Of a stretch of 64,000 nucleotides of DNA, positions 1-64,000 are shown piece by piece. Under the pieces are notes generated by a model. The model was given only the letters and a program-made list of their open reading frames with translations. It was not told where the DNA came from and did not search any database. Position 1 is the stretch's first letter. Each line of letters opens with the position of its first letter. A program made the position numbers and the translations under genes. This stretch comes from Eubacteriales bacterium. GTDB lineage: Bacteria; Bacillota; Clostridia; Lachnospirales; Lachnospiraceae. Where the stretch lies: the NCBI GenBank assembly GCA_030524175.1, contig JAUNHC010000009.1, positions 1 through 64,000 on the forward strand. Reading direction: 5' to 3'.

Positions 1-440
1 ATCATTTTGGTGCAAGCGTGATTCATGGGCAGCGTAGCAATATTTTGCGCTTACGCAATGACAAAAGAAAGACTGATAAACAGTGGCTTTTATGATTTAG
101 CCACACCCTATCAGTCTGTGCACGTCAATGTTGAATCCTCCGTGTACCGAACGGCACGGTGGTGTAAGAGGCTTAAAAATTGGTGTTAACCGACCGACAA
201 TCATGAGAGAATCTCACCGCAATAAATGAAAACTAAATATTGGCTATACTCTATGTAGTGGTATACTTAAAGTGCCGGATAAGGTCGGAAGGGGATTGGT
301 GCTTCCAAGCCCGTGCGACAGACTGATTTTCAGCTCCTTAGGTGTACCACATTTTGTTTCCATCGGATTTTGATGAGGACGCAGGACAGCCAACAATTAA
401 GCAAAGAGCTGCATCGGCTTATGCGAAGGAGATTTATTTT
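1..440 (+). other. Non-coding flank upstream of truncated IS110 transposase, with hairpins
   Basis: No convincing protein gene lies here. The sequence shows a hairpin with an 8-bp outer stem (71-78 with 109-116) and a 6-bp inner stem (83-88 with 99-104). From 132 to 170 a segment with a CCGTG/CACGG stem (140-144, 155-159) and the CCGAACGG and GGTGGTGTAAGAGG strings resembles, from memory, a decayed group II intron domain V. IS110 elements carry a long non-coding end upstream of the recombinase that encodes a bridge RNA, so the part nearest 440 could be such an end (inference). The element boundary is not visible because the window starts here. Confidence 0.35.
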
Positions 441-881
441 ATGGAAGTATTGTATAAACGGTGTTGTGGGATTGACATTCATAAAAATATGATGGTGGCC
501 TGTGTTTTTACGAGTGTCAGAAAAAAAGAGGTTCGCCATTTCTCTACAATGACGGACGATATTCTCCAATTGGTTTCATGGCTGAAAGAAACTAATTGCG
601 AGATGGCTGACATGGAAAGTACCGGTCCCTACTGGAAACCTGTTTATAACATATTCGAAGAGGAACAAATTCCCATCATGGTTGTGAATGCCCAACATAT
701 CAAAGGGGTTCCAGGACGCAAAACGGATGTAAAGGATGCAGAGTGGATTGCAGATTTGGTCCGCCACGGATTAGTAAAGGCCAGTTACATACCAAACCGG
801 GAACAAAGAGAGTTACGTGAAATAACACGTTATCGCCAGGAAATGATTGAAGAACGTGCCCGTTGTAATTATTCAGCCTAA
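441..881 (+). pseudogene. IS110-family transposase, N-terminal fragment
   Basis: Encodes about 146 residues matching the DEDD (RuvC-like) N-terminal domain of IS110-family recombinases. The GIDIHK motif near the start, ADMEST in the middle and KTDVKDAEWIADL later supply the acidic residues. The ATG at 441 follows a GAAGGA ribosome site. A full-length member is usually about 400 residues; here the reading frame leaves the conserved sequence after the EERAR motif, adds a few unrelated residues and stops, so the C-terminal Transposase_20 domain with its catalytic serine is absent. It should be inactive. The abrupt loss of similarity suggests deletion or another insertion at about 866. Confidence 0.85.
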
Positions 882-911
882 ATAACTTTCTTCTAATTTT
901 TTCATATGCAA

Positions 912-945
912 GTTAATAAGCCCGCCAAAAGGCGAGCTTATTAAC
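912..945. repeat. Inverted repeat / hairpin downstream of MATE gene
   Basis: A 10-bp perfect outer stem (912-921 with 936-945) encloses a CGCC-AAAA-GGCG inner stem. It lies between the truncated transposase and the 3' end of the minus-strand MATE gene. There is no clear T-run on either side, so it is either a weak terminator for the exporter or part of an element end. Confidence 0.5.
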
Positions 946-1011
946 AATACTTATTTGTGGGTTATTGCTGAATTACGTTTTCAGGACAGCCCCTTTTTGA
1001 CGATTGAGCAA

Positions 1012-2394
1012 TTACGCAGCTTCAGGCATTTTATCAATTTTTTTGAATTCCCTTACCACCAGAATAATGGCAAGTACTCCGGCAGCACCGTCTGCGATAG
1101 GACCGGAGTACATGACGCCTTCAATCCCCATGAAGATAGGAAAGATGATGACCAGCGGTACCAGGAAGATGATCTGGCGGGTCATGGAAAGGAAAATACC
1201 TTTGGATGCCCTTCCGATGGAGGTGAAAAAGTTGGAGGTTACCGGCTGCAGCCCGTTGAAAAAGGTACAGAACAAGAAAATCCGGAAAAATTTCACCGCA
1301 AATTTATAATAAAGCTCATCTCCATTTCCAAAGAGACTGATGATCTGTCCGGGAAAAATCTGGAAGCAGAGCATTCCGATGACAGCAACAATGGTAGCGG
1401 CGCCGGCGGCCTTCAGGTAAGCTTCCTTCACACGCTTATACTTCTGAGCGCCATAGTTAAAGCTGATGATCGGCTGTGCACCCTGAGACAGGCCAATGAC
1501 CACAGAGAGGAACAGCATGTTCACCTTCATGACAATACCAACCACAGCGAGAGGAATATCGCTGCCGTACTCAGAAAGTGCTCCGTAATGCCGCAGAGTG
1601 TTGTTCAGTAAAACCTGAATGATAGTGATTGCAAGCTGATTCAGACAGGCTGCGGAACCCAGAGATATAATGAGCTTCAGACAGCCGGGCTTGGGGATGA
1701 GGTTTCGGGGCTTCAGGCTTCCGGAAAGGTATTTCGGAAGATAAAAGAATACCATACCTGCTGAGAATATCTGGCCGATGACAGTGGCCCATGCTGCACC
1801 CTGGATTCCCCATCCGAACCCGAAAATGAAAAGCGGGTCCAGCACTGTGTTGATGAGAGCACCGGAGAGCATGGCAATCATGGAATATGTGGGCTTTCCA
1901 TCAGCACGGATCAAATGATTCCCTCCGGTGACAAGCATGAAAAAAGGGAAACCCAGTGAAGTAATGCCTACATATGCCAGTGAATAGTCGAGGGTCTGGT
2001 CTGTGGCACCGCATGCAAGTACGATAGGTTTAAGGAAAAGCCGGAAGAGAATGCTTAAGGTGATTCCCAGGATCAGGAGAGTTCCGAAAGCGGTACCTGC
2101 AATATTCCGAGCTTTATCTTCGTCCTTACGTCCAAGTGCCAGGTTAAAGTTAGCAGCGCCTCCGATACCGAGAAGCAGAGAAATGGCAACAGTGACAGTT
2201 GTCATGGGAAAAGCAACATTTGTGGCTGCGTTTCCGAGCATTCCTACGCCCTGGCCGATAAAAATCTGGTCAACAATATTATATAGTGCATTCACCACCA
2301 TACTGATTATGCTGGGAATGGCGAATTTCCGCAGAAGACTTCCTACCGGGGCGGTGCCCAGGGGATTTTCAACGGGGGTTATGGTTTGTTCCAT
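1012..2394 (-). CDS. MATE-family multidrug/cation efflux transporter
   Basis: A 460-residue, very hydrophobic protein with about 12 predicted membrane helices, the normal size for a MATE exporter. It begins with a short polar N-terminus and has the typical FAIPSIISMVVNALYNIVDQIFIG-type first helix and the internal two-fold repeat (second half begins near the LGSAACLNQLAI segment). These proteins exchange Na+ or H+ for cationic drugs at the cytoplasmic membrane; the closest subgroup I recognise is MepA-like. An AAGGAGGA ribosome site stands just before the ATG at 2394. It is a single gene, with the PHP gene upstream on the same strand and a hairpin between them. Substrate cannot be read from sequence. 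Confidence 0.9.
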   Translation of the reverse strand: MEQTITPVENPLGTAPVGSLLRKFAIPSIISMVVNALYNIVDQIFIGQGVGMLGNAATNVAFPMTTVTVAISLLLGIGGAANFNLALGRKDEDKARNIAGTAFGTLLILGITLSILFRLFLKPIVLACGATDQTLDYSLAYVGITSLGFPFFMLVTGGNHLIRADGKPTYSMIAMLSGALINTVLDPLFIFGFGWGIQGAAWATVIGQIFSAGMVFFYLPKYLSGSLKPRNLIPKPGCLKLIISLGSAACLNQLAITIIQVLLNNTLRHYGALSEYGSDIPLAVVGIVMKVNMLFLSVVIGLSQGAQPIISFNYGAQKYKRVKEAYLKAAGAATIVAVIGMLCFQIFPGQIISLFGNGDELYYKFAVKFFRIFLFCTFFNGLQPVTSNFFTSIGRASKGIFLSMTRQIIFLVPLVIIFPIFMGIEGVMYSGPIADGAAGVLAIILVVREFKKIDKMPEAA

Positions 2395-2436
2395 GTGATT
2401 TCCTCCTTATGTATTTTTCATTCACATGCATGAGAG

Positions 2437-2475
2437 GGCCGGACAGAAAAATTCTATCCGGCCTTTTGTGATTTT
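2437..2475. terminator. Hairpin with T-rich tail between PHP and MATE genes
   Basis: A 10-bp stem with one mismatch (2437-2446 with 2454-2463) closes an 8-nt loop and is followed on the plus strand by TTTTGTGATTTT. Both neighbouring genes are on the minus strand, where the tail is not T-rich, so its role as terminator of the PHP gene is uncertain. Confidence 0.45.
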
Positions 2476-2575
2476 ATTCTAAATTTAATAGTAATACTTT
2501 TAGGAAGGAAAAGTCAATGATTTATTTTGAAGAATCTGGTTACTGAAACTGGTCAGAACACGCTAGTCTTAATTG

Positions 2576-3292
2576 TTACCTGTCTGCCAAAAACACCTTC
2601 AATTTGGGAATCTGGTTGTTATAGATCAATTCTTCAGGAAACATAGCCTGGTGGACAAAGTCAGCTGCAAAAGTGAAATCCCCGATATGCTCTGTGCCAT
2701 GGCTGTCGCTGGAGAGAAGAACGGGCGTCCTGTATTTTGCGCACCATCGGAGGATTTCGGTGTTGTTCTGTCTTGTATCTCCGCGATAGCCGTAAGGTGC
2801 CAGAGACGCCTCGTTGATTTCCAGAAGAACCTGTTCCTTTTTGGCGCAGGCGGCCAGGGCTTCATAGTCAACAGGATACTGGGGATTGTCGCAGTGTCCC
2901 AATATTTTAACATGCGGATTCTTCATCACATTGATAAAAGCACGCGTGTTTTCCTCACAGGTACCAGGGCGGTAATTCTGGGCGTGCATGCTGGCGATGG
3001 CATAGTCAAGCCGGGAAAGAAGCTCCTCCTCCAGATCAACACTGCCTTCGGTATCCAGAATATTCAGCTCGATTCCGTAAAGCAGATCCACATCGAAACG
3101 TCTTTTTGGGGAAAAGGTCAGACTGCGGAAATAGGAGGAAGTTCCGGCTGCCAGGGTGGCAGGACCGTGATCTGTGATTCCTAATAGTCGTAATCCGTTT
3201 TGGGCCGCTTTCTTTGCCATGTCGGAGATTGTGCAGGAGGTTCCGTGACCGCTTGCAATGGAGTGGGTATGCATATCTGAAAGGTATTTCAT
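2576..3292 (-). CDS. PHP-domain phosphoesterase (YcdX / histidinol-phosphatase-like)
   Basis: A 238-residue protein of the PHP superfamily, metal-dependent phosphoesterases with a distorted TIM barrel. Metal-binding motifs are visible: HTH at residues 8-10, TDHG at 41-42, a glutamate in GIELN, GHCDNP, and SSDSHG near the C-terminus. Length and motif order fit the YcdX-type stand-alone phosphatases rather than the polymerase-associated PHP domain. The ATG at 3292 has an AAAGGAG ribosome site. It is transcribed away from the BMC locus; the 250-bp region between them holds the BMC operators and promoter. Substrate is unknown. Confidence 0.85.
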   Translation of the reverse strand: MKYLSDMHTHSIASGHGTSCTISDMAKKAAQNGLRLLGITDHGPATLAAGTSSYFRSLTFSPKRRFDVDLLYGIELNILDTEGSVDLEEELLSRLDYAIASMHAQNYRPGTCEENTRAFINVMKNPHVKILGHCDNPQYPVDYEALAACAKKEQVLLEINEASLAPYGYRGDTRQNNTEILRWCAKYRTPVLLSSDSHGTEHIGDFTFAADFVHQAMFPEELIYNNQIPKLKVFLADR

Positions 3293-3433
3293 GCTGGCTC
3301 CTTTCCTGTATAAACTGTTATATCACATAAAAAGAGTGAGGGCAGTGCCTGACCCTTTTGTCTCTCTGTTCTTATGATAATAAGTATGACAGATGGAGTT
3401 GCCCTTGTCAATAGAGGAAAGTGTATTCCAAAT

Positions 3434-3476
3434 GAAAACAAACAAAAATCACAGTGAAAAACAAACAAAAACCACA
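3434..3476 (+). promoter_or_regulatory. Tandem A-rich direct repeats (putative DeoR-type operator) before BMC operon
   Basis: Two copies of a 19-nt A/C-rich word beginning AAAACAAACAAAAA and ending CACA start at 3435 and 3458, an exact period of 23 nt (18 of 19 identical). The reverse complement (TTTTTGTTTGTTTT) resembles the T-rich direct-repeat operators of the AgaR/GatR branch of DeoR regulators. They end about 30 nt before the -35 box at 3507. A related pair with the same 23-nt period precedes the aldolase promoter, and a DeoR-type gene lies in the operon. Binding is inferred. Confidence 0.6.
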
Positions 3477-3506
3477 TAAAACACAGGGAATACGTGTTGA
3501 TTCTTG

Positions 3507-3535
3507 TTGACATCAGCTTGTGGATAGAGTATAAT
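3507..3535 (+). promoter_or_regulatory. Consensus sigma-A promoter of the glycyl-radical dehydratase operon
   Basis: TTGACA at 3507-3512 and TATAAT at 3530-3535 are separated by exactly 17 nt, a perfect housekeeping consensus. Transcription should begin near 3541-3543. That places the first in-frame ATG (3544) right at the transcript end with no ribosome site, arguing for the GTG start at 3646. Confidence 0.85.
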
Positions 3536-3645
3536 GGACATACATGAAATGCATGGACAGGCATTCCGGGAAAGCTATGGCTATGGGAGCGCGGAACAGT
3601 TATGACTTTTCCGGGAATCAGTGTCTGCCATGGGAAAGGAGAATT

Positions 3646-6171
3646 GTGGAAAAATTTAATACGACAGATATCCCCAAGTCCTCCAGGATCACAAGACTGG
3701 TGGAACACTTATATGAAAAAATGCCGGTGATTGAGTCTGCCAGGGCGAAACTGCTCACTGAGTCTTATCAGAAGACGGAAGGTGAGCCGATCATCACCCG
3801 CAGAGCCAAAGCATTTGCCCATATCCTGCGGAACATTCCCATCATCATTCGGGATGAGGAACTGATTGTGGGCAGCAGTACCATCGCTCCCAGAGGCTGT
3901 CAGACTTACCCGGAATTTTCGTATCAGTGGCTGGAGGATGAGCTGGACACCGTGGAGACCAGAAGTGCGGATCCCTTCCATATTGAGGAGGAGACGAAAC
4001 AGGAACTTAGAGAGATCCACAAATACTGGAAAGGTAAAACCACCAGTGAGCTTGCTCTTTCCTATATGGCGCCGGAGGCTGTCAAAGCCATTGAGCACAA
4101 TATTTTTACACCCGGGAATTATTTCTATAATGGTGTGGGCCATGTGACGGTGAAATATGAGGAAGTTCTGGCTGTGGGTTACGAAGGCATTATGGAAAAG
4201 GCGAAAGCAGAGCTTTCCAAATGTCAGGTGGGTGACGGAGATTATGGGAAGAAATCCCATTTCCTCCAGGCTGTGATTTTGAGCTGTGAGGCAGTGATTG
4301 ATTATGCCCGGCGCTATGCGCAGCTTGCCCGTGAGATGGCAGCTGCATGTACGTCTGAGGACAGAAAGCAGGAACTTCTCACTATTGCAGAAAACTGCAG
4401 CCATGTCCCGGCTAAAGGCGCCGGGAATTTTTATGAGGCTTGTCAGTCTTTCTGGTTCGTGCAGCAGCTGATCCAGCTGGAGTCCAGCGGGCATTCTATT
4501 TCTCCGGGACGGTTTGACCAGTACATGTACCCGTATTACAAACAAGATATGGAAAAAGGCACCATCACAAGGGAATTTGCCCAGGAGCTGATGGACTGTA
4601 TCTGGGTGAAGTTAAATGACCTGAATAAATGCCGGGATGCTGTGTCAGCAGAAGGTTTTGCAGGATACAGCCTGTTCCAGAATCTGATCGCAGGAGGACA
4701 GAACAGTGACGGCGAGGACGTGACCAACGACCTTTCCATTATGAGTATCTTGGCATCCATGCATGTACAGCTGCCTCAGCCATCCTTATCTGTGAGGGTG
4801 TGGAACGGATCGCCCCATGAATTTCTCATCAAGGCCGCAGAGCTTACCAGGACGGGAATCGGTCTCCCTGCTTATTACAACGACGAGGTGATCATTCCGG
4901 CGCTGCAGAACAGAGGCCTTACCCTGGCAGATGCCAGAGAGTACAACATTATCGGCTGTGTGGAACCTCAAAAAGCAGGAAAGACAGAAGGCTGGCACGA
5001 TGCTGCATTCTTTAATATGTGTCGTCCCCTTGAACTTGTTTTTGCAAACGGTATGGACAAGGGCGAGATGGTGGGGATTCCAACCGGCGATGTGACTAAG
5101 ATGAATACCTTTGATGAGCTGTACGGTGCTTATAAGAGACAGATGGAATACTGTATTTCCCTGCTTGTAAATGCTGACAATGCCATTGATGTGGCTCATG
5201 GAGAACGCTGTCCTCTGCCTTTCTTATCCTGTATGGTAGATGACTGTTTGAAGAGAGGGAAATCTGTCCAGGAGGGCGGTGCTGTCTATAACTTTACCGG
5301 ACCTCAGGGCTTTGGTATTGCCAATATGGCAGATTCTCTTTTTGCCATCCGCAGACTTGTATACGAGGAGCGTAAGGTGACAATGGAGGAGTATAAAGAA
5401 GCTCTGGCATGGAACTATGGCAAGGGAATCGATGAGCAGTCTGCCGCAGAGATCACTGTGGCAATCCTGAAAGAAATGCAGGCTGCAGGTCAGAAGGTGG
5501 ATGAGCAGACGGCGGACACTGTGTTAAAGACTGTGATGAATATCCGGCCGGATGAGCGCAAAGCAGCGAGATACGAAGAGATACATAATTTAATTGAAGA
5601 GGTGCCAAAGTTCGGAAATGATATTCCTGAGGTGGATTATTTTGCAAGAGATGTGGCTTACACCTACACCCGTCCTCTTCAGGATTACAGGAATCCAAGA
5701 GGCGGCCAGTACCAGGCAGGGCTTTATCCTGTGTCGGCCAATGTACCCCTTGGGGGACAGACAGGGGCAACACCTGACGGGCGTTATGCCCACACACCTG
5801 TGGCTGACGGTGTTTCTCCCTCAGCAGGCAAGGATGTGAACGGGCCTACGGCGGCAGCAGCCTCGGTGGCACGCCTTGACCACTTTATAGTGTCAAACGG
5901 AACACTCTTTAATCAGAAGTTTCATCCCTCCGCACTATCAGGAAGAGATGGCCTGGAGAAATTTGTGGCACTTATCCGTTCTTATTTTGACCAGAAGGGA
6001 ATGCATATGCAGTTCAATGTAGTGGACAGGCAGACACTTCTGGATGCCCAGGAGCATCCGGAGAAATATAAGCATCTTGTAGTCCGCGTGGCAGGCTACA
6101 GTGCACTGTTCACCACTCTTTCCCGTTCGCTGCAGGATGATATTATCCGGCGCACAGAGCAGGGTTTTTAG
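3646..6171 (+). CDS. B12-independent (glycyl radical) 1,2-propanediol/glycerol-type dehydratase
   Basis: An 841-residue glycyl radical enzyme (PFL-like plus C-terminal glycine radical domain) that would dehydrate 1,2-propanediol to propionaldehyde inside the microcompartment. The GTG at 3646 is chosen because AAAGGAG sits just before it and the promoter lies at 3507-3535; an upstream ATG at 3544 would be leaderless. From this start the residues are His166 (GHV), Cys438 and Glu440 (IIGCVEPQ, thiyl radical and base), Asp452, and Gly817 (VAGYSA, radical site). These positions agree with those I recall for the Roseburia inulinivorans propanediol dehydratase. GCVEP also occurs in glycerol dehydratase and choline lyase; the His166 and the aldolase/fucose context favour diol. 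No N-terminal encapsulation helix is evident. Confidence 0.9.
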   Translation: MEKFNTTDIPKSSRITRLVEHLYEKMPVIESARAKLLTESYQKTEGEPIITRRAKAFAHILRNIPIIIRDEELIVGSSTIAPRGCQTYPEFSYQWLEDELDTVETRSADPFHIEEETKQELREIHKYWKGKTTSELALSYMAPEAVKAIEHNIFTPGNYFYNGVGHVTVKYEEVLAVGYEGIMEKAKAELSKCQVGDGDYGKKSHFLQAVILSCEAVIDYARRYAQLAREMAAACTSEDRKQELLTIAENCSHVPAKGAGNFYEACQSFWFVQQLIQLESSGHSISPGRFDQYMYPYYKQDMEKGTITREFAQELMDCIWVKLNDLNKCRDAVSAEGFAGYSLFQNLIAGGQNSDGEDVTNDLSIMSILASMHVQLPQPSLSVRVWNGSPHEFLIKAAELTRTGIGLPAYYNDEVIIPALQNRGLTLADAREYNIIGCVEPQKAGKTEGWHDAAFFNMCRPLELVFANGMDKGEMVGIPTGDVTKMNTFDELYGAYKRQMEYCISLLVNADNAIDVAHGERCPLPFLSCMVDDCLKRGKSVQEGGAVYNFTGPQGFGIANMADSLFAIRRLVYEERKVTMEEYKEALAWNYGKGIDEQSAAEITVAILKEMQAAGQKVDEQTADTVLKTVMNIRPDERKAARYEEIHNLIEEVPKFGNDIPEVDYFARDVAYTYTRPLQDYRNPRGGQYQAGLYPVSANVPLGGQTGATPDGRYAHTPVADGVSPSAGKDVNGPTAAAASVARLDHFIVSNGTLFNQKFHPSALSGRDGLEKFVALIRSYFDQKGMHMQFNVVDRQTLLDAQEHPEKYKHLVVRVAGYSALFTTLSRSLQDDIIRRTEQGF

Positions 6172-6231
6172 GAACAAGTGATCAGCCTGTACCAGAATAT
6201 AGCTGCATGTAGTGCGGCTCAGGAGGAAAAC

Positions 6232-7023
6232 ATGGACTATTTAGACAGGACGGGCAGAATATTTGATGTCCAGAGATATTCCATCCATGACGGACCGGGG
6301 ATCAGAACCATTGTGTTCCTGAAGGGGTGTGTCCTTCGGTGCAGGTGGTGCTGTAATCCGGAATCCCAGGACTTTGCAATTCAGACAATGAAAGTCCAGG
6401 GAGAGGATAAGGTGATCGGACGGGATGTGACTGTACGCGAGATGATCGAGGTGGTGGAGAAGGACAGGCCCTGTTATTACCGTTCCGGAGGAGGGCTTAC
6501 TTTGTCCGGAGGGGAATGTCTCTGCCAGCCGGAATTTTCCAGGGATCTTCTGCGGGCAGCCAAAGAGAGAGGGATCAATACTGTTATTGAGAGCATGGCA
6601 TGTGCTTCCTATGAACGGATTGAAGAACTTCTCCCTTACCTGGACATTTACCTGATGGACATCAAACATACAAACCCGGAAAAGCATAAGGAATTCACAG
6701 GAAGAAGCAATGAGATGATGATGGAGAATGCCAGAAGAGTTGCCCTTTCCGGGCTGACGAAGCTGGTGATCCGTGTACCTGTAATCCCTGCTTTTAATGA
6801 CACCATCGGGGAAATCCAGGGGATTGCCCGGTTTGCCGCCACATTGCCCGGGGTAGATAAGATACATCTGCTCCCCTACCACAGGCTTGGGCAGGATAAA
6901 TATGAAGGCCTTGGAAGGACGTATCTGATGGAGGGGATTGAGCCTCCGTCCATGGAGCATATGGAAACATTAAAGAAGGCAGTACATGCAGTATGTAATC
7001 TTGACTGCCAGATAGGAGGTTGA
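6232..7023 (+). CDS. Glycyl-radical enzyme activating protein (radical SAM)
   Basis: A 263-residue radical SAM activase that would generate the glycyl radical on the dehydratase encoded just upstream. The CX3CX2C iron-sulfur motif (CVLRCRWC) is followed by NPES, and the GGGLTLSGGE and MDIKH motifs are typical of PFL-activase relatives. The ATG at 6232 follows CAGGAGGAAAAC; an in-frame ATG at 6178 lacks such a site. Many activases of this class insert two further 4Fe-4S clusters after the first motif; here only about 20 non-cysteine residues separate NPESQ from the next conserved block, so the ferredoxin-like insert is missing. The next gene begins 3 nt after the stop. Confidence 0.9.
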   Translation: MDYLDRTGRIFDVQRYSIHDGPGIRTIVFLKGCVLRCRWCCNPESQDFAIQTMKVQGEDKVIGRDVTVREMIEVVEKDRPCYYRSGGGLTLSGGECLCQPEFSRDLLRAAKERGINTVIESMACASYERIEELLPYLDIYLMDIKHTNPEKHKEFTGRSNEMMMENARRVALSGLTKLVIRVPVIPAFNDTIGEIQGIARFAATLPGVDKIHLLPYHRLGQDKYEGLGRTYLMEGIEPPSMEHMETLKKAVHAVCNLDCQIGG

Positions 7024-7025
7024 AA

Positions 7026-7403
7026 ATGGGATATACAGACAATATGTCACCGGAAGTGAAACAGCGCATTGTACAGGAACTTGTTCCCGGAAAGCAGATT
7101 TCCCTGGCACATATCATCGCCAATCCGGATAAGATTCTTTATACCAAGCTGGGACTTGACCCGGCCATTGAGTATTCCCGCTCTGCTATCGGCATTCTGA
7201 CCATCAGCCCTGCGGAGACTGCTATTATCATGGCAGATATTGCCATTAAATCATCGGGAGTGGACTTAGGGTTTGTGGACAGATTCAGCGGAAGCCTGAT
7301 CATTACCGGTACGGTGTCGGAGGTGGAAGCTTCTGTCAATGCAATTCTGGACTATGTAGGCGAAAAACTGGGATTCGCCGTTTGTCCGGTTACCAGGACC
7401 TGA
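7026..7403 (+). CDS. BMC shell protein, PduU/EutS-like
   Basis: A 125-residue single BMC domain with the N-terminal extension seen in circularly permuted PduU/EutS hexamers (QELVPGKQISLAHIIANP), followed by a BMC core with GILTISPAETAIIMADIAIK and GSLIITGTVSEVEASV. It would form a hexameric facet tile with a capped pore. GGAGG at 7015-7019 precedes the ATG at 7026. It overlaps the downstream GTPase gene at the TGATG junction, so the two are probably translationally coupled. Confidence 0.9.
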   Translation: MGYTDNMSPEVKQRIVQELVPGKQISLAHIIANPDKILYTKLGLDPAIEYSRSAIGILTISPAETAIIMADIAIKSSGVDLGFVDRFSGSLIITGTVSEVEASVNAILDYVGEKLGFAVCPVTRT

Positions 7404-7873
7404 TGAAGAAAATTGTTCTCATCGGCCGCAGTGAGGCGGGGAAAACCACGTTGACCCAGGCACTGCGGGGCGAAAAAATCCATTATCACAAAACCCAGTA
7501 TGTAAATAATTTCGACGTGATCGTGGACACGCCGGGGGAATACGCCCAGACAAAGGGGTTGGGCCATGCTCTGGCATTGTACACCTATGAATCTGATATC
7601 GTGGGACTTCTTGTGGCGGCAACAGAGCCGTATTGTCTCTTTCCCCCTTGTATCACCTGTATGGCCAACCGTGAGGTGGTGGGGATCGTGACAAAAATCC
7701 ACGAACAGGGCGCAAACCTGGAGCGTGCAGCCTCCTGGCTGAAGCTTACAGGATGCAAAAAGATTTTTTATGTGGATTCCAAAACCCAGGAAGGGGTACC
7801 TGAAATCCTGGAATATCTCCGGGAAGAGGGGGATTTGATGCCCTGGGAAAGGGAAAAACCGGAATCACAATAA
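7403..7873 (+). CDS. EutP/PduV-like small GTPase
   Basis: A 156-residue P-loop GTPase of the EutP/PduV family. Walker A GRSEAGKTTL is at the N-terminus, a DTPGEY switch II motif follows, and TKIHE stands where an NKxD-like specificity motif is expected. EutP/PduV proteins are recurrent accessory genes of ethanolamine and propanediol microcompartments; roles proposed for them include positioning on filaments, and an acetate-kinase-like activity for EutP. The ATG at 7403 shares its A with the stop of the shell gene. It is the last gene before the second BMC promoter. Confidence 0.85.
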   Translation: MKKIVLIGRSEAGKTTLTQALRGEKIHYHKTQYVNNFDVIVDTPGEYAQTKGLGHALALYTYESDIVGLLVAATEPYCLFPPCITCMANREVVGIVTKIHEQGANLERAASWLKLTGCKKIFYVDSKTQEGVPEILEYLREEGDLMPWEREKPESQ

Positions 7874-7909
7874 AAACAACATAAATAACACAATAAAAAC
7901 AACACAAAA
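7869..7909 (+). promoter_or_regulatory. Second pair of 23-nt-period A-rich repeats (putative operator)
   Basis: AATAAAAACAACA-Y-AAA occurs at 7869 and again at 7892, the same 23-nt period as the repeats before the dehydratase promoter and of similar A/C-rich composition. The pair lies immediately upstream of the -35 box at 7923, the expected place for an operator of the cluster's DeoR-type regulator (inference). The first repeat overlaps the last codons of the GTPase gene. Confidence 0.55.
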
Positions 7910-7922
7910 CAACAGGTTTCCC

Positions 7923-7951
7923 TTGACTTTTTTTGTGGGATGGAGTAGAAT
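7923..7951 (+). promoter_or_regulatory. Internal sigma-A promoter before the aldolase gene
   Basis: TTGACT (7923-7928) and TAGAAT (7946-7951) are separated by 17 nt. A leader of about 70 nt then reaches the aldolase start at 8029. This gives the aldolase, enzyme and shell genes their own transcription start, independent of the dehydratase promoter. Confidence 0.75.
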
Positions 7952-8028
7952 AACATCAGAAACAAAAAAGGGAAACCAAAGGGGCTGTCAAAAGGACAGT
8001 AAACCCAGCGCTTAAGGAGGAAGAAAGC

Positions 8029-8838
8029 ATGGTAAACGAATTTGAAATCAAAAAACAAATCTGTGACATTGGTAAAAGAATTTACAACCGTAACATGGTT
8101 GCAGCAAACGACGGAAACATCTCTGTAAAACTCAACGACAATGAGTTCCTCTGCACACCTACAGGTGTATCCAAGGGCTTCATGACACCTGAGTACATAT
8201 GTAAAGTAGATGCAAAAGGAAATGTGATCCAGGCAAACCCGGGATTCCGTCCTTCTTCTGAAATCAAGATGCACATGAGAGTTTATGAGAAAAGACCGGA
8301 TGTAGGATCTGTAGTACATGCTCATCCGACTTTTGCTACCAGCTTTGCTATCGCAGGCATTCCGCTGACACAGCCGATCATGCCGGAAGCAGTTATCGCT
8401 CTTGGATGTGTTCCGATCGCTGAATACGGCACACCTTCCACAGTTGAGATTCCTGACAATCTTGAAAAATACCTTCCATATTACGATGCAGTTCTTCTTG
8501 AGAACCACGGCGCACTTACCTGGTCTACAGACCTGTTGGCCGCTTACCTGAAAATGGAATCCGTAGAGTTCTATGCAGAGCTTCTTTACAAAGCCAAAAT
8601 GCTGGGCGGACCGAAGGAATTCGACAAAGAGCAGATCGAAAAACTGTATGAGATCAGAAGAAAAATGGGATTACCGGGCAAACATCCGGCTAACCTTTGC
8701 CAGAATAAAGACGGCGTTAACTGCCATAACTGCGGTGCAAGCTGTTCCTGCGGCGCTGCTGAGGAACCAAAGGCTGCAGATGCAGAATTAGTTGCAAGCA
8801 TCACAAAACAGGTAATGGCTCAGTTAGGACTGAAATAA
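8029..8838 (+). CDS. fucA: Class II aldolase (L-fuculose/L-rhamnulose-1-phosphate type) with C-terminal encapsulation peptide
   Basis: A 269-residue zinc aldolase expected to split fuculose-1-P (or rhamnulose-1-P) into dihydroxyacetone-P and L-lactaldehyde. Glu78, His97, His99 and His160 (SSEIKMH, HAHP, NHGAL) sit exactly five residues after the catalytic Glu73 and zinc ligands His92, His94 and His155 of E. coli FucA. The catalytic domain ends near residue 215. A linker then carries five cysteines within residues 224-241 (Cys 224, 232, 235, 239, 241), followed by an amphipathic helix (AELVASITKQVMAQLGLK) typical of BMC targeting tails. A strong AAGGAGGAAG ribosome site precedes the ATG. Fuculose or rhamnulose preference cannot be settled from sequence. 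Confidence 0.88.
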   Translation: MVNEFEIKKQICDIGKRIYNRNMVAANDGNISVKLNDNEFLCTPTGVSKGFMTPEYICKVDAKGNVIQANPGFRPSSEIKMHMRVYEKRPDVGSVVHAHPTFATSFAIAGIPLTQPIMPEAVIALGCVPIAEYGTPSTVEIPDNLEKYLPYYDAVLLENHGALTWSTDLLAAYLKMESVEFYAELLYKAKMLGGPKEFDKEQIEKLYEIRRKMGLPGKHPANLCQNKDGVNCHNCGASCSCGAAEEPKAADAELVASITKQVMAQLGLK

Positions 8839-8869
8839 TTTGTTGCGAAACATGAAGGAGGACAATCTC

Positions 8870-10258
8870 ATGCCAATCAGTGATAACATGGTACAGGAAA
8901 TTGTACAGGAAGTTATGGCAAAAATGCAGATTGCGGACGCTCCGGCCGGAAAACATGGAATTTTTAAAGATATGAATGAAGCGATCGAGGCTGCCAAGAA
9001 AGCTGAGACCATCGTAAAAAGAATGTCCATGGACCAGAGAGAAAAAATCATTACCTGCATCCGCAAAAAAGTGAAACAGAATGCGGAAATCTTTGCACGT
9101 ATGGGTGTGGACGAAACCGGAATGGGAAATGTTGGGGATAAAATCCTGAAACACCATCTGGTGGCAGACAATACACCTGGTACGGAAGACATTACCACAA
9201 CCGCATGGTCCGGGGACAGAGGACTGACCCTGGTGGAAATGGGACCGTTCGGTGTGATCGGAGCCATCACTCCCTGCACAAACCCAAGTGAGACAATTTT
9301 GTGCAACACCATCGGAATGCTGGCAGGAGGAAATACAGTAGTATTTAACCCGCACCCGGCAGCCATTAAGACATCTATCTATGCAATTAATCTGGTCAAC
9401 GAGGCTTCCCTGGAATCCGGCGGCCCGGACAATATTGCAGTGACAGTTGAAAAACCAACCTTAGAGACAAGTAATATTATGATGAAGCATAAAGACATTC
9501 CGCTCATCGCAGCCACAGGCGGCCCCGGCGTGGTTACCGCAGTGCTTTCCTCCGGAAAGAGAGGAATCGGCGCAGGTGCAGGCAATCCTCCTGCATTGGT
9601 TGACGAGACAGCAGATGTCCGTAAAGCTGCTCAGGATATTGTAAACGGATGTACCTTTGACAACAATCTGCCTTGTATCGCAGAGAAAGAAATTGTGGCA
9701 GTATCTTCCGTTGTGGATGAACTGATGCATTATCTGGTATCAGAGAATGACTGCTATCTGGCGTCAAAGGAAGAACAGGACAAGCTGATCGAGACCGTAC
9801 TGCCGGGAGGCAGACTGAGCCGTAAATGTGTGGGACGTGATGCAAAGACATTGCTCTCCATGATCGGCGTCAATGTACCGTCAAACATCCGCTGCATCGT
9901 GTTCGAAGGACCAAAGGAACATCCATTAATCGCAACTGAGCTTATGATGCCTATACTTGGTGTTGTAAGAGCAAAGGATTTTGATGATGCGGTAGAACAG
10001 GCTGTATGGCTTGAGCATGGCAACCGCCATTCCGCACACATCCATTCCAAAAACATTGACAATATCACAAAATATGCGAAGGCAATCGACACTGCGATTC
10101 TTGTAAAGAATGCCCCTTCCTATGCAGCACTTGGTTTCGGCGGAGAAGGCTTCTGTACCTTTACCATCGCAAGCCGTACTGGCGAGGGCCTGACAAGCGC
10201 AAGCACTTTCACTAAGAGAAGACGCTGCGTAATGTCTGACAGTCTTTGCATTCGCTAA
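8870..10258 (+). CDS. pduP: CoA-acylating propionaldehyde dehydrogenase, PduP-like
   Basis: A 462-residue aldehyde dehydrogenase that would convert propionaldehyde (or lactaldehyde), NAD+ and CoA to propionyl-CoA in the compartment lumen. The N-terminal helix DNMVQEIVQEVMAKM followed by an Ala/Pro/Gly linker is a classic encapsulation peptide. The catalytic cysteine is Cys269 in NNLPCIAEKE, as in PduP/EutE, and the GPFGVIGAITPCTNP and TGGPGVV segments fit the NAD/CoA site. GAAGGAGG before the ATG at 8870 decides the start over an ATG ten codons upstream. Length matches PduP (about 464 residues). Confidence 0.92.
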   Translation: MPISDNMVQEIVQEVMAKMQIADAPAGKHGIFKDMNEAIEAAKKAETIVKRMSMDQREKIITCIRKKVKQNAEIFARMGVDETGMGNVGDKILKHHLVADNTPGTEDITTTAWSGDRGLTLVEMGPFGVIGAITPCTNPSETILCNTIGMLAGGNTVVFNPHPAAIKTSIYAINLVNEASLESGGPDNIAVTVEKPTLETSNIMMKHKDIPLIAATGGPGVVTAVLSSGKRGIGAGAGNPPALVDETADVRKAAQDIVNGCTFDNNLPCIAEKEIVAVSSVVDELMHYLVSENDCYLASKEEQDKLIETVLPGGRLSRKCVGRDAKTLLSMIGVNVPSNIRCIVFEGPKEHPLIATELMMPILGVVRAKDFDDAVEQAVWLEHGNRHSAHIHSKNIDNITKYAKAIDTAILVKNAPSYAALGFGGEGFCTFTIASRTGEGLTSASTFTKRRRCVMSDSLCIR

Positions 10259-10276
10259 TAAGGAGGAGAGAAGAAC

Positions 10277-11491
10277 ATGGATATGAATAACGTTAATATA
10301 GAAGAAATCGTGAAGCAGGTTCTCTCCGGCATGGCAGGAAACGCTCCGGCAGCAACCGTAAGCGCTCCAGGCGCAGCAGGTGCCGGAATCCCGAAAACAG
10401 CCAGAGTAGCAATGCTGACAGCACTGGAACACTATGATATCAAGGAATTCCCGATCCCGGAAGTGGGTGACGGAGACATTCTTGTGAAAGTGGAAGGCTG
10501 CGGTATCTGCGGTACTGATGCACATGAATTCAAAAGAGACCCATTCAGCCTGATCCCTGTAGTTTTAGGACATGAAGGAACCGGCGAAATCGTAAAAATG
10601 GGCAAGAACGTAAAGAAGGACAGCGCAGGCAAAGACCTGAACATTGGCGATAAAGTTGTAACCTGTATGATTTTCGGCGATGACCCGGAGATCACAATGT
10701 TCGACCTGAACAAGCAGAATGTAGGCGCTGCTGATGTATACGGACTTCTTCCTGATGATGATATCCATCTCAACGGATGGTTTTCCGATTACATACTTAT
10801 CAGAGAAGGTTCAACTGTGTTTAATGTAAGTGACCTTGATCTGAAATCAAGAATCCTCATCGAGCCGTGTGCAGTTCTGGTACATGCAGTTGAGAGAGCT
10901 AAGACGACCAACATCCTTCGTTTCAACAGCAGAGTTGTAGTACAGGGCTGCGGACCGATCGGCCTTATCTGTATCGCAGTGCTGCGCACCATGGGTATTG
11001 AGAATATCTGCGCAGTAGACGGAGAGCAGAAACGTCTTGATTTCGCAAAGAGAATGGGCGCAAGCTACACTGTAAACTTCAAGGATCATAAGGGAATTGA
11101 AGCTCTTGCAGGCGGAGTTAAGGATGCCTTCGGCGGACATCTTGCAGATTTCGCATTCCAGTGTACAGGATCTCCTGTAGCGCATGCAAATATCTACAAA
11201 TTCATCCGCAACGGCGGCGGTCTCTGCGAGCTTGGTTTCTTTATCAACGGCGGAGATGCAACCATCAACCCGCACTTTGATATCTGTTCCAAGGAAATCA
11301 CAACAGTAGGCTCCTGGGTATATACTCTGAGAGACTATGCTACAACCTTTGATTTCCTCAAGAGAGCCAAAGGAATCGGACTTCCTATGGATGATCTGAT
11401 CACCGATGAGTTCCCCTTAGAGCAGATTAATGAAGCTCATAAGACAAATCTGGCTATGACAGGCCTTAAGATTGCGATTATCAACAAATAA
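10277..11491 (+). CDS. Zinc-type (MDR) alcohol dehydrogenase with N-terminal encapsulation peptide
   Basis: A 404-residue medium-chain dehydrogenase/reductase. Residues 5-20 (NVNIEEIVKQVLSGMAG) form an encapsulation-type amphipathic helix, then an Ala/Pro-rich linker to about residue 39, then the GroES-like and Rossmann domains. Catalytic zinc motifs CGICGTD and GHEGTGEI and the VVQGCGPIGLI nucleotide fold are present. The four-cysteine structural zinc loop usual in this family is not visible: the corresponding stretch after DKVVTC lacks the cluster. It probably reduces lactaldehyde or propionaldehyde while recycling NADH inside the shell; a second, iron-type enzyme (PduQ) is also encoded. 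Start has TAAGGAGGAG. Confidence 0.85.
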   Translation: MDMNNVNIEEIVKQVLSGMAGNAPAATVSAPGAAGAGIPKTARVAMLTALEHYDIKEFPIPEVGDGDILVKVEGCGICGTDAHEFKRDPFSLIPVVLGHEGTGEIVKMGKNVKKDSAGKDLNIGDKVVTCMIFGDDPEITMFDLNKQNVGAADVYGLLPDDDIHLNGWFSDYILIREGSTVFNVSDLDLKSRILIEPCAVLVHAVERAKTTNILRFNSRVVVQGCGPIGLICIAVLRTMGIENICAVDGEQKRLDFAKRMGASYTVNFKDHKGIEALAGGVKDAFGGHLADFAFQCTGSPVAHANIYKFIRNGGGLCELGFFINGGDATINPHFDICSKEITTVGSWVYTLRDYATTFDFLKRAKGIGLPMDDLITDEFPLEQINEAHKTNLAMTGLKIAIINK

Positions 11492-11515
11492 TCGGACTCA
11501 TAAAGGAGAATAAGG

Positions 11516-11830
11516 ATGGCAGAAGCTGTAGGGATTTTAGAAGTGTTCGGGCTGACAACAGCCTTCGTAGCAGGCGATGCCGGATGCAAGGCAGCCAATG
11601 TCCGCCTGGAGGTGTTCGATAAGAATAAGCCTGCCAACGCAGACAGCCTGCCGGTACCCCTTCTTGTGTGCATCAAATTCCGGGGCAGTGTCACAGATGT
11701 GACTGCTGCTGTAGAAGCCGGGATGGAAGTTGCAGAGAGAATGACAGGAGTGGTACAGCACTATGTGATTCCGAATCCGGAAGAGGGTACGGAGAAAATG
11801 CTGAAGATCAGCGCTTTGGATAAGGTATAG
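11516..11830 (+). CDS. BMC-H shell protein (divergent)
   Basis: A 104-residue single-domain BMC protein. The N-terminal AVGILEVFGLTTAFVAGDAGCKAANV and RGSVTDVTAAVEAG segments match the BMC fold, but an insertion (DKNKPANADSLPV) lengthens the loop between the first helix and the central strand relative to the PduA-type neighbours. It is probably a minor hexamer-forming tile with an altered face or pore. The ribosome site AAAGGAG precedes the ATG; 112 nt separate it from the next shell gene. Confidence 0.85.
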   Translation: MAEAVGILEVFGLTTAFVAGDAGCKAANVRLEVFDKNKPANADSLPVPLLVCIKFRGSVTDVTAAVEAGMEVAERMTGVVQHYVIPNPEEGTEKMLKISALDKV

Positions 11831-11942
11831 TCATTGCATATCCGGAGGATTAAGAGTAAAATAAGATTAAGTTTGTACTGTTTGGCCACGGTCATACAGT
11901 TTCCATTAAATCAATCAGGTTAAAATTCAGGAGGAATTAAAC

Positions 11943-12218
11943 ATGGCACAGGAAGCATTAGGAATGGTAGAGACCAGAGGACTTACCGCTGCAATCGAAG
12001 CAGCAGACGCAATGACAAAAGCTGCTGAGGTTACACTGGTAGGAACAGAGAAAATCGGTTCCGGTCTTGTAACTGTTATGGTACGCGGAGATGTAGGCGC
12101 TGTTAAGGCAGCTGTAGAGAGCGGAAGCGCAGCAGCATCCAGACTTGGAGAACTGGTGGCAACACACGTGATCCCAAGACCGCACAATGATGTTGAGAAA
12201 ATCCTGCCTTCCATCTAA
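11943..12218 (+). CDS. pduA: Major BMC-H shell protein, PduA/PduJ-like
   Basis: A 91-residue canonical BMC-H protein ([18 protein letters not shown] at the N-terminus, [18 protein letters not shown] around the pore loop). It would be a major hexamer of the shell facets. It is almost identical to the 92-residue core encoded from 12777 downstream, so the pair corresponds to the PduA/PduJ duplication. AGGAGG precedes the ATG. The symbol is by similarity; PduA and PduJ cannot be told apart here. Confidence 0.92.
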
Positions 12219-12249
12219 TACATATGTACGGATGTAAAGGAGTTCGCTC

Positions 12250-12546
12250 ATGAGTAAATCATATGGTTTTATAGAAATCACAGGTGTGGTGGCAGCTATT
12301 GATGCCCTGGACATTATGTGTAAAACTGCAGACGTTGAGCTGGCGTCATGGGAACGTAAGCTGGGCGGACGACTGGTAACCCTTATTGTAGAAGGCGATG
12401 TGTCGGCTGTGACCGAAGCCGTGGAAACGGCGGCAGCCCAAGCAATCAAGAAACCTGCATGTTACGCAGTAATTGCCCGTCCCCATGAAGAAATTGTCAA
12501 GATGGTGGAATTAAGCGCAAGCCGATGGAAGAACAAGAAGAAATAG
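12250..12546 (+). CDS. BMC-H shell protein, third paralogue
   Basis: A 98-residue BMC-H protein (YGFIEITGVVAAIDALDIMCKTADV; VEGDVSAVTEAVETA) ending in a basic tail (SRWKNKKK). It is clearly diverged from the PduA/J-like neighbours. It lacks the iron-sulfur tail of PduK-type proteins. Start has AAAGGAG upstream. Likely a minor shell tile, with the basic tail available for interaction with cargo or shell partners (inference). Confidence 0.85.
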   Translation: MSKSYGFIEITGVVAAIDALDIMCKTADVELASWERKLGGRLVTLIVEGDVSAVTEAVETAAAQAIKKPACYAVIARPHEEIVKMVELSASRWKNKKK

Positions 12547-12557
12547 GGGGATGAAAC

Positions 12558-13055
12558 ATGGCTGAAGAGAAAAAACCAGCAGCAAAAAGCACAGCCCCGA
12601 AAAAGGCCGCCGCTCCCAGAAGAACGGCAAAGACAGCCCAAGCGAAGGCAGAAACGCCTGAGACAGTGAATGCAAGCACTGAAGCAGCGGGGACAGAAGC
12701 TCCGGCCGAGGTAAAGAAAACAGAAGTAAAGAAAGCAAATGTTGAGAATCCAACAATCCATAAGGAGGAAAAAATCATGACACAGGAAGCATTAGGAATG
12801 GTTGAAACCAGAGGACTTACAGCAGCGATCGAAGCAGCTGACCAGATGTGCAAGGCAGCTAACGTTGCATTAGTAGGAACAGAGAAAATCGGTTCCGGTC
12901 TTGTAACTGTTATGGTACGCGGAGATGTAGGCGCAGTTAAATCTGCAGTAGAAAGCGGAAGCGCAGCAGCATCCAGACTTGGCGAATTAGTGGCAACACA
13001 TGTAATCCCAAGACCACACACTGACGTAGAGAAAATCCTTCCGGTTCTGAAATAA
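12558..13055 (+). CDS. BMC-H shell protein with Ala/Lys-rich N-terminal extension
   Basis: From the ATG at 12558 (weak GGGGGA site) the product is 165 residues: a 73-residue low-complexity segment rich in Ala, Lys, Pro, Thr and Glu, then a complete PduA/J-like BMC-H domain nearly identical to the gene at 11943. The extension has an alternating basic/alanine pattern like histone-H1 or nucleoid-protein tails and no predicted fold. A much stronger in-frame start lies inside at 12777, so two isoforms are likely: an abundant bare tile and a rarer extended one. The extension could face the lumen or cytosol and bind cargo, nucleic acid or scaffold; its function is unknown. Confidence 0.75.
12777..13055 (+). 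CDS. pduJ: Internal-start BMC-H isoform (PduJ-like), nested in frame
   Basis: The ATG at 12777 is preceded by AAGGAGG at 12762-12768, an ideal ribosome site with 8-nt spacing, and is in frame with the longer reading frame starting at 12558. It gives a 92-residue canonical BMC-H protein beginning [13 protein letters not shown], matching the 91-residue paralogue at 11943 nearly residue for residue. This is probably the main product. The upstream 219 nt would then act as an in-frame extension used only when translation begins at 12558. Confidence 0.8.
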
Positions 13056-13124
13056 AGAATCATCAAGCAGTTACCGGCAGTGAAACTGTACGGTATATAA
13101 ACTGGAAAGAAAGCAGGTGTACTC

Positions 13125-13769
13125 TTGGAAACGAATAATATCGAGTTAATTACAAAAATGGTGATTGAAGCAATCAACCAGAATGAAAGCAAGGGCGACG
13201 GTTTTGTTGTGCCTATTGGAGTTTCCGCAAGACACATCCACCTGACACAGGAGCACGTTGAGGCATTGTTCGGACCAGGATATCAGCTCACCAAGAAAAA
13301 AGAACTGATGGGCGGACAGTTTGCATCAAACGAGACAGTCACGATTGTGGGCTTGAAGCTTCGTGCGATTGAGAATGTACGTATCTTAGGGCCAGTGCGT
13401 AAAGCATCCCAGGTTGAGGTATCTGCCACAGATTCCATCAAGCTTGGCATGAAGGTTCCTGTAAGGGAATCCGGCAACATCAAGGACAGTGCTCCCATTG
13501 CCATTGTAGGACCGAAAGGTGCCATATATCTGAAAGAGGGATGTATTGTGGCAATGCGCCATATCCACATGTCTCCTAAAGATGCCCAGGCAGCCGGTGT
13601 CAAGGACGGTGATATTGTTTCCGTAAAAGCAGACAATGAGCGGGGAACGATTTTCAACCATGTAAAAATCCGTGTGGATGACAGCTTTACCCTGGAAATG
13701 CATATTGACACTGATGAGGCAAATGCAGCTAAGATTGCCACAGGCAATACAGTTACCATTATAAAATAG
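13125..13769 (+). CDS. pduL: Phosphate propanoyltransferase PduL
   Basis: A 214-residue PduL-type phosphotransacylase converting propionyl-CoA and phosphate to propionyl-phosphate and CoA, recycling CoA in the lumen. Two beta-barrel domains each carry the metal-binding motif (ARHIHLT and RHIHMSP). The start is the TTG at 13125: this gives an N-terminal amphipathic helix (NNIELITKMVIEAINQ) of the encapsulation type, while any later ATG would remove it; the ribosome site (AGCAGGTG) is modest. Length equals the family norm of about 210. Confidence 0.9.
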   Translation: METNNIELITKMVIEAINQNESKGDGFVVPIGVSARHIHLTQEHVEALFGPGYQLTKKKELMGGQFASNETVTIVGLKLRAIENVRILGPVRKASQVEVSATDSIKLGMKVPVRESGNIKDSAPIAIVGPKGAIYLKEGCIVAMRHIHMSPKDAQAAGVKDGDIVSVKADNERGTIFNHVKIRVDDSFTLEMHIDTDEANAAKIATGNTVTIIK

Positions 13770-13776
13770 TATAAAT

Positions 13777-13819
13777 TCCTCCTGAGAAGCCGGTGGCGAA
13801 AGCCATCGGCATAGGAGGA
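13777..13819 (+). promoter_or_regulatory. RNA hairpin masking a ribosome site between pduL and pduN
   Basis: An inner 9-bp stem with a GAAA tetraloop (13789-13797 with 13802-13810) sits within an outer pairing of TCCTCC (13777-13782) with GGAGGA (13814-13819). The masked GGAGG is the ribosome site of the mini-ORF at 13822. There is no T-run, so it is not a terminator. It looks like a translational control or RNA-stability element. Confidence 0.6.
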
Positions 13820-13821
13820 TT

Positions 13822-13848
13822 ATGAGAAAAATGCGGAGGCTCATATGA
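13822..13848 (+). CDS. Eight-codon leader ORF coupled to pduN
   Basis: ATG at 13822 with GGAGG at 13814-13818 encodes MRKMRRLI and stops at 13846-13848. The stop overlaps the pduN start in an ATGA junction. The frame also contains a second ribosome site (GCGGAGG) for pduN. The peptide is short and basic; the likely role is coupling, letting ribosomes that open the upstream hairpin feed pduN. Product function, if any, is unknown. Confidence 0.5.
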   Translation: MRKMRRLI

Positions 13849-14111
13849 TTGTAGGCAAAGTAGTCGGAAGTGTGGTTTCCACACGGAAAAATGAAAAATT
13901 AATCGGAAGTAAATTTATGATTGTGGAGCCAGTGCATCATATGAAAGCTGACCTCAGCCGGATTGTTGCTATCGACATCATCGGTGCAGGAATCGGAGAA
14001 TATGTATTGGTGGCACAAGGAAGCGCAGCAAGAATTGGCTGCGGCGTAGAAACAGCGCCGGTCGATGCGGCTATTGTGGGCATCATCGATGACGGTGCAG
14101 GATTGGAGTAA
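13845..14111 (+). CDS. pduN: BMC-P vertex protein, PduN/EutN/CcmL family
   Basis: An 88-residue pentamer-forming protein (MIVGKVVGSVVSTRKNEKLIGSKF at the start; GAGIGEYVLVAQGSAAR; PVDAAIVGIID at the end) that caps the vertices of the icosahedral shell. It is the only BMC-P gene in the window. Its start overlaps the stop of the preceding 8-codon ORF. GCGGAGG lies about 5 nt upstream. Confidence 0.92.
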   Translation: MIVGKVVGSVVSTRKNEKLIGSKFMIVEPVHHMKADLSRIVAIDIIGAGIGEYVLVAQGSAARIGCGVETAPVDAAIVGIIDDGAGLE

Positions 14112-14115
14112 CGCC

Positions 14116-15444
14116 ATGGAAATCAAAGAATTACAGAAAATCATACAGGAGAATGGTGTTGTAGGAGCCGGCGGCGCAGGATTCCCCACATACGTGAAGA
14201 TTGACGAGCGGGCGAACACAATTCTCATGAACTGTGCAGAGTGCGAACCTTTACTGAAATTACACAGACAGTTATTAGAGAAGCACGCGTATGAGATTAT
14301 GAAAACCTTCCATCTGGTGGCGGAAACCGTAGGGGCTTCCGAAGCCATTATCGGAATCAAGAAATCTTATGTACAGACTGTGAATGCTTTAAAACAGCAT
14401 ATCGAAGAATTTCCCAACATGAGGATCCATCTTCTTGAAGAAGTTTATCCTATGGGTGATGAGGTTGTGCTTATTTATGAGGCAACCGGACGGGTGGTAA
14501 GACCTGGTGGACTGCCCATCGAGCAGGGCGTGGCCGTGTTCAATGTGGAGACCATCTACAATGTTTACCGCGCAGTTCAGGAGCAGAAACCAGTGACCGA
14601 TAAATACGTGTCTGTTGTAGCAGAAGTCAGCAATCCTGTGACAGTACGGGTTCCCTTAGGCTGTACACTGGATGAGGTTGTGGCACAGGCAGGTGATGTC
14701 ACTGTCAAGGATGCTGTCTACTTTGTGGGCGGGCCTATGATGGGACGGATCGGAAACGGCTCCGAACCAGTGACGAAAACCACGAATGCGATTTTGGTCC
14801 TTCCTAAGGACCATCCCATTGTTACGAAGAAGCAGCGTACTTCTTCCATAGATTTAAAGAGAGCAGCGTCTATTTGCTGCCAGTGTAACACATGTACAGA
14901 TTTATGTCCCCGTAATAACCTGGGACATCCGATCGATCCGGCTCTTTTCATGAGAGCGGCGTCCAACGGAGATTTCAGGGATTTGAACCCTTATCTGGAT
15001 GCCAATTTCTGCAGCTCCTGCGGTGTCTGCGAGATGTATTCCTGTCCTCAGAGTCTGGCTCCTAGAAGCCTTCTGGCTGATATGAAGATGGGACTTAAAA
15101 AGGCAGGCGTAAGACCTCCCCAGGGTGTACAGGCAGCCCCTGTTCCCTCCGGGCGTGAGTTCCGCAAGGTACCGGAAGAGCGGTTGATGGCACGTCTGTC
15201 ATTGACGAAATATGACAAGGATGCACCTATGGATGAAAACCTGGTAGACGTTTCCAAGGTGAAGGTCCTGTTAAGCCAGCATATCGGGGCGCCGGCCCAG
15301 GCAATTGTAAAAGCAGGCGATGAAGTGACAAGAGGCCAGATGATTGCAGCACCGGCCAACGGCCTGAGTGTGGGAATCCACGCAACCATCAGCGGCAGGG
15401 TAACGGAAGTGACTGACCGCCACATTATAATTGCAGGAAAGTAG
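14116..15444 (+). CDS. pduS: PduS-like cobalamin reductase / RnfC-type flavo-iron-sulfur protein
   Basis: A 442-residue RnfC-like protein. The N-terminal GVVGAGGAGFPTYVK glycine motif and the NCAECEPL segment belong to the FMN/NADH-binding Complex1_51K-like fold. Two 4Fe-4S motifs follow (CCQCNTCTDLCP and CSSCGVCEMYSCP), then a SLBB/barrel-sandwich C-terminus. PduS reduces cob(III)alamin for reactivation of B12 in propanediol compartments; related proteins may also move electrons through the PduT pore. Its presence fits the B12-dependent dehydratase encoded downstream. The ATG at 14116 is preceded by TTGGAG. Confidence 0.88.
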   Translation: MEIKELQKIIQENGVVGAGGAGFPTYVKIDERANTILMNCAECEPLLKLHRQLLEKHAYEIMKTFHLVAETVGASEAIIGIKKSYVQTVNALKQHIEEFPNMRIHLLEEVYPMGDEVVLIYEATGRVVRPGGLPIEQGVAVFNVETIYNVYRAVQEQKPVTDKYVSVVAEVSNPVTVRVPLGCTLDEVVAQAGDVTVKDAVYFVGGPMMGRIGNGSEPVTKTTNAILVLPKDHPIVTKKQRTSSIDLKRAASICCQCNTCTDLCPRNNLGHPIDPALFMRAASNGDFRDLNPYLDANFCSSCGVCEMYSCPQSLAPRSLLADMKMGLKKAGVRPPQGVQAAPVPSGREFRKVPEERLMARLSLTKYDKDAPMDENLVDVSKVKVLLSQHIGAPAQAIVKAGDEVTRGQMIAAPANGLSVGIHATISGRVTEVTDRHIIIAGK

Positions 15445-15505
15445 AAATCCACAGGGGATATCTCTATGGCCATCCGGCCCTTATTAATGAAAGGACGTGC
15501 AGAAC

Positions 15506-16054
15506 ATGAGCAAAGCAATCGGAATGATTGAATTTAAAACCACAGCCACCGGCATAACCGCGGCAGATGCAATGGTTAAAACATCTGAAGTGGAGATCGT
15601 CGAGGCACAGACCGTATGTCCGGGTAAATATATTGCAATTATCACCGGTGATTTAAGTGCGGTTAAAGCTGCCGTTGACACGGCTGTGACTACATATGAG
15701 GAAAAATGCATTGACAGCTTTGTCCTTGGCAATCCTCACGAATCTATTTTCCCGGCTATCTATGGGACCACAAATGTGGCAGACATCAGTGCACTGGGAA
15801 TTCTGGAAACCTACGATGCCGCTTCCATCATTGAAGCAGCAGACCAGGCAGCAAAGACTGCAATCGTAGAATTGATTGAACTTCGTATTGCAAAAGGTAT
15901 GTGCGGTAAATCCTACATGCTTCTCACCGGGGAAGTATCTGCAGTGGAAGCATCCATCCAGAGAGCAAAAGAGCTTGTTGCCGAAAAAGGCATGTATCTG
16001 GATTCCTCTGTTATCGCTCATCCTGACAGACGAATGATAGACAGTATCCTTTAA
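15506..16054 (+). CDS. pduT: BMC-T shell protein PduT (Fe-S pore)
   Basis: A 182-residue tandem BMC-domain protein, domain 1 from AIGMIEFKTTATGITAAD and domain 2 from ALGILETYDAASIIEAAD. The cysteine in AQTVCPGKY near residue 38 matches the pore cysteine that binds a 4Fe-4S cluster at the three-fold axis of PduT trimers. It partners naturally with PduS. It is the only BMC-T gene in the locus; no PduB-type trimer is present. The ATG at 15506 follows GAAAGGA with a 10-nt gap. Confidence 0.9.
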   Translation: MSKAIGMIEFKTTATGITAADAMVKTSEVEIVEAQTVCPGKYIAIITGDLSAVKAAVDTAVTTYEEKCIDSFVLGNPHESIFPAIYGTTNVADISALGILETYDAASIIEAADQAAKTAIVELIELRIAKGMCGKSYMLLTGEVSAVEASIQRAKELVAEKGMYLDSSVIAHPDRRMIDSIL

Positions 16055-16059
16055 TTGCT

Positions 16060-16087
16060 GTAACTGTTCAGAACCATGAACAGTTAC
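16060..16087. promoter_or_regulatory. Perfect 10-bp inverted repeat before the DeoR-type gene
   Basis: GTAACTGTTC (16060-16069) and its exact complement (16078-16087) flank an 8-nt loop, 35 nt before the regulator start. No T-run follows. It could be an operator, an RNA-processing hairpin, or a partial terminator separating the shell genes from the regulator. Confidence 0.45.
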
Positions 16088-16122
16088 TAATTGCTAACAT
16101 CCTCAGAAAAGGGGGCAGACAT

Positions 16123-16926
16123 ATGCTTGCACTGGAGAGAAGAAATTTGATCCTAGGGAAATTACAGGCAGAGAAGCGGGTTGTGGTAAGCGAGTTAAGC
16201 CAGCTTTACAATGTCTCTGAAGAGACCATCCGCCGCGATTTGGACAAACTGGAAAAAGAAGGGCTTGCGATCAAAAGTTACGGCGGCGCGGTGATCAATG
16301 AGGATGTCAGTATTGATTTGCCCTTTAATATCCGTAAAAACCAGAATGTAACAGGCAAACAGAAAATGGCTGAGATTGCAGCGTCACTGGTACATGACGG
16401 GGATCATATATTCCTGGATGCCAGTACCACGGCAGTGTTTGTTGCCAAGGCTCTCAAGGATAAGGAACGCCTTACCGTTATCACCAATTCTGTGGAAATC
16501 CTTCTGGAGTTGTCTGATGTATCCGGATGGAAGGTGGTTTCCACCGGTGGAGTCATGAAAGAAGGTTATCTTGCCTTCCTGGGCTCCAGGACAGAGGAGT
16601 CGATCCGCTCTTATTATGCAGATAAAGTGATCTTTTCCTGCAAAGCCCTGGACAGACAGAGGGGGATCATGGAATCCCAGGATTCCTTCGGCTCCACCAA
16701 GAAGGCCATGATGAATTCAGGAAGAAAAAAGATTCTGGTAATAGACAGTACAAAATTTGATCAGACTGCTTTTTCCGTTGCCGGGGAACTGCGGGATGTG
16801 GACGTGGTTGTGACTGACGAAAAACCCTCAGATAAATGGCTTCATTCTTTTGAGGAACTGGGTATCTCCTGCAGATATCCCAGTGACAGCCAGAGTAAAA
16901 GGAGCATAGGATATGAAAACCTTTGA
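16123..16926 (+). CDS. DeoR-family transcriptional regulator
   Basis: A 267-residue DeoR/GlpR-type repressor. The N-terminal winged HTH is clear (RRNLILGKLQAEKRVVVSELS, then VSEETIRRDLDKLEKEG) and the C-terminal DeoRC sugar-phosphate sensor domain has the DASTT and TNS motifs. Being inside the operon, it probably represses the two BMC promoters and responds to a phosphorylated intermediate such as fuculose-1-P or DHAP (inference). Candidate binding sites are the 23-nt-period repeats at 3434-3476 and 7869-7909. GGGGG precedes the ATG. Its end overlaps pduQ by 14 nt. Confidence 0.9.
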   Translation: MLALERRNLILGKLQAEKRVVVSELSQLYNVSEETIRRDLDKLEKEGLAIKSYGGAVINEDVSIDLPFNIRKNQNVTGKQKMAEIAASLVHDGDHIFLDASTTAVFVAKALKDKERLTVITNSVEILLELSDVSGWKVVSTGGVMKEGYLAFLGSRTEESIRSYYADKVIFSCKALDRQRGIMESQDSFGSTKKAMMNSGRKKILVIDSTKFDQTAFSVAGELRDVDVVVTDEKPSDKWLHSFEELGISCRYPSDSQSKRSIGYENL

Positions 16927-18064
16927 AATGAGAACCGTCATCCATTTTGGTGACAACGCTCTGGACAGACTGAAACAGCTTCCATATAAGAGAGTCCTGG
17001 TTATCACAGACCCTTTTGTAGTCCAGAGTAAAATGATAGATTTGATTACCGCCCCTCTTGACAGTGCGGGAATCGCATATGATATTTTTCACGATGTAGT
17101 TCCGGATGCACCGGTTGATAAAATTGCAGAGGGTGTGAAAAAGTTCCTTCAGTATCAGCCTGAGGCTGTGATCGCAGTAGGCGGCGGTTCAGCCATTGAC
17201 TCATCAAAGGCAATCCGGGAATTTGCCCTGAAAATCAACAATTACGGTGAGGTTGGCCTGATCGCCATTCCCACCACCAGCGGTACTGGCTCAGAGGTGA
17301 CTTCCTTTGCAGTGGTAAATGACACGGATGCCAAGGTGAAATATCCTTTGGTATCGGACAGTCTGACAGCAGACGAAGCCATTCTGGATGCAGAACTGGT
17401 GAAAAGTGTGCCGCCGGCCATCACAGCAGACACAGGTATGGATGTGTTCACCCATGCACTGGAGTCCTATGTGAGTACCGAGCATAATGAGTTTTCTTCT
17501 GCACTTGCGGAAAAATCCATAGAAATCTGCGGAGTTTTCCTGCTCCGTGCATATCTGGACGGCAGCGATATGCATGCCCGCCAGAAAATGCATGTTGCCT
17601 CCTGTCTTGCAGGACTTTCCTTTAACACAGCAGGACTTGGGATCACTCACAGCATGGCTCATCAGCTGGGGGCTGTGTTCCACATTCCTCACGGACGCGC
17701 AAATGCCATGCTGCTTCCTCATATTGTGGAGTTCAACGCAGACGTGAACAAGCACAGCAGAAGCCAGAAGGAATATCTGCCCGCTGTTAAAAGATATTCC
17801 AATATTGCCCACGTGCTGGGACTTAGCAATTACAACAAGGTAATGAGTGTACGCTCCCTGGTGAACTGGATACAGTTTATGCAGAAGGAGATGAATATTC
17901 CACTGACCATACAGGAACTTGGCACCATCACTCCGGATGCGTATTTTGCAGCTGTTGACAAGATGGCCGATGCTGCACTTGCTGATACCTGTACGGCAAA
18001 TAATCCAAGAGTTCCCACAAAAGAGGATATCGTTAAGATATACACGAAACTGTGGTCATTCTAG
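16913..18064 (+). CDS. pduQ: Iron-dependent alcohol dehydrogenase PduQ-like
   Basis: A 383-residue group III alcohol dehydrogenase expected to reduce propionaldehyde to 1-propanol and regenerate NAD+. The cofactor motif AVGGGSAIDSSK and TTSGTGSEVT are present, and iron ligands are supplied by the DxxxH-type segment (DTGMDVFTHALES) and the two later histidines (ITHSMAHQLG, HIPHGRANA). No added targeting helix is seen, as for Salmonella PduQ, which is held by shell contact. It overlaps the regulator gene, indicating one transcript. Confidence 0.9.
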   Translation: MKTFEMRTVIHFGDNALDRLKQLPYKRVLVITDPFVVQSKMIDLITAPLDSAGIAYDIFHDVVPDAPVDKIAEGVKKFLQYQPEAVIAVGGGSAIDSSKAIREFALKINNYGEVGLIAIPTTSGTGSEVTSFAVVNDTDAKVKYPLVSDSLTADEAILDAELVKSVPPAITADTGMDVFTHALESYVSTEHNEFSSALAEKSIEICGVFLLRAYLDGSDMHARQKMHVASCLAGLSFNTAGLGITHSMAHQLGAVFHIPHGRANAMLLPHIVEFNADVNKHSRSQKEYLPAVKRYSNIAHVLGLSNYNKVMSVRSLVNWIQFMQKEMNIPLTIQELGTITPDAYFAAVDKMADAALADTCTANNPRVPTKEDIVKIYTKLWSF

Positions 18065-18070
18065 AGTCCC

Positions 18071-18149
18071 AAAGACCTGGTTAACGTCCCGGCGCTTTTC
18101 TGTTTTATACAGTACAAAGGCGGCGAGACAATAGTGGCCGGGTCTTTTC
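18071..18149 (+). promoter_or_regulatory. Long-range inverted repeat between pduQ and pduC
   Basis: AAAGACCTGG (18071-18080) pairs with CCGGGTCTTT (18138-18147) around a region that itself can pair, and the right arm runs into TTTTCT. A smaller CGGGAG/CTCCCG hairpin follows just before the pduC ribosome site. The structure could be a terminator, an attenuator, or the scar of joining two gene sets. It is too short for a complete cobalamin riboswitch and I see no B12 box. Confidence 0.4.
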
Positions 18150-18203
18150 TAAAAAAGCGGAGGAACGGGAGAGTCAGAGCTCCCGGCCAAAGAAGGTAGA
18201 ATT

Positions 18204-19868
18204 ATGATGAGATCAAAAAGAATCGAGACTTTGGACCAGAGGGCGGTAAACAAGGACGGATTCATTGACGAATGGCCGGAGATGGGCTTTGCGGCAATGC
18301 ATAGTCCTTATGACCCTAAGCCTTCTGTGACAGTCGAAAATGGTAAAATTACAGAGCTGGACGGAAAGAAAAGAGCGGACTTTGATTTCCTTGATCAGTT
18401 TATTGCAGATTATGCCGTCCGTATTGACCGGGCGGAGGCTTCCATGGCTATTCCATCACTGGAAATCGCCAGGAAGATTGTTGATATCCAGACACCCCGG
18501 AAGGAAATCCTGGACATTGTTTCAGGCATCACCCCGGCGAAAATGGCTGAGGTGATCAACCATTTAAATGTGGTGGAGATGATGATGGGCATGCAGAAGA
18601 TGCGTGCAAGAAAAGTGCCGGGAAACCAGGCGCACATCACCAATCTCAAGGATGATCCGGTCCAGATAGCAGCTGATGCTGCAGAAGGAGCACTCCGTGG
18701 CTTCAGCGAGGAAGAGACAACAACAGGTGTGGCAAGATATGCACCTTTTAACGCAATTGCACTTCTTATCGGCTCTCAGGTTGGGCGCAAAGGTGTTCTG
18801 ACTCAATGTGCTGTCGAGGAAGCTACTGAGCTGGAGCTTGGCATCAGAGGTCTTACCACTTACGCAGAGACCCTGTCCGTGTACGGTACAGAGAAGGTTT
18901 TCATTGACGGCGACGACACTCCCTATTCTAAGGCATTTCTTAATTCTGCTTATGCGTCAAGAGGACTGAAAGTCCGTTTCACCTCAGGCTCAGGCTCAGA
19001 GGTTCTGATGGGTAGCAGTGAACGGAAATCCATGCTTTATCTGGAATGCAGATGTCTCTATGTGACGAAAGGGGCAGGCTCCCAGGGAATCCAGAACGGT
19101 TCTGTGAGCTGTATCGGTGTGGCGGCCAGTGTGCCTTCCGGCATCAGAGAGGTGATGGGAGAAAATCTTGTAGCTGCTCTTCTGGGACTGGAATGCGCTT
19201 CTTCTAATGACCAGAGCTTTTCTAATTCCGATATGAGAAGAACTGCAAGGACCATGCTTCAGTTTATGCCGGGAACTGACTTTATTTTCTCCGGCTATGC
19301 GGCAGAGCCCAACTATGACAATATGTTTGCAGGCTCCAATTTTGACGCAGAAGATTTTGACGATTACAATGTACTCCAGAGAGATATGCAGGTTGACGGC
19401 GGATTGCGTCCGGTAACAGAAGAGGAAGTCATTCGTGTGCGCCGTGAGGCAGGCCGGGCTGTTCAGGCTGTATTCAAATATCTTGGCCTTACGGAAGTGA
19501 CAGATGAGCAGGTGGAGGCAGTAACCTATGCCCATGGAAGCAAGGATACTCTGAAACGTGACGTGGCATCTGATCTGATGGCTGCAGATGACCTCATGAA
19601 GCGCGGCGTTACAGGCATTGATGTGGTGAAGGCTTTGGCAGAGAGCGGTTTTACCGACCTGGCAGAGAGCATCCTCAATATGCTGAAGCAGCGTGTCATC
19701 GGGGATTATATGCATACGGCAGCTATTCTGGATGAGAATTTCCAGGTAATGTCCGGGGTAAATACACCAAATGATTATATGGGGCCCGGAACTGGTTACC
19801 GTGTAACCGGAAAACGCTGGGAGGAGATCAAAGCGATTCCTCACAGGATCAATGTAAATGATTTTTAG
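18204..19868 (+). CDS. pduC: B12-dependent propanediol dehydratase, large subunit
   Basis: A 554-residue catalytic subunit, the same length as enteric PduC/DhaB1. It forms the TIM barrel that holds adenosylcobalamin and substrate and dehydrates 1,2-propanediol or glycerol through a radical. Conserved stretches include the N-terminal RSKRIETLDQRAVNKDGFI, the VPGNQAH segment, TSGSGSEVLMG and CLYVTKGAGSQGIQNG. AGAAGGTAGA precedes tandem ATGs. It is the first gene of a compact pduCDEGHO set placed after a full B12-independent BMC set. PduC and DhaB1 cannot be separated from sequence alone; the context favours propanediol. Confidence 0.93.
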   Translation: MMRSKRIETLDQRAVNKDGFIDEWPEMGFAAMHSPYDPKPSVTVENGKITELDGKKRADFDFLDQFIADYAVRIDRAEASMAIPSLEIARKIVDIQTPRKEILDIVSGITPAKMAEVINHLNVVEMMMGMQKMRARKVPGNQAHITNLKDDPVQIAADAAEGALRGFSEEETTTGVARYAPFNAIALLIGSQVGRKGVLTQCAVEEATELELGIRGLTTYAETLSVYGTEKVFIDGDDTPYSKAFLNSAYASRGLKVRFTSGSGSEVLMGSSERKSMLYLECRCLYVTKGAGSQGIQNGSVSCIGVAASVPSGIREVMGENLVAALLGLECASSNDQSFSNSDMRRTARTMLQFMPGTDFIFSGYAAEPNYDNMFAGSNFDAEDFDDYNVLQRDMQVDGGLRPVTEEEVIRVRREAGRAVQAVFKYLGLTEVTDEQVEAVTYAHGSKDTLKRDVASDLMAADDLMKRGVTGIDVVKALAESGFTDLAESILNMLKQRVIGDYMHTAAILDENFQVMSGVNTPNDYMGPGTGYRVTGKRWEEIKAIPHRINVNDF

Positions 19869-19879
19869 GAGGCTGTGCC

Positions 19880-20575
19880 ATGGAGATAAATGAACAACTG
19901 ATTCGTGCCATTACCAATGCGGTTGTGGAGCAGCTTAAGATAAATAATGCACAGCCCGGGACCGCAGTTCCCAGCACCATGCAGGGACAGTCAGGTACTG
20001 ACAGTCTGGCCGGGAAAACACGGATGCGTCCCAAACGTTCCTATGACGGTGCAGTAAAAGCCGTACAGGGCACAGATCCAAAAGAAGTGGTGATCGGTGT
20101 GGGAGCTGCTTTCCAGACAGAGATCAATGCCACTATCTGCGGAATCCCTCTTGACGAGGTACTGCGCAATGTTCAGGCAGGCATTGAGGAGGAAGGAATG
20201 GTTTCCTGTGTGGTAAAGGTTCTTGATACCTCAGACGTGGCCTTTATGGCGCTGCAGGCAGCTAAGCTGTCCGGCTCGGGAATCGGGATCGGCATCCAGT
20301 CCAAGGGTACTACAGTCATCCATCAGAAGGATCTGTATCCATTGACAAACCTGGAGCTTTTCCCCCAGGCACCTTTGATGGATCTGGAAACCTACCGGAA
20401 GATAGGCAGAAATGCCGCCAGGTACGTAAAAGGGGAAAAGGTCACTCCCATTGAGTGTACCAACGACCCTATGGTCCGTGCCAAATTCCAGGTTAAGGCT
20501 GCCTTGATGCACATCATTGAGACAGAACAGCTTGACCCTGAGAAGGGCATGATCATATGGGAGGGTGCAAAATGA
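19880..20575 (+). CDS. pduD: B12-dependent propanediol dehydratase, medium subunit
   Basis: A 231-residue medium (beta) subunit. The N-terminal helix EQLIRAITNAVVEQLK plus a Gly/Ser/Thr-rich linker up to about residue 50 is the encapsulation peptide that carries the whole enzyme into the shell. The cobalamin-contact domain starts near KEVVIGVGAAFQTEIN. TTAGGAGG precedes the ATG. The stop overlaps the pduE start (ATGA). Confidence 0.92.
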   Translation: MEINEQLIRAITNAVVEQLKINNAQPGTAVPSTMQGQSGTDSLAGKTRMRPKRSYDGAVKAVQGTDPKEVVIGVGAAFQTEINATICGIPLDEVLRNVQAGIEEEGMVSCVVKVLDTSDVAFMALQAAKLSGSGIGIGIQSKGTTVIHQKDLYPLTNLELFPQAPLMDLETYRKIGRNAARYVKGEKVTPIECTNDPMVRAKFQVKAALMHIIETEQLDPEKGMIIWEGAK

Positions 20576-20967
20576 GCAATTATCCTTTAGGACAGAACGA
20601 AGCCGGAACCATCACCTCCAAGACTGGGAAACAGCTTTCCCAGATCACTCTGGATGAGGTAAAACGCGGCAATGTGACTGCAGAAGACATTAAAATATCA
20701 TCAGAAATGCTGAAGCGTCAGGGCCAGGTGGCATCAGCTGCCGACAATCCCCAGATGGAAGCAAATTTTGAAAGAGCGTCAGAACTTGTGAATGTTCCTG
20801 ACGATGTGATCCTTAACATGTATAATAAGCTTCGCCCCAACCGTTCCACCAAGAATGAACTGGTTCTTATGGCAAAGGAACTGTTGGAGAAATACCAGGC
20901 ACCTCATTGTGCCAAGCTGGTATTGGAAGCTGCTGAAATTTACGAAAAAAGGGGAATCCTTCTTTGA
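20572..20967 (+). CDS. pduE: B12-dependent propanediol dehydratase, small subunit
   Basis: A 131-residue small (gamma) subunit, shorter than enteric PduE (about 170) because it lacks the N-terminal extension and starts directly at the YPLGQNEAGTI core. The helical core with ASELVNVPDDVILNMYNKLRPNRST is well conserved. The ATG at 20572 overlaps the pduD stop and has GGGAGGGTG upstream. Its stop overlaps the TTG start of pduG. Confidence 0.9.
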   Translation: MSNYPLGQNEAGTITSKTGKQLSQITLDEVKRGNVTAEDIKISSEMLKRQGQVASAADNPQMEANFERASELVNVPDDVILNMYNKLRPNRSTKNELVLMAKELLEKYQAPHCAKLVLEAAEIYEKRGILL

Positions 20968-22772
20968 AACTGATTGCTGGTGTTGATATCGGAAATTCCA
21001 CAACTGAAGTATGTATCGGCGGCGTGGAGGAAAACGGAGCCTTCCGTTTCCTCTCCAGCGCTTCCCGTATGACCACAGGGACAAAAGGAACACTACCAAA
21101 TGTCCTGGGGATCAAGGCGGCACTTCTGGAGGCCATGGACAAAATCAGGCAGCCCTTAAGTGCTCTTGATTTAGTGCGCTTAAACGAGGCGGCTCCGGTT
21201 ATCGGTGACACTGCAATGGAGACGATCACAGAAACCATTATCACGGAATCTTCCATGATCGGACATAACCCCTCCACTCCGGCAGGAGCCGGGGAGGCTG
21301 TGGGAGAGCTTATTTCTCTGGATAATATCTGGAAGGGAAAGCCGGGTGTCCCTTATATTGTAGCAGTTTCCAACAGATTTTCCTATGAAGAGGCGGCAGC
21401 CAGGCTGAACCAGCATATGCCGGATCTGGATGTGCGGGGGCTGATCTTACAGTCAGATGAGGCAGTCCTGGTGGAGAACCGCTTAAGCAGAAAGATTCCC
21501 ATTGTGGATGAGGTACGCCATATCAGTAAGGTCCCGGAGGGGAAACAGGCAGCCATCGAGGTGGCTTTGCCGGGAACCAGCATCCGAATGCTGTCAAATC
21601 CCTATGGAATTGCCACACTGTTAAAACTCAACGCTGACGAGACAAAGGCAGTGACACCCATTGCCAAAAGTCTTGTGGGAAAAAGGAGTGCAGTGGTGAT
21701 CCGTACTCCTCACGGAAATATCAGAGAAAATGTCCTTCCCGCAGGGGAGATCACCTTCCGGGGTGACAGAGATCTTACAGTAAATATTGATGCCGGAGCA
21801 GACGGAATCATGGATACCCTGAAGTCTGCCGGAGAAATCCGGGATATTGACGGACAGCCGGATACCAATGTGGGAAATATGCTCACACGGATCAAGACCA
21901 GTATGGCTGACGTGGCTAAGGCCCACGACAGCGAAATACGGATCACAGATATCCTGGCAGTGGATACCCTGGCTCCGGTGGAGATATCAGGTGCTCTTGC
22001 AGGAGAGACCTGCATGGAAAAGGCAGTGGGCATTGCCGCCATGGTAAGGACCCAGCATCTTCCCATGCAGAAGATAGCAGAGAAGCTGGAACAGGAGTTG
22101 AAAGTGAAAGCGGTGGTGGCCGGAGTGGAAGCAGTGATGGCCTCCCTGGGGGCTTTAACTACCCCTGGAACGAGACTTCCCCTGGCTATTCTGGATATGG
22201 GCGGCGGTTCTACAGATGCGGCAGTTCTGGAAGCTGACGGTCAGGTATGCACCACTCACCAGGCAGGTGCAGGAGAATTGGTTTCCATGCTGATCCAGAC
22301 AGAGCTTGGCTTACATAGCCGTGTGACAGCAGAGCAGATAAAGAAATATCCTATGGGCAAGGTTGAGAGTCTCTTTCATATGAGGCTGGAAAACGGTTCC
22401 ATGGAATTTTTCCAGGAATCCATTGATCCGAGATATTATGGACATGTGGTGCTCCTGGCGCCGGGAGAGATGCTGAAGGTGGAGGAAGATATCCCCATGG
22501 AAAGAATCCTTGAGGTGCGCAGAGATGCCAAGAGAAAGGTCTTTGTCCGAAATGCCCTTCGGGCCTTGGAGACAGTTGCTCCTGACCATGATCTGAGAAA
22601 GATTCCCAATGTGGTTCTGGTTGGCGGCTCGGCAGAGGATTTTGAGATACCGGAGATGCTGATGGAAGCTTTGTCAGAATACCGTATTGTGTGCGGAAGA
22701 GGAAATATCCGGGGGACAGAAGGTCCCAGAAACGCGGTGGCAACAGGGCTTCTCATGTCCTATCTGGCATAA
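20964..22772 (+). CDS. pduG: Diol dehydratase reactivase, large subunit
   Basis: A 602-residue Hsp70-like ATPase that removes damaged cobalamin from the dehydratase. The N-terminal GVDIGNSTTEVCIGG phosphate loop and the C-terminal LDMGGGSTDAAV loop are the actin-fold ATP motifs. The start is a TTG that overlaps the pduE stop (TTGA), giving the family-typical MKLIAGVDIGN; GGGGAA lies upstream. Length is close to the usual 610. Confidence 0.92.
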   Translation: MKLIAGVDIGNSTTEVCIGGVEENGAFRFLSSASRMTTGTKGTLPNVLGIKAALLEAMDKIRQPLSALDLVRLNEAAPVIGDTAMETITETIITESSMIGHNPSTPAGAGEAVGELISLDNIWKGKPGVPYIVAVSNRFSYEEAAARLNQHMPDLDVRGLILQSDEAVLVENRLSRKIPIVDEVRHISKVPEGKQAAIEVALPGTSIRMLSNPYGIATLLKLNADETKAVTPIAKSLVGKRSAVVIRTPHGNIRENVLPAGEITFRGDRDLTVNIDAGADGIMDTLKSAGEIRDIDGQPDTNVGNMLTRIKTSMADVAKAHDSEIRITDILAVDTLAPVEISGALAGETCMEKAVGIAAMVRTQHLPMQKIAEKLEQELKVKAVVAGVEAVMASLGALTTPGTRLPLAILDMGGGSTDAAVLEADGQVCTTHQAGAGELVSMLIQTELGLHSRVTAEQIKKYPMGKVESLFHMRLENGSMEFFQESIDPRYYGHVVLLAPGEMLKVEEDIPMERILEVRRDAKRKVFVRNALRALETVAPDHDLRKIPNVVLVGGSAEDFEIPEMLMEALSEYRIVCGRGNIRGTEGPRNAVATGLLMSYLA

Positions 22773-22790
22773 GGCGGGAGGACGTATGAT

Positions 22791-23156
22791 ATGGTTGTAA
22801 ACAAGCCCACAATTATTATATATACCAATGAACCGGATGAAGACTTCACACGTGAGGTGTGCGCGGGAATTGAGGAGGAAGGGGTTCTGTACCAGGTTCT
22901 GCCCCATGAGGGAGATTTAGATACTCTGGCTTATGAGGCGGCAAAGGAATCTATGCTGGGCTCCGGAGTCGGGATTTATGGTTCCAGGCTGGCCATGCAG
23001 ATGCAGCACCTTCCAAAAGGAAAAAATGTTTTTGAACTGGACGGACCCAGGTTCTGGCAGTGCCGGAATCTAGGAGCAAACAGTGCAAGAGCCATTAAGA
23101 AAATGCCATTTAAACCAGTATACGGCCAGGGGGAAAATCCCAAGGCATATACATAG
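22791..23156 (+). CDS. pduH: Diol dehydratase reactivase, small subunit
   Basis: A 121-residue small subunit homologous in fold to the dehydratase medium subunit (PTIIIYTNEPDEDFTREVCAGIEEEGV, then GSGVGIYGSRLAM). It swaps with PduD during reactivation. GGGAGG 9 nt before the ATG fixes the start. It follows pduG by 18 nt. Confidence 0.9.
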   Translation: MVVNKPTIIIYTNEPDEDFTREVCAGIEEEGVLYQVLPHEGDLDTLAYEAAKESMLGSGVGIYGSRLAMQMQHLPKGKNVFELDGPRFWQCRNLGANSARAIKKMPFKPVYGQGENPKAYT

Positions 23157-23176
23157 ATCACGGGGGATGAGCCGTT

Positions 23177-24274
23177 ATGAATATTTATACAAAGAACGGA
23201 GATAAGGGTACCACAGACCTGATCCGTACAAAAAATGTCTCCAAGTCGGATGACCGCATCCAGCTTGTGGGTACCATAGACGAGCTGACAAGTCATCTGG
23301 GCGTGGTAAAAACCATGCTTAAGGATGCTGATATCATCCACATCCTGGAGAAAATCCAGGGAACGTTGATTACGGTGATGGCAGGAGTGGCAGACCCTTA
23401 TAACAGAGACTATAAGATAAATGATGATAAGACAGAAGTTCTGGAGGGGGAAATTGACCGTCTGGAAGGGCTGTTTGACCGTCCTAAGAAATTCATACTG
23501 CCGGGAACCAGCCGCCTTTCCGCTGAAATCGATGTGGCCCGGACTGTGGCCCGCAGGGCCGAAAGGGCATTGGCAGCTGTCAGCGTGAAATTCGGCGCAG
23601 ATACAGGAACAAAGAAGTATATGAACCGGCTGGCCGACTATCTCTATGTGCTGGCAAGGTATATAGATGCAAAGGAGTCAGGCAGCAAAGGGGAAAGTAC
23701 CGAAGCCGGCCACGTTGGAGCCGTAAGTGCAGGTTCCGGAGCAGCAGGAAATACAGGCGTGACGGCATCAGGTTCAGGGAGCGGAGCAGTTATGGGAGAA
23801 AATGGAAACGGAGCGGTGAGTGAGACTGTCATCCAGGAAGTGTTAAAACGCATAGGCATTCAGGGCAGGATAACCCTGGACGCTTCCAAGCGCCTCATAG
23901 AAAAAATAGAGCAGGAAGCAGCCCGCCGCGGCAAAAAGGCTGTGATCGCTGTCTGCGGCCCGGACGGGAATCCCATTGCAGTTCATGTGATGGACGGTGC
24001 TTTTCTGGTAAGCTTCGATGTGGCTGTGAAAAAGGCATACACCTCTGTAGCCGTTAAGATGTCCACCATGGAACTGAGCGCACTTGCCCAGCCAGGGGGT
24101 ACTTTCTACGGCGTGGATAAGATGGACGGCGGAAAGATCGTCATCTTCGGCGGCGGGGTGCCCATCAAAGCGGGAGACGTGATTATCGGCGGCTTGGGCA
24201 TAAGCGGCGGAACAGGAGAGGAAGACCACAGCTTGGCTGAGTATGGGCTTTCTGTGCTGAATGAAGTTTTATAA
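23177..24274 (+). CDS. pduO: PduO: ATP:cob(I)alamin adenosyltransferase fused to GlcG/HbpS-like domain
   Basis: A 365-residue two-domain protein. Residues 1-165 are a PduO-type adenosyltransferase (YTKNGDKGTTDL ATP motif, RRAERAL helix) that makes adenosylcobalamin for PduCDE. Residues about 167-213 are a Gly/Ser/Ala-rich linker. Residues from about 215 are a GlcG/HbpS (DUF336) domain (RITLDASKRLIEKIEQEA, then DGAFLVSFDVAVKKAYTSVA) thought to bind heme or cobalamin. It completes a B12 recycling set with PduS and ends the locus just before a strong terminator. Confidence 0.92.
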   Translation: MNIYTKNGDKGTTDLIRTKNVSKSDDRIQLVGTIDELTSHLGVVKTMLKDADIIHILEKIQGTLITVMAGVADPYNRDYKINDDKTEVLEGEIDRLEGLFDRPKKFILPGTSRLSAEIDVARTVARRAERALAAVSVKFGADTGTKKYMNRLADYLYVLARYIDAKESGSKGESTEAGHVGAVSAGSGAAGNTGVTASGSGSGAVMGENGNGAVSETVIQEVLKRIGIQGRITLDASKRLIEKIEQEAARRGKKAVIAVCGPDGNPIAVHVMDGAFLVSFDVAVKKAYTSVAVKMSTMELSALAQPGGTFYGVDKMDGGKIVIFGGGVPIKAGDVIIGGLGISGGTGEEDHSLAEYGLSVLNEVL

Positions 24275-24285
24275 ATAAATGAACA

Positions 24286-24355
24286 TGATACCAGGGCAAA
24301 AAGGGAGCCGGGGCAGGTACTGTCCTTTCCCGGCTCCCTTTTTACCCTGGTATCA
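24286..24355 (+). terminator. Strong terminator of the BMC locus
   Basis: Two 27-nt arms (24286-24312 and 24329-24355) are complementary with a single mismatch; the arm contains GGGAGCCGGG and a T-run (CCCTTTTT). It works in either direction in principle, and lies immediately after pduO. Confidence 0.9.
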
Positions 24356-24362
24356 TATACAT

Positions 24363-24400
24363 AAAGCAGCAGTCTGCGTTTGAGCAGGCTGCTTTTTTTT
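24363..24400 (+). terminator. Second tandem terminator
   Basis: AAAGCAGC (24363-24370) pairs with GCTGCTTT (24388-24395) and a run of T follows. It backs up the strong terminator just before it and isolates the regulator genes downstream. Confidence 0.8.
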
Positions 24401-24481
24401 ATACAGCGCGAAGCAGGTTACCGGTCACGGAGTGATCAGGAATCATTTGTGTCCGAAATCCTGTCTGTTAGGTAAAAAATA

Positions 24482-24510
24482 TTGCACAGACAATTAAAAC
24501 GATTTATACT
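24482..24510 (+). promoter_or_regulatory. Promoter of the LytTR two-component operon
   Basis: TTGCAC (24482-24487) and TATACT (24505-24510) with a 17-nt spacer, 34 nt before the response regulator start, which has GAAGGAG. Confidence 0.7.
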
Positions 24511-24543
24511 TTAGTCAGTCAAAACGAAGGAGACTAACTCAAC

Positions 24544-25242
24544 ATGTTGAAAATTGCAATTTGTGATGACGATAGAATCATGCAGCTTCGAATGCAGGAA
24601 TATTTCATGGATTTTGAAAAGCTGTTTCAGGTGGATGTGTATAAGAGCGGTGAGTCTCTTCTGGCTTCGGGGGAGAAATATGATTTTATATTTCTGGACA
24701 TTGATATGAAGGGAATATCGGGGATAGACACTGCAAGGATACTCAGGCGCAGAGATAAGAAGTGCAAGATCATTTATGTGACTGGTTACGATGATTTCCG
24801 TGAGTACGCCTTTTCCGTCCATGCATTTGCCTATCTGGTAAAGCCTGTGGACAAAGAAAAAATCCAGAAGGTCCTCAGAGAGGCGCTTGCCTATACGGAA
24901 GAGGAGAAACCTGAAAAAAAGATCTGCTTTGAGACAGAAACGGGACTTTTGGAGGTGGATTCCAGGGATATTTATTATTTTGAATATCAGAACCGAAGGC
25001 TGCGTATGGTGACAAAGGCAGGAGATGTATGGATAAGGGAAAGTATCAGCCGCATGGCGCAGAGGATGGAGGGATATGGATTTCTCATGCCTCATAAGAG
25101 TTTTATAGTGAATCTGTTCCATGTAAGGAATTCCAGAGGTTATGATATTTATCTGACAGATGGAAGTGTGATCCCCCTCTCCCAGAAAAAATCTGCGGAT
25201 TTCAGACGTAAACTGGCAGCTTATCTGGCTGAACAGATATAG
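24544..25242 (+). CDS. LytTR-family response regulator (AgrA/VirR-like)
   Basis: A 232-residue regulator. The receiver domain holds CDDD near residue 8-10, the phosphoryl acceptor Asp52 in IFLDIDM, and the KP pair in LVKPVD. From about residue 130 a LytTR DNA-binding domain follows (VDSRDIYYFEYQNRRL, FLMPHKSFIVNL). It forms an operon with the GHKL kinase 10 nt downstream. The membrane protease, lipoprotein and membrane protein genes that follow on the same strand may be its targets (inference). Confidence 0.9.
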   Translation: MLKIAICDDDRIMQLRMQEYFMDFEKLFQVDVYKSGESLLASGEKYDFIFLDIDMKGISGIDTARILRRRDKKCKIIYVTGYDDFREYAFSVHAFAYLVKPVDKEKIQKVLREALAYTEEEKPEKKICFETETGLLEVDSRDIYYFEYQNRRLRMVTKAGDVWIRESISRMAQRMEGYGFLMPHKSFIVNLFHVRNSRGYDIYLTDGSVIPLSQKKSADFRRKLAAYLAEQI

Positions 25243-25252
25243 GAGGTGTAGG

Positions 25253-26539
25253 ATGTTCTGGGGAATTACAAATCTTATCTTGGCCATTATGGAAAGCATT
25301 GTGATGTGGGGCTGCACCCTATATTTTATGAGTGTGAACAGCCGCACTATCTACAGGAAAAAAATATGGTATCTATTTGCCGGGACAGCGTCGGCAGCTA
25401 TTGTTTTTGCCTGTTCTGTTATTTTTCCAGACACCTATGTGGGGATGGCAGCCCAGCTTATTATGACTTTTGCAATAGGAATCCTGCTTTTTCACAAGGC
25501 TGTGATGCCGGTGATATTGGACTTATTGTTGGCTGTGGAACTATTTTTGGGGATGGAATGCGGTATTTTTATATTTAATACCATGGTTCCTGTTATGACA
25601 CAGGATAATATCCTGATGTTTGCCAATCTTGGTATGATCGCCAAAATAGTTTTTATGATCCTGATGACATGGATGATGGTGAAGTGGAGGAAGGGCAAGG
25701 ACGGAATCCGGCTGTCAGCAAAACAGACTTTAAGTGTGCTTGTACTCCCTGTGTTTTCCGTGTTTTTCCTGTTTTCGATCATTGAAATGCATGTTGTTTT
25801 TGTCCAGCTAAAGGGATTCTGGCTTGTCCTTGCAAATTGTTTTGCACTGCTGCTGTTAAACCTGTATTTCCTTTATCTTTTCCAATATTTATTCCGCACG
25901 AATAAACTGGAACAGGAAATGAAGGTATTCCAGATCCAGAACGAGGTACAGTTTCATTATTATGAAGAATTAGAGCAGAAATACCGGGAATCCAGGAAGA
26001 TTTTCCATGATATGAAAAACCATCTTCAGTCAGTGGAACAGCTTTATGAGGAGAAAAATAAGAAAGCAGGGGATGATTATGTGAAGGATCTGCTCCATAT
26101 GATCAATGTCCTGGGAGAGAAATTTTACAGTTCCAACCATATGCTCAATATTATCCTTAATGAAAAGCTGTCTCAGGCAAGACGGGCAGGTATAAAAGTA
26201 ACCGCAGAGGTGGGGGATGTGGAATTCAGTGATTTGAAGGACATTGATATCACTACAATTTTTGCAAACCTTCTTGACAATGCTGTCGAGGCGTCAGGGG
26301 AAGCTGGAGAGGGCGCATTTCTGAATCTGAAAATCGATATGGTACAGGAGTTCCGGGTAGTGCAGATCTGTAATTCACGGGCAATGGATACCGGGAAACA
26401 GGAAGCAAGAAAACAGAGTCATATGGGACTTGGACTTGTGAATGTGAAGTATACGCTGGAAAAATATCATGGGAGCCTTCAGCAGATTGTTACAGACAAA
26501 GAATACCGGGTCAGTGTGATGATACCGGGAAAGGAATAG
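25253..26539 (+). CDS. GHKL sensor histidine kinase (AgrC/DcuS-like)
   Basis: A 428-residue kinase with six predicted membrane helices in residues 1-210, a linker helix, and a cytoplasmic dimerisation/ATPase part. The phospho-acceptor is His252 in FHDMKNHLQ; NLLDNAVEAS is the N-box and MGLGLVNVKYTLE the G-box of the GHKL ATPase. Partner of the LytTR regulator. No AgrD-type autoinducing peptide gene or AgrB protease is evident beside it. GGAGG precedes the ATG. Confidence 0.88.
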   Translation: MFWGITNLILAIMESIVMWGCTLYFMSVNSRTIYRKKIWYLFAGTASAAIVFACSVIFPDTYVGMAAQLIMTFAIGILLFHKAVMPVILDLLLAVELFLGMECGIFIFNTMVPVMTQDNILMFANLGMIAKIVFMILMTWMMVKWRKGKDGIRLSAKQTLSVLVLPVFSVFFLFSIIEMHVVFVQLKGFWLVLANCFALLLLNLYFLYLFQYLFRTNKLEQEMKVFQIQNEVQFHYYEELEQKYRESRKIFHDMKNHLQSVEQLYEEKNKKAGDDYVKDLLHMINVLGEKFYSSNHMLNIILNEKLSQARRAGIKVTAEVGDVEFSDLKDIDITTIFANLLDNAVEASGEAGEGAFLNLKIDMVQEFRVVQICNSRAMDTGKQEARKQSHMGLGLVNVKYTLEKYHGSLQQIVTDKEYRVSVMIPGKE

Positions 26540-26597
26540 GAAAGAGTTACTGGTCAAGAAATAAACAGGAAAGAAAAGCAAGACAGGAGGCCGGGGT

Positions 26598-27302
26598 ATG
26601 ATATTCATTGTGATTTCGTTTTTGGTTTGTGTGGGAATACCTTTGACGGGGGCAATCTATTTTTTGCGGCGGAAGGATGGGACGTTTCTCTCATTTATTG
26701 TGGGTGCTGCAGGATTCTTTATATCCCAGCCGCTGATCCGTCTGTCCCTTCTTGAAGCCGCAAGGGAGAAAAATGATTGGTTTACACTTTTGCCGTACAC
26801 CAATATAGTATTGTATTTTGTCATATTAGGCCTGACAGCCGGGATAGCTGAAGAGTGTGCCCGCTGGCTGGGGCTGGGGATTTTCAGGAAAGGAAGAGTT
26901 TCGTGGATGGACGGGGCAGCCTATGGTCTGGGCCATGGAGGATTTGAGGCGGCTTGGATATTTTTTGTACAGATAATTCCTCTTGCCGGAACAGAAGCGG
27001 CAGGATGGAACCTGGCAATAGCAGCCTGGGAACGGCTGTTTACTATGATGGTGCATACAGGGCTTACCTTTGTTGTCCTGTATGGATTGAAGAAAAAGAA
27101 AATAGGGTATCTTGGTTTGGCTATTCTCCTTCATGGTATTGTGGACTTTCTCATTATTCTGGGTAATCCCTGGGTACTGGAAGGCCTTATCACGGCAGAA
27201 GGAGTGCTGGCATTGGTGTTAGTGCTGAGATGCCGGAAAAATTGGGACAAAAAAGTGAATTTGGCAGTAAGAACAGGAGGAGAAGGATATGAAAAAAATT
27301 AG
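26598..27302 (+). CDS. YhfC-type (PrsW-like) intramembrane metalloprotease
   Basis: A 234-residue membrane protein with about seven helices. Motifs of the YhfC/PrsW branch of CPBP-like membrane proteases are visible: EECARW in the third helix, GLGHGGFEA in the next, and LHGIVDF in the sixth. Such proteins cleave or process membrane substrates; the substrate here is unknown. GGAGGCCGG precedes the ATG. The 3' end overlaps the lipoprotein gene by 14 nt, so the two are cotranslated. Confidence 0.75.
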   Translation: MIFIVISFLVCVGIPLTGAIYFLRRKDGTFLSFIVGAAGFFISQPLIRLSLLEAAREKNDWFTLLPYTNIVLYFVILGLTAGIAEECARWLGLGIFRKGRVSWMDGAAYGLGHGGFEAAWIFFVQIIPLAGTEAAGWNLAIAAWERLFTMMVHTGLTFVVLYGLKKKKIGYLGLAILLHGIVDFLIILGNPWVLEGLITAEGVLALVLVLRCRKNWDKKVNLAVRTGGEGYEKN

Positions 27303-27702
27303 AAAAGTATTTGCGGCAATGATAGTAATAACTTTGACGGCAGTGTTACTTGCAGGCTGCGGTGACAGTAATAAGCTGGGAGAGAACTTTGATGAGGAAG
27401 GGGTGAAAAAGCAGGCCCAGGAGGATATTACCATAGGCGAATCAGGGGATTTTGACGCCTGGAAGGAGAGATTTGTCACAGAGGTGCAGGGGAGCCTGAC
27501 CCAGGATATTTATGACAATTACCTTAAGATATTAGAAGAAAAGGGCGAATTTGAGGAATTTGGCAAATGTGCAGTGATAGGGCAGGAGCAGGATGGCAAA
27601 AAGTATGCTGTGGCAGTCTGCATTGTGAAGCACAAAAATGGTGATGTGAAGCACACTCTTGCCTATGATGAAAATATGAAGCTGGTACAATATGTAATTT
27701 AG
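27289..27702 (+). CDS. Small lipoprotein, DUF3887-like
   Basis: A 137-residue protein with a signal peptide ending in the lipobox LLAGC (Cys about 24), so it should be lipid-anchored on the outer face of the membrane. The rest is an acidic alpha/beta domain (DFDAWKERFV, ILEEKGEFEEFGK, EQDGKKYAVAVCIVKH) resembling DUF3887. Function is unknown. It overlaps the YhfC-like gene, suggesting a joint role. AGGAGGAGAAGG precedes the ATG. Confidence 0.75.
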   Translation: MKKIRKVFAAMIVITLTAVLLAGCGDSNKLGENFDEEGVKKQAQEDITIGESGDFDAWKERFVTEVQGSLTQDIYDNYLKILEEKGEFEEFGKCAVIGQEQDGKKYAVAVCIVKHKNGDVKHTLAYDENMKLVQYVI

Positions 27703-27782
27703 AAACAGCAGATTCCCCCACAGTAATCCATGAATTCACAATTGATTTTGCAGGAAGTGTGACAGAGCCGGGAGGAAACTTT

Positions 27783-28994
27783 ATGCGTATGCCAAATTTG
27801 CTATGCAGCATCATTATGATTCTGTCAGATCTTGGTATGATCATTCCATGTTTTTACTATACCTGTTCCCTTGACTGGAAGCCTAAAGACCAACGGCCTT
27901 TTATGGTGCTTCTTCCCAGAGAGGCTCTTTCTATGCCGGAATTTACTGATGTACTGGGCAGGTACAGGGGGAAGATCATCCGCCTTACCTGGGGAGAAGC
28001 TGCTGTTGTCCCCTTGTTCTTGTTTCTGGATGAGATCGGACAGATATTGCTGATAACTGCAGTGATCTTTTCTTATCTTATGATACCGCCTTACTTTGGC
28101 CGAAAGGCCAGGGCTGAATTACTTACCCTTAAAAAAGAGAAAGGATGGATCACACAATATACGGCTGTTCACCGTGCCGACATGAGACTTGGCAAAAAGG
28201 ATATTAAGAAATGGCCTTATATTGTGCTTTTCCTTTTCGCGGCAGTACTGCCGGTTATCTGTTCCTGCTTTACTGTTTTCTATTTAAAACGGCTGCCTCT
28301 TTTTTCATCTATGGCGGGAATGGGGATTTTGGAACTTATAATTCTCATAGCTGCATTCTGGCAGCACCGGAAATACCGCACATGGAAAAAGGAGGTTCTG
28401 TATCCTGATGATTTTTATTCCGGGGACGAAGATGATTACTGGTTTATGGGCAGGTTTGGGCTTTATTACGATAATCCTTATGACCCTGCAGTGATGAAAA
28501 ACAATAACAGCGGCGGCTTAAATATGAATCTGAACAGAGCAAGGCTTGGTAGCTGGATTTTCTGGCTTATTGTATGGGGCGTGGCTGTCATACCTTTGGC
28601 ATATTATCTTGTGTATCCCCAATATGTGGATTGGAGCGGCCAGCTGGCAGATGTCAGGCTGAACAGGGATGAAAATATTCTGGAGGTGGAAGGTAAGTTT
28701 TACCATGCTGAAATCCCCCTGGAAGCCCTGGATTCCGTAGAGCTGATCAACAGTATTGACGAGCTGGGAGATGGGGTGCGGACACAGGGTACGGGTACCT
28801 TTGCTTATGGAAAAGGACGTTTCCGCTATGAAAAGACAGGTCCTGTCATAAGCTACACTGCTTACCGCCATCCGCCGTTTCTCCTGGTTACAGTGGGTAA
28901 TGGGGAGGATGAAACCACTTATCTGCTCAATGATGATGACCCGGAGATTACGAAAACTGTGTATGAGGAGCTGGCGGACAGAGCAGCAGAATAA
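27783..28994 (+). CDS. Polytopic membrane protein with C-terminal PH-like domain
   Basis: A 403-residue protein with about two helices near residues 5-100, a further pair near 145-185, and one near 260. Between them lies a DUF5808-like segment (DDYWFMGRFGLYYDNPYDP). The last 120 residues look like a bacterial PH-type domain outside or beside the membrane (LNRDENILEVEGKFYHAEIPLEALDSVELI). It is similar in layout to membrane proteins found beside LytTR systems. GGGAGGAAAC decides the ATG at 27783. Function unknown; followed by a terminator. Confidence 0.65.
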   Translation: MRMPNLLCSIIMILSDLGMIIPCFYYTCSLDWKPKDQRPFMVLLPREALSMPEFTDVLGRYRGKIIRLTWGEAAVVPLFLFLDEIGQILLITAVIFSYLMIPPYFGRKARAELLTLKKEKGWITQYTAVHRADMRLGKKDIKKWPYIVLFLFAAVLPVICSCFTVFYLKRLPLFSSMAGMGILELIILIAAFWQHRKYRTWKKEVLYPDDFYSGDEDDYWFMGRFGLYYDNPYDPAVMKNNNSGGLNMNLNRARLGSWIFWLIVWGVAVIPLAYYLVYPQYVDWSGQLADVRLNRDENILEVEGKFYHAEIPLEALDSVELINSIDELGDGVRTQGTGTFAYGKGRFRYEKTGPVISYTAYRHPPFLLVTVGNGEDETTYLLNDDDPEITKTVYEELADRAAE

Positions 28995-29022
28995 ATAAGG
29001 GATATAATTATGTGTAATAAAC

Positions 29023-29055
29023 AGGCGGGGCATTCAGGTGCTCCCGCTTTTTTCT
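29023..29055 (+). terminator. Terminator of the LytTR operon region
   Basis: GGCGGGGCA and TGCTCCCGC form a stem with one bulge, followed by six T, 30 nt after the membrane protein stop. Confidence 0.8.
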
Positions 29056-29137
29056 CTTGCAGGAATGCTTAGATAATGGTAGGCTTTAGTATATGGTGAA
29101 AATAGAGTATTTCCTTTCAGGAAAGTGAGGAATAGAA

Positions 29138-30982
29138 TTGTACAATTTAGACAAACAGGAAATTTTGAAGAAATATTTTGGATATGACAGTTTTCGGGAA
29201 GGACAGGAGAAACTTATTGACAGTATCCTTAAGGGGCAGGACGTATTGGGGATAATGCCTACGGGTGCAGGGAAATCTATGGTATACCAGATACCGGCGC
29301 TTATGATGGAGGGGATCACTCTTGTCATTTCGCCTTTGATTTCCCTTATGAAAGATCAGGTGAGCAGTTTAAACCAGGCCGGCATATCAGCTGCATATCT
29401 CAACAGTTCCCTTACGGTAAACCAATATTACAAAGCACTGCAGTATGCAAAGGCAGGGCGCTATCCTATTATATATGTGGCACCGGAACGGCTGCTTACG
29501 GATTCTTTCCTGGAATTTGCCTTGCAGGCTCATATTTCCATGGTGGCTGTGGATGAGGCCCACTGCGTGTCACAGTGGGGACAGGACTTCCGTCCAAGCT
29601 ATCTGAAAATTGTGGAATTTATTGAACGTCTCCCAAAGCGTCCTGTTGTAAGTGCGTTTACGGCTACAGCCACAAAAGAAGTAAGGGATGATATTATTGA
29701 CATTCTTATGCTTCAGGAGCCGGAAGTACTCACAACAGGATTTGACAGGAGTAATCTGTTTTTTTCTGTTCAGACACCAAAAGACCGGTATGCCTGTGTG
29801 AAAAACTATGTGGAGCTTCATGAAGAAGAAAGTGGTATTATCTACTGCTTAACAAGAAAACTGGTGGAAGAGGTATGTGAAAAGCTTACGAAGGACGGAT
29901 ACAGCGTCACCCGTTATCATGCCGGATTATCTGATGCGGAACGCCGGAATAACCAGGATGATTTCATTTATGACCGGTGCCGGATCATGGTTGCCACCAA
30001 TGCTTTCGGAATGGGGATTGATAAATCCGATGTCCGCTATGTCATCCACTATAACATGCCTAAGAATATGGAGAGTTATTATCAGGAAGCTGGAAGGGCA
30101 GGAAGAGATGGAGAACCGGCCAACTGCATTCTTCTCTACGGAGGACAGGATGTTGTGACAAATCAGCTTTTTATTGACAACAATCAGGAGAATCAGGAGA
30201 TGGACCCGGTGACAAGGCAGCTTGTCCTTGAACGGGACAGAGAACGCCTTCGGCAGATGACTTTTTACTGTTTTACCCATGAGTGTCTGAGAGAGTACAT
30301 ACTGCGGTATTTCGGAGAATATGGGGCAAACTACTGTGGGAACTGTTCCAACTGTCTTTCAGAGTTTGAGGAAGCGGACGTTACAAAAGAGGCCCGTGCT
30401 GTCATAGGGTGTGTGAAAGCTGCAAGACAGCGCTATGGCATTAATGTGATCCTGGATACGCTGAGGGGTGCGAATACAGCAAAAATCCGCCAGTACCGCA
30501 TGGATGAGAATCCGTATTACAATGCCTGCAGTCAGGTGCCGGTGTACCGTCTGCGTCAGATTTTTAATCATTTGCTTTTAAAGGGATATCTGGAATTGAC
30601 AAATGATGAATATACTATTGTAAAGCTCACGGCAAACTCCGGGGAACTGCTTTCGGAGGATGCAGCACTCACCATGAAGATGGCAAAAGAACAGCCGAAG
30701 AAGACTGTTGAAAAGAAGGAAAAAGTGTCTAAATCCGGGGGTACTGCCGCTGTTCTGAAAGAAGAGGATGAGCCTCTTTTCCAGCGCCTTCGTCAATTGC
30801 GGACAGAAATCGCCCGTTTGGAAAAAGTTCCGCCTTATATTGTATTTTCCGACAAAAGCCTTGTGCATATGTGTATACTAAAGCCGAAAACAAAAGAAGA
30901 AATGCTCCGGGTAACCGGGGTGGGAGAACATAAGTATTCTAAATATGGCGAGAAATTCATGGAGATCACCAGAGAAGCATAA
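29138..30982 (+). CDS. recQ: ATP-dependent DNA helicase RecQ
   Basis: A 614-residue superfamily 2 helicase acting in recombination repair. It has the RecQ motif 0 ([15 protein letters not shown]), Walker [17 protein letters not shown] in [24 protein letters not shown], and motif [12 protein letters not shown]. The zinc-binding domain ([10 protein letters not shown]) and winged helix follow; a divergent HRDC-like C-terminus begins near residue 545. The start is a TTG at 29138 with GTGAGG upstream, giving [10 protein letters not shown]; no better ATG is available. Confidence 0.93.
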
Positions 30983-31082
30983 GGAAGCAGTATCCGTGAT
31001 TAATCTACGGTATAAGACATATTTCGCAGTGGATTTTGGTTAAAACCGTCGAAAAATATAGAACTTTTTGTACTTGTTTTAG

Positions 31083-31111
31083 TTGTGTTTTTCTCGAAAT
31101 TTTGATAAAAT
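31083..31111 (+). promoter_or_regulatory. Promoter before the Rpn leader region
   Basis: TTGTGT (31083-31088) and TAAAAT (31106-31111) have a 17-nt spacer. Initiation near 31118 would produce a leader of about 615 nt before the Rpn gene at 31733. Confidence 0.5.
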
Positions 31112-31249
31112 AGAAGAAACAAAAGAGAAAAACAAAGATATTCACCAATGACAGTGATCCGGGCTTGATAACACAGCTCGGGAAAATCATGTATCCGACA
31201 GCTTTCCCCTTTCAGATAGGGGGAGAGCTGTCAGGAACGGAGGTGAAAT

Positions 31250-31312
31250 ATGATATACATCAGAAGTAGATCTGCCGCTGCATCATGCTGCGGAAACACA
31301 TCCAATTCCTGA
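31250..31312 (+). CDS. Possible 20-codon leader peptide
   Basis: An ATG at 31250 follows an ideal GGAGGTGA site (31239-31246). The frame encodes 20 residues starting MIYIRSRSAAASCC and contains a GC-rich hairpin (CCGCTGCA/TGCTGCGG). It lies in the structured leader of the Rpn gene. It may be translated as an attenuation peptide or may be chance. Confidence 0.35.
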   Translation: MIYIRSRSAAASCCGNTSNS

Positions 31313-31666
31313 GAAATGGAGCCTTGCCTATATCGGTACATTACCTTTGGATATTTTACATAACTGAGAATTACTTGAAGAGCAATGCCAAGGGGGAAGT
31401 GCGGCAGTTTTTACGCACCGGGAAAGCATAGCTTCAGTCAGGCAATACGAAAGAAGGTGCAAATCACCAGGCATAGCCCCGGAAACAATATTTTTCGGGG
31501 AAGAAATCTGCAGGCATCAGGGGTGAACATGCCCCTTTTGCTCATAAAATCATTTCATGTCAATGTTACAAAAGAAGGTGTCAAAACACCTGCCATAGCT
31601 CTGGCTCTGTAAGAGCCGGAGAACATGTCAGCCTGCGTTATCTCGCAGGCGAAAGGAATCACTTCT

Positions 31667-31722
31667 AAGGGAAAAAGCTTTGCTGAGCCATAGAAGGGGA
31701 GGCGGAGCTTTTCCTGTCGTAA
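31667..31722 (+). repeat. 56-nt repeat, copy 1 (upstream of Rpn gene)
   Basis: Matches the copy at 32616-32671 at 46 of 56 positions, including an exact GCTTTTCCTGTCGTAA end. Each copy can close a GGAAAA..GC/GC..TTTTCC stem around AGAAGGGGA. Here it ends 10 nt before the Rpn start and supplies the bases just before the AAAGGAG ribosome site. Confidence 0.8.
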
Positions 31723-31732
31723 AGGAGATAAA

Positions 31733-32599
31733 ATGAGAAGATATAAAGCTTTCAAAGAATTGAATCTGAGTAACTATTTTTTGTTTCCTGCTGTGATGGA
31801 GGACCAGGAGCTCTGCAGAGATATGCTGGAAATCTGTACAGGGGAAACCATTGGGCAGGTACAGGTACACACAGAAGAAAACCGTCAGTATCATCCCCAG
31901 AAGCGGGCCCTTCGCCTTGATGTTAAGGCGTGGAATGCTGGGGCAAACTATAATGCAGAGATGCAGAATGCGAGAAAGCAGCAGCTTCCCAAACGGAGCC
32001 GCTACCACCAGAGCATGGAGGATGTCCTCTCCCTGGCAAACGGCCGGGATTTCATGGAACTGTGTGAGAATTATGTGATCTTCATCTGTACTTTTGACCC
32101 TTTTCACGGCGGAAAATACCGTTATATATATGAAAATTTAAGTCGTGAAGAGAAGCGGTATCTTGGAGACGGAACCCACAAAATATATTTGAACACTAAG
32201 GGTACAAATGATAGTGAAGTGCCCGAAGCGCTGGTTCATTTTCTGAAGTATGTGGAAGAATCTACAGACAGATGTGCGCAGCGCTATGGAGAGGACCTGT
32301 TTATACAGAGACTTCATCAGAGGGTTCAGACAGTGAAACAGAATAGAGAAAAGGAGGAAGAGTACATGCTGTTTGGGGAATTGTTAGATGAAAGAGAAGA
32401 AATCGGAGAAAAACGGGGTGAAATACGCGGAGAAAAACGTGGAGAAAAGCGTGGTGAAATACGCGGGGAAAAGCGCGGCAGTGATAAAATTATAAGGCTT
32501 GTGAGAAAAATGATGGAAAATGGCTTTTCAGATGAAATCAGCCGGTTGGATGAACCAGAATTTCTTCAGGAAATGCTGAATAGATTCGATATCAAATGA
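31733..32599 (+). CDS. Rpn family recombination-promoting nuclease / PD-(D/E)XK putative transposase
   Basis: A 288-residue protein of the Rpn/PDDEXK_2 group. The N-terminus (FKELNLSNYFLFPAVMED) is the usual opening; catalytic residues are suggested by RLDVKAWNAGANYNAEMQNA (D...ExQ) of the PD-(D/E)XK fold. The C-terminal part carries a run of Glu-Lys-Arg-Gly repeats (residues about 222-248) and a short helical end. Members promote RecA-independent DNA exchange or cut DNA; many copies occur in gut Clostridia. AAAGGAG precedes the ATG. It is flanked by 56-nt repeats and preceded by a long structured leader. Confidence 0.8.
   Translation: MRRYKAFKELNLSNYFLFPAVMEDQELCRDMLEICTGETIGQVQVHTEENRQYHPQKRALRLDVKAWNAGANYNAEMQNARKQQLPKRSRYHQSMEDVLSLANGRDFMELCENYVIFICTFDPFHGGKYRYIYENLSREEKRYLGDGTHKIYLNTKGTNDSEVPEALVHFLKYVEESTDRCAQRYGEDLFIQRLHQRVQTVKQNREKEEEYMLFGELLDEREEIGEKRGEIRGEKRGEKRGEIRGEKRGSDKIIRLVRKMMENGFSDEISRLDEPEFLQEMLNRFDIK
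32405..32479 (+). repeat. Tandem repeat inside the Rpn gene
   Basis: Six to seven 12-nt units of the type GGAGAAAARCGY encode alternating EKRG and EIRG. Near-identical units make unit-number change by slippage likely; each gain or loss keeps the reading frame. Confidence 0.8.
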
Positions 32600-32615
32600 A
32601 TGCAGATATACTTTT

Positions 32616-32671
32616 AGGGGAAAATGCTTTGCAAAGCCGCAGAAGGGGATGCAAGGCTTTTCCTGTCGTAA
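32616..32671 (+). repeat. 56-nt repeat, copy 2 (downstream of Rpn gene)
   Basis: Direct repeat of 31667-31722 placed 16 nt after the Rpn stop. The pair encloses the gene, as element ends or duplicated regulatory hairpins would. No T-run follows, so it is not a simple terminator. Confidence 0.8.
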
Positions 32672-32855
32672 GAACGTACTCCAAACAGTTCCCACAGGAA
32701 CATTATCAATTTCCTGTAGGACAATAAAGCCAAGTGACTTTTCTGCAAGGACATGATATAGTTATCCATAATAAAAAATTAATGTGCTGACAAAATATGC
32801 AGCGTTGTTACGCTAAATACGACTATGTGAGTACATTTGATGGAGGCAAGGCAAT

Positions 32856-33443
32856 ATGGGGAAAAGCAGTATGCAATATCTGCAGTTTATCAAAGAAATG
32901 GAGCAGCTTAAAAATGTGACACGTACAGCCTGGACTTCAGATGGCCATCGTGAAAGCACTGCTGAACATTCCTGGCGTCTGGCTATGCTGGCGGGAGTTA
33001 TGCTTGCAGAGTTTCCGGAACTTGATGCACAGAGAGTCTTAATGCTGGCATTGGTACATGATATGGGGGAATTGTATGAGGGGGACAAATCAGCTGCGGA
33101 TTTTCCTGATGCAGAAGAGAAATATAAAGAAGAGTCAGAGGGTGTACAAAGGGCGGCGGCACTTCTTGAGGAACCTGTGAGAAGCAGTCTCATACAGCTG
33201 TGGGAGGAATATGAAGCCGGTGAAACAAGGGAGGCGCGTCTGGTAAAAGCATTGGATAAGGCAGAAACGATCATTCAGCACAACCAGGGAGCCAATCCTG
33301 TTGATTTCGATTATCAGTTCAATCTGAATTACGGTAAAGAGCTGTTCAGCGGCTGTGAGATTTTAGAGGATTTAAGAAGACGTATTGACGAGGAGACAAG
33401 GGAGAATGTGCAGATTACCAATAGTCTGCAAAAAACAGTATGA
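32856..33443 (+). CDS. HD-domain phosphohydrolase (YfbR-like)
   Basis: A 195-residue HD hydrolase. Metal-binding motifs are TAEHSWR, LVHDMGELYEGD and KALDKAE, the arrangement of YfbR-type 5'-deoxynucleotidases. It probably hydrolyses nucleoside monophosphates. The ATG at 32856 is about 10 nt after GGAGG. It stands alone between the Rpn repeats and the amidohydrolase. Confidence 0.82.
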   Translation: MGKSSMQYLQFIKEMEQLKNVTRTAWTSDGHRESTAEHSWRLAMLAGVMLAEFPELDAQRVLMLALVHDMGELYEGDKSAADFPDAEEKYKEESEGVQRAAALLEEPVRSSLIQLWEEYEAGETREARLVKALDKAETIIQHNQGANPVDFDYQFNLNYGKELFSGCEILEDLRRRIDEETRENVQITNSLQKTV

Positions 33444-33533
33444 GAAAATATTTCTCTGTAAATACTATAAGTTGTAAAACTCCGATAGCTGCAGTACAGC
33501 GGGTTTAAAAACAATTTATGGAGGGAGATACTT

Positions 33534-34703
33534 ATGCTGCTGATCAACGGAAAGATATATACTATGGCCGGACCGGTCATAGATAAGGGGTATGTGAAGA
33601 TAGAAGGGTCTAAGATTGCAGGGACAGGAAAAATGGATGACCTTAAAAACAGCCTGCAAGGTTCTGAAGAGGATATTTTGGATGTTAAAGGTGCCTGGGT
33701 GCTGCCGGGACTGATAGAGGCACATGCACATATCGGGATTACGGAAGAAAAAACAGGGCTCATAGGGGATGACTGTAATGAACAGACGGATCCTGTGACT
33801 ACGGCTCTCCGCGCTATTGATGCGGTCAATCCTATGGATCCTGCTTTTCATGATGCCATACAGGCAGGTATCACATCTGTGATGGCTGGTCCGGGAAGTG
33901 CTAATGTGGTAGGCGGACAGTTTGTATTTATGAAAACCCAGGGCAGATGTATCGATGATATGATCGTGAAAAATCCTGCCGCAATGAAAGTGGCGTTTGG
34001 GGAGAATCCTAAAACTACTTACGGAGATCAGAACAGGTGCCCTTCCACAAGAATGGGAGTGGCCTATATGCTGAGAAAGGAGCTTTTTAAGGCAGTCCAG
34101 TACAGAGAAAGACTGAAGAACGATCCTCATATGGAGAGGGATTTTGATTTGGAGCCATGGCTTAAGGTACTAGATGGAGAGATACCTATGAAAGCCCACG
34201 CACACAGGGCTGATGATATTCTCACAGCTATTCGTATTGCAAAAGAATTTCATGTGGACATTACCATTGACCACTGTACAGAGGGACATTTCATTGCGGA
34301 GGAGATTGCTGAATCCGGTTTTCCTGCAATTGTGGGTACTGATCTTACAGCCCGTTCAAAAATCGAAGTGGAATATATGAGCTTTAAGACAGCACATATC
34401 CTTGCAGAAGCTGGGGTCAAGGTGGCTGTTACCACGGATCATCCGGTGGCGCTGATCCAATACCTTCCTCTCTGTGCAGGCCTTGCGGTGAAATATGGGC
34501 TTTCTGTGGAAGAAGGGCTGAAGGCATTGACGATCCATCCTGCAGAAATCTGCCGTGTGGATGACAGGGTAGGCAGCCTTGAGAAGGGGAAAGATGCTGA
34601 TATTGCAGTGTTTGACGGAAACCCTATGGAAGTATTTACAAAAACTTTGTATACAATAATAAACGGGAAAATCGTGTATAAGGACAGTGACTGGGAAAAT
34701 TAA
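33534..34703 (+). CDS. Amidohydrolase (imidazolonepropionase-like)
   Basis: A 389-residue metal-dependent hydrolase with a composite N/C-terminal beta-sandwich and TIM barrel. Motifs: HAHIG metal site near residue 63, KAHAHRADD, DHCTEGH, VTTDHPVAL with the catalytic aspartate, and a C-terminal GSLEKGKDADIAVFDGNP. This pattern fits cyclic imide/imidazolone or peptide hydrolases; exact substrate is unknown. GGAGGGAG precedes the ATG. Confidence 0.85.
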   Translation: MLLINGKIYTMAGPVIDKGYVKIEGSKIAGTGKMDDLKNSLQGSEEDILDVKGAWVLPGLIEAHAHIGITEEKTGLIGDDCNEQTDPVTTALRAIDAVNPMDPAFHDAIQAGITSVMAGPGSANVVGGQFVFMKTQGRCIDDMIVKNPAAMKVAFGENPKTTYGDQNRCPSTRMGVAYMLRKELFKAVQYRERLKNDPHMERDFDLEPWLKVLDGEIPMKAHAHRADDILTAIRIAKEFHVDITIDHCTEGHFIAEEIAESGFPAIVGTDLTARSKIEVEYMSFKTAHILAEAGVKVAVTTDHPVALIQYLPLCAGLAVKYGLSVEEGLKALTIHPAEICRVDDRVGSLEKGKDADIAVFDGNPMEVFTKTLYTIINGKIVYKDSDWEN

Positions 34704-34790
34704 CAGAGGAATTTCCCTGCTGTCCTATGGGCTATTTGTCGTTTCAAATTACCTGTGCGCTATATTTGAACTCGATTTTTTGCACCAATG

Positions 34791-34840
34791 TTGCTCTTAG
34801 CCTGTCTGCGTATTATAATGGTCAATATAAATAGACCATT
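34791..34840 (+). promoter_or_regulatory. Promoter and palindromic operator of the ArsR-type gene
   Basis: TTGCTC (34791-34796) and TATAAT (34814-34819) have a 17-nt spacer. AATGGTC (34817-34823) and GACCATT (34834-34840) form a perfect inverted repeat over the -10 end and start site, the usual place for an ArsR autorepressor to bind. Confidence 0.75.
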
Positions 34841-34851
34841 GGAGAAAAAGT

Positions 34852-35256
34852 ATGACAGACAAAGAATTTGATGAGATAAGGCAGAAGTTTCTTAATGATT
34901 TCGAACAGGCAAGGCCGGTTATGGAGGCGATAGGAGATGTTGTGCGCCAGGAAATCATTGTCACTCTCATAGAAACTGGAGGAACAGGGGGGATCCGTGT
35001 GGGCGAAATCCAAAAGAGGACCAATATTTCACGCTCTGCCGTGTCTCATCATCTGAGGGTGCTTCGCGATGCACAGGTGATCAATGTGAGGCGGGAAGGG
35101 ACTAAGAATTATTATTTTCTGGATCCTAAGAGCAGCAGTCTCCGTCAGGTTGCCGGATTTTGGGAGCAGGTGGAGCCAATGATGGCGCTATGCGGCAAAC
35201 GCACAGAAGAAGAATTGATAAAAGGAAGAAAGAGGGATAAAGGATATGAGGATTAA
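34852..35256 (+). CDS. ArsR-family winged-helix regulator
   Basis: A 134-residue regulator with a clear winged HTH (VRQEIIVTLIETGG, VGEIQKRTNISRSAVSHHLRVLRDA, VNVRREGTKNYYFL). No cysteine metal cluster is visible near the recognition helix, so it probably senses something other than a thiophilic metal. It overlaps the downstream flavodoxin/ferredoxin gene by 11 nt and likely controls it together with itself through the palindrome at its promoter. Confidence 0.85.
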   Translation: MTDKEFDEIRQKFLNDFEQARPVMEAIGDVVRQEIIVTLIETGGTGGIRVGEIQKRTNISRSAVSHHLRVLRDAQVINVRREGTKNYYFLDPKSSSLRQVAGFWEQVEPMMALCGKRTEEELIKGRKRDKGYED

Positions 35257-36034
35257 CTGTATGTATTTCAGCCCCACAGGGGGAACAAAGAAGGTAATGG
35301 AATTTTTTTGTGAGAAGATGCCGGCAGAACAGTGGATCGATTTATCAATAAGAGACTGTGATTACAGCACGTATGAGTTTGGAGAGGAAGATGTGTGTAT
35401 CATAGCAGTACCTTCTTATGGCGGGAGGGTCCCCGGTATCGTTCTTGAGCGCATGAAACAGATGAAGGTACAAGGGGCAAAGGCAGTGATAGCCGCTGTA
35501 TACGGAAACCGTGCTTATGACGACACCTTATTGGAGCTTAAGGAAGAGTGCGGGGCCTGTGGATTTGAGGTGGTTGCAGCTCTGGCAGCAGTGGCGGAAC
35601 ATTCCATAGTGAGACAGTATGGAGCCGGTCGTCCTGACGAGGAAGACAGAAAGGAGCTGCAGGAATTTGCCAAAAGGGTCCAGGAGAGTCTTGAGAATGC
35701 ATACATAGAAGACAATGGGCAGGAAATCAATAATAAGAAAGAATTGAAGGTTCCCGGAAACAGCCCTTACCGTGAATATAACGGAGTGCCCCTGAAACCT
35801 AAAGCAGGGCATGATTGTACTAAATGCGGCAAATGTGCGGCAGAGTGCCCGGTGGGGGCGATCCCTGAAGATAACCCGGATACTGTGGATGAGGATAAAT
35901 GTATTTCCTGTATGCGTTGTATAACAGTATGTCCCCAGCATGCCCGGAAAGTAAATTCTGTTTTAGTCCTTGGGACAGCAGCGAAGCTTAAGAAGGTGTG
36001 CAGCGGGAGAAAGCCAAATGAGCTTTTTCTTTAA
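35246..36034 (+). CDS. EFR1-type flavodoxin/ferredoxin fusion
   Basis: A 262-residue protein. Residues 1-150 are flavodoxin-like (FSPTGGTKKVMEFF phosphate loop, PSYGGRVPG), and residues about 185-240 carry two 4Fe-4S motifs (CTKCGKCAAECP, CISCMRCITVCP). It would transfer electrons between FMN and iron-sulfur clusters in the cytoplasm. Cotranscribed with the ArsR-type gene. Physiological partner unknown. Confidence 0.85.
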   Translation: MRINCMYFSPTGGTKKVMEFFCEKMPAEQWIDLSIRDCDYSTYEFGEEDVCIIAVPSYGGRVPGIVLERMKQMKVQGAKAVIAAVYGNRAYDDTLLELKEECGACGFEVVAALAAVAEHSIVRQYGAGRPDEEDRKELQEFAKRVQESLENAYIEDNGQEINNKKELKVPGNSPYREYNGVPLKPKAGHDCTKCGKCAAECPVGAIPEDNPDTVDEDKCISCMRCITVCPQHARKVNSVLVLGTAAKLKKVCSGRKPNELFL

Positions 36035-36088
36035 AACCGTTTTAGGCGGAAATAGCATTGACGGACAGAGAGAATGGAGATCAGGAAG

Positions 36089-36775
36089 ATGTTAAAGGCA
36101 GTTTTTTTAGATTATACAGGAACTATAATTGAAGAAGGCGGTGCGGATATTCAGGAGATGATCATGCGCATCTGCAGGAATTGTGATGAAAAGTCACCGG
36201 AAAAATTAGTAGGTTTGTGGTGGCAGATGCTTAAAGAGAAAGAAGAAGAAAGCTACGGAGATTCCTACAGGACTGAGGATGAAATTGTGGATCTGCTTCT
36301 GGAAGCTTTGGTGCAGAAATATCATTTAAAGGAGAATCTGGCAGACCTTCATACCCTGGTACAGCGTTTTTGGATGTATGCCCCGGCCTTTGATGATACG
36401 AAAGAATTTTTCAGCAAATGCAGTCTGCCGATTTACATTATCAGCAACAACGGCAGAAAATATGTGGAGGAGGGAATGCGCCATAAGGGACTGCATCCAA
36501 CAGATATTATCTGCGGAGATATGGTGAAGGCTTATAAACCCCGAAGAGAATTATTTGAAAAAGCCTTGGAGGTCAGCGGCTGTGCACCAGGCGAAGCTGT
36601 TCACATCGGAGATTCTGTGAACAGCGATGTAAAAGGTGCCATGGCTGCGGGGATATATCCTATTCTTCTTGACAGAAAGGGTGCTGTTGAAATAGAGGGA
36701 GTTACAGTGGTGCATAGTCTTCCCGAAGCGCTTGAAGTGCTCAAAAACAAAGATGATTTTTCCATGAAACCATAA
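36089..36775 (+). CDS. HAD-superfamily hydrolase
   Basis: A 228-residue phosphatase-like HAD protein: motif I FLDYTGTI (Asp nucleophile, with Tyr in place of the usual Met/Phe), motif II IISNNG, motif III lysine near KPRRELF, motif IV HIGDSVNSDVKGA. The ATG at 36089 fits GGAG at 36076-36079 and gives the normal MLKAVFLD start; an ATG at 36074 is possible. Substrate unknown. Its 3' end faces the AraC-type gene. Confidence 0.82.
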   Translation: MLKAVFLDYTGTIIEEGGADIQEMIMRICRNCDEKSPEKLVGLWWQMLKEKEEESYGDSYRTEDEIVDLLLEALVQKYHLKENLADLHTLVQRFWMYAPAFDDTKEFFSKCSLPIYIISNNGRKYVEEGMRHKGLHPTDIICGDMVKAYKPRRELFEKALEVSGCAPGEAVHIGDSVNSDVKGAMAAGIYPILLDRKGAVEIEGVTVVHSLPEALEVLKNKDDFSMKP

Positions 36776-36840
36776 GCGCTGCTGTACCGCTTTATTTTGA
36801 ATACCAGGGAAGCACTCCATTCTGTTCTGGATATGGCTGA

Positions 36841-37689
36841 TCATCTTCTTTTGTATTTTCCGGGGGTGATTCCCTTATATTTTTTAAAGGTCCTGATGAA
36901 GTAGCTAAGGTCGTTGAAGCCATTCCGGTATGCTATTTCCGTGATGGAATCGTCTGTGGTGGCAAGCTGGTAGCAAGCCTGTTCGATCCGCTGGCGGTTC
37001 AGGTAATCCATAGGAGTCTGGTGGGTCATCTCTGAAAAAAAACGGCAGAAATATTTGGGTGACATGGATACGGAAGCAGAAAGCTCCTGGAGAGTGATCT
37101 GGTTCGTATAATTTCTTTCAATAAACTCCAGAATCTGTTTCAACTGCAGGATACGTTTATAGTCACGGCGGGCTTTTGGTATGCTTTCCAAATAGTAATG
37201 ATTACCAAAAACCAGACCAAAAAAGTGGTAAAATTGTCCAAGAACCACCATTTCATATCCGGGATTTTTCTGCCATATGGAGTCGAAAAGGGAAGAGACA
37301 GTCTGCTGTATTTCGGGCTGTTTTTCTGTGTAGTGATGGTAAACCATGATCTCCTGGTGGATGATTTTCTGCATATATGCAGCACAGACAGAATTATGCT
37401 TCAGGAAGGTATTGATATCGAACACAATACACTGGTAAACACAATTGTCAGGAATGCCTGAATGAAGAATACCGCTGTGCACAAAAATGATATCCCCGGG
37501 TACTGCGGTGAAGCTTTTCTCGTCTAAAGTGACAATAAGAGAGCCCTGGAGAATGCGTATGATTTCATATTCCACATGCCAGTGATAGGACATGACATAG
37601 CGTGGGTGGGTACTTTCGATATGATGAAATTCAAACGGAAATTCATAGGTGCCTCTTAAGCGGTCCTCGTTACGGTCCAGATCATGCAA
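36841..37689 (-). CDS. AraC-family regulator, probably of fucI
   Basis: A 282-residue regulator with an N-terminal cupin sugar-sensing domain ([33 protein letters not shown]) and a C-terminal double HTH ([45 protein letters not shown]). It is divergent from the L-fucose isomerase gene across 185 bp, so it likely activates it in response to fucose (inference). GGAGGGG precedes the ATG on the minus strand. Confidence 0.88.
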
Positions 37690-37874
37690 AAAATCCCCTC
37701 CTTTTCAAAATTTATAGAAATTTTATGGATGCTTTTGAAAAAGTGAATATTGTACTATTATTTGCTATTATAACACAAGTAATTTTGGTTTGGCAATCGT
37801 ATAATTATGTTCAGAAGCAGCAAAGAGGAAGTTCTTTGCAGAGCAGAAAATATAAATCAGGAGGTATTTTGATT

Positions 37875-39668
37875 ATGGCTGAAAGCAGATTGATTGGAAG
37901 TTATCCGGTAATTGGAATCAGACCTACTATTGACGGACGCAGAGGCGCCCTGGATGTGAGAGGATCTTTGGAAGAGCAGACAATGAATATGGCTAAGTCT
38001 GCAGCTAAACTGTTTGAAGAGAATCTGAGATATTCTAACGGTGAGCCTGTGAAGGTTGTCATCGCAGACAGTACCATTGGACGTGTAGGCGAGGCAGCAG
38101 CCTGTGCTGATAAATTCCGTAAGGAAGGAGTAGATATTACATTGACAGTTACTCCTTGCTGGTGCTATGGAGCTGAAACTATGGATATGGACCCGCAGAC
38201 AATTAAGGCTGTTTGGGGCTTCAACGGTACAGAGAGACCCGGCGCTGTTTATCTTGCTTCTGTTCTGGCTACTCATGCACAGAAGGGACTTCCGGCATTC
38301 GGAATTTACGGACATGATGTTTGTGAAGCAGACGACACCAGCATTCCGGCTGATGTTGAGGAGAAGCTGCTCAGATTTGGACGTGCGGCTGTAGCTGCAG
38401 CTTCTATGAGAGGCAAATCTTATCTGCAGATTGGTTCTATCTGTATGGGTATCGGCGGATCTATCATTGATTCCGACTTTATAGAGTCTTACCTGGGCAT
38501 GCGTGTAGAGTCTGTTGATGAGGTGGAGATCATCCGCCGTATGTCAGAAGGCATCTATGACGAAGCTGAATTCCAGAAAGCTCTTGCCTGGGCGAAGGAA
38601 ACCTGCAAGATCGGATTTGACAAGAATCCGGAAGAACTGCAGGCATCACCTGAGAAGAAAGAAGAGCAGTTTGAGTTTGTAGTAAAAATGGCAGTTATCA
38701 TCAAGGATTTGATGAACGGAAATAAAAACCTGGATGCGAAGTTCTCAGAGGAAGCAATCGGCCATAACGCGATTGCAGCTGGTTTTCAGGGACAGAGACA
38801 GTGGACAGACTTTTATCCTAACTGTGACTTCCCGGAGGCAGTTCTCAATACCTCTTTTGACTGGAATGGAGCAAGAGAACCATATATTCTGGCAACAGAG
38901 AACGACGTGCTCAACGGACTTGGCATGATGTTTATGAAACTTCTTACCAACCGTGCACAGATTTTTGCTGATGTTCGTACATACTGGAGCCCTGAGGCAG
39001 TTAAGAAAGCTACAGGATATGACCTGGAAGGCGTTGCCAAAGAAAACGGCGGATTTATCCATCTGATCAACTCCGGAGCTGCATGCCTTGATGCAAACGG
39101 ACAGGCCAAGGATGCTGACGGCAACGGTGTGATGAAGCAGTGGTGGGATGTTACAGAAGAAGACCAGAAGGCTATTATGGAGGCAACTACATGGAACGCT
39201 GCTGACAACGGATATTTCCGCGGAGGCGGATATTCTTCCCGTTTCCTGACAGAAGCTGAGATGCCTGTTACCATGATCCGTCTGAATCTTGTTAAGGGTC
39301 TTGGACCGGTTCTGCAGATTGCAGAGGGCTGGACTGTTAAACTTCCGTCCGAAGTATCTGACAAGCTGTGGAAACGTACTGACTATACATGGCCATGTAC
39401 CTGGTTTACACCAAGATGTACAGGTGAGGGAGCATTCAAGACTGCTTATGATGTGATGAATAACTGGGGCGCTAACCACGGTGCTATTTCTTATGGACAT
39501 ATCGGTGCTGACTTGATCACAATGTGTTCAATGCTGAGAATTCCGGTTTGCATGCATAACGTTCCGGAAGAAAAAATCTTCCGTCCGGCATCCTGGAATG
39601 CGTTCGGAATGGACAAAGAAGGTGCAGATTACAGAGCCTGCAAGACTTATGGTCCTCTGTACAAATAA
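37875..39668 (+). CDS. fucI: L-fucose isomerase
   Basis: A 597-residue enzyme converting L-fucose to L-fuculose, close to the 591 residues of E. coli FucI. The opening [20 protein letters not shown], central [14 protein letters not shown] and C-terminal [20 protein letters not shown] segments are diagnostic. The ATG at 37875 follows AGGAGG; an in-frame upstream extension overlaps the divergent regulator and is not real. It links the window's BMC to fucose use, though no fuculokinase gene is present here. A terminator follows. Confidence 0.95.
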
Positions 39669-39716
39669 AAATCATAAGCTGTAAAGGGATACTCCTTAAC
39701 AGTTGAAATAACTTTT

Positions 39717-39757
39717 GGCAGGGCCGGAAATATAATATTTTCCAGTCCTGCCTTTTC
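39717..39757 (+). terminator. Terminator after fucI
   Basis: GGCAGG...GGAAA and TTTCC...CCTGCC form an imperfect long stem followed by TTTTCTGT. The remainder of the 391-bp gap to the next gene is AT-rich and contains the promoter at 39913. Confidence 0.8.
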
Positions 39758-39912
39758 TGTACCAAAGAAGCCCCCTTTCTCTATACAGAAAATCATGGCT
39801 TTCCTGGTGTACAAAAACTCTTCGGGGAATACACATAATGTTTTGTGCTAAGAAATTATGTATATTTATGGAATCTGTTTAAAAAATAAAGGAAAATTTG
39901 TTAAAAAAAGGA

Positions 39913-39940
39913 TTGCAACCAGCCCAAGGTGTGTTAAAAT
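39913..39940 (+). promoter_or_regulatory. Promoter of the surface-protein gene
   Basis: TTGCAA (39913-39918) and TAAAAT (39935-39940) with a 16-nt spacer, giving a leader of about 110 nt. The leader has no strong hairpin. Confidence 0.55.
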
Positions 39941-40059
39941 AGAAGATACATAGCATAAATCAAAGTATCATAGAATTATTATAAAAAATGAAATGCAGCA
40001 GTTTTGTCCGTGGGGAGACGGAGGAAGCGCTGTGATAAAAAAGATTGAAGGGGAGTAAT

Positions 40060-41343
40060 ATGAGGAAAAGAATAAGTATCTGCATGGCATTATTGCTGAG
40101 CCTGCTTATAACAGTGAATGTGTGGGCAGACGAGCCGGGATATGAGCAGAGACCGGACTATTTTACAGATTACTATATGATAGTGGAATCTCCTGACGGA
40201 GGAATTGACATCTATTCTAATGCAGGGACAGGCAATTCAAAACTGAATAACGAGCTTATTCCCAATGGTACTGCCCTTCATATTGAGGGCGAGAAAAAGG
40301 GTGATGACAATAAAGACTGGGGATATACACAGTATCATGGTATGTATGGTTATGTAGAGTTTGATGATCTGAAGCCAAGTACTTTATCTGAGGCAATCCA
40401 GTCGGAGTACCGTCTTGGCGGCGGTGAGGATGTGGATTATGATGTGGAGGTGGATGCCAAGGATGGTTCCACTGCACTTCATAAAGGACCTGGAGGGAAA
40501 TACGGCGAAGTATCAGGTATAGAGGAAGTTGCAAATGGCGAGAAATTGCATATTACCCAGGAACTAGAGTCAAAAGATGAAGGACATTGGGGAAAGACTG
40601 CGGCCAATGGCACAGAAGGCTGGGTCAATATGGACGATACCACCGGCAGTAAGAAGAATGCAGAGGAAGCGGAAGATACAGTTGTTATGGTAGAAAAGAA
40701 TGGTTCCGAAGGAGAGCCGGCAGCAGCTGCAGAACCCACAGAGGCTCCCAAGCCTACTGCTGAACCCACAGCCACACCGAAACCAACTGCTGTTCCTACA
40801 GCAACACCTAAGCCTACTTCTACGCCGAAGCCCACAGCAACACCGGAGCCAACTGCGGCTCCTACAAGTGAACCTACAGCTTCACCGGAGGCAACAGTCA
40901 CCCCGGCGGAGGAACAGGATTCATCATCAGATGTTATGACGGCATCTTCAGGTAATAAGGACTCAGAACCAACTGCTGCTCCTGGTGAGGACGTGAAGTC
41001 TGCACCGACTGAGAAGCCGGAAGCTACACCCACAAAAGAAGCTGAACCTACTAAGGAAGCTGCTCCCACAAAGGAGGCTACACCTACAGTGGAGCCGACG
41101 AAAGAAGCAACCCCTACAGAGGATGCATCGGCTGTCACGCCTACAGAAGAACCTGAGAAAACCAAGGAGCCTGCAGAAGCGGCGACACCAACTGAGAAAC
41201 AGGATAAGGCCCAGGATGCTTCCAGCAGCGAAGTGAAATCCTCATCTCCATGGTATAAAAGCCCTGTAGTATGGAGTGTGGCAGGAGTAATGCTTGTTAT
41301 TATCCTGATACTCCTTTACTTTCTTAAGAAGAATAAGAAATAA
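40060..41343 (+). CDS. Secreted, membrane-anchored SH3-like / Pro-Thr-rich surface protein
   Basis: A 427-residue protein. Residues 1-24 are a signal peptide (ends VNVWADE). Two SH3-like domains follow (about 35-110 and 125-200), each with the PGG/NGT and GYVEF or GWVNM strands of bacterial SH3b folds. Residues about 220-395 are low-complexity repeats of Pro, Thr, Ala and Glu (ATPKPTA, PTKEA), a wall-spanning stalk. A membrane helix and KKNKK tail end the protein; there is no LPXTG motif. AGGGGAG precedes the ATG. Role at the cell surface is unknown. Confidence 0.82.
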   Translation: MRKRISICMALLLSLLITVNVWADEPGYEQRPDYFTDYYMIVESPDGGIDIYSNAGTGNSKLNNELIPNGTALHIEGEKKGDDNKDWGYTQYHGMYGYVEFDDLKPSTLSEAIQSEYRLGGGEDVDYDVEVDAKDGSTALHKGPGGKYGEVSGIEEVANGEKLHITQELESKDEGHWGKTAANGTEGWVNMDDTTGSKKNAEEAEDTVVMVEKNGSEGEPAAAAEPTEAPKPTAEPTATPKPTAVPTATPKPTSTPKPTATPEPTAAPTSEPTASPEATVTPAEEQDSSSDVMTASSGNKDSEPTAAPGEDVKSAPTEKPEATPTKEAEPTKEAAPTKEATPTVEPTKEATPTEDASAVTPTEEPEKTKEPAEAATPTEKQDKAQDASSSEVKSSSPWYKSPVVWSVAGVMLVIILILLYFLKKNKK

Positions 41344-41376
41344 TCTATAGTGTAAAATAATGTGAAAAGACAGACA

Positions 41377-41408
41377 GCCCCTTTCCGACAGCCGGAGAGG
41401 GGCATTTT
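41377..41408 (+). terminator. Terminator after the surface-protein gene
   Basis: GCCCCTTTCCG pairs with CGGAGAGGGGC around ACAGC and is followed by ATTTT. Confidence 0.8.
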
Positions 41409-41468
41409 AACGGCAGAAGAGCAGGCCGAAATTTGCAAAGGAACGGAAAAAGAAAGGAAGAGACTATT

Positions 41469-42308
41469 ATGATCCATGAAAAAATAGTTATTGAAGAAAA
41501 AAATGATCAGGAGAGTGCATATCTTCTTACTTATTTTTGGGAGGAGTCAAAGGAACTGTACCCGGGGCAGAGACGGCCTGCCATTATTATCTGCCCGGGA
41601 GGTGCCTATCAGATGACATCGGACAGAGAGGCGGAAGCAGAAGCTTTGAAGTTTATGGCAATGGGGTACCACACGGCAGTGCTGCGGTATAGTGTTAAGC
41701 CGGCAGTTTTTCCACAGGCCCTCTGTCAGCTTGCCAAGGCAGTAAGCCTGCTCCGGGGAAATAAAGATAAATGGCTTATAGAGGAAGATAAGATTATTGT
41801 TATGGGATTTTCTGCAGGGGGGCATTTGGCGGCTTCCCTGGGCACTTTTTGGAATCAGCCGTTTTTAAGTGAAGCCTCAGGTCTCAAGGCAGAGCAGATG
41901 CGCCCTGACGGACAGATATTGTGCTATCCTGTGATTACCGCCGGAGAGTTTGGCCATCATGACAGCTTCCGGAATTTGTGCGGTGACAGATATGAGGAAC
42001 TAAAGGATGAACTATCCCTGGAGAATCAGGTAACTGCAGATACTCCCAGGACTTTTATGTGGCATACAGTGGAAGATTCTACTGTCTACATGGAAAACTC
42101 ACTGCTGTTTCTGCAGGCATTGCGGAAGGCAGGTGTGTCTGTGGAATATCATCTTTTTCCAAATGGACTTCACGGAATCGGTTTGGGCAATGAGTTGACT
42201 GCCAATGAGAACGGGAGAGGAATTGTGCGCTGCTGCGAACCCTGGGCTGATCTGGCCGGAAAATGGCTGGAACGTGAATTTCCATGGTGGAAGGGAGCGC
42301 AGGTGTAA
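41469..42308 (+). CDS. Alpha/beta-hydrolase, acetyl-xylan-esterase-like
   Basis: A 279-residue esterase/lipase-like protein. The nucleophile is Ser115 in GFSAGG; the oxyanion strand has CPGGAY; the acid and histidine are suggested by VEDSTV and GLHGIG. There is no signal peptide, so it acts on imported oligosaccharide acetates or small esters. The ATG at 41469 has AAAGGAAG upstream. It heads the carbohydrate cluster but is followed by its own terminator. Confidence 0.82.
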   Translation: MIHEKIVIEEKNDQESAYLLTYFWEESKELYPGQRRPAIIICPGGAYQMTSDREAEAEALKFMAMGYHTAVLRYSVKPAVFPQALCQLAKAVSLLRGNKDKWLIEEDKIIVMGFSAGGHLAASLGTFWNQPFLSEASGLKAEQMRPDGQILCYPVITAGEFGHHDSFRNLCGDRYEELKDELSLENQVTADTPRTFMWHTVEDSTVYMENSLLFLQALRKAGVSVEYHLFPNGLHGIGLGNELTANENGRGIVRCCEPWADLAGKWLEREFPWWKGAQV

Positions 42309-42344
42309 GTATGTATAAAATTTAGTCTCAGTGTACTGAGGTGA

Positions 42345-42385
42345 GCCGCCGGGAGAAAGACTGCTGTCACTCCCGGCGGTTTTTA
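42345..42385 (+). terminator. Terminator after the esterase
   Basis: A perfect 10-bp stem (CCGCCGGGAG at 42346-42355 with CTCCCGGCGG at 42370-42379) followed by TTTTTAT. Confidence 0.9.
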
Positions 42386-42605
42386 TATAGGGGCAGGGAA
42401 ATAGGCATCAATGCTTCCCTTAGGGCACTTCTCCCCAAAATGGAAAACACCCACCCTAAATTTTCCTGACAAAAACCAAAATTTATCCGACTAGGAAGTT
42501 TCCCTTATCTGTGGCACTATTAAAGCAGGATATTGTCAGTATATCCGGCGCTCTGCCGGAAGTGAAACTGAAGAGAAAAATTTTTAAGAGAGAAGAGGAC
42601 GAGAT

Positions 42606-43277
42606 ATGAAAGTAGGGCTTATATACACCAGTACCACACCGGAATTAATTGAATTAGTGGAAAGAGAAGTAAAAAAACAAATAGGGGAACACACAGAACT
42701 TCTTACCTATACAGATCCCTCCATTCTGGCGGAGACACGGGAACACGGCTCTGTCACCCGCAATGCAGCAAGCCGTCTCATTACCATGTTTCTTAAAGCA
42801 GCCCAGGACGGGGCTGAAGCAGTGCTGAATATTTGTTCCTCTGTGGGGGAAGTGGCAGACTGCGCCCAGGATACAGCCAGATATATAGGGATGCCCATTG
42901 TGCGCATTGACGAAGAGATGTGCCGGGATGCAGTGCGCCGGGGCAGAAAAATCGGTGTGCTGGCTACACTGCCCACCACACTTAATCCTACAAAGAATAC
43001 AATCCTCCGTGTGGCACGGGAGATGGGCAAAGAGGTAGAGCTGTTTGACGGTCTTGTAGATGCTTTTGGGCTTGATCAGGAACAGTTCAAGGACTTGCTT
43101 GTAAATCAGGCATTGGAGTTAAAAGATAAGGTGGATGTAATCCTTCTGTGCCAGGGCTCTATGGCCTACTGTGAGGAATTGATTGAGGAAAAAACCGGAA
43201 AAACAACAGTCTCCAGCCCTCGCTACGGAGCAGCGGCACTGAAGAGAGCGCTTATTGATAAAGGAGTCATAAAATAA
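42606..43277 (+). CDS. Aspartate/glutamate racemase superfamily protein
   Basis: A 223-residue protein with the two-cysteine active site of the superfamily: Cys77 in NICSSVGE and Cys182 in LLCQGSM. Members racemise or decarboxylate amino acids, hydantoins or maleate-type acids. In this cluster, next to a four-carbon-acid-sugar kinase and BKACE gene, an acid-sugar epimerase or decarboxylase role is possible (inference). AGAGAAGAGGACGAG lies before the ATG. Gene order suggests cotranscription with the next three genes. Confidence 0.8.
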   Translation: MKVGLIYTSTTPELIELVEREVKKQIGEHTELLTYTDPSILAETREHGSVTRNAASRLITMFLKAAQDGAEAVLNICSSVGEVADCAQDTARYIGMPIVRIDEEMCRDAVRRGRKIGVLATLPTTLNPTKNTILRVAREMGKEVELFDGLVDAFGLDQEQFKDLLVNQALELKDKVDVILLCQGSMAYCEELIEEKTGKTTVSSPRYGAAALKRALIDKGVIK

Positions 43278-43322
43278 AGGTGCCCTAAAATCAAGGGTAG
43301 ATAAGAGAAAGGAGATCATACA

Positions 43323-45311
43323 ATGCTTACGAATACAGAAAAGTCACCTTATGCCAAGGTATCCCCTCTATCCTGGAACAGTGTCGAATGGAACAAAGGG
43401 TTCTGGGAGGATGTGTTTGAAATGTGCGCAAAGTCCACTGTGCCCCATCTCCAGAATATGTTTGAGGATAAGGATATCAGCCATGTGGTAGAAAATTTTC
43501 GCATCTGTGCAGGGGAAACCCAGGGTGAATTCGGGGGAACTGATTTCGGCGACGGGGATTTCTATAAATGGATGGAGTCCGCTATGTACGTGGCTGCCAA
43601 GACAAATGACCAGGAGCTGCTTAACAAACTGGACGGCTATATTGAACTGATCGGACGAGCCCAGCTTGATGACGGTTATATTTCCACCAAGCAGATTTTA
43701 GGAGAACGGCAGCAAAACGGAATCAAACGCTTTGGAAACATCAATGATTTTGAAGTCTATAATTTCGGCCATCTTTTTACTTCTGCCTGCCTGTATAAGA
43801 GGATCACAGGCAAGGATAACTTTATGAAGATCGCAGAAAAAGCCGCCCGCTATCTGGAAAATATGTATGAGGAGAATGCACGGACAGGGAAGGTTCAGAC
43901 TGCAGTATGCCCGTCCCACTATATGGGACTTGTGGAAATGTACAGGACCACAGGAGAGCAGTGGTACCTGGATCTGGCCAGGCTGGCAGTTACCCTTCGT
44001 GATTCAGTGACAGACGGAACCGATGACAATCAGGACCGTATTCCATTAAAGGATCATGAGAAAATTGTGGGTCATGCGGTACGCTCCAACTATCTCTATG
44101 CGGGAGTTGCCGATCTCTATGCGGAGGAAGGGGATGAAGAATACCTTGAGGTGCTTCACAAGGTATGGCGGAATCTCATGGACACCAAGATTTATATTAC
44201 AGGGGGCTGCGGTGCCTTGTACAACGGTGCGTCCCCTTACGGAAACTTTTTTATCCATCAGCTGGTACATCAGGCATATGGATATGAATACCAGCTTCCC
44301 AATGTGACAGCGTACAATGAAACCTGCGCTTCTCTGGGCCATGTTTTCTGGGCTTATAGAATGTTTCAGATAGAGCCTCAGGCAGAGTATATGGACGCTT
44401 TGGAGAGGGCAATGCTCAATGTGAATCTGGCGGCAGTGAGCCTTGACGGGAAGAAATATTTCTATGAAAATATGCTCCGCCGGGCAAAAAAAGAAAACAT
44501 GAAGTACCAGCTGATTTGGCCTTTGACAAGAAGTGAATACATACTAAGCTACTGCTGTCCGCCCAACCTTGCCAGGACTTTGGCAGAGTCCAGCGAATAT
44601 GCTTATCTCCGTTCAGACAGCGCTCTTTGGCTGGGAATGTACGGGGCAAGTGAGGCTGATGTAAAGCTGGAATGCGGAACCTCTTTCCATGTTCAGCAGA
44701 GAACTGCCTATCCCTATGACGGCAGGATCCTGCTGCACATTTCTCACAGGGAGAATGATAAGCCCTTCCAGGTAAAGCTTAGAATTCCGGGTTGGGCGTC
44801 AGGCGGCAGTGTGACCGTTTCCCCGGCAGAGAAAGGAAACAGCTCTGAGAAGCATGTCCTTCTCATAGATAAGGATTCAGGAACCTATTTTACAGTGGAC
44901 ATTACAGAACCGGGAGATACAGAGATTACTTTAGATTTAGACATGCCTGTAAGGTATACAGTGCCTCATACAATGGTGGAGGAAACTACAGGGCAGGCTG
45001 CAGTGGAACGTGGACCGTTGGTTTACTGCCTGGAGACTCCTGATGCAGATGTGGAAAGCCTGGATGATTTAATGATTGACTTAAATGCTGAATTTGAATG
45101 TAAATCCATAGAAATACAGGGGCGTACAGTGACTGCTTTGGAAGGAGATTTCTATTGTCTGGACAGAAAACAGTTTGACCGGGAAAAATTGTACCAGCCT
45201 TTGCGCTACCAGGGCATGAGCCGTACAAGGGCGCGCCTGATCCCCTATTTTGCCTGGGATAACCGGGAATATGGGGAAATGCGTATCTGGATTCCCATTG
45301 CATATAAATAG
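43323..45311 (+). CDS. GH127 beta-L-arabinofuranosidase-like glycosidase
   Basis: A 662-residue glycoside hydrolase of family 127 (DUF1680), with an (alpha/alpha)6 barrel followed by beta-sandwich domains. The zinc/cysteine active site is visible: Glu333 and Cys335 in NETCAS, and Cys411-Cys412 in YCCPPN, matching Glu338, Cys340, Cys417 and Cys418 of Bifidobacterium HypBA1. It releases L-arabinofuranose from short beta-linked oligosaccharides, such as hydroxyproline-linked arabinans. No signal peptide, so it acts inside the cell. AAAGGAG precedes the ATG. Confidence 0.88.
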   Translation: MLTNTEKSPYAKVSPLSWNSVEWNKGFWEDVFEMCAKSTVPHLQNMFEDKDISHVVENFRICAGETQGEFGGTDFGDGDFYKWMESAMYVAAKTNDQELLNKLDGYIELIGRAQLDDGYISTKQILGERQQNGIKRFGNINDFEVYNFGHLFTSACLYKRITGKDNFMKIAEKAARYLENMYEENARTGKVQTAVCPSHYMGLVEMYRTTGEQWYLDLARLAVTLRDSVTDGTDDNQDRIPLKDHEKIVGHAVRSNYLYAGVADLYAEEGDEEYLEVLHKVWRNLMDTKIYITGGCGALYNGASPYGNFFIHQLVHQAYGYEYQLPNVTAYNETCASLGHVFWAYRMFQIEPQAEYMDALERAMLNVNLAAVSLDGKKYFYENMLRRAKKENMKYQLIWPLTRSEYILSYCCPPNLARTLAESSEYAYLRSDSALWLGMYGASEADVKLECGTSFHVQQRTAYPYDGRILLHISHRENDKPFQVKLRIPGWASGGSVTVSPAEKGNSSEKHVLLIDKDSGTYFTVDITEPGDTEITLDLDMPVRYTVPHTMVEETTGQAAVERGPLVYCLETPDADVESLDDLMIDLNAEFECKSIEIQGRTVTALEGDFYCLDRKQFDREKLYQPLRYQGMSRTRARLIPYFAWDNREYGEMRIWIPIAYK

Positions 45312-45354
45312 TCCCGTTGATCAATTGTCACAGGGCAAAACGGAGGAAACAAAA

Positions 45355-46788
45355 ATGACAGATTTAATACCAAAGCCCCTTTCCTGGCTTGAAACTTTTC
45401 CAAAGGCTGACGAGGAGTTTGCGGATAAGCTTCTCAAGGAAGAGAGACAGGGATTTTCAAAAAAGATAATCATTCTTGACGATGACCCTACAGGTACACA
45501 GACAGTACATGATGTCCCTGTGTTTACAGACTGGTCCCCTGAGACGCTTCAGGAGGTATTTTCCATTTCAGATCCCATGGTTTTTTTGCTGACAAATTCA
45601 AGGAGCTTCTCCCGGGATGAGACCAGGGAGGTACACCGGGAAATCGGGGAGAATATTGCAGAGGCAGCCCGTAAGGCAGGACAGGAATTTCTGGTGGTTT
45701 CAAGAGGGGATTCCACTTTAAGAGGACATTTCCCCCTGGAGACAGAAGTTCTCCGGGAAACACTGGAAAAAAATACAGGACTTGTTTTTCATGGTGAAAT
45801 CATATGTCCCTTTTTTAAAGAGGGAGGCCGCTACACTATTGGAGATGTCCATTATGTGAGGGAGGGGGATCAGCTCACCCCGGCCGGACAGACAGAATTT
45901 GCAAGGGATAAGACCTTTTCCTATGAGAATTCTCATCTTGGGGCTTATGTGGAAGAGAAAAGCATGGGCACATATAAAAAAGAAGACTGTATCAGTGTCT
46001 CCCTGGAGGAACTGCGGGAATTCCGGCTGGAAGAGATTACTGATAAACTTGCCGGGGCAAGGGATTTCCAGAAAATCATCGTAAATGCCATTGATTATGT
46101 GGATGTGAAAATTTTCTGTATCTGTTGGCTTCGTGCTATGAAACAGGGCAGAAATTATCTGGCCAGAAGTGCCGCTGCCCTTACGCGGATCATAGGCGGG
46201 GTAAAGGAAGCTCCCCTTTTGTCCAAGGATCAGCTCACAGATAAGGAAGTCTGCACCGGAGGCCTTGTGGTGGTAGGTTCCCATGTGAAAAAATCTACAG
46301 ACCAGCTGAATTCCCTGATGGAATCAGGACATCCCCTTCATTTTATTGAATTTAATGTGAGCCGCTATTTCACGGAAGGAACACTGGAAGGTGAGGTACG
46401 CAAGGTATTAAAAGAAGTCCAGGAGGTAATATCCGCAGGTACCACAGTGGTAGTTTATACGTCACGCCGGCTTGTGGTGCCTGACACTGCAGATAAGGAT
46501 GCAATACTTGGACTTTCCGTGGGGATTTCCGATGCACTTACACGTGTTGTCAGCCTTTTGACCCTAAAGCCAAGATTCATTATTGCAAAAGGCGGGATTA
46601 CTTCCAGCGACGTTGCCACAAAAGGGCTTTCTGTGAGAAAAGCAATGGTCATGGGGCAGATTAAAAAGGGAATACCTGTATGGATGACAGGTCCGGAAAG
46701 TAAGTTCCCCAACATGCCTTATATTATTTTCCCCGGAAATGTGGGTGAAGTTTCCACACTCAGGGAAATTGTGGAAGAATTAGACTGA
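45355..46788 (+). CDS. Four-carbon acid sugar kinase family protein (DUF1537)
   Basis: A 477-residue kinase of the OtnK/DtnK/YgbK family, phosphorylating four-carbon acid sugars such as erythronate or threonate. The N-terminal domain has ILDDDPTGTQTVHDV and SRGDSTLRGH; the C-terminal nucleotide-binding domain has KGGITSSDVA and FPGNVG. GGAGG before the ATG at 45355 fixes the start. Usual partners (a 4-phospho-acid dehydrogenase and a decarboxylating aldolase) are absent; instead a BKACE gene follows. Confidence 0.88.
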   Translation: MTDLIPKPLSWLETFPKADEEFADKLLKEERQGFSKKIIILDDDPTGTQTVHDVPVFTDWSPETLQEVFSISDPMVFLLTNSRSFSRDETREVHREIGENIAEAARKAGQEFLVVSRGDSTLRGHFPLETEVLRETLEKNTGLVFHGEIICPFFKEGGRYTIGDVHYVREGDQLTPAGQTEFARDKTFSYENSHLGAYVEEKSMGTYKKEDCISVSLEELREFRLEEITDKLAGARDFQKIIVNAIDYVDVKIFCICWLRAMKQGRNYLARSAAALTRIIGGVKEAPLLSKDQLTDKEVCTGGLVVVGSHVKKSTDQLNSLMESGHPLHFIEFNVSRYFTEGTLEGEVRKVLKEVQEVISAGTTVVVYTSRRLVVPDTADKDAILGLSVGISDALTRVVSLLTLKPRFIIAKGGITSSDVATKGLSVRKAMVMGQIKKGIPVWMTGPESKFPNMPYIIFPGNVGEVSTLREIVEELD

Positions 46789-46862
46789 GAGCTGTCCCCT
46801 TTTCAGGTTACTGGTCAAGAAGTGAACAGCCCTGTTTGCGGGATGGCAGATTGGAGAGAAAT

Positions 46863-47660
46863 ATGAGAAAAATAGTAGTTTCTGTGGCTCCTGTGGCAGC
46901 AGGCATGCCTGTGGATGGAGATGCCCTGGCAGCAGATTTGGAGATATGTGCCAGGAAAGGGGCCTCCATGGTACATCTGCACTGCCGCAGACCGGACGGT
47001 TCTTTAACTCCGGATACCACTTATATGGAAGAATGTTTCGAAAAGATTCTTGCCCGGGCAGATTTTGTGGTACAGGCATCCACAGGGGGTGTGTCTGATA
47101 TGAACATTGAGGAACGCTGCCGCCCCTTAAGTTATCCTAAGGTAGAAACAGCCTCCTTAAATGCCGGAAGCACCAATCTGGGAGATGCAGTGTATCTCAA
47201 TCCTTTTGAAGATATTGAATACTGTGCCTCTGAGATTTATAAGCATAAAGTGATTCCTGATGTAGAAGTCTTTGACATTGGAATGATAGAAAATATTGAG
47301 CGTATGAAAGGCAAGATTCCTATGCGCCTGCCGGTATTTTATAATCTTGTTTTCGGGCACAGAGGAGGGATGCAGCCCACTGTGAACAGTCTTATTGCAT
47401 TCCGTTCTATGGTTCCGGCAGATGCAAGATGGGGAGTCACCCACTTCGGAAGAGATAATTGGGAGTTTCTGGCAGCGGCTCTGGCCCTTGGAGCAGAGAC
47501 AGTGCGTATTGGATTTGAGGACAGTGCGTACCTGGCTCCCGGAGAGCAGGCTCAGTATAATTTCCAGCTTGTGGAACGCCTTGTGGATATGATACATGCC
47601 ATGGGCCTGGAAAACGCAACGCCGAAAGAAGCGCGGGCGATTATGGGGACTCTTAAGTAA
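46863..47660 (+). CDS. Beta-keto acid cleavage enzyme (BKACE, DUF849)
   Basis: A 265-residue TIM-barrel enzyme of the BKACE family, which splits beta-keto acids with acetyl-CoA. The zinc ligands are in VHLHCR; ASTGG, PDVEVFDIGMI and the C-terminal IGFEDSAYL/ARAIMGT segments are typical. The substrate-specificity of this family varies widely. Coupled with a four-carbon-acid-sugar kinase and a racemase-like protein it suggests a catabolic route not obvious from known operons. The ATG at 46863 has TTGGAG upstream. Confidence 0.85.
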   Translation: MRKIVVSVAPVAAGMPVDGDALAADLEICARKGASMVHLHCRRPDGSLTPDTTYMEECFEKILARADFVVQASTGGVSDMNIEERCRPLSYPKVETASLNAGSTNLGDAVYLNPFEDIEYCASEIYKHKVIPDVEVFDIGMIENIERMKGKIPMRLPVFYNLVFGHRGGMQPTVNSLIAFRSMVPADARWGVTHFGRDNWEFLAAALALGAETVRIGFEDSAYLAPGEQAQYNFQLVERLVDMIHAMGLENATPKEARAIMGTLK

Positions 47661-47821
47661 TTATTCAGTGTTGAGATATCAGCATCCATAGCTCACACTT
47701 CATAGCTGGGCCTCCATAGTTCACAATTCAGAATTGCATTTACAGAAGGAAGAGGATATGATAAGGCAATGGGGAGAAACTGTTTTGGGTTCTCCACAGT
47801 TACAAAAGGAGGTACAGATCC

Positions 47822-49579
47822 ATGGGAAGACTGATGAGATGGTACCAAAGAATGGCCATTAAAGACCAGATACGCTGTGCACTGATTCTCCTTTCAGTGT
47901 GTTCAGCAGTGATCTTAGGGGCATTGAGCTTTGGTGTTTCCAAGTATACCATTGAAAAAAACTATAAAGAGTTTTTTACCTATAACCTGAAAATATCCAA
48001 CCAGATTGCAGACATCCAGATGGACAATCTTATTGAGCTTTCCAGGAACCTTCTGAACAATGCAAGGTTTATGACCACATTGAAGGAGAGTAACGAAAAC
48101 CAGGGAAAATATTTTTCCAGCACCCAGTCCCATATATTGGAGAGTGTGTGCAGCGCTACCACTTCCCAGGATATGAACATAGGGGAAATTGTTGTGATGG
48201 ACCGCACCGGGAAGTTGTACAGCTATGCCACAAATATGGGGGAGAGCCGGAATTACCGTTCCCTGAAAATTGAGGACAGTGACTGGATCTCTCAGATAGA
48301 AGAAGCCAAGGGCAAGGAAGTGTTTTTTGGCTGGAATGTTTTTCATCCTGAACGGGAGACTACTTTTTCCATGGGAAAACAGATAAACAGTCCGAAAAAC
48401 GGTGAATTTCTGGGATATATAATTGTAAATATCCGTAAGGAACTTCTGCAGGAAGCCTTTAAGATTTATAACAAGGGTTACGAAAGTCTTTGCTGTATGG
48501 CCCTTGTGCCCGGCGCAGAAAGAGACATTGCATATCTCACAGGGAAAGAAAAGTACCAAAAGGAAATCAAGAGCCAGTATGAGGAACTGGGAATCATAGA
48601 CAAAAGCTATGTGACAGCTGAGCTTCACAACAGTATCACCGGCTGGAAGATGGTGAGTGCTGTGAAGAAGTCTGAACTTACCAGAGAAAGTCTGCTCATA
48701 GGGTGTCTCATCTGCATGATCATCCTTCTGCTTGTGGCCCTTAGTTCTGCCATAGCCAGGCATATTTCCGAGTGGATTTACCGTCCTCTCCATAAACTGG
48801 AAGGAATCATAGAGGAAGTGGGAGAAGGAAACCGTAACATTACAGAGGAGTTTGACGACAGTGAGATCGGCAGGATCGGTACGAAATTTAAGACAATGGT
48901 AAATTATAACCTGGAGCTTCGTGAGCATCTTCTCTCCAGCCAGCTGAAAGAGCGTGAAGCAGAACTTCTCCTTCTGCAGTCACAGATCAATCCCCATTTC
49001 CTGTATAATACTCTGGATTCTCTTTACTGTATGGCTGTGATCCATGAGGCAGACGATATGGCAGAGATGGTAGAGGCTCTGTCAAAGATTTTCCGCCTCA
49101 GTCTCAATAAAGGGAACAAGCTCATTTTGGCAAAGGATGAGGTAGAGCATGTGTGTGCCTACATGAAAGTGCAGAATTTCCGGTATGGAGAGCGCTTTGC
49201 CCTTGATGTACAGGTGGATGATGAGGTGCAGTCCTGTTATATCCTGAAATTTATCCTTCAGCCTTTTGTGGAGAATGCTATGTACCACGGCCTTGAGCCT
49301 AAGATGGGAAACGGCACCATCAAAGTTACAGGAAAGAAAACAGGTGATGATCTGCTGTTTACAGTGGAGGATGACGGTGTGGGAATTGGAGATACCAGTG
49401 TGTTGGAGAACGGCTATGGAGTGAAGAATGTCCGGGAACGTATCTCCATGTATTACGGAGAGGGTTACGGCGTCACCTTTGAGAGCCGGCCTTCCATAGG
49501 AACAAAGGTGACCATTAAAATTTCCGCTGTTTATACGAAAGGAGAAATTCTTGATGAGAAAAGTAGTCATAGTGGATGA
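47822..49579 (+). CDS. YesM-like sensor histidine kinase
   Basis: A 585-residue kinase. A first membrane helix lies at about residues 21-43, an extracytoplasmic sensor to about 290, a second helix at about 295-315, HAMP, then the His_kinase (LytS/YesM) domain with phospho-acceptor His392 in QINPHFLYNTLDS and the HATPase motifs DDGVGIG and NGYGVKNVRERI. It is the typical partner of AraC-type response regulators controlling sugar ABC importers. AAGGAGG precedes the ATG. It overlaps the regulator gene by 26 nt. Confidence 0.9.
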   Translation: MGRLMRWYQRMAIKDQIRCALILLSVCSAVILGALSFGVSKYTIEKNYKEFFTYNLKISNQIADIQMDNLIELSRNLLNNARFMTTLKESNENQGKYFSSTQSHILESVCSATTSQDMNIGEIVVMDRTGKLYSYATNMGESRNYRSLKIEDSDWISQIEEAKGKEVFFGWNVFHPERETTFSMGKQINSPKNGEFLGYIIVNIRKELLQEAFKIYNKGYESLCCMALVPGAERDIAYLTGKEKYQKEIKSQYEELGIIDKSYVTAELHNSITGWKMVSAVKKSELTRESLLIGCLICMIILLLVALSSAIARHISEWIYRPLHKLEGIIEEVGEGNRNITEEFDDSEIGRIGTKFKTMVNYNLELREHLLSSQLKEREAELLLLQSQINPHFLYNTLDSLYCMAVIHEADDMAEMVEALSKIFRLSLNKGNKLILAKDEVEHVCAYMKVQNFRYGERFALDVQVDDEVQSCYILKFILQPFVENAMYHGLEPKMGNGTIKVTGKKTGDDLLFTVEDDGVGIGDTSVLENGYGVKNVRERISMYYGEGYGVTFESRPSIGTKVTIKISAVYTKGEILDEKSSHSG

Positions 49580-50603
49580 CGAATACATTGTGGTTCAGGG
49601 AATCCAGGCTATGATCGCCAGGGAAAAGATGAATTTTGAGGTGACTGGCCATGCGCTGAACGGAATCGATGGTCTTCAAGTGATCCTTAGTCAAAAGCCG
49701 GATTTAGTGATCAGTGATATCCGTATGCCTGGTATGGACGGGCTGTCCCTTATTGAGGCTGCAAAGGAGGAATGCCCTGATACGATTTTCGTCATTATCA
49801 GCGGATATCAGGAATTCGAATATGCCAGGCGGGCACTTTCCCTTGGGGTCAAGGGGTATATAGACAAACCAATCACTATCTCCAAGGTGAGGGAAACTCT
49901 CACTATGGCAGAAGAATTGCTTGAGAAGCAGGAAGGCAATTGGGAGCAGAGCAAAAAAGCTTACCAGGAAGCCTGTTCCAGACTGAAGGATCTCATTGTG
50001 GAAAAGAATACCAAGGGGTATGAGGCAGTTCTGGAGGAGGCCTTGTCAGCCCTTAAGGTGTATGCCTCTGATATTGTGGATTACAAGGAAGAGAGCTATA
50101 AGCTTATCTGCATGGCCTTTGGGATCTTTTATGAGCAGCGGAAAAAGGGAGAGGAAGAAGAGCATTTCCCCTCTTACCAGAATATCGAAATGCTGAAAGA
50201 CAGGGAAGAAGTGGATGAAGTCACCAGAGAGCTGTTTAAAACCATGTTCCGGAAGCTTCACTCTGAGACTCTGGGGAATATGCACAGGACCATAAAGATC
50301 CTTCTTGATTATATAGAGCACCATTATCATGAGGATATCGGACTTACAGAGCTGGCGGACCAGGTGGAAATGAACCCGGCTTATTTGAGCATACTCTTCA
50401 AAGAGGAGGCCGGGATGAGCTACATCAAATATCTGACGAAAATCAGGATTGAGGAAGCCAAGCGTCTTCTCAAGGAGGGATACAAGGTTGCAGAAGTGAG
50501 TGAAAAGGTAGGCTACAGCAATTACCGGTACTTCTGTGACATTTTCAAAAAGCAGGTGGGACAAACGCCAAATGAATATAAAGGTAATGTAAGAAGAAAA
50601 TAG
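49554..50603 (+). CDS. YesN-like AraC-type response regulator
   Basis: A 349-residue response regulator. Receiver: VDDE near residue 8-10, phosphoryl Asp55 in VISDIRMPGMDG. A helical middle segment leads to a C-terminal AraC double HTH (GLTELADQVEMNPAYLSILFKEE, VAEVSEKVGYSNYRYFCDIFKK). It probably activates the ABC sugar importer and perhaps the GH127 cluster. The ATG at 49554 follows GGAG at 49541-49544. Confidence 0.9.
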   Translation: MRKVVIVDDEYIVVQGIQAMIAREKMNFEVTGHALNGIDGLQVILSQKPDLVISDIRMPGMDGLSLIEAAKEECPDTIFVIISGYQEFEYARRALSLGVKGYIDKPITISKVRETLTMAEELLEKQEGNWEQSKKAYQEACSRLKDLIVEKNTKGYEAVLEEALSALKVYASDIVDYKEESYKLICMAFGIFYEQRKKGEEEEHFPSYQNIEMLKDREEVDEVTRELFKTMFRKLHSETLGNMHRTIKILLDYIEHHYHEDIGLTELADQVEMNPAYLSILFKEEAGMSYIKYLTKIRIEEAKRLLKEGYKVAEVSEKVGYSNYRYFCDIFKKQVGQTPNEYKGNVRRK

Positions 50604-50632
50604 GTGAAAGTTCAGGTCTGCCTGAACTGCTG

Positions 50633-50674
50633 GGACAGGGCGCGTGCAGATGCACACCCTGTCCTATGTTTTTT
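50633..50674 (+). terminator. Terminator of the YesMN-like operon
   Basis: GGACAGGG (50633-50640) pairs with CCCTGTCC (50657-50664), followed by TATGTTTTTT. The tail meets the 3' end of the convergent YARHG gene. Confidence 0.8.
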
Positions 50675-50683
50675 AGTCTGCTG

Positions 50684-51793
50684 TCAGTACAGTTCATAGC
50701 CGCCGGGGAGCTTTGTGTATTCATAGTCCTCCAGAAGCTTGGCGTTTGCTGCTTCATACCGGTTAAAAATATCGGTGGAAAAATCTTTTCCGTTTATATA
50801 TCCGTTGTACCATGCCTTGGGATAAAAATAATCCACAAGTTCCTGAGATTCAAAGCATCTGCCTCTTCGTGCATAGATTTCATTTTTTGCGTAGCACAGA
50901 ACTTTTGGAGAAAGCATCTGGACTTCACTGTCAGAAAGAAAACGGGTATTGCTGTCAGGGAAAATATAATCGTTTTGAAGGAGAATAGAGTCATCATAAT
51001 AACTGGTAGTGTCCGCCTCATAAATATTATAACCGGGCTGGTCAAGCTGGTAGCCTTTGTCATTGCTGAGTCCCTTTTCCCGCTTGGTAAGAAACTGGAT
51101 ATTGGCTGATTCATAAGCATTGAGGATATTGTCATCGAAGTTTGAGGGGGCAATGGTTCCGCTGTACCAGGTTTTGGAACTGAAATAATCGGACAGCTCT
51201 TTGGAATCAAATTTTCTGCCGTGACGTGCGTAGATTTCATTTTTTCCATAACAGATCTGCTGCAGGGAAAGGCTGGCAATATCCTGAGTATTCAGATAAC
51301 GGGTATTACTTTCCGGAAAAATGTAAGTGGCATTTTCCGGAGCCGGGGAATACCTTTTCAGGATATAGTTGTCGATTTCGGCAAAACTGAAGCCCTTCTG
51401 ATCCAGGAGATATCCGCCCTTTTGCAGAGAAAATTCTCTGTCCGAGATTGTTTGTACATTTGAGGATTCATATTTGTTCAGGATCGAGTCTGAAAAATCA
51501 GAGGCACTGATATGACCGTAATACCAGGGCTGAAGCTTAAAATATTTACTCAGCTCTGCAGATGTGAATAATCTGCCGTGGCGTGCGTAGATTTCATTTT
51601 TGGCATAACAGAGAACCTGCAGGCTCATGTCTGAAATTTCTGCTTCTGTATAGTAACGGGAATCGGATTCCGGCAGAATATATTCATAAGCCTTTGCCTC
51701 AGCTTTCACCTGGATATTTCCTGCCAGGAAAACAGAAAAACCAACTGCCAGCAAGAGCAGGATACCGGATAATTGTTTTAACAGTGTCTTCAT
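50684..51793 (-). CDS. Secreted protein with three YARHG domains
   Basis: A 369-residue protein with a signal peptide (residues 1-32, ending KAEA) and three YARHG domains. Each begins with a ILPESDSRYY-like or FPDSNTRF motif and contains KNEIYARHGR (KNEIYARRGR in the third), a tryptophan (PWYYG, TWYSG, AWYNG) and a D.NILN.YE end. YARHG proteins are extracellular and thought to bind peptidoglycan or adhere. It lies convergent to the regulator gene, with GGAGG before the ATG on the minus strand. Confidence 0.85.
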   Translation of the reverse strand: MKTLLKQLSGILLLLAVGFSVFLAGNIQVKAEAKAYEYILPESDSRYYTEAEISDMSLQVLCYAKNEIYARHGRLFTSAELSKYFKLQPWYYGHISASDFSDSILNKYESSNVQTISDREFSLQKGGYLLDQKGFSFAEIDNYILKRYSPAPENATYIFPESNTRYLNTQDIASLSLQQICYGKNEIYARHGRKFDSKELSDYFSSKTWYSGTIAPSNFDDNILNAYESANIQFLTKREKGLSNDKGYQLDQPGYNIYEADTTSYYDDSILLQNDYIFPDSNTRFLSDSEVQMLSPKVLCYAKNEIYARRGRCFESQELVDYFYPKAWYNGYINGKDFSTDIFNRYEAANAKLLEDYEYTKLPGGYELY

Positions 51794-52181
51794 AAAAATT
51801 CCTCCTTTCTTGGACGTAACTATAGGGCAAATTCATATTTGTGTTAAATTGTCTGTCTTTTTTTATTTCTCCATTATATTACAATTATACTTTCAAACTG
51901 TAATCTGTACAATCGGATTATTTTGCGAATTAATAAAACATGTGCGGCTTTATTGATTCGGATGTCATGGTGCGGAGCGTCCGGTTCCGCCCATAGAAAC
52001 AGAATATGTCCAAAATCTATAGAAATGTCAGTGGTTTTCAGGTTTTCTATAATTCGCTGACATTTTACAAAAAATTACCGACTAGCGGTTTCCGGGATTT
52101 TTGATATCATATAACTATCTTAAGTTTTTCGAAAAACAAACCGAAGCAAATAAAAAATATTGTATTTTGGAGGGAAAGAAA
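51794..52181. other. 388-bp intergenic region upstream of the sugar-binding protein
   Basis: AT-rich divergent region between the YARHG gene and the importer. AATGTCA (52024-52030) and TGACATT (52058-52064) form an inverted pair next to related TCTATA sequences, a plausible regulator site. A GCGGA/TCCGC hairpin lies near 51975. TTTTTGATATCATATAAC near 52097-52115 may hold a -10. No gene is seen. Confidence 0.4.
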
Positions 52182-53522
52182 ATGAAGAGAAAAGCACTTG
52201 CATGGATGTTATCCGCAGCAATGACCGTAGGCTGTCTTACCGGCCTTGGAGCAACAAGTGTTATGGCAGAAACAGATGAAAGCAGCGTGAGCAAGGAAGC
52301 AGTGGAAGCTGATGAATCAGCAGAAAAGACATTTAAAATCCTTTCTATCTGGGCACAGGACACCAGAGAAGGAAAACTGATCTATGATCTGACGAAAAAA
52401 TATCAGGAAGAAGTAAACCCCAATTTTGAATTTGAAATGGAACTGGTATCTTCCAATGATCTGACAACAAAGATATCTACCTTGATCGCATCCAATGACC
52501 TTCCGGACGCTTTTGCCTATGTGGCAGGACAGCCCCTCACAGAACTGATCGAGGCCGGAAAAGTAGTGGACATTGGTGCACAGCTGGAAGGTCTGGGTGT
52601 TGCAGACAAGATTGAGGATTCCGCCAAGAATCTCCTGAAAGATCTGTCCGGTACAGAAAGCTTTTATGACCTGCCGCTGGGATTGAATGTAGAAGGTTTC
52701 TGGTACAACAAGCAGATTTTTGAGGATAATGGTGTGGAAGCACCTCAGACTTGGGATGAGCTTATCAGTGTATGCGATACCTTAATGGAAAAAGGTGTGC
52801 AGCCCATCGCTGTAGGCGGTGCTGACAAATGGCCTTTAAGCCGTATTGTAAATGCTTATGTGATCCGTACCATGGGAATCGATGCCTTGACAAAAGCAAC
52901 AAGCGGAGAGTTAAGCTTCACAGACGAAGGATTTGTAAAAGCAGCCCAGGAAGTTGCCGATATGGCAGAAAAAGGATACTTCGGCGAAGGATGTACAACT
53001 GTTGACAACACCACAGCAGCAAACATGGTCCTGGCGGGTGAAGCAGCTATGATCTATAACGGAAGCTGGTACAGCGAGGATATCGCAAGTGAGAACAACC
53101 CTGCAGGTGAGGACGGAATCGGATTTTTCAGCATTCCTACAGTGGAAGGCGGCGTAGGAGAAGCAACAGAGATCCCCACCAACTGTGGAAATATCCTCAC
53201 ACTGTCAGCAGACAAATATGACGGCGCTACAGCAGGATGGCTGAAATACTTTGTGGAAAATGCAGGGGATTATGCCATGACAGAGATGGGTTCTGTAAAA
53301 GGCTATACCTATGATGCGACAGCAGAGTTAAGCCCGGTAAACCAGATCGTGGTAGATACCATCAACAATACAACGAAGGCAGCTACCTGGTTTGAAGCCA
53401 TGATGAACAACGAGACCAAGACAGCAGCCCAGGATAATGTGCAGACTCTTGTAAACGGAGAAATGACAGCAGAAGAATATATGCAGTCTATCCAGGATGC
53501 ATATGACATGAGCGGGTTTTAA
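52182..53522 (+). CDS. ABC transporter sugar-binding protein (family 1)
   Basis: A 446-residue extracytoplasmic solute-binding protein. The signal sequence (to about residue 29, TSVMAET) has a cysteine in MTVGC that is not a clean lipobox, so anchoring by lipid is uncertain. The mature part shows the family 1 two-lobe pattern (FKILSIWAQDTREGKLI, then LPLGLNVEGFWYNKQIFEDNGVE, AAMIYNGSWY). It delivers a sugar or oligosaccharide to the two permeases downstream. GGAGGG precedes the ATG at 52182. A hairpin with T-run after the gene may raise its expression over the permeases. Confidence 0.9.
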   Translation: MKRKALAWMLSAAMTVGCLTGLGATSVMAETDESSVSKEAVEADESAEKTFKILSIWAQDTREGKLIYDLTKKYQEEVNPNFEFEMELVSSNDLTTKISTLIASNDLPDAFAYVAGQPLTELIEAGKVVDIGAQLEGLGVADKIEDSAKNLLKDLSGTESFYDLPLGLNVEGFWYNKQIFEDNGVEAPQTWDELISVCDTLMEKGVQPIAVGGADKWPLSRIVNAYVIRTMGIDALTKATSGELSFTDEGFVKAAQEVADMAEKGYFGEGCTTVDNTTAANMVLAGEAAMIYNGSWYSEDIASENNPAGEDGIGFFSIPTVEGGVGEATEIPTNCGNILTLSADKYDGATAGWLKYFVENAGDYAMTEMGSVKGYTYDATAELSPVNQIVVDTINNTTKAATWFEAMMNNETKTAAQDNVQTLVNGEMTAEEYMQSIQDAYDMSGF

Positions 53523-53576
53523 ATAACCGTAACAGGTTACCGGCTGACACAGGAAGGAAAACCGGCCTGCCGGACA

Positions 53577-53612
53577 ACAAAAAAGGGCGATACTCGTTAT
53601 CGCTCTTTTTTT
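53577..53612 (+). terminator. Partial terminator between binding protein and permeases
   Basis: AGGGCGATA pairs with TATCGCTCT, followed by seven T. Placed inside an ABC operon it should give more binding protein than permease. Confidence 0.75.
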
Positions 53613-53705
53613 ATCCCGCCCCAGCGGCTTTTAGGAGCAGTCGGGGACGGAGAAAGGCAGTGTTGGGAGCGCCTGCCCGCGTTTATCTGAGAGAGGAGAA
53701 AGAAA

Positions 53706-54590
53706 ATGAAAAAAGTTTTGGGAAACAAAAAGGCAATTGCCTTGTTCGTAGGTCCCGGCCTGATTCTTTACGTGGGGCTGGTGTTCGTTCCTATCATCTG
53801 GTCCTTCGTGTATTCGTTTTACAGCGGAAGCCCGGGCTTGAAATGGGAATTTTCAGGGATTGACAATTACAGGAAACTATTTATTGACAAGCGTTTCATG
53901 GATGCTCTTGTAGTTAATCTGAAATATATTGGAATGGTTATGCTGGGCCAGGTGGTTTTAGGTCTTTGTATGGCGTTGGTTTTCAAATTCTGGCTGAAAC
54001 GATTTAAAAATGTGATCAGAACCTTGATCTTCTTCCCGGTGGTACTGCCAACAGTTGCGGTTGGCCAGCTTTTTGCCAAGATTTATGAGATTCAGCCCAA
54101 CTATGGACTTTTAAACAGCCTTCTGTCCAATATCGGGCTTCAGGAATGGGTGCAGCCCTGGATCGGCCAGGCCAGCACTGCTCTGAAATCCTTAAGTGTG
54201 ATGGACGTGTGGGTGGCAATGGGATTCTATGCGGTCATCTTCTACGGTGCCCTTCTGGATATCCCGGAGGATGTGATGGAGGCGTCACGGATTGACGGTT
54301 GTACCTCTTTCCAGATGTTCCGCCATATCCTTCTTCCCCTTTTGCGTCCGGTGACGATCACCTGTTTGGTATTCAGCTTTTCCGGTTCGGTTAAGATGTT
54401 CGAGTCAGCTATGGCCCTCACAGGGGGAGGTCCGGGAAATGCCACCACATCCTTATCCATGTATATGTATAATACATCCTTTGGATTTAACAAGGTGGGC
54501 TACGGAAGTACCATTGCTATTGTAATTTTCCTGATATGTATTCTGGGAACAACCATTATCAATAAATTTGACGTTAAAGAAGAAGCGTAA
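53706..54590 (+). CDS. ABC sugar permease (UgpA/MalF type)
   Basis: A 294-residue membrane protein with six helices. The ATPase-contact EAA loop is EASRIDGCTSFQMFRHILLPLL. It forms the channel with the next permease. GAGAGGAG precedes the ATG. Confidence 0.9.
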   Translation: MKKVLGNKKAIALFVGPGLILYVGLVFVPIIWSFVYSFYSGSPGLKWEFSGIDNYRKLFIDKRFMDALVVNLKYIGMVMLGQVVLGLCMALVFKFWLKRFKNVIRTLIFFPVVLPTVAVGQLFAKIYEIQPNYGLLNSLLSNIGLQEWVQPWIGQASTALKSLSVMDVWVAMGFYAVIFYGALLDIPEDVMEASRIDGCTSFQMFRHILLPLLRPVTITCLVFSFSGSVKMFESAMALTGGGPGNATTSLSMYMYNTSFGFNKVGYGSTIAIVIFLICILGTTIINKFDVKEEA

Positions 54591-54602
54591 GGAGGTGTGG
54601 AG

Positions 54603-55448
54603 ATGAATCAAGCAAAATCAAAAAGAGTTATAAAGTCTACCCTTGTGAAAGTTTTTATCTTCATACTGGTGATCATTGAAACCTATCCTATTTTCTGGAT
54701 GCTCACCGCAGCCCTGAAAAAGCCGGCAGAGTTTGTGAGCAAGCCTGCATATGCCCTTCCGGACGGCCTTTACTTCCAGAATTTTGTGGATGCCTGGACA
54801 AGAGGAAACATGGGACTGTTCTTCAAGAACAGTTTGATCAACACCTTTGTGGCATTGATTTTTATTGTCATATTCAGCATGAGTATCGGTTTTGCCGTTA
54901 CCAAGATGGAATGGAAGCTTAAGAACTTCTTTAAACGGTTCTTCCTTCTGGGAATCATGGTGCCGGTGGCAACGGCCCTCATTCCCCTGTTCCAGATTTA
55001 TAATAAGATGGGGCTTGTGAACACCAGACTCTGCCTCATACTTACTTACATAGCCTTTGGTCTTTCTCTGTCCGTGTTCCTGGTGACCGGATATATGCGC
55101 TCCCTGTCTAATGAGATCATGGAGGCAGCAGTTATTGACGGGTGCGGGATTTACAGTATGATGTGGCATATTGTAGTACCTCTGATGAAGAACGCTGCTG
55201 TGACTGTGCTGGTATTGCAGTTCTTCTATAAGTGGAATGACCTGATCTTCTCCATGACCTTCATAAACGACACCAAGCTGAAAACAATCCAGACCGGACT
55301 TCTGTATTTCCAGAATGAGTTCGGGGCCAAGAACTGGGGCGCTATTTTCGCTTCTGTATCCATGAGCGTTCTGCCTATGCTTGTGCTGTATATGATTCTC
55401 AACAAGACTGTCATCGAGGGAATGACAGCAGGAGCCGTTAAAGGGTGA
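54603..55448 (+). CDS. ABC sugar permease (UgpE/MalG type)
   Basis: A 281-residue membrane protein with six helices. The EAA loop is EAAVIDGCGIYSMMWHIVVPLM. The ATG at 54603 is set by GGAGG at 54591-54595. No ATP-binding subunit gene follows, so a shared MsmX/MsmK-type ATPase encoded elsewhere probably powers the system. Confidence 0.9.
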   Translation: MNQAKSKRVIKSTLVKVFIFILVIIETYPIFWMLTAALKKPAEFVSKPAYALPDGLYFQNFVDAWTRGNMGLFFKNSLINTFVALIFIVIFSMSIGFAVTKMEWKLKNFFKRFFLLGIMVPVATALIPLFQIYNKMGLVNTRLCLILTYIAFGLSLSVFLVTGYMRSLSNEIMEAAVIDGCGIYSMMWHIVVPLMKNAAVTVLVLQFFYKWNDLIFSMTFINDTKLKTIQTGLLYFQNEFGAKNWGAIFASVSMSVLPMLVLYMILNKTVIEGMTAGAVKG

Positions 55449-55453
55449 ATATG

Positions 55454-55498
55454 AAAAAAGTAATGCCTTGGTATAACATCCCGGGTATTACTTTTTTT
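55454..55498 (+). terminator. Terminator of the sugar ABC operon
   Basis: AAAAAAGTAATGCC pairs with GGTATTACTTTTTTT. An imperfect GC-rich inverted repeat (about 55570-55607) also lies before the next gene. Confidence 0.85.
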
Positions 55499-55650
55499 GC
55501 TTTTCAGATGCTTTTTGTTGACATTCGTTAAAACTATGAGCATAATAGGCCCATGGAAAACTGTAACCTGCGGGGTGCTGACGTGCCCCGGCAGCATCCC
55601 GCGGCTTACGGGTTCTGTTAAAATGATTGTATAATATAGGGAGGTCATTT

Positions 55651-56184
55651 ATGGATATTTCAAAAGAAAAATTCCTGCAAAACATATATGACACTGTGAA
55701 AGAATGGGAGATAAAAATCGGCTATCGTCCCGAAGCGGTCCAACTGTACTATCCAGAGGAATCTCTCACAGAACTGCTGAATGTGACTGAGGAGGAGCTT
55801 CCCCGGGCAATCTCTGAATTTAAAGAGCAGGTACAGGCGAGCCTGGGAGAAATCCATATCTGCGAGACAAAGGAAAAAGGCCGCTATTGTGTTCAAATAT
55901 CTGAAAAAGGCACTGCATATATTCATGAAAATGTGCCGGAGCCGGCTTTTTTAAAAGCTTTTCTAAGTGTTATCACTTCTCCGGGAAAGACTCTTGAGGA
56001 TGTGGAAGCCGTATTTGGGCAGTTTTCTGAAAAATTCACAATAAATAAAACTGAGAACAGAGAGTGGAGCTTCTGGTTCCCGGACGGCGGACCCGATCCA
56101 TATGTTTACCATGTGGAAGAAGATGATTTCGGCCTTCAGTATCACCGGTTTACCAAAGAGGCATATAACAGTCTGTTTTTATGA
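55651..56184 (+). CDS. DUF3877-like protein
   Basis: A 177-residue acidic cytoplasmic protein. The opening EKFLQNIYDTVKEWEIKIGYRPEAVQLYYPEESL and the aromatic-rich end (WFPDGGPDPYVYHVEEDDFGLQYHRFT) resemble DUF3877. GGGAGG 6 nt before the ATG fixes the start; TATAAT lies about 20 nt upstream of it. Function unknown. Confidence 0.75.
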   Translation: MDISKEKFLQNIYDTVKEWEIKIGYRPEAVQLYYPEESLTELLNVTEEELPRAISEFKEQVQASLGEIHICETKEKGRYCVQISEKGTAYIHENVPEPAFLKAFLSVITSPGKTLEDVEAVFGQFSEKFTINKTENREWSFWFPDGGPDPYVYHVEEDDFGLQYHRFTKEAYNSLFL

Positions 56185-56193
56185 TCTCTTGTT

Positions 56194-57669
56194 TCACTGT
56201 AACTGCTCATTGTCTATACTATATTTCAGCCGTGCGATACATTCCTTCATATACTTTTCTGTTTCTTCAATAGTATACAAATTTTCATCCTCCAGGCTTT
56301 CCGCATAATCCAGAAAGGCAAACAGCAGTCCGGGCTCCTGAAAGATAAGATATACGTGTTTTCCATGTACTGTATTAAACAGCAGATAACCTGATGTGCT
56401 GCTCAAACAGAGATGCAGCTTTCCGGAAATCAGGTCCAATGGTTTTTTCAGGAGACGGTAATGGACGTCTCTGCAATGTATCATAGCCTGTTCCAACAGT
56501 TGAAGCCTCTGCTTTTTGTTCATAGGGCGGTATAACTCATCAGGGACCTCCAGGAGTCGTCCTGTATTTACAAAACGTTCAATTCCTTGCTGTGTACAGT
56601 AGATATATCTGCTTTTTTCAAGAACCTTTTCCTTACAAACTGCAATGTACTGGCTGAAATATGTAATGAGGTCATTTCTGTTGGGAAGTTCAGGTTCAAT
56701 GACAGCCTCCAGGATTTCTGCAGTGATATAAGGGACAAGACATGGTTCAGCCTGTATCATATAAGAAAAAGGAGTATGCCAGATGATCTGTCCCAAAATG
56801 CTGATTTCATCCACAAAAGAGTGTACGAGATTAAAAAGCGGCTGGCATTTATTTTTGTATGATTTGAAAATATCCCAGAGCAGGTTCAGTGTCTTTTTGT
56901 CGTGATATAAAATCCCGGCATGGTAGTCTGATGTACAGGTAATGGCATAATTTTCTGTGAGGATCAGTCCTGGAAAAATGTTCAGGTTAAAATAATGTGA
57001 GTGAATGTCATCATAAAAATAGTAAGGGTGGTAGTCCAGCTCATTGATGAGCAGAAGAAATATCTTTTTTAAATAAGTCAAATTATAATATTCATGGTTT
57101 TCCGTCATCTGCTGAGTTTTACTGAGACAAAAAATGTGTTCAACGGTAAAATCAGAACCGGATGTTTTTAAATTGGTGAGTAAGCTGAAGAGAAAATCAT
57201 GATCCGGCTGTAAAATCAGTGCGATTTTACCGTTAGTTCTGGAAGCCTCTGTTTCAAGAATGTGCTGAAGATAATAATTAAATTCAATTTGGCTGTATAT
57301 TGGGATGCAGACTTCAGCCAAACTGGCTGTATCTGCCCCTGCTGTCTGCTGTTTCGCAGGCAGGAGGGGAGATACAGATATGATATCCGGAAATTGAAGA
57401 ATAAATTGTTCTACGTTCTTCCTTCGGTAGTAATTATCTTTTCCAACAACTGTAAGTTGATAGGCTTCCCTGAAATCCTTATATTCAGAAGGTGTGAGAC
57501 GCATAAATTCAGCCATTTTTCCCACTGTCTCCAGGGATGGCGGATTGCGTTTTCCGTTGATGATCTTATACATGGTAGAACGGTCCAGTTTACAATACTT
57601 AACCAGGGAATAAACTTTAATATCCTTAGCTTTGATCAACCGGCTTAGTAATTCGGAAAATTCAGACAT
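56194..57669 (-). CDS. Large XRE-type HTH regulator
   Basis: A 491-residue protein. Residues 1-65 are a Cro/C1-type HTH (FSELLSRLIKAKDIKVYSLVKYCKLD, then STMYKIINGKRNPPSLETVGKMAEFM). The remaining 420 residues match no family I know; they are alpha/beta, rich in aromatics, and resemble ligand or effector domains of Rgg/PlcR-like size without visible TPR repeats. The ATG at 57669 follows GAGAGG at good spacing; an upstream ATG at 57702 is also possible. It lies convergent to the DUF3877-like gene. Target genes unknown. Confidence 0.7.
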   Translation of the reverse strand: MSEFSELLSRLIKAKDIKVYSLVKYCKLDRSTMYKIINGKRNPPSLETVGKMAEFMRLTPSEYKDFREAYQLTVVGKDNYYRRKNVEQFILQFPDIISVSPLLPAKQQTAGADTASLAEVCIPIYSQIEFNYYLQHILETEASRTNGKIALILQPDHDFLFSLLTNLKTSGSDFTVEHIFCLSKTQQMTENHEYYNLTYLKKIFLLLINELDYHPYYFYDDIHSHYFNLNIFPGLILTENYAITCTSDYHAGILYHDKKTLNLLWDIFKSYKNKCQPLFNLVHSFVDEISILGQIIWHTPFSYMIQAEPCLVPYITAEILEAVIEPELPNRNDLITYFSQYIAVCKEKVLEKSRYIYCTQQGIERFVNTGRLLEVPDELYRPMNKKQRLQLLEQAMIHCRDVHYRLLKKPLDLISGKLHLCLSSTSGYLLFNTVHGKHVYLIFQEPGLLFAFLDYAESLEDENLYTIEETEKYMKECIARLKYSIDNEQLQ

Positions 57670-57943
57670 AACAAATAACCTCTCATTCTTTTCTACGGTC
57701 ATATCTTATCAGTAAATCCATATTAAATTCAATTAATGTCCATAAAATGCATGTTAAAGGTAATAAAAAATATTGCCCACAAACATTGCCACAAAATGTA
57801 AATCCAGGAAATATTCTGCCCACAGGAAATGCCTCAGTAAATAAATACTAAAAAATCATGTCTACAAAATCTGCCACTCATTGCCGTATACCTGTCTCTG
57901 AATTATGATTAATAAATGAGCTTAAAAAGAGGGGGCAAGCTGT

Positions 57944-58321
57944 ATGTATTGTGAAAAATGCGGTGAAAAGCTGGAAGATACTGCTGTTTTTTGCCCGGTT
58001 TGCAGTAATCAGGTAAAAAGAGTGATAAAGAATGGGGAGAATGCAAGTGATTCTTTGATTTGGGAAGACGATACTTATAAAGTGCCTGACGAAGCTGTAG
58101 ATAACAGTGACAGGGAAGGACATAACAGGCTTAAATGGGCGTTAAGTATATCTCTGTCTATCCTGTTTCTTATCATCACTGTGATAATCGTGTGGATAAT
58201 GGTCAGCGGCTCAGGCAATACAAACAATACAGGCATTGTAGTCAAAACAGAGAAAAGTGCGATGGCTGGAGCGGAAGATTACAGGGATGAGGTGAAATTA
58301 TGTTGTCAGAAGATATGCTGA
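57944..58321 (+). CDS. Zinc-ribbon membrane protein ahead of the Tad genes
   Basis: A 125-residue protein. Residues 1-20 hold a zinc ribbon (CEKCGEK and CPVCSNQ). A charged linker leads to one membrane helix near residues 66-90. The short remainder follows. It overlaps the Tad ATPase gene by 22 nt, so it is translated with it. GAGGGGGCAAG precedes the ATG. Role in pilus assembly is unproven. Confidence 0.72.
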   Translation: MYCEKCGEKLEDTAVFCPVCSNQVKRVIKNGENASDSLIWEDDTYKVPDEAVDNSDREGHNRLKWALSISLSILFLIITVIIVWIMVSGSGNTNNTGIVVKTEKSAMAGAEDYRDEVKLCCQKIC

Positions 58322-59541
58322 ACAAGCTTGTTCTGGAAATAAAAAGATTTCTGTTGTCAGACGCCATACTGTTAAGCCGTGCCAGCGATGAACAGCTTAT
58401 GCAGAGAATTGCGGATGTTACGGACCACAAGTTGGTAAATCTTAAGATCACATCCCAGGAAAGGATGAGGATAGGAAAGCTTGTGTTCAGTTCTATCCGT
58501 GGTTTGGGCATCTTGGATGAGATTCTTGAGGATGACAGTATTACAGAGGTGATGATCAACGGGCCTGACAATATCTTTATAGAGCGGGGTGGGCATGTTT
58601 TCCGGCTGAACCGCAGATTTGAAAGTCAGAGACACCTGGAGGATATTATCCAGAAAATGGTGGGAAGGGCGGGTAAGGAAGTGAATCAGGCGAATCCTAT
58701 CGTAGATACACGGCTTCCGGATGGCTCCCGTGTAAATGTAGTGCTTCCCCCGGTTTCTCTTTCCGGGCCGATTGTGACAATACGTAAATTTTCCAGGACA
58801 CCCATGACAGTAGAACAGCTATTAAAATACGGTTCCATTACACCGGAAGCAGCACAGTTTCTTCAAAAGCTGGTTAGAGCTAAATATAATATCTTTATCA
58901 GCGGCGGTACAGGTTCAGGCAAGACCACCTTTTTAAATGCACTGTCAAATTTTATTCCGGGAGATGAGCGTATCATCACAATCGAGGATTCGGCAGAACT
59001 CCAGATAACAAATATTGTCAACCTGGTAAGTCTTGAGACTCGAAATGCCAATACCTCAGGAAAAGGGGAGATAACGATCCGCGAATTGATCCGGTCAGCA
59101 CTTCGTATGCGCCCGGAGAGGATTGTTGTGGGAGAGGTGCGCGGGGAAGAGGCCTTAGATATGCTGCAGGCCATGAATACAGGACATGACGGTTCCCTTT
59201 CCACAGGGCATGCCAATTCTACAAGAGATATGCTGAGCAGGCTGGAAACTATGGTGCTTCAGGGAAACGCAGGACTTCCCCTTGCGGCAATCCGGCAGCA
59301 GATATCATCAGCTTTGGATATTATCATTCATCTTTCACGGCTTCGGGACAAATCCAGGCGGACTATGGAGATTACAGAGGTTTTAGACTGTGAACACGGA
59401 GAGTTTAAACTGAATCCGTTGTTTGTTTTCCGTGAGACAGCCGGAACCACATTGAATAAGGTGCAGGGGACTCTGGTACGTACAGATAAGCCTCTTAGAA
59501 ATGATTATAAACTGCGGCTTCAGGGAATCCAGCCGTTTTAG
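58300..59541 (+). CDS. cpaF: Tad/CpaF-type secretion ATPase
   Basis: A 413-residue hexameric ATPase of the type IV secretion/pilus family, powering Flp pilus assembly. The N-terminal domain has SITEVMINGPDNIFIERGG, then Walker A GGTGSGKTT with Lys208, the IEDSAEL motif (Walker B equivalent), the GEVRGEEALDMLQAMNTGHDGS Asp/His boxes, and the ARG finger region. GAGGTGAAA precedes the ATG. First enzyme gene of a Tad cluster that runs off the window. Confidence 0.92.
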   Translation: MLSEDMLNKLVLEIKRFLLSDAILLSRASDEQLMQRIADVTDHKLVNLKITSQERMRIGKLVFSSIRGLGILDEILEDDSITEVMINGPDNIFIERGGHVFRLNRRFESQRHLEDIIQKMVGRAGKEVNQANPIVDTRLPDGSRVNVVLPPVSLSGPIVTIRKFSRTPMTVEQLLKYGSITPEAAQFLQKLVRAKYNIFISGGTGSGKTTFLNALSNFIPGDERIITIEDSAELQITNIVNLVSLETRNANTSGKGEITIRELIRSALRMRPERIVVGEVRGEEALDMLQAMNTGHDGSLSTGHANSTRDMLSRLETMVLQGNAGLPLAAIRQQISSALDIIIHLSRLRDKSRRTMEITEVLDCEHGEFKLNPLFVFRETAGTTLNKVQGTLVRTDKPLRNDYKLRLQGIQPF

Positions 59542-59550
59542 AGGGCAGCT

Positions 59551-60351
59551 ATGAAAAAGAAATTTAAAAAAGTAAGAAAAAAATACGAACCGCAGAAAGC
59601 TGTATTTGGTGATGCAGTTGATTATTATGTGTACCATATGAATACCCTTGAACGGATGACGGGAGCTGCCGTTGGGTTTCTGGCGGGATTTTTTGTTTGT
59701 ATGGTATTTTTCAGAGGTATTCTGTTTTCTGCAATAGTAGGATTAATAATGACAATACCGGGGATTCGGAAGTACCGGGAGTATTTGAAACAAAAACGTC
59801 TTCGCGGACTTCTATATCAGTTCCGGGATATGATGGAAGCTTTATCAGCCTCATATTCCGCCGGAAAAAATACACAGGGGGCATTTGAGGATGCCTGCGC
59901 AGATTTAAGCAGTATTTACGGGGAAAGAGCCGATATTGTAATGGAAACAAGGCTTATTGTAAGCGGTTTGTATAACGGACAGAACATAGACGATATGCTG
60001 AACAATTTTGCACTGAGAAGCCATCTGGACGACATTGAAAGTTTTGCCACTATTTTTGAAGTTACCAATCAGTATGGCGGAAATCTGAAAAAAGTGGTTG
60101 GTGAAACACGACAGATCATCAGCGACAAGATTGAGACGGAGATGGAGATTCAGACACTGCTCACTGCAAATAAAAATGAATTGAACATTATGACACTCAT
60201 GCCTGTGATCATCATGGTAATGCTCAGCGGAATGGGAGACATGTCTATTGTAAGGAATACACCGTTGAATGTCTGCGTGAAGATTGTGGCACTTGTTTTG
60301 TTTGGTGCAGCCTATGTGATGGGGAAAAAAATTGTGGATATCAAGGTATAG
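59551..60351 (+). CDS. tadB: TadB-like pilus assembly membrane protein
   Basis: A 266-residue GspF-domain platform protein with membrane helices at about residues 38-70 and two near the C-terminus. The conserved cytoplasmic domain has FRDMMEALSASYSAGKNTQGAFEDA and EVTNQYGGNLKKVVGETRQIISDKIE. GAGGGCAG precedes the ATG. It partners with TadC, encoded 9 nt downstream. Confidence 0.88.
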   Translation: MKKKFKKVRKKYEPQKAVFGDAVDYYVYHMNTLERMTGAAVGFLAGFFVCMVFFRGILFSAIVGLIMTIPGIRKYREYLKQKRLRGLLYQFRDMMEALSASYSAGKNTQGAFEDACADLSSIYGERADIVMETRLIVSGLYNGQNIDDMLNNFALRSHLDDIESFATIFEVTNQYGGNLKKVVGETRQIISDKIETEMEIQTLLTANKNELNIMTLMPVIIMVMLSGMGDMSIVRNTPLNVCVKIVALVLFGAAYVMGKKIVDIKV

Positions 60352-60360
60352 GAGAGAAAA

Positions 60361-61230
60361 ATGCTGAACTGGTTTCAACTGGGACTGCTGGCAGTTAGCA
60401 CGCCTCTTACAATGGTATGGCTGTTTTTGGCCATGACGAAAGGAAAGAAATATAAAAGCTATACGGAAAGTGTATTTGCAAAGGAATTTCAGATGAGGGA
60501 GCTGTTTTGTGTGGGTTTTTCTGCCATGGCACTTTTACATATTAATACAAAGTCCAGGAAAGCCCAGGGGAAAATCAAACAAATCTCTGAAATTAAAGGA
60601 AAGAAGTATGCAGAATATTATTACTATATTCTTCAGGGAGCAAAGATAACATATGTTTATACAATTCTGGTAGTGGTACTGCTGTTAGCCGTGCTGGCAG
60701 ACAGCCAGGAGGCCCTTCTTTTAGGTCTGGTGCTGGGCGGGCTCACTGTTGCATATATTAATCTTTCTCTCCAGGATAAACTTACTGCCAGAAGGCAGGA
60801 GCTGCTCATGGATCTGCCGCAGGTATTGTCTAAGCTCACACTTTTGGTGAATTCCGGCATGGTGCTGCGTGATGCGTGGAAAAAGGCTTCCGTGACAGGC
60901 AGCCGCATTCTCTATGTAGAAATGCAGAATACCAGCCTGGAAATAGAAAACGGAGTCATGGAGGTGGAGGCCTACAAAAACTTTGCAGAACGCTGCAATA
61001 TTAAAGAGATAAGGAAATTCACCTCTCTGATCATCCAGAATCTCCAGAAGGGTAACGAGGAGCTGGCATATTTCCTTAAGGAGATGTCGGATGAGATGTG
61101 GGAAGTGAAAAAGAATGAGGTAAAGCAGAAGGGGGAGAAGGCAAATTCCAAGCTTCTGTTTCCGGTGCTTTTAATTTTTATCGGCATTCTGGTTATGGTC
61201 CTGGTACCGGTGATGACTCAGATGGGATAA
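60361..61230 (+). CDS. tadC: TadC-like pilus assembly membrane protein
   Basis: A 289-residue GspF-domain protein with an N-terminal helix, two central helices (residues about 95-145) and a C-terminal one. The cytoplasmic domain has LLMDLPQVLSKLTLLVNSGMVLRDAW and SLIIQNLQKGNEELAYFLKEMSDEMW. Preceded by TAGGAGAG. Confidence 0.88.
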   Translation: MLNWFQLGLLAVSTPLTMVWLFLAMTKGKKYKSYTESVFAKEFQMRELFCVGFSAMALLHINTKSRKAQGKIKQISEIKGKKYAEYYYYILQGAKITYVYTILVVVLLLAVLADSQEALLLGLVLGGLTVAYINLSLQDKLTARRQELLMDLPQVLSKLTLLVNSGMVLRDAWKKASVTGSRILYVEMQNTSLEIENGVMEVEAYKNFAERCNIKEIRKFTSLIIQNLQKGNEELAYFLKEMSDEMWEVKKNEVKQKGEKANSKLLFPVLLIFIGILVMVLVPVMTQMG

Positions 61231-61333
61231 TAAACAGCAGAAGGCTGTTTTATTATAAATGTATGATCAGGGCACCGAAGGGGTGAGGATATCCTTGATC
61301 GGATCTATAAAAAACGACGGGAGGAGAAAGAGC

Positions 61334-61567
61334 ATGATTGACAAATTAAGTAGCTTGTGGATAGGGGCACAGCTCCGTATGAGAAATTTTTGGGAGGATT
61401 TTAAAACCGAGGAAAAAGGTGCCGCGGAGATAGTTGCTATCATATTGGTGGTGGTGGTGATAATCGCTCTTGTTGCTATATTCAGGGATAGAATCGCAAA
61501 TGTGATCAACAGTGTATTTGATAAAACTGATGATTTTGTTAACAGCTGTATTATAAGGATATTATGA
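61334..61567 (+). CDS. Flp-type (type IVb) pilin-like protein
   Basis: A 77-residue protein with the pilin layout: a polar leader, then EEKGAAEIVAIILVVVVIIAL, where Gly-Ala-Ala-Glu would be processed by a prepilin peptidase (Glu at +5-like position), a hydrophobic helix and a short C-terminal part. It matches the Flp1-like family. GGGAGGAG precedes the ATG at 61334. Its stop overlaps the TadE start (ATGA). Confidence 0.85.
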   Translation: MIDKLSSLWIGAQLRMRNFWEDFKTEEKGAAEIVAIILVVVVIIALVAIFRDRIANVINSVFDKTDDFVNSCIIRIL

Positions 61568-62247
61568 TAAATGATAAAGAACGCGGAGCAATCATGGTGG
61601 AGGCTGCTATATATTTCCCCATTACAATAGCTGTTGTTATGGTTGTTCTCTATCTGGGGCTGTTTAAGATGCAGGAGAGTTACTTTTTCTTCCAGGTAGA
61701 GCGGGCAGCTGCAGGTCTGGCAAAGGAAATTGCTTATCCGGGGTATGAGAATTTTAATGGGGATAAGCCTCTTGAGGGAAACCGGGTGGATGTGGCCTGG
61801 GAGGAGGCTCCGTCCGCTGATGCGGTTCATGCTTATTATGAAGCCTACTCCGGCAGTATATCGAAGATTTACCGGTGGGGACTGGACAGCAATTCCGAGA
61901 GGCGGGCAGAAGCCTACAAAGAAGCTCTCTGCCGAAACAGTGCCTTGTTTTCTATGGGGAGAACAGAGGCTTATGTAAAAATAAACAATGCGTTTCTTTC
62001 AAAGTCTGTACAGGCAGAGGTCCGCTATGTCGTTCCAACTCCCGGAATCATCCGGTATTTGGGCGTGAAGGATAGTATAACACTTTATGCAGGGGCATAC
62101 CAGCCTGTGCTGAATACTACAGATTTTGTGCGCAATGTGGATCTGGCCTGGGATATGGGAGAATTTTTGCTGGATAAGCTGGGATTAGGAGGAAAAGCAG
62201 AGGAGTTTGCACAGAAGTTTAATAAAGTGAAGGAATTACTATTGTAA
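61564..62247 (+). CDS. TadE-like pseudopilin
   Basis: A 227-residue protein with an N-terminal ERGAIMVEAAIYFPITIAVVM segment, the TadE-type processing and helix region. The extracytoplasmic remainder is polar. It would be a minor pilin processed like Flp. It overlaps the Flp gene by 4 nt. Confidence 0.82.
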   Translation: MINDKERGAIMVEAAIYFPITIAVVMVVLYLGLFKMQESYFFFQVERAAAGLAKEIAYPGYENFNGDKPLEGNRVDVAWEEAPSADAVHAYYEAYSGSISKIYRWGLDSNSERRAEAYKEALCRNSALFSMGRTEAYVKINNAFLSKSVQAEVRYVVPTPGIIRYLGVKDSITLYAGAYQPVLNTTDFVRNVDLAWDMGEFLLDKLGLGGKAEEFAQKFNKVKELLL

Positions 62248-62276
62248 CCATAAAGTATTCATGAGGAGGGAAGCAT

Positions 62277-64000
62277 ATGCGGAAATTTTGTGTAAGGGAC
62301 AGGGGGGCTATCTCTGTATTTCTTACCCTTATTTTAGTGCCGGTTTTAATATTTTGCGGCGTAATCGTAGATGCTTCCCGCCTTTTTGCGTCTAAAACAG
62401 TGATTTCCGGGGCAGGAGATCTGGCTATGAATGCAGCACTGGCTCAGTACGATAAGGATTTAAAGGATGACTACGGACTGATGGCCATGGCAAAGACACC
62501 TGATTCTCCTTCTGTGATTGCAGGATTGGAGCAGTATTTTAGAGAGTCCTGTAATTCCTCTTATCTGAAAAATGAGAGTAAGGAAGGGCTGCGTTCAATG
62601 ATACAGCTTGAATTGTCAGGAAACAATTTTCTGGCAAAAGGGGTGGAAGGCAGTTCACTGGCAGAGACCGGGGTACTGGAGCAGCAGATTATGGAGTATA
62701 TGAAATTCCGTGGTCCTGTTTACATAGTTGATGAGATTATTGAGAAATTCAGAAATCTGCCCCTCAGTAATATGGATAAAAAACAGGATTATGTGAAGAA
62801 GAAATCAGATTATGCTTCTAAGGCAACAGAGCTTGGAGAGCCGATGATGAACGCAAAGAATTCAGTGGATGCTCAGGAGGGTGCTGTCAGCCGGGTACTG
62901 CAATATTTTGATGAAGCAGGAGACTGGACAGATACATACAGGGACAAATCTGTGTTCTGGCTGGCAGCAAAATCTTTGGAGAGATATTTGAATGGTCAGA
63001 CTGCGGCTTCTTTGGGACACGGTAACGAGCTGACAATAGAGGAGGTTCAGGAATACCTGTCCTATGAAGTGAATTGGAGTGAAGACAATACAGAGCTTGA
63101 TGCTGATACGTATAATAAAATGGTAATATTGCTGGCTTTATACCAGAGCAGGGACTCTCTGTCCTCCCAGATCACTGTGGATAACGGTTTTTCTGCTGAG
63201 GAGGTCAATGTCTTTCAAGGGATCAAAACAACTGTCAGCAGAAATATAAATGTGATGCTCAGGATTAATGACAGATTTGCAAAGGAGTACACAGATAATC
63301 TGTCAAAAATAGAAAGTGCTGCCGATGATATTATAAGAAATGGTAATGAAGCCATAAAGCAGTTAGATAAAGTAAAGGCTAAATGGAAAAAGGTTCAGAA
63401 AGCAAAAGAGGCGTACGAAGATTCCAAGGCGGAACTGGCAGCCGCGGGGGAAGAAGTCAGCGGCCTGGAGGATCAGGAAGAAAATATTGAGATTAATGAA
63501 CAGGACCTAGATGCTTTGAAGGAAAGCTTAAATGTAAATATACAAACTGCTCAAAATGTGAAAACACAGATAAAAGAGTTAAAGAAGGTTCCTGGAAATT
63601 TAAAAAAGCTGCAGGTGAGTGAATCGGAATCGGAATTACTTTTGGATTTATACCCTTCGTCTGCCATAAGCCAGTTTTGGGAAAATCATCAGAGTGAAAT
63701 CTGGAGTGGAGGAGATTTATCTATTGCCTTTTCAAGTCCGGTTAATACGAAATTTTACCAGGAACAGCTGGCAGATATAGATTCGGGTGCAGAGCGGGAA
63801 GAGGATAAGGCAAAGCAGAAGGAACAGCGGGATGAGGCAAAACATGCACAAGATAATTACAGTGAATTTCTTAAGACAATAGAAAACGCCCAAAATGAAA
63901 AGAATCTTAAAAATGACAGTGGAAACGGGATGAATTATCCAGAGGATTTCCCAAGCGGTGTGGTAAAAGCTTCTCCTTCAGCTGGTACTGCAGCAGGAAC
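62277..64000 (+). CDS. TadG-like / DUF5702 protein, partial (runs off window end)
   Basis: An open frame of 574 codons with no stop before the window edge. It starts at the ATG at 62277 after GAGGAGGGAAGC. The N-terminus (DRGAISVFLTLILVPVLIFCGVIVDASRL) is a TadE/TadG-type hydrophobic segment. A long helical, Lys/Glu-rich extracytoplasmic region follows, with likely coiled coils near residues 350-430 and 500-550. It fits the DUF5702 family seen after TadE in Clostridia. Function in pilus display is inferred. Confidence 0.78.
   Translation, partial: MRKFCVRDRGAISVFLTLILVPVLIFCGVIVDASRLFASKTVISGAGDLAMNAALAQYDKDLKDDYGLMAMAKTPDSPSVIAGLEQYFRESCNSSYLKNESKEGLRSMIQLELSGNNFLAKGVEGSSLAETGVLEQQIMEYMKFRGPVYIVDEIIEKFRNLPLSNMDKKQDYVKKKSDYASKATELGEPMMNAKNSVDAQEGAVSRVLQYFDEAGDWTDTYRDKSVFWLAAKSLERYLNGQTAASLGHGNELTIEEVQEYLSYEVNWSEDNTELDADTYNKMVILLALYQSRDSLSSQITVDNGFSAEEVNVFQGIKTTVSRNINVMLRINDRFAKEYTDNLSKIESAADDIIRNGNEAIKQLDKVKAKWKKVQKAKEAYEDSKAELAAAGEEVSGLEDQEENIEINEQDLDALKESLNVNIQTAQNVKTQIKELKKVPGNLKKLQVSESESELLLDLYPSSAISQFWENHQSEIWSGGDLSIAFSSPVNTKFYQEQLADIDSGAEREEDKAKQKEQRDEAKHAQDNYSEFLKTIENAQNEKNLKNDSGNGMNYPEDFPSGVVKASPSAGTAAG

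Follow-up and report, generated by a model that had tools for sequence, protein, structure and literature searches.

The window analysed here, a stretch of 64,000 nucleotides, contains within a single BMC locus an intact glycyl radical enzyme (GRE) with its activase (3646-7023), together with a pduCDEGHO cassette that is likewise intact (18204-24274). On the basis of sequence comparison, we consider it probable that this is a GRM5-type fucose/rhamnose BMC with two unrelated, functionally equivalent dehydratases, which would be co-induced and interchangeable, with activity set by cofactor and oxygen.

Gene content and integrity of the locus

The locus extends from approximately 3507 to 24393, where a terminator-like site (24368-24393) forms its 3' limit, and open reading frames and profile matches place every gene on the + strand and in frame. 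All genes named in the earlier note, which had described both dehydratase sets in one BMC locus, were found to be present and in frame, and the gene content bears out that shell, aldolase and downstream enzymes are common to the two systems. The host genome comprises 5.95 Mb in 119 contigs, and we take its genus to be Blautia; judged by the locus proteins, Blautia schinkii DSM 10518 is the closest named relative (93% over 1729 columns). The features are given below, assigned from profile matches unless other evidence is stated in brackets.

3436-3476, +: operator-like repeats at P1, two AAACAAACA and one AAAACCACA (repeat count against Markov simulations)
3507-3535, +: promoter P1, TTGACA-17-TATAAT, 12/12 (promoter scan)
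3646-6171, +: GRE 1,2-propanediol dehydratase with an insert of about 55 aa read as an encapsulation peptide (PF02901, PF01228, 5i2a alignment)
6178-7023, +: GRE activating enzyme, radical SAM
7020-7403, +: EutS/PduU-like shell protein
7382-7873, +: PduV/EutP-like GTPase
7873-7914, +: operator-like repeats at P2, three AAAACAACA (upstream-region comparison, simulations)
7923-7951, +: promoter P2, TTGACT-17-TAGAAT, 10/12 (promoter scan)
8029-8838, +: class II aldolase, fuculose/rhamnulose-phosphate type, with a C-terminal encapsulation-like helix (profile matches, sequence reading)
8840-10258, +: PduP-type CoA-acylating aldehyde dehydrogenase
10277-11491, +: zinc alcohol dehydrogenase (Zn-ADH), putative lactaldehyde reductase
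11516-11830, +: BMC shell protein
11943-12218, +: BMC-H shell protein
12250-12546, +: BMC-H shell protein
12558-13055, +: BMC-H shell protein with N-terminal extension
13125-13769, +: PduL phosphate propanoyltransferase
13845-14111, +: EutN/CcmL pentamer shell protein
14116-15444, +: PduS, RnfC-like flavoprotein (ORF opens at 14065, likely start ATG 14116)
15497-16054, +: PduT, two BMC domains
16123-16926, +: DeoR-family regulator
16913-18064, +: PduQ-like iron alcohol dehydrogenase
18204-19868, +: PduC, B12-dependent diol dehydratase large subunit (PF02286, 1dio/1iwp alignment)
19880-20575, +: PduD, medium subunit, with an N-terminal encapsulation-type helix (profile matches, sequence reading)
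20557-20967, +: PduE, small subunit
20964-22772, +: PduG, diol dehydratase reactivase alpha (TIGR04491, 905 bits)
22791-23156, +: PduH, reactivase small subunit (PF02288)
23177-24274, +: PduO, corrinoid adenosyltransferase plus HbpS-like domain
24368-24393, +: terminator-like hairpin, 10 pairs and a run of seven T (terminator scan)

The best solved relative of the GRE, which matches PF02901 and PF01228, is diol dehydratase 5i2a, with residues 38-874 aligning colinearly on chain positions 4-840 over 837 positions. The GCVEP cysteine and the RVAGYSA glycine are in place, and the internal insertion of about 60 aa that characterizes the GRE of GRM5 is present, as query residues 623-676 have just five counterparts in glycerol dehydratase 1r8w. 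The activase (281 aa) matches Radical_SAM and Fer4_12 only and lacks the PF00037 ferredoxin insertion, as GRM5 requires. The GRE most likely starts at GTG 3646 (841 aa), since ATG 3544 falls on the predicted transcription start of P1, AAAGGAGAA precedes the corresponding position in 14/16 upstream regions, window included, and the 5i2a alignment begins at residue 38 of the long ORF. A GRE with a recoded TGA was also considered and rejected: the in-frame stops of 18 relatives are taken to lie before the gene, because all 18 matches begin at or before query residue 30, while the real start would be near residue 35.

PduC matches PF02286 at 1008 bits, and PduD, PduE, PduG, PduH and PduO are all complete. 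The match of PduC to 1dio (2-553 on 1-552) implies a numbering shift of one; assuming this shift, the window protein carries all nine of what we take to be the key residues of the Klebsiella diol enzyme (Q141, H143, E170, E221, Q296, S301, D335, Q336 and S362). Both dehydratases thus look active. Plasmids searched with pduQ-C-D yielded 91 records, mostly from Citrobacter and Klebsiella, and 90 had identities of 60-80%. The score of PduC was slightly better with glycerol dehydratase 1iwp (852 bits) than with diol dehydratase 1dio (818 bits), which could point to a partition of substrates, with the GRE acting on internal propanediol from deoxysugars and PduCDE on imported glycerol, further diols or the opposite enantiomer. 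We regard such a partition as unlikely, as PduC agrees with the diol enzyme at the nine residues compared, no transporter family was matched among the locus proteins scanned, and at least 11 loci with the same aldolase are PduCDE-only, so that the enzyme must serve the sugar pathway there unless a GRE lies elsewhere, as in genome G042.

Occurrence, descent and selection among relatives

Related loci were collected from a species-level genome collection with PduS as query, and the best 80 of 141 were compared, PduS being present in all 80 by construction of the sample. These loci overlap with the 64 genomes of the genus that were also searched, so the two samples are not independent, and many of the relatives are fragmented draft genomes. 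The earlier note had called for a comparison of gene neighborhoods, and pduCDE at the 3' end of a GRE-carrying locus does recur: both cassettes were found in the same order in 15 of the best 80 loci as well as in the window, which argues against a chance arrangement. Dual loci include those of B. schinkii DSM 10518 (L061), B. caecimuris DSM 29492 (L076), Blautia sp. XA-2221 (L075) and a Eubacterium draft genome (L102). Both ends were readable in 51 of the best 80 of 141 loci (15 dual, 15 GRE only, 11 PduC only, 10 neither), while the other 29 were cut at one or both ends or, in L114, showed an activase without a GRE. In 14/64 genomes of the genus, GRE and PduC lie on one contig, 13-15 kb apart. 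The expectation that BMC loci normally carry one type therefore holds for the published types, but in this genus dual loci are frequent. Misassembly as the source of the dual locus was ruled out, since the same order appears in isolate and draft records from independent projects.

The Zn-ADH of the locus was used as an anchor and is present in 46/64 genomes of the genus. Each of these 46 genomes has GRE, PduCDE or both: 18 carry a locus-type GRE (79-100% identical) with PduC, 10 PduC only, 9 a locus-type GRE only, 7 only a more distant GRE (68-69%) and 2 the distant GRE with PduC. This argues that the dehydratase step is part of the fucose pathway and that either enzyme can fill the role. Such a result is at odds with the published pathway without a dehydratase; in the accessible part of Ravcheev 2019 (PMC6620236), the enzyme is put outside the fucose pathway, argued from the absence of PduCD in some loci. 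Without the anchor, a dehydratase is found in 5/18 genomes (Fisher p 6.5e-10 vs anchored, kinship ignored), and independence of GRE and PduC among the anchored genomes gave p 0.009, kinship likewise ignored. Around the distant GRE of six genomes, within 5.9-19 kb, only its activase matched a locus gene.

No dehydratase was visible in 28 of the best 80 of 141 loci. Whole genomes were searched behind 20 of these loci and had a dehydratase elsewhere in 19 cases (16 with PduC, 7 with GRE at 68% identity or more), while the whole-genome search of G145 found neither GRE nor PduC. Seven of the 16 PduC cassettes in trans were read at 15-20 kb: no window shell protein was matched near any of the seven, yet the encapsulation-type N-terminus of their PduD is retained. 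A genome from a different genus of the family (G078, L147) has GRE and activase directly after pduCDEGHO, and none of the window shell proteins was matched in that 20-kb stretch. The two enzymes are thus found together in at least two layouts.

The locus tree was built from five shared locus proteins and has 72 rows. Loci L148 and L151, which share contigs with L070 and L118, were omitted from the backbone and GRE trees, as were L162 from the former and GRE matches under about 450 residues from the latter. When changes were counted on the tree, L082, L112 and L117 were scored as GRE-absent instead of unknown, as their 2.06-2.19 kb of upstream sequence should show the activase. A Blautia-centred clade of 50 rows has dual loci throughout, even on its earliest branch (L102, L108). 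The 40 clade rows with both states known comprise 16 dual, 12 PduC only, 10 GRE only and two with neither (L093 and L104), the genomes of the latter two having a distant GRE. GRE presence requires at least five changes within the clade (43 rows known) and PduC presence at least four (46 rows known), parsimony counts that alone cannot separate gain from loss. Splits in common with the locus tree amounted to 16/26 for GRE and 17/29 for PduC-D-G, with maxima of 2 and 3, respectively, in 300 label shuffles, and both enzymes have thus mostly been inherited along with the locus. Recombination is also part of the history, since some GRE branches conflict with the locus tree, such as the GRE of L091/L094, which groups with L070/L092. 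It appears most likely that the dual state is ancestral in the clade and was followed by losses or relocation of one enzyme. PduO has been left right after PduQ in nested loci without pduCDEGH (L070, L086, L090, L091 and L094), and the genome of L114, with its solitary activase, has a GRE elsewhere. A search for GRE or activase remnants in the sequence preceding the aldolase, made in 16 GRE-less loci that offered 2 kb or more there (a set not including L125-L140), gave a best E-value of 1.0, no better than chance.

Regarding selection, dN/dS values between the window and L061, which are rough given that dS is above 1, were 0.037 for GRE, 0.050 for the activase, 0.017 for PduC, 0.063 for PduD, 0.053 for PduG and 0.092 for PduO. 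Two shallower dual pairs gave pN/pS of 0.046 for GRE and 0.009 for PduC (L075/L076) and of 0.032 and 0.005 (L116/L080). Both dehydratase sets are under purifying selection. With intact frames and conserved key residues, a check for mutational inactivation of either set, as proposed in the earlier note, revealed none. PduC is no more relaxed in dual loci (pN/pS 0.005-0.067, six pairs) than in PduC-only loci (0.029-0.088, five pairs). The values of GRE were higher in dual pairs (0.032-0.160, six pairs) than in GRE-only pairs (0.019-0.054, five pairs, mostly shallower), and a slight relaxation of GRE in dual loci is thus possible. This last difference, the repeated changes of both enzymes in the clade and the PduO retained after loss of pduCDEGH would all suit a transient redundancy, in which a PDU cassette merged with a GRM5 locus and is decaying to one enzyme, the pair having no function of its own. 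However, with both sets under purifying selection in dual loci, no relaxation in PduC and dual loci spanning the clade down to its earliest branch, we hold this to be quite improbable.

Transcription, oxygen and cobalamin supply

The operator-like repeat 9-mers occur at 10 sites in the 64-kb window, counting both strands, and 6/10 are grouped by threes at P1 and P2. In 200 sequences simulated with a first-order Markov model, the mean was 3.2 sites and three never fell within 50 bp. AAAACAACA is found upstream of the aldolase in 34/46 clade regions, and at least one repeat 9-mer in 37/46 of these and in 15/16 regions upstream of GRE (among them L148, on the same contig as L070), the window being included in each count; no exact repeat 9-mer is present in 9/46 and 1/16, respectively. 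A promoter scoring 11/12 or 12/12 is present in 19/28 GRE upstream regions, window included, and the relocated GRE of G042 (L150) retains a 12/12 promoter and one repeat 9-mer. The putative operator is probably recognized by the DeoR protein of the locus.

Scans of 7700-24600 gave 25 promoters vs 19.4 expected and 20 terminators vs 16.2 expected, neither being above chance overall. A promoter-like site inside pduQ (17058, 10/12), listed in the former, might give pduCDE a separate promoter. The gap between pduQ and pduC measures 11-178 bp in 31 relatives with a whole pduQ match and its sequence is not conserved; since it is reduced to 11 bp in L072 and L122, pduCDE is expected to share the transcript that starts at P2. 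The idea of a conserved RNA element ahead of pduC was considered and rejected in view of this variable, unconserved gap and of an Rfam search of the whole 64-kb window, in which no family, and so no riboswitch, was matched. In the gap of the window and of L061, a hairpin with a T-rich end was seen by eye, which the terminator scan did not list and which may dampen read-through. The same repeats at the GRE and aldolase promoters, together with the position of pduCDE after pduQ without a conserved gap, make the GRE and PduCDE systems look co-induced.

Co-induction would also be expected if PduCDE served as insurance against oxygen, both enzymes being made and PduCDE with its reactivase carrying the flux wherever microoxic conditions destroy the glycyl radical. 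Glycyl radical enzymes and their activases are described as extremely oxygen-sensitive in the accessible text of PMC5311937. On the other hand, GRE-only and PduC-only relatives both persist, and no oxygen sensor was recognized among the locus proteins scanned without a targeted search. We thus find this explanation somewhat unlikely as the main one.

The earlier note had further suggested a choice of dehydratase driven by B12, with GRE used when B12 is lacking and PduCDE when it is present. The two cofactor classes and the presence of PduO and PduGH are in line with it, as is the higher frequency of PduC in genomes with CbiC (32/46 vs 1/5 among the 51 genomes with a dehydratase; Fisher p 0.047), an association that ignores kinship and involves five CbiC-less genomes, several of them incomplete. 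However, the genome has its own cobamide-synthesis (corrin) operon, with CbiF, G, H, J-E-T, A, B, P and C, and a CbiM and a CbiO-CbiK-like fusion nearby, several of these Cbi matches being below the NCBI curated cut-offs. CbiC is present in 57/64 genomes of the genus and in 33/34 of those with completeness of 90% or more and contamination of 5% or less, so B12 shortage is a weak reason for keeping GRE here. The three cobalamin riboswitches over the cut-off in the genome are all outside the contig of the window, and the missing Rfam match, the unconserved gap before pduC and the common repeats at both promoters also speak against such a switch, which appears very unlikely to us. Other factors might still count, among them a shortage of cobalt, the kind of cobamide and the cost in energy. 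In the 20-kb corrin stretch, CbiL and CbiD were not among the genes recognized without a targeted search. PduS, which had been read as a sign of B12 use, proved to be no such sign, as it is reported in every GRM5 locus (57/57) in the part of PMC6325248 available.

Relation to known systems and proposed role

The locus shares with the GRM5 of Clostridium phytofermentans and Roseburia inulinivorans the GRE, the short activase, a class II aldolase (PF00596), a zinc alcohol dehydrogenase (PF08240/PF00107), PduP, PduL, homologues of PduT and PduS, a DeoR regulator and the same kind of shell. A GRM5 locus is defined by a single signature enzyme and no pduCDE, and in the part of PMC3557285 available those two loci are without pduCDE and pduGH, whereas the window adds the full pduCDEGHO at 18204-24274; we therefore describe it as a GRM5 variant and not as a plain member. 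The combination of PduCDE, PduGH and PduO, along with PduP, PduL, PduQ, PduS and PduT, is that of the PDU microcompartment, from which the window differs in its sugar-phosphate aldolase, Zn-ADH and GRE, as well as in its regulator, which belongs to the DeoR family; no PocR match was obtained among the locus proteins scanned. An aldolase BMC locus with PduCDE is also known from the fucose locus of Clostridium methylpentosum (Ravcheev 2019, PMC6620236, accessible part) and was seen in two fucose/rhamnose loci of our set (L154, L155). In these two, pduCDEGHO lies between aldolase and PduP and the 20-kb stretches gave no GRE match, while in the window it takes the 3' end and is accompanied by GRE.

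Both signature types in one BMC locus were encountered by Axen 2014 (PMC4207490), the available text of which mentions one exceptional PDU/GRM fusion, listed in Dataset S1. A 2022 SCFA study (PMC9403272) reports, in its accessible sections, both dehydratases in 28 Clostridiales genomes and one Bacillus, while Sutter 2021, in the portion available, proposed an interchange of signature enzymes between PDU1AB and GRM4. According to the available text of Zarzycki 2017 (PMC5311937), GRM3 and PDU clusters, to the knowledge of its authors, never co-occur in any genome; the dual Blautia locus is at odds with this mutual exclusion, which was stated for GRM3. The earlier note had allowed that the dual form might be a common, described subtype: it is common in the genus, yet no description of this conserved arrangement was found in the open-licence literature, subscription papers lying outside the search. 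A parallel is offered by paired B12-dependent and -independent isozymes, such as MetH/MetE and the ribonucleotide reductases (PMC6461909, in the part available), where one reaction is likewise served by two unrelated enzymes in one genome. Unlike in these pairs, the enzymes of the window share one BMC locus and operator-like repeats, and no riboswitch was found.

Returning to the reading of two interchangeable dehydratases, a deoxysugar role fits the L-fucose isomerase within the window (approximately 37.9-39.7 kb) and the L-rhamnose isomerase on the same contig. The aldolase would convert fuculose- or rhamnulose-phosphate to lactaldehyde, which the Zn-ADH would reduce to 1,2-propanediol. Either GRE or the AdoCbl-dependent PduCDE would then form propionaldehyde for PduP, PduL and PduQ. 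The sugar would induce both modules together via one regulator, probably the DeoR protein, and the N-terminal helix of PduD and the insert of GRE suggest that both enzymes may be cargo of the same shell. It would be cofactor loading, reactivation and radical damage, all acting after transcription, and not a B12 switch, that decide which of them carries the flux. Lineages would later have dropped or relocated one enzyme, making the locus a living intermediate in signature-enzyme exchange. With somewhat less than even confidence, we go further and propose an ancestrally bi-functional metabolosome, in which one shell with two mechanistically unrelated radical dehydratases, co-induced by deoxysugars, could work with or without AdoCbl and through oxygen stress, and whose descendants repeatedly shed or relocated one of them.

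If this is true, Blautia would represent a natural series for the exchange of BMC signature enzymes. Since versions of this one locus with both enzymes, with GRE or PduCDE alone and with an enzyme in trans all occur within the genus, both this exchange and the value of B12-independence are testable in strains that are named and in culture (B. schinkii DSM 10518 and B. caecimuris DSM 29492).

Dehydratase cassettes and remnants in relatives

In a genome from another genus of the same family, pduCDEGHO, encoding the B12-dependent dehydratase with its reactivase and PduO, is followed head to tail by the glycyl radical dehydratase (GRE) and its activase (L147:7413-17112, minus strand). Comparison of the window's shell proteins with this 20-kb stretch returned no matches. 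A stand-alone pduCDEGH cassette was also found in seven genomes (L170-L176), four of which carry the name Mediterraneibacter, where the fucose locus has no visible dehydratase. The pduO match beside these cassettes is partial and no matching shell genes lie near them, while their PduD retains an encapsulation-type N-terminus.

A second, more distant GRE with its activase, matching the window's GRE at 68-69%, is present in 10 of the 64 genomes read as Blautia. None of the other locus genes was matched in six stretches of 5.9-19 kb surrounding this pair (L143, L144, L145, L146, L158, and L159); in L143 it adjoins an alpha-galactosidase-family gene.

At L114:2187 the locus has retained the activase and its own GRE is missing, a GRE being present elsewhere in that genome. 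PduO persists without pduCDEGH in five loci (L070, L086, L090, L091, and L094), in all of which its RRAER adenosyltransferase motif is intact; its N-terminal motif is changed in L091 and L094.

The pduQ-pduC gap and the cobamide operon

Between pduQ and pduC (window 18065-18160) lies a hairpin with a T-rich 3' side. It was also found in B. schinkii DSM 10518 (L061; CCTGGC...GCCGGGTCTTTT), and no conservation was seen across the other relatives.

The cobamide operon of the window's genome (stretch L153) contains two fusions:

L153:15958-17634 (-), CbiO-CbiK-like fusion of a cobalt-transport ATPase and a cobaltochelatase-like domain
L153:2593-4566 (+), CbiJ-CbiE-CbiT triple fusion

Surroundings of the locus

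Other features of the window are as follows:

342-881, N-terminal fragment of an IS110-type transposase, close to the contig start
24544-26539, LytTR response regulator and GHKL histidine kinase, immediately 3' of the locus terminator
37896-45311, L-fucose isomerase; beyond it lie an esterase and an enzyme resembling aceric acid hydrolase, the latter assigned from a match under the curated cut-off

The presence of the isomerase, the esterase and the aceric-acid-hydrolase-like enzyme suggests that rhamnogalacturonan or fucosylated glycans are used.
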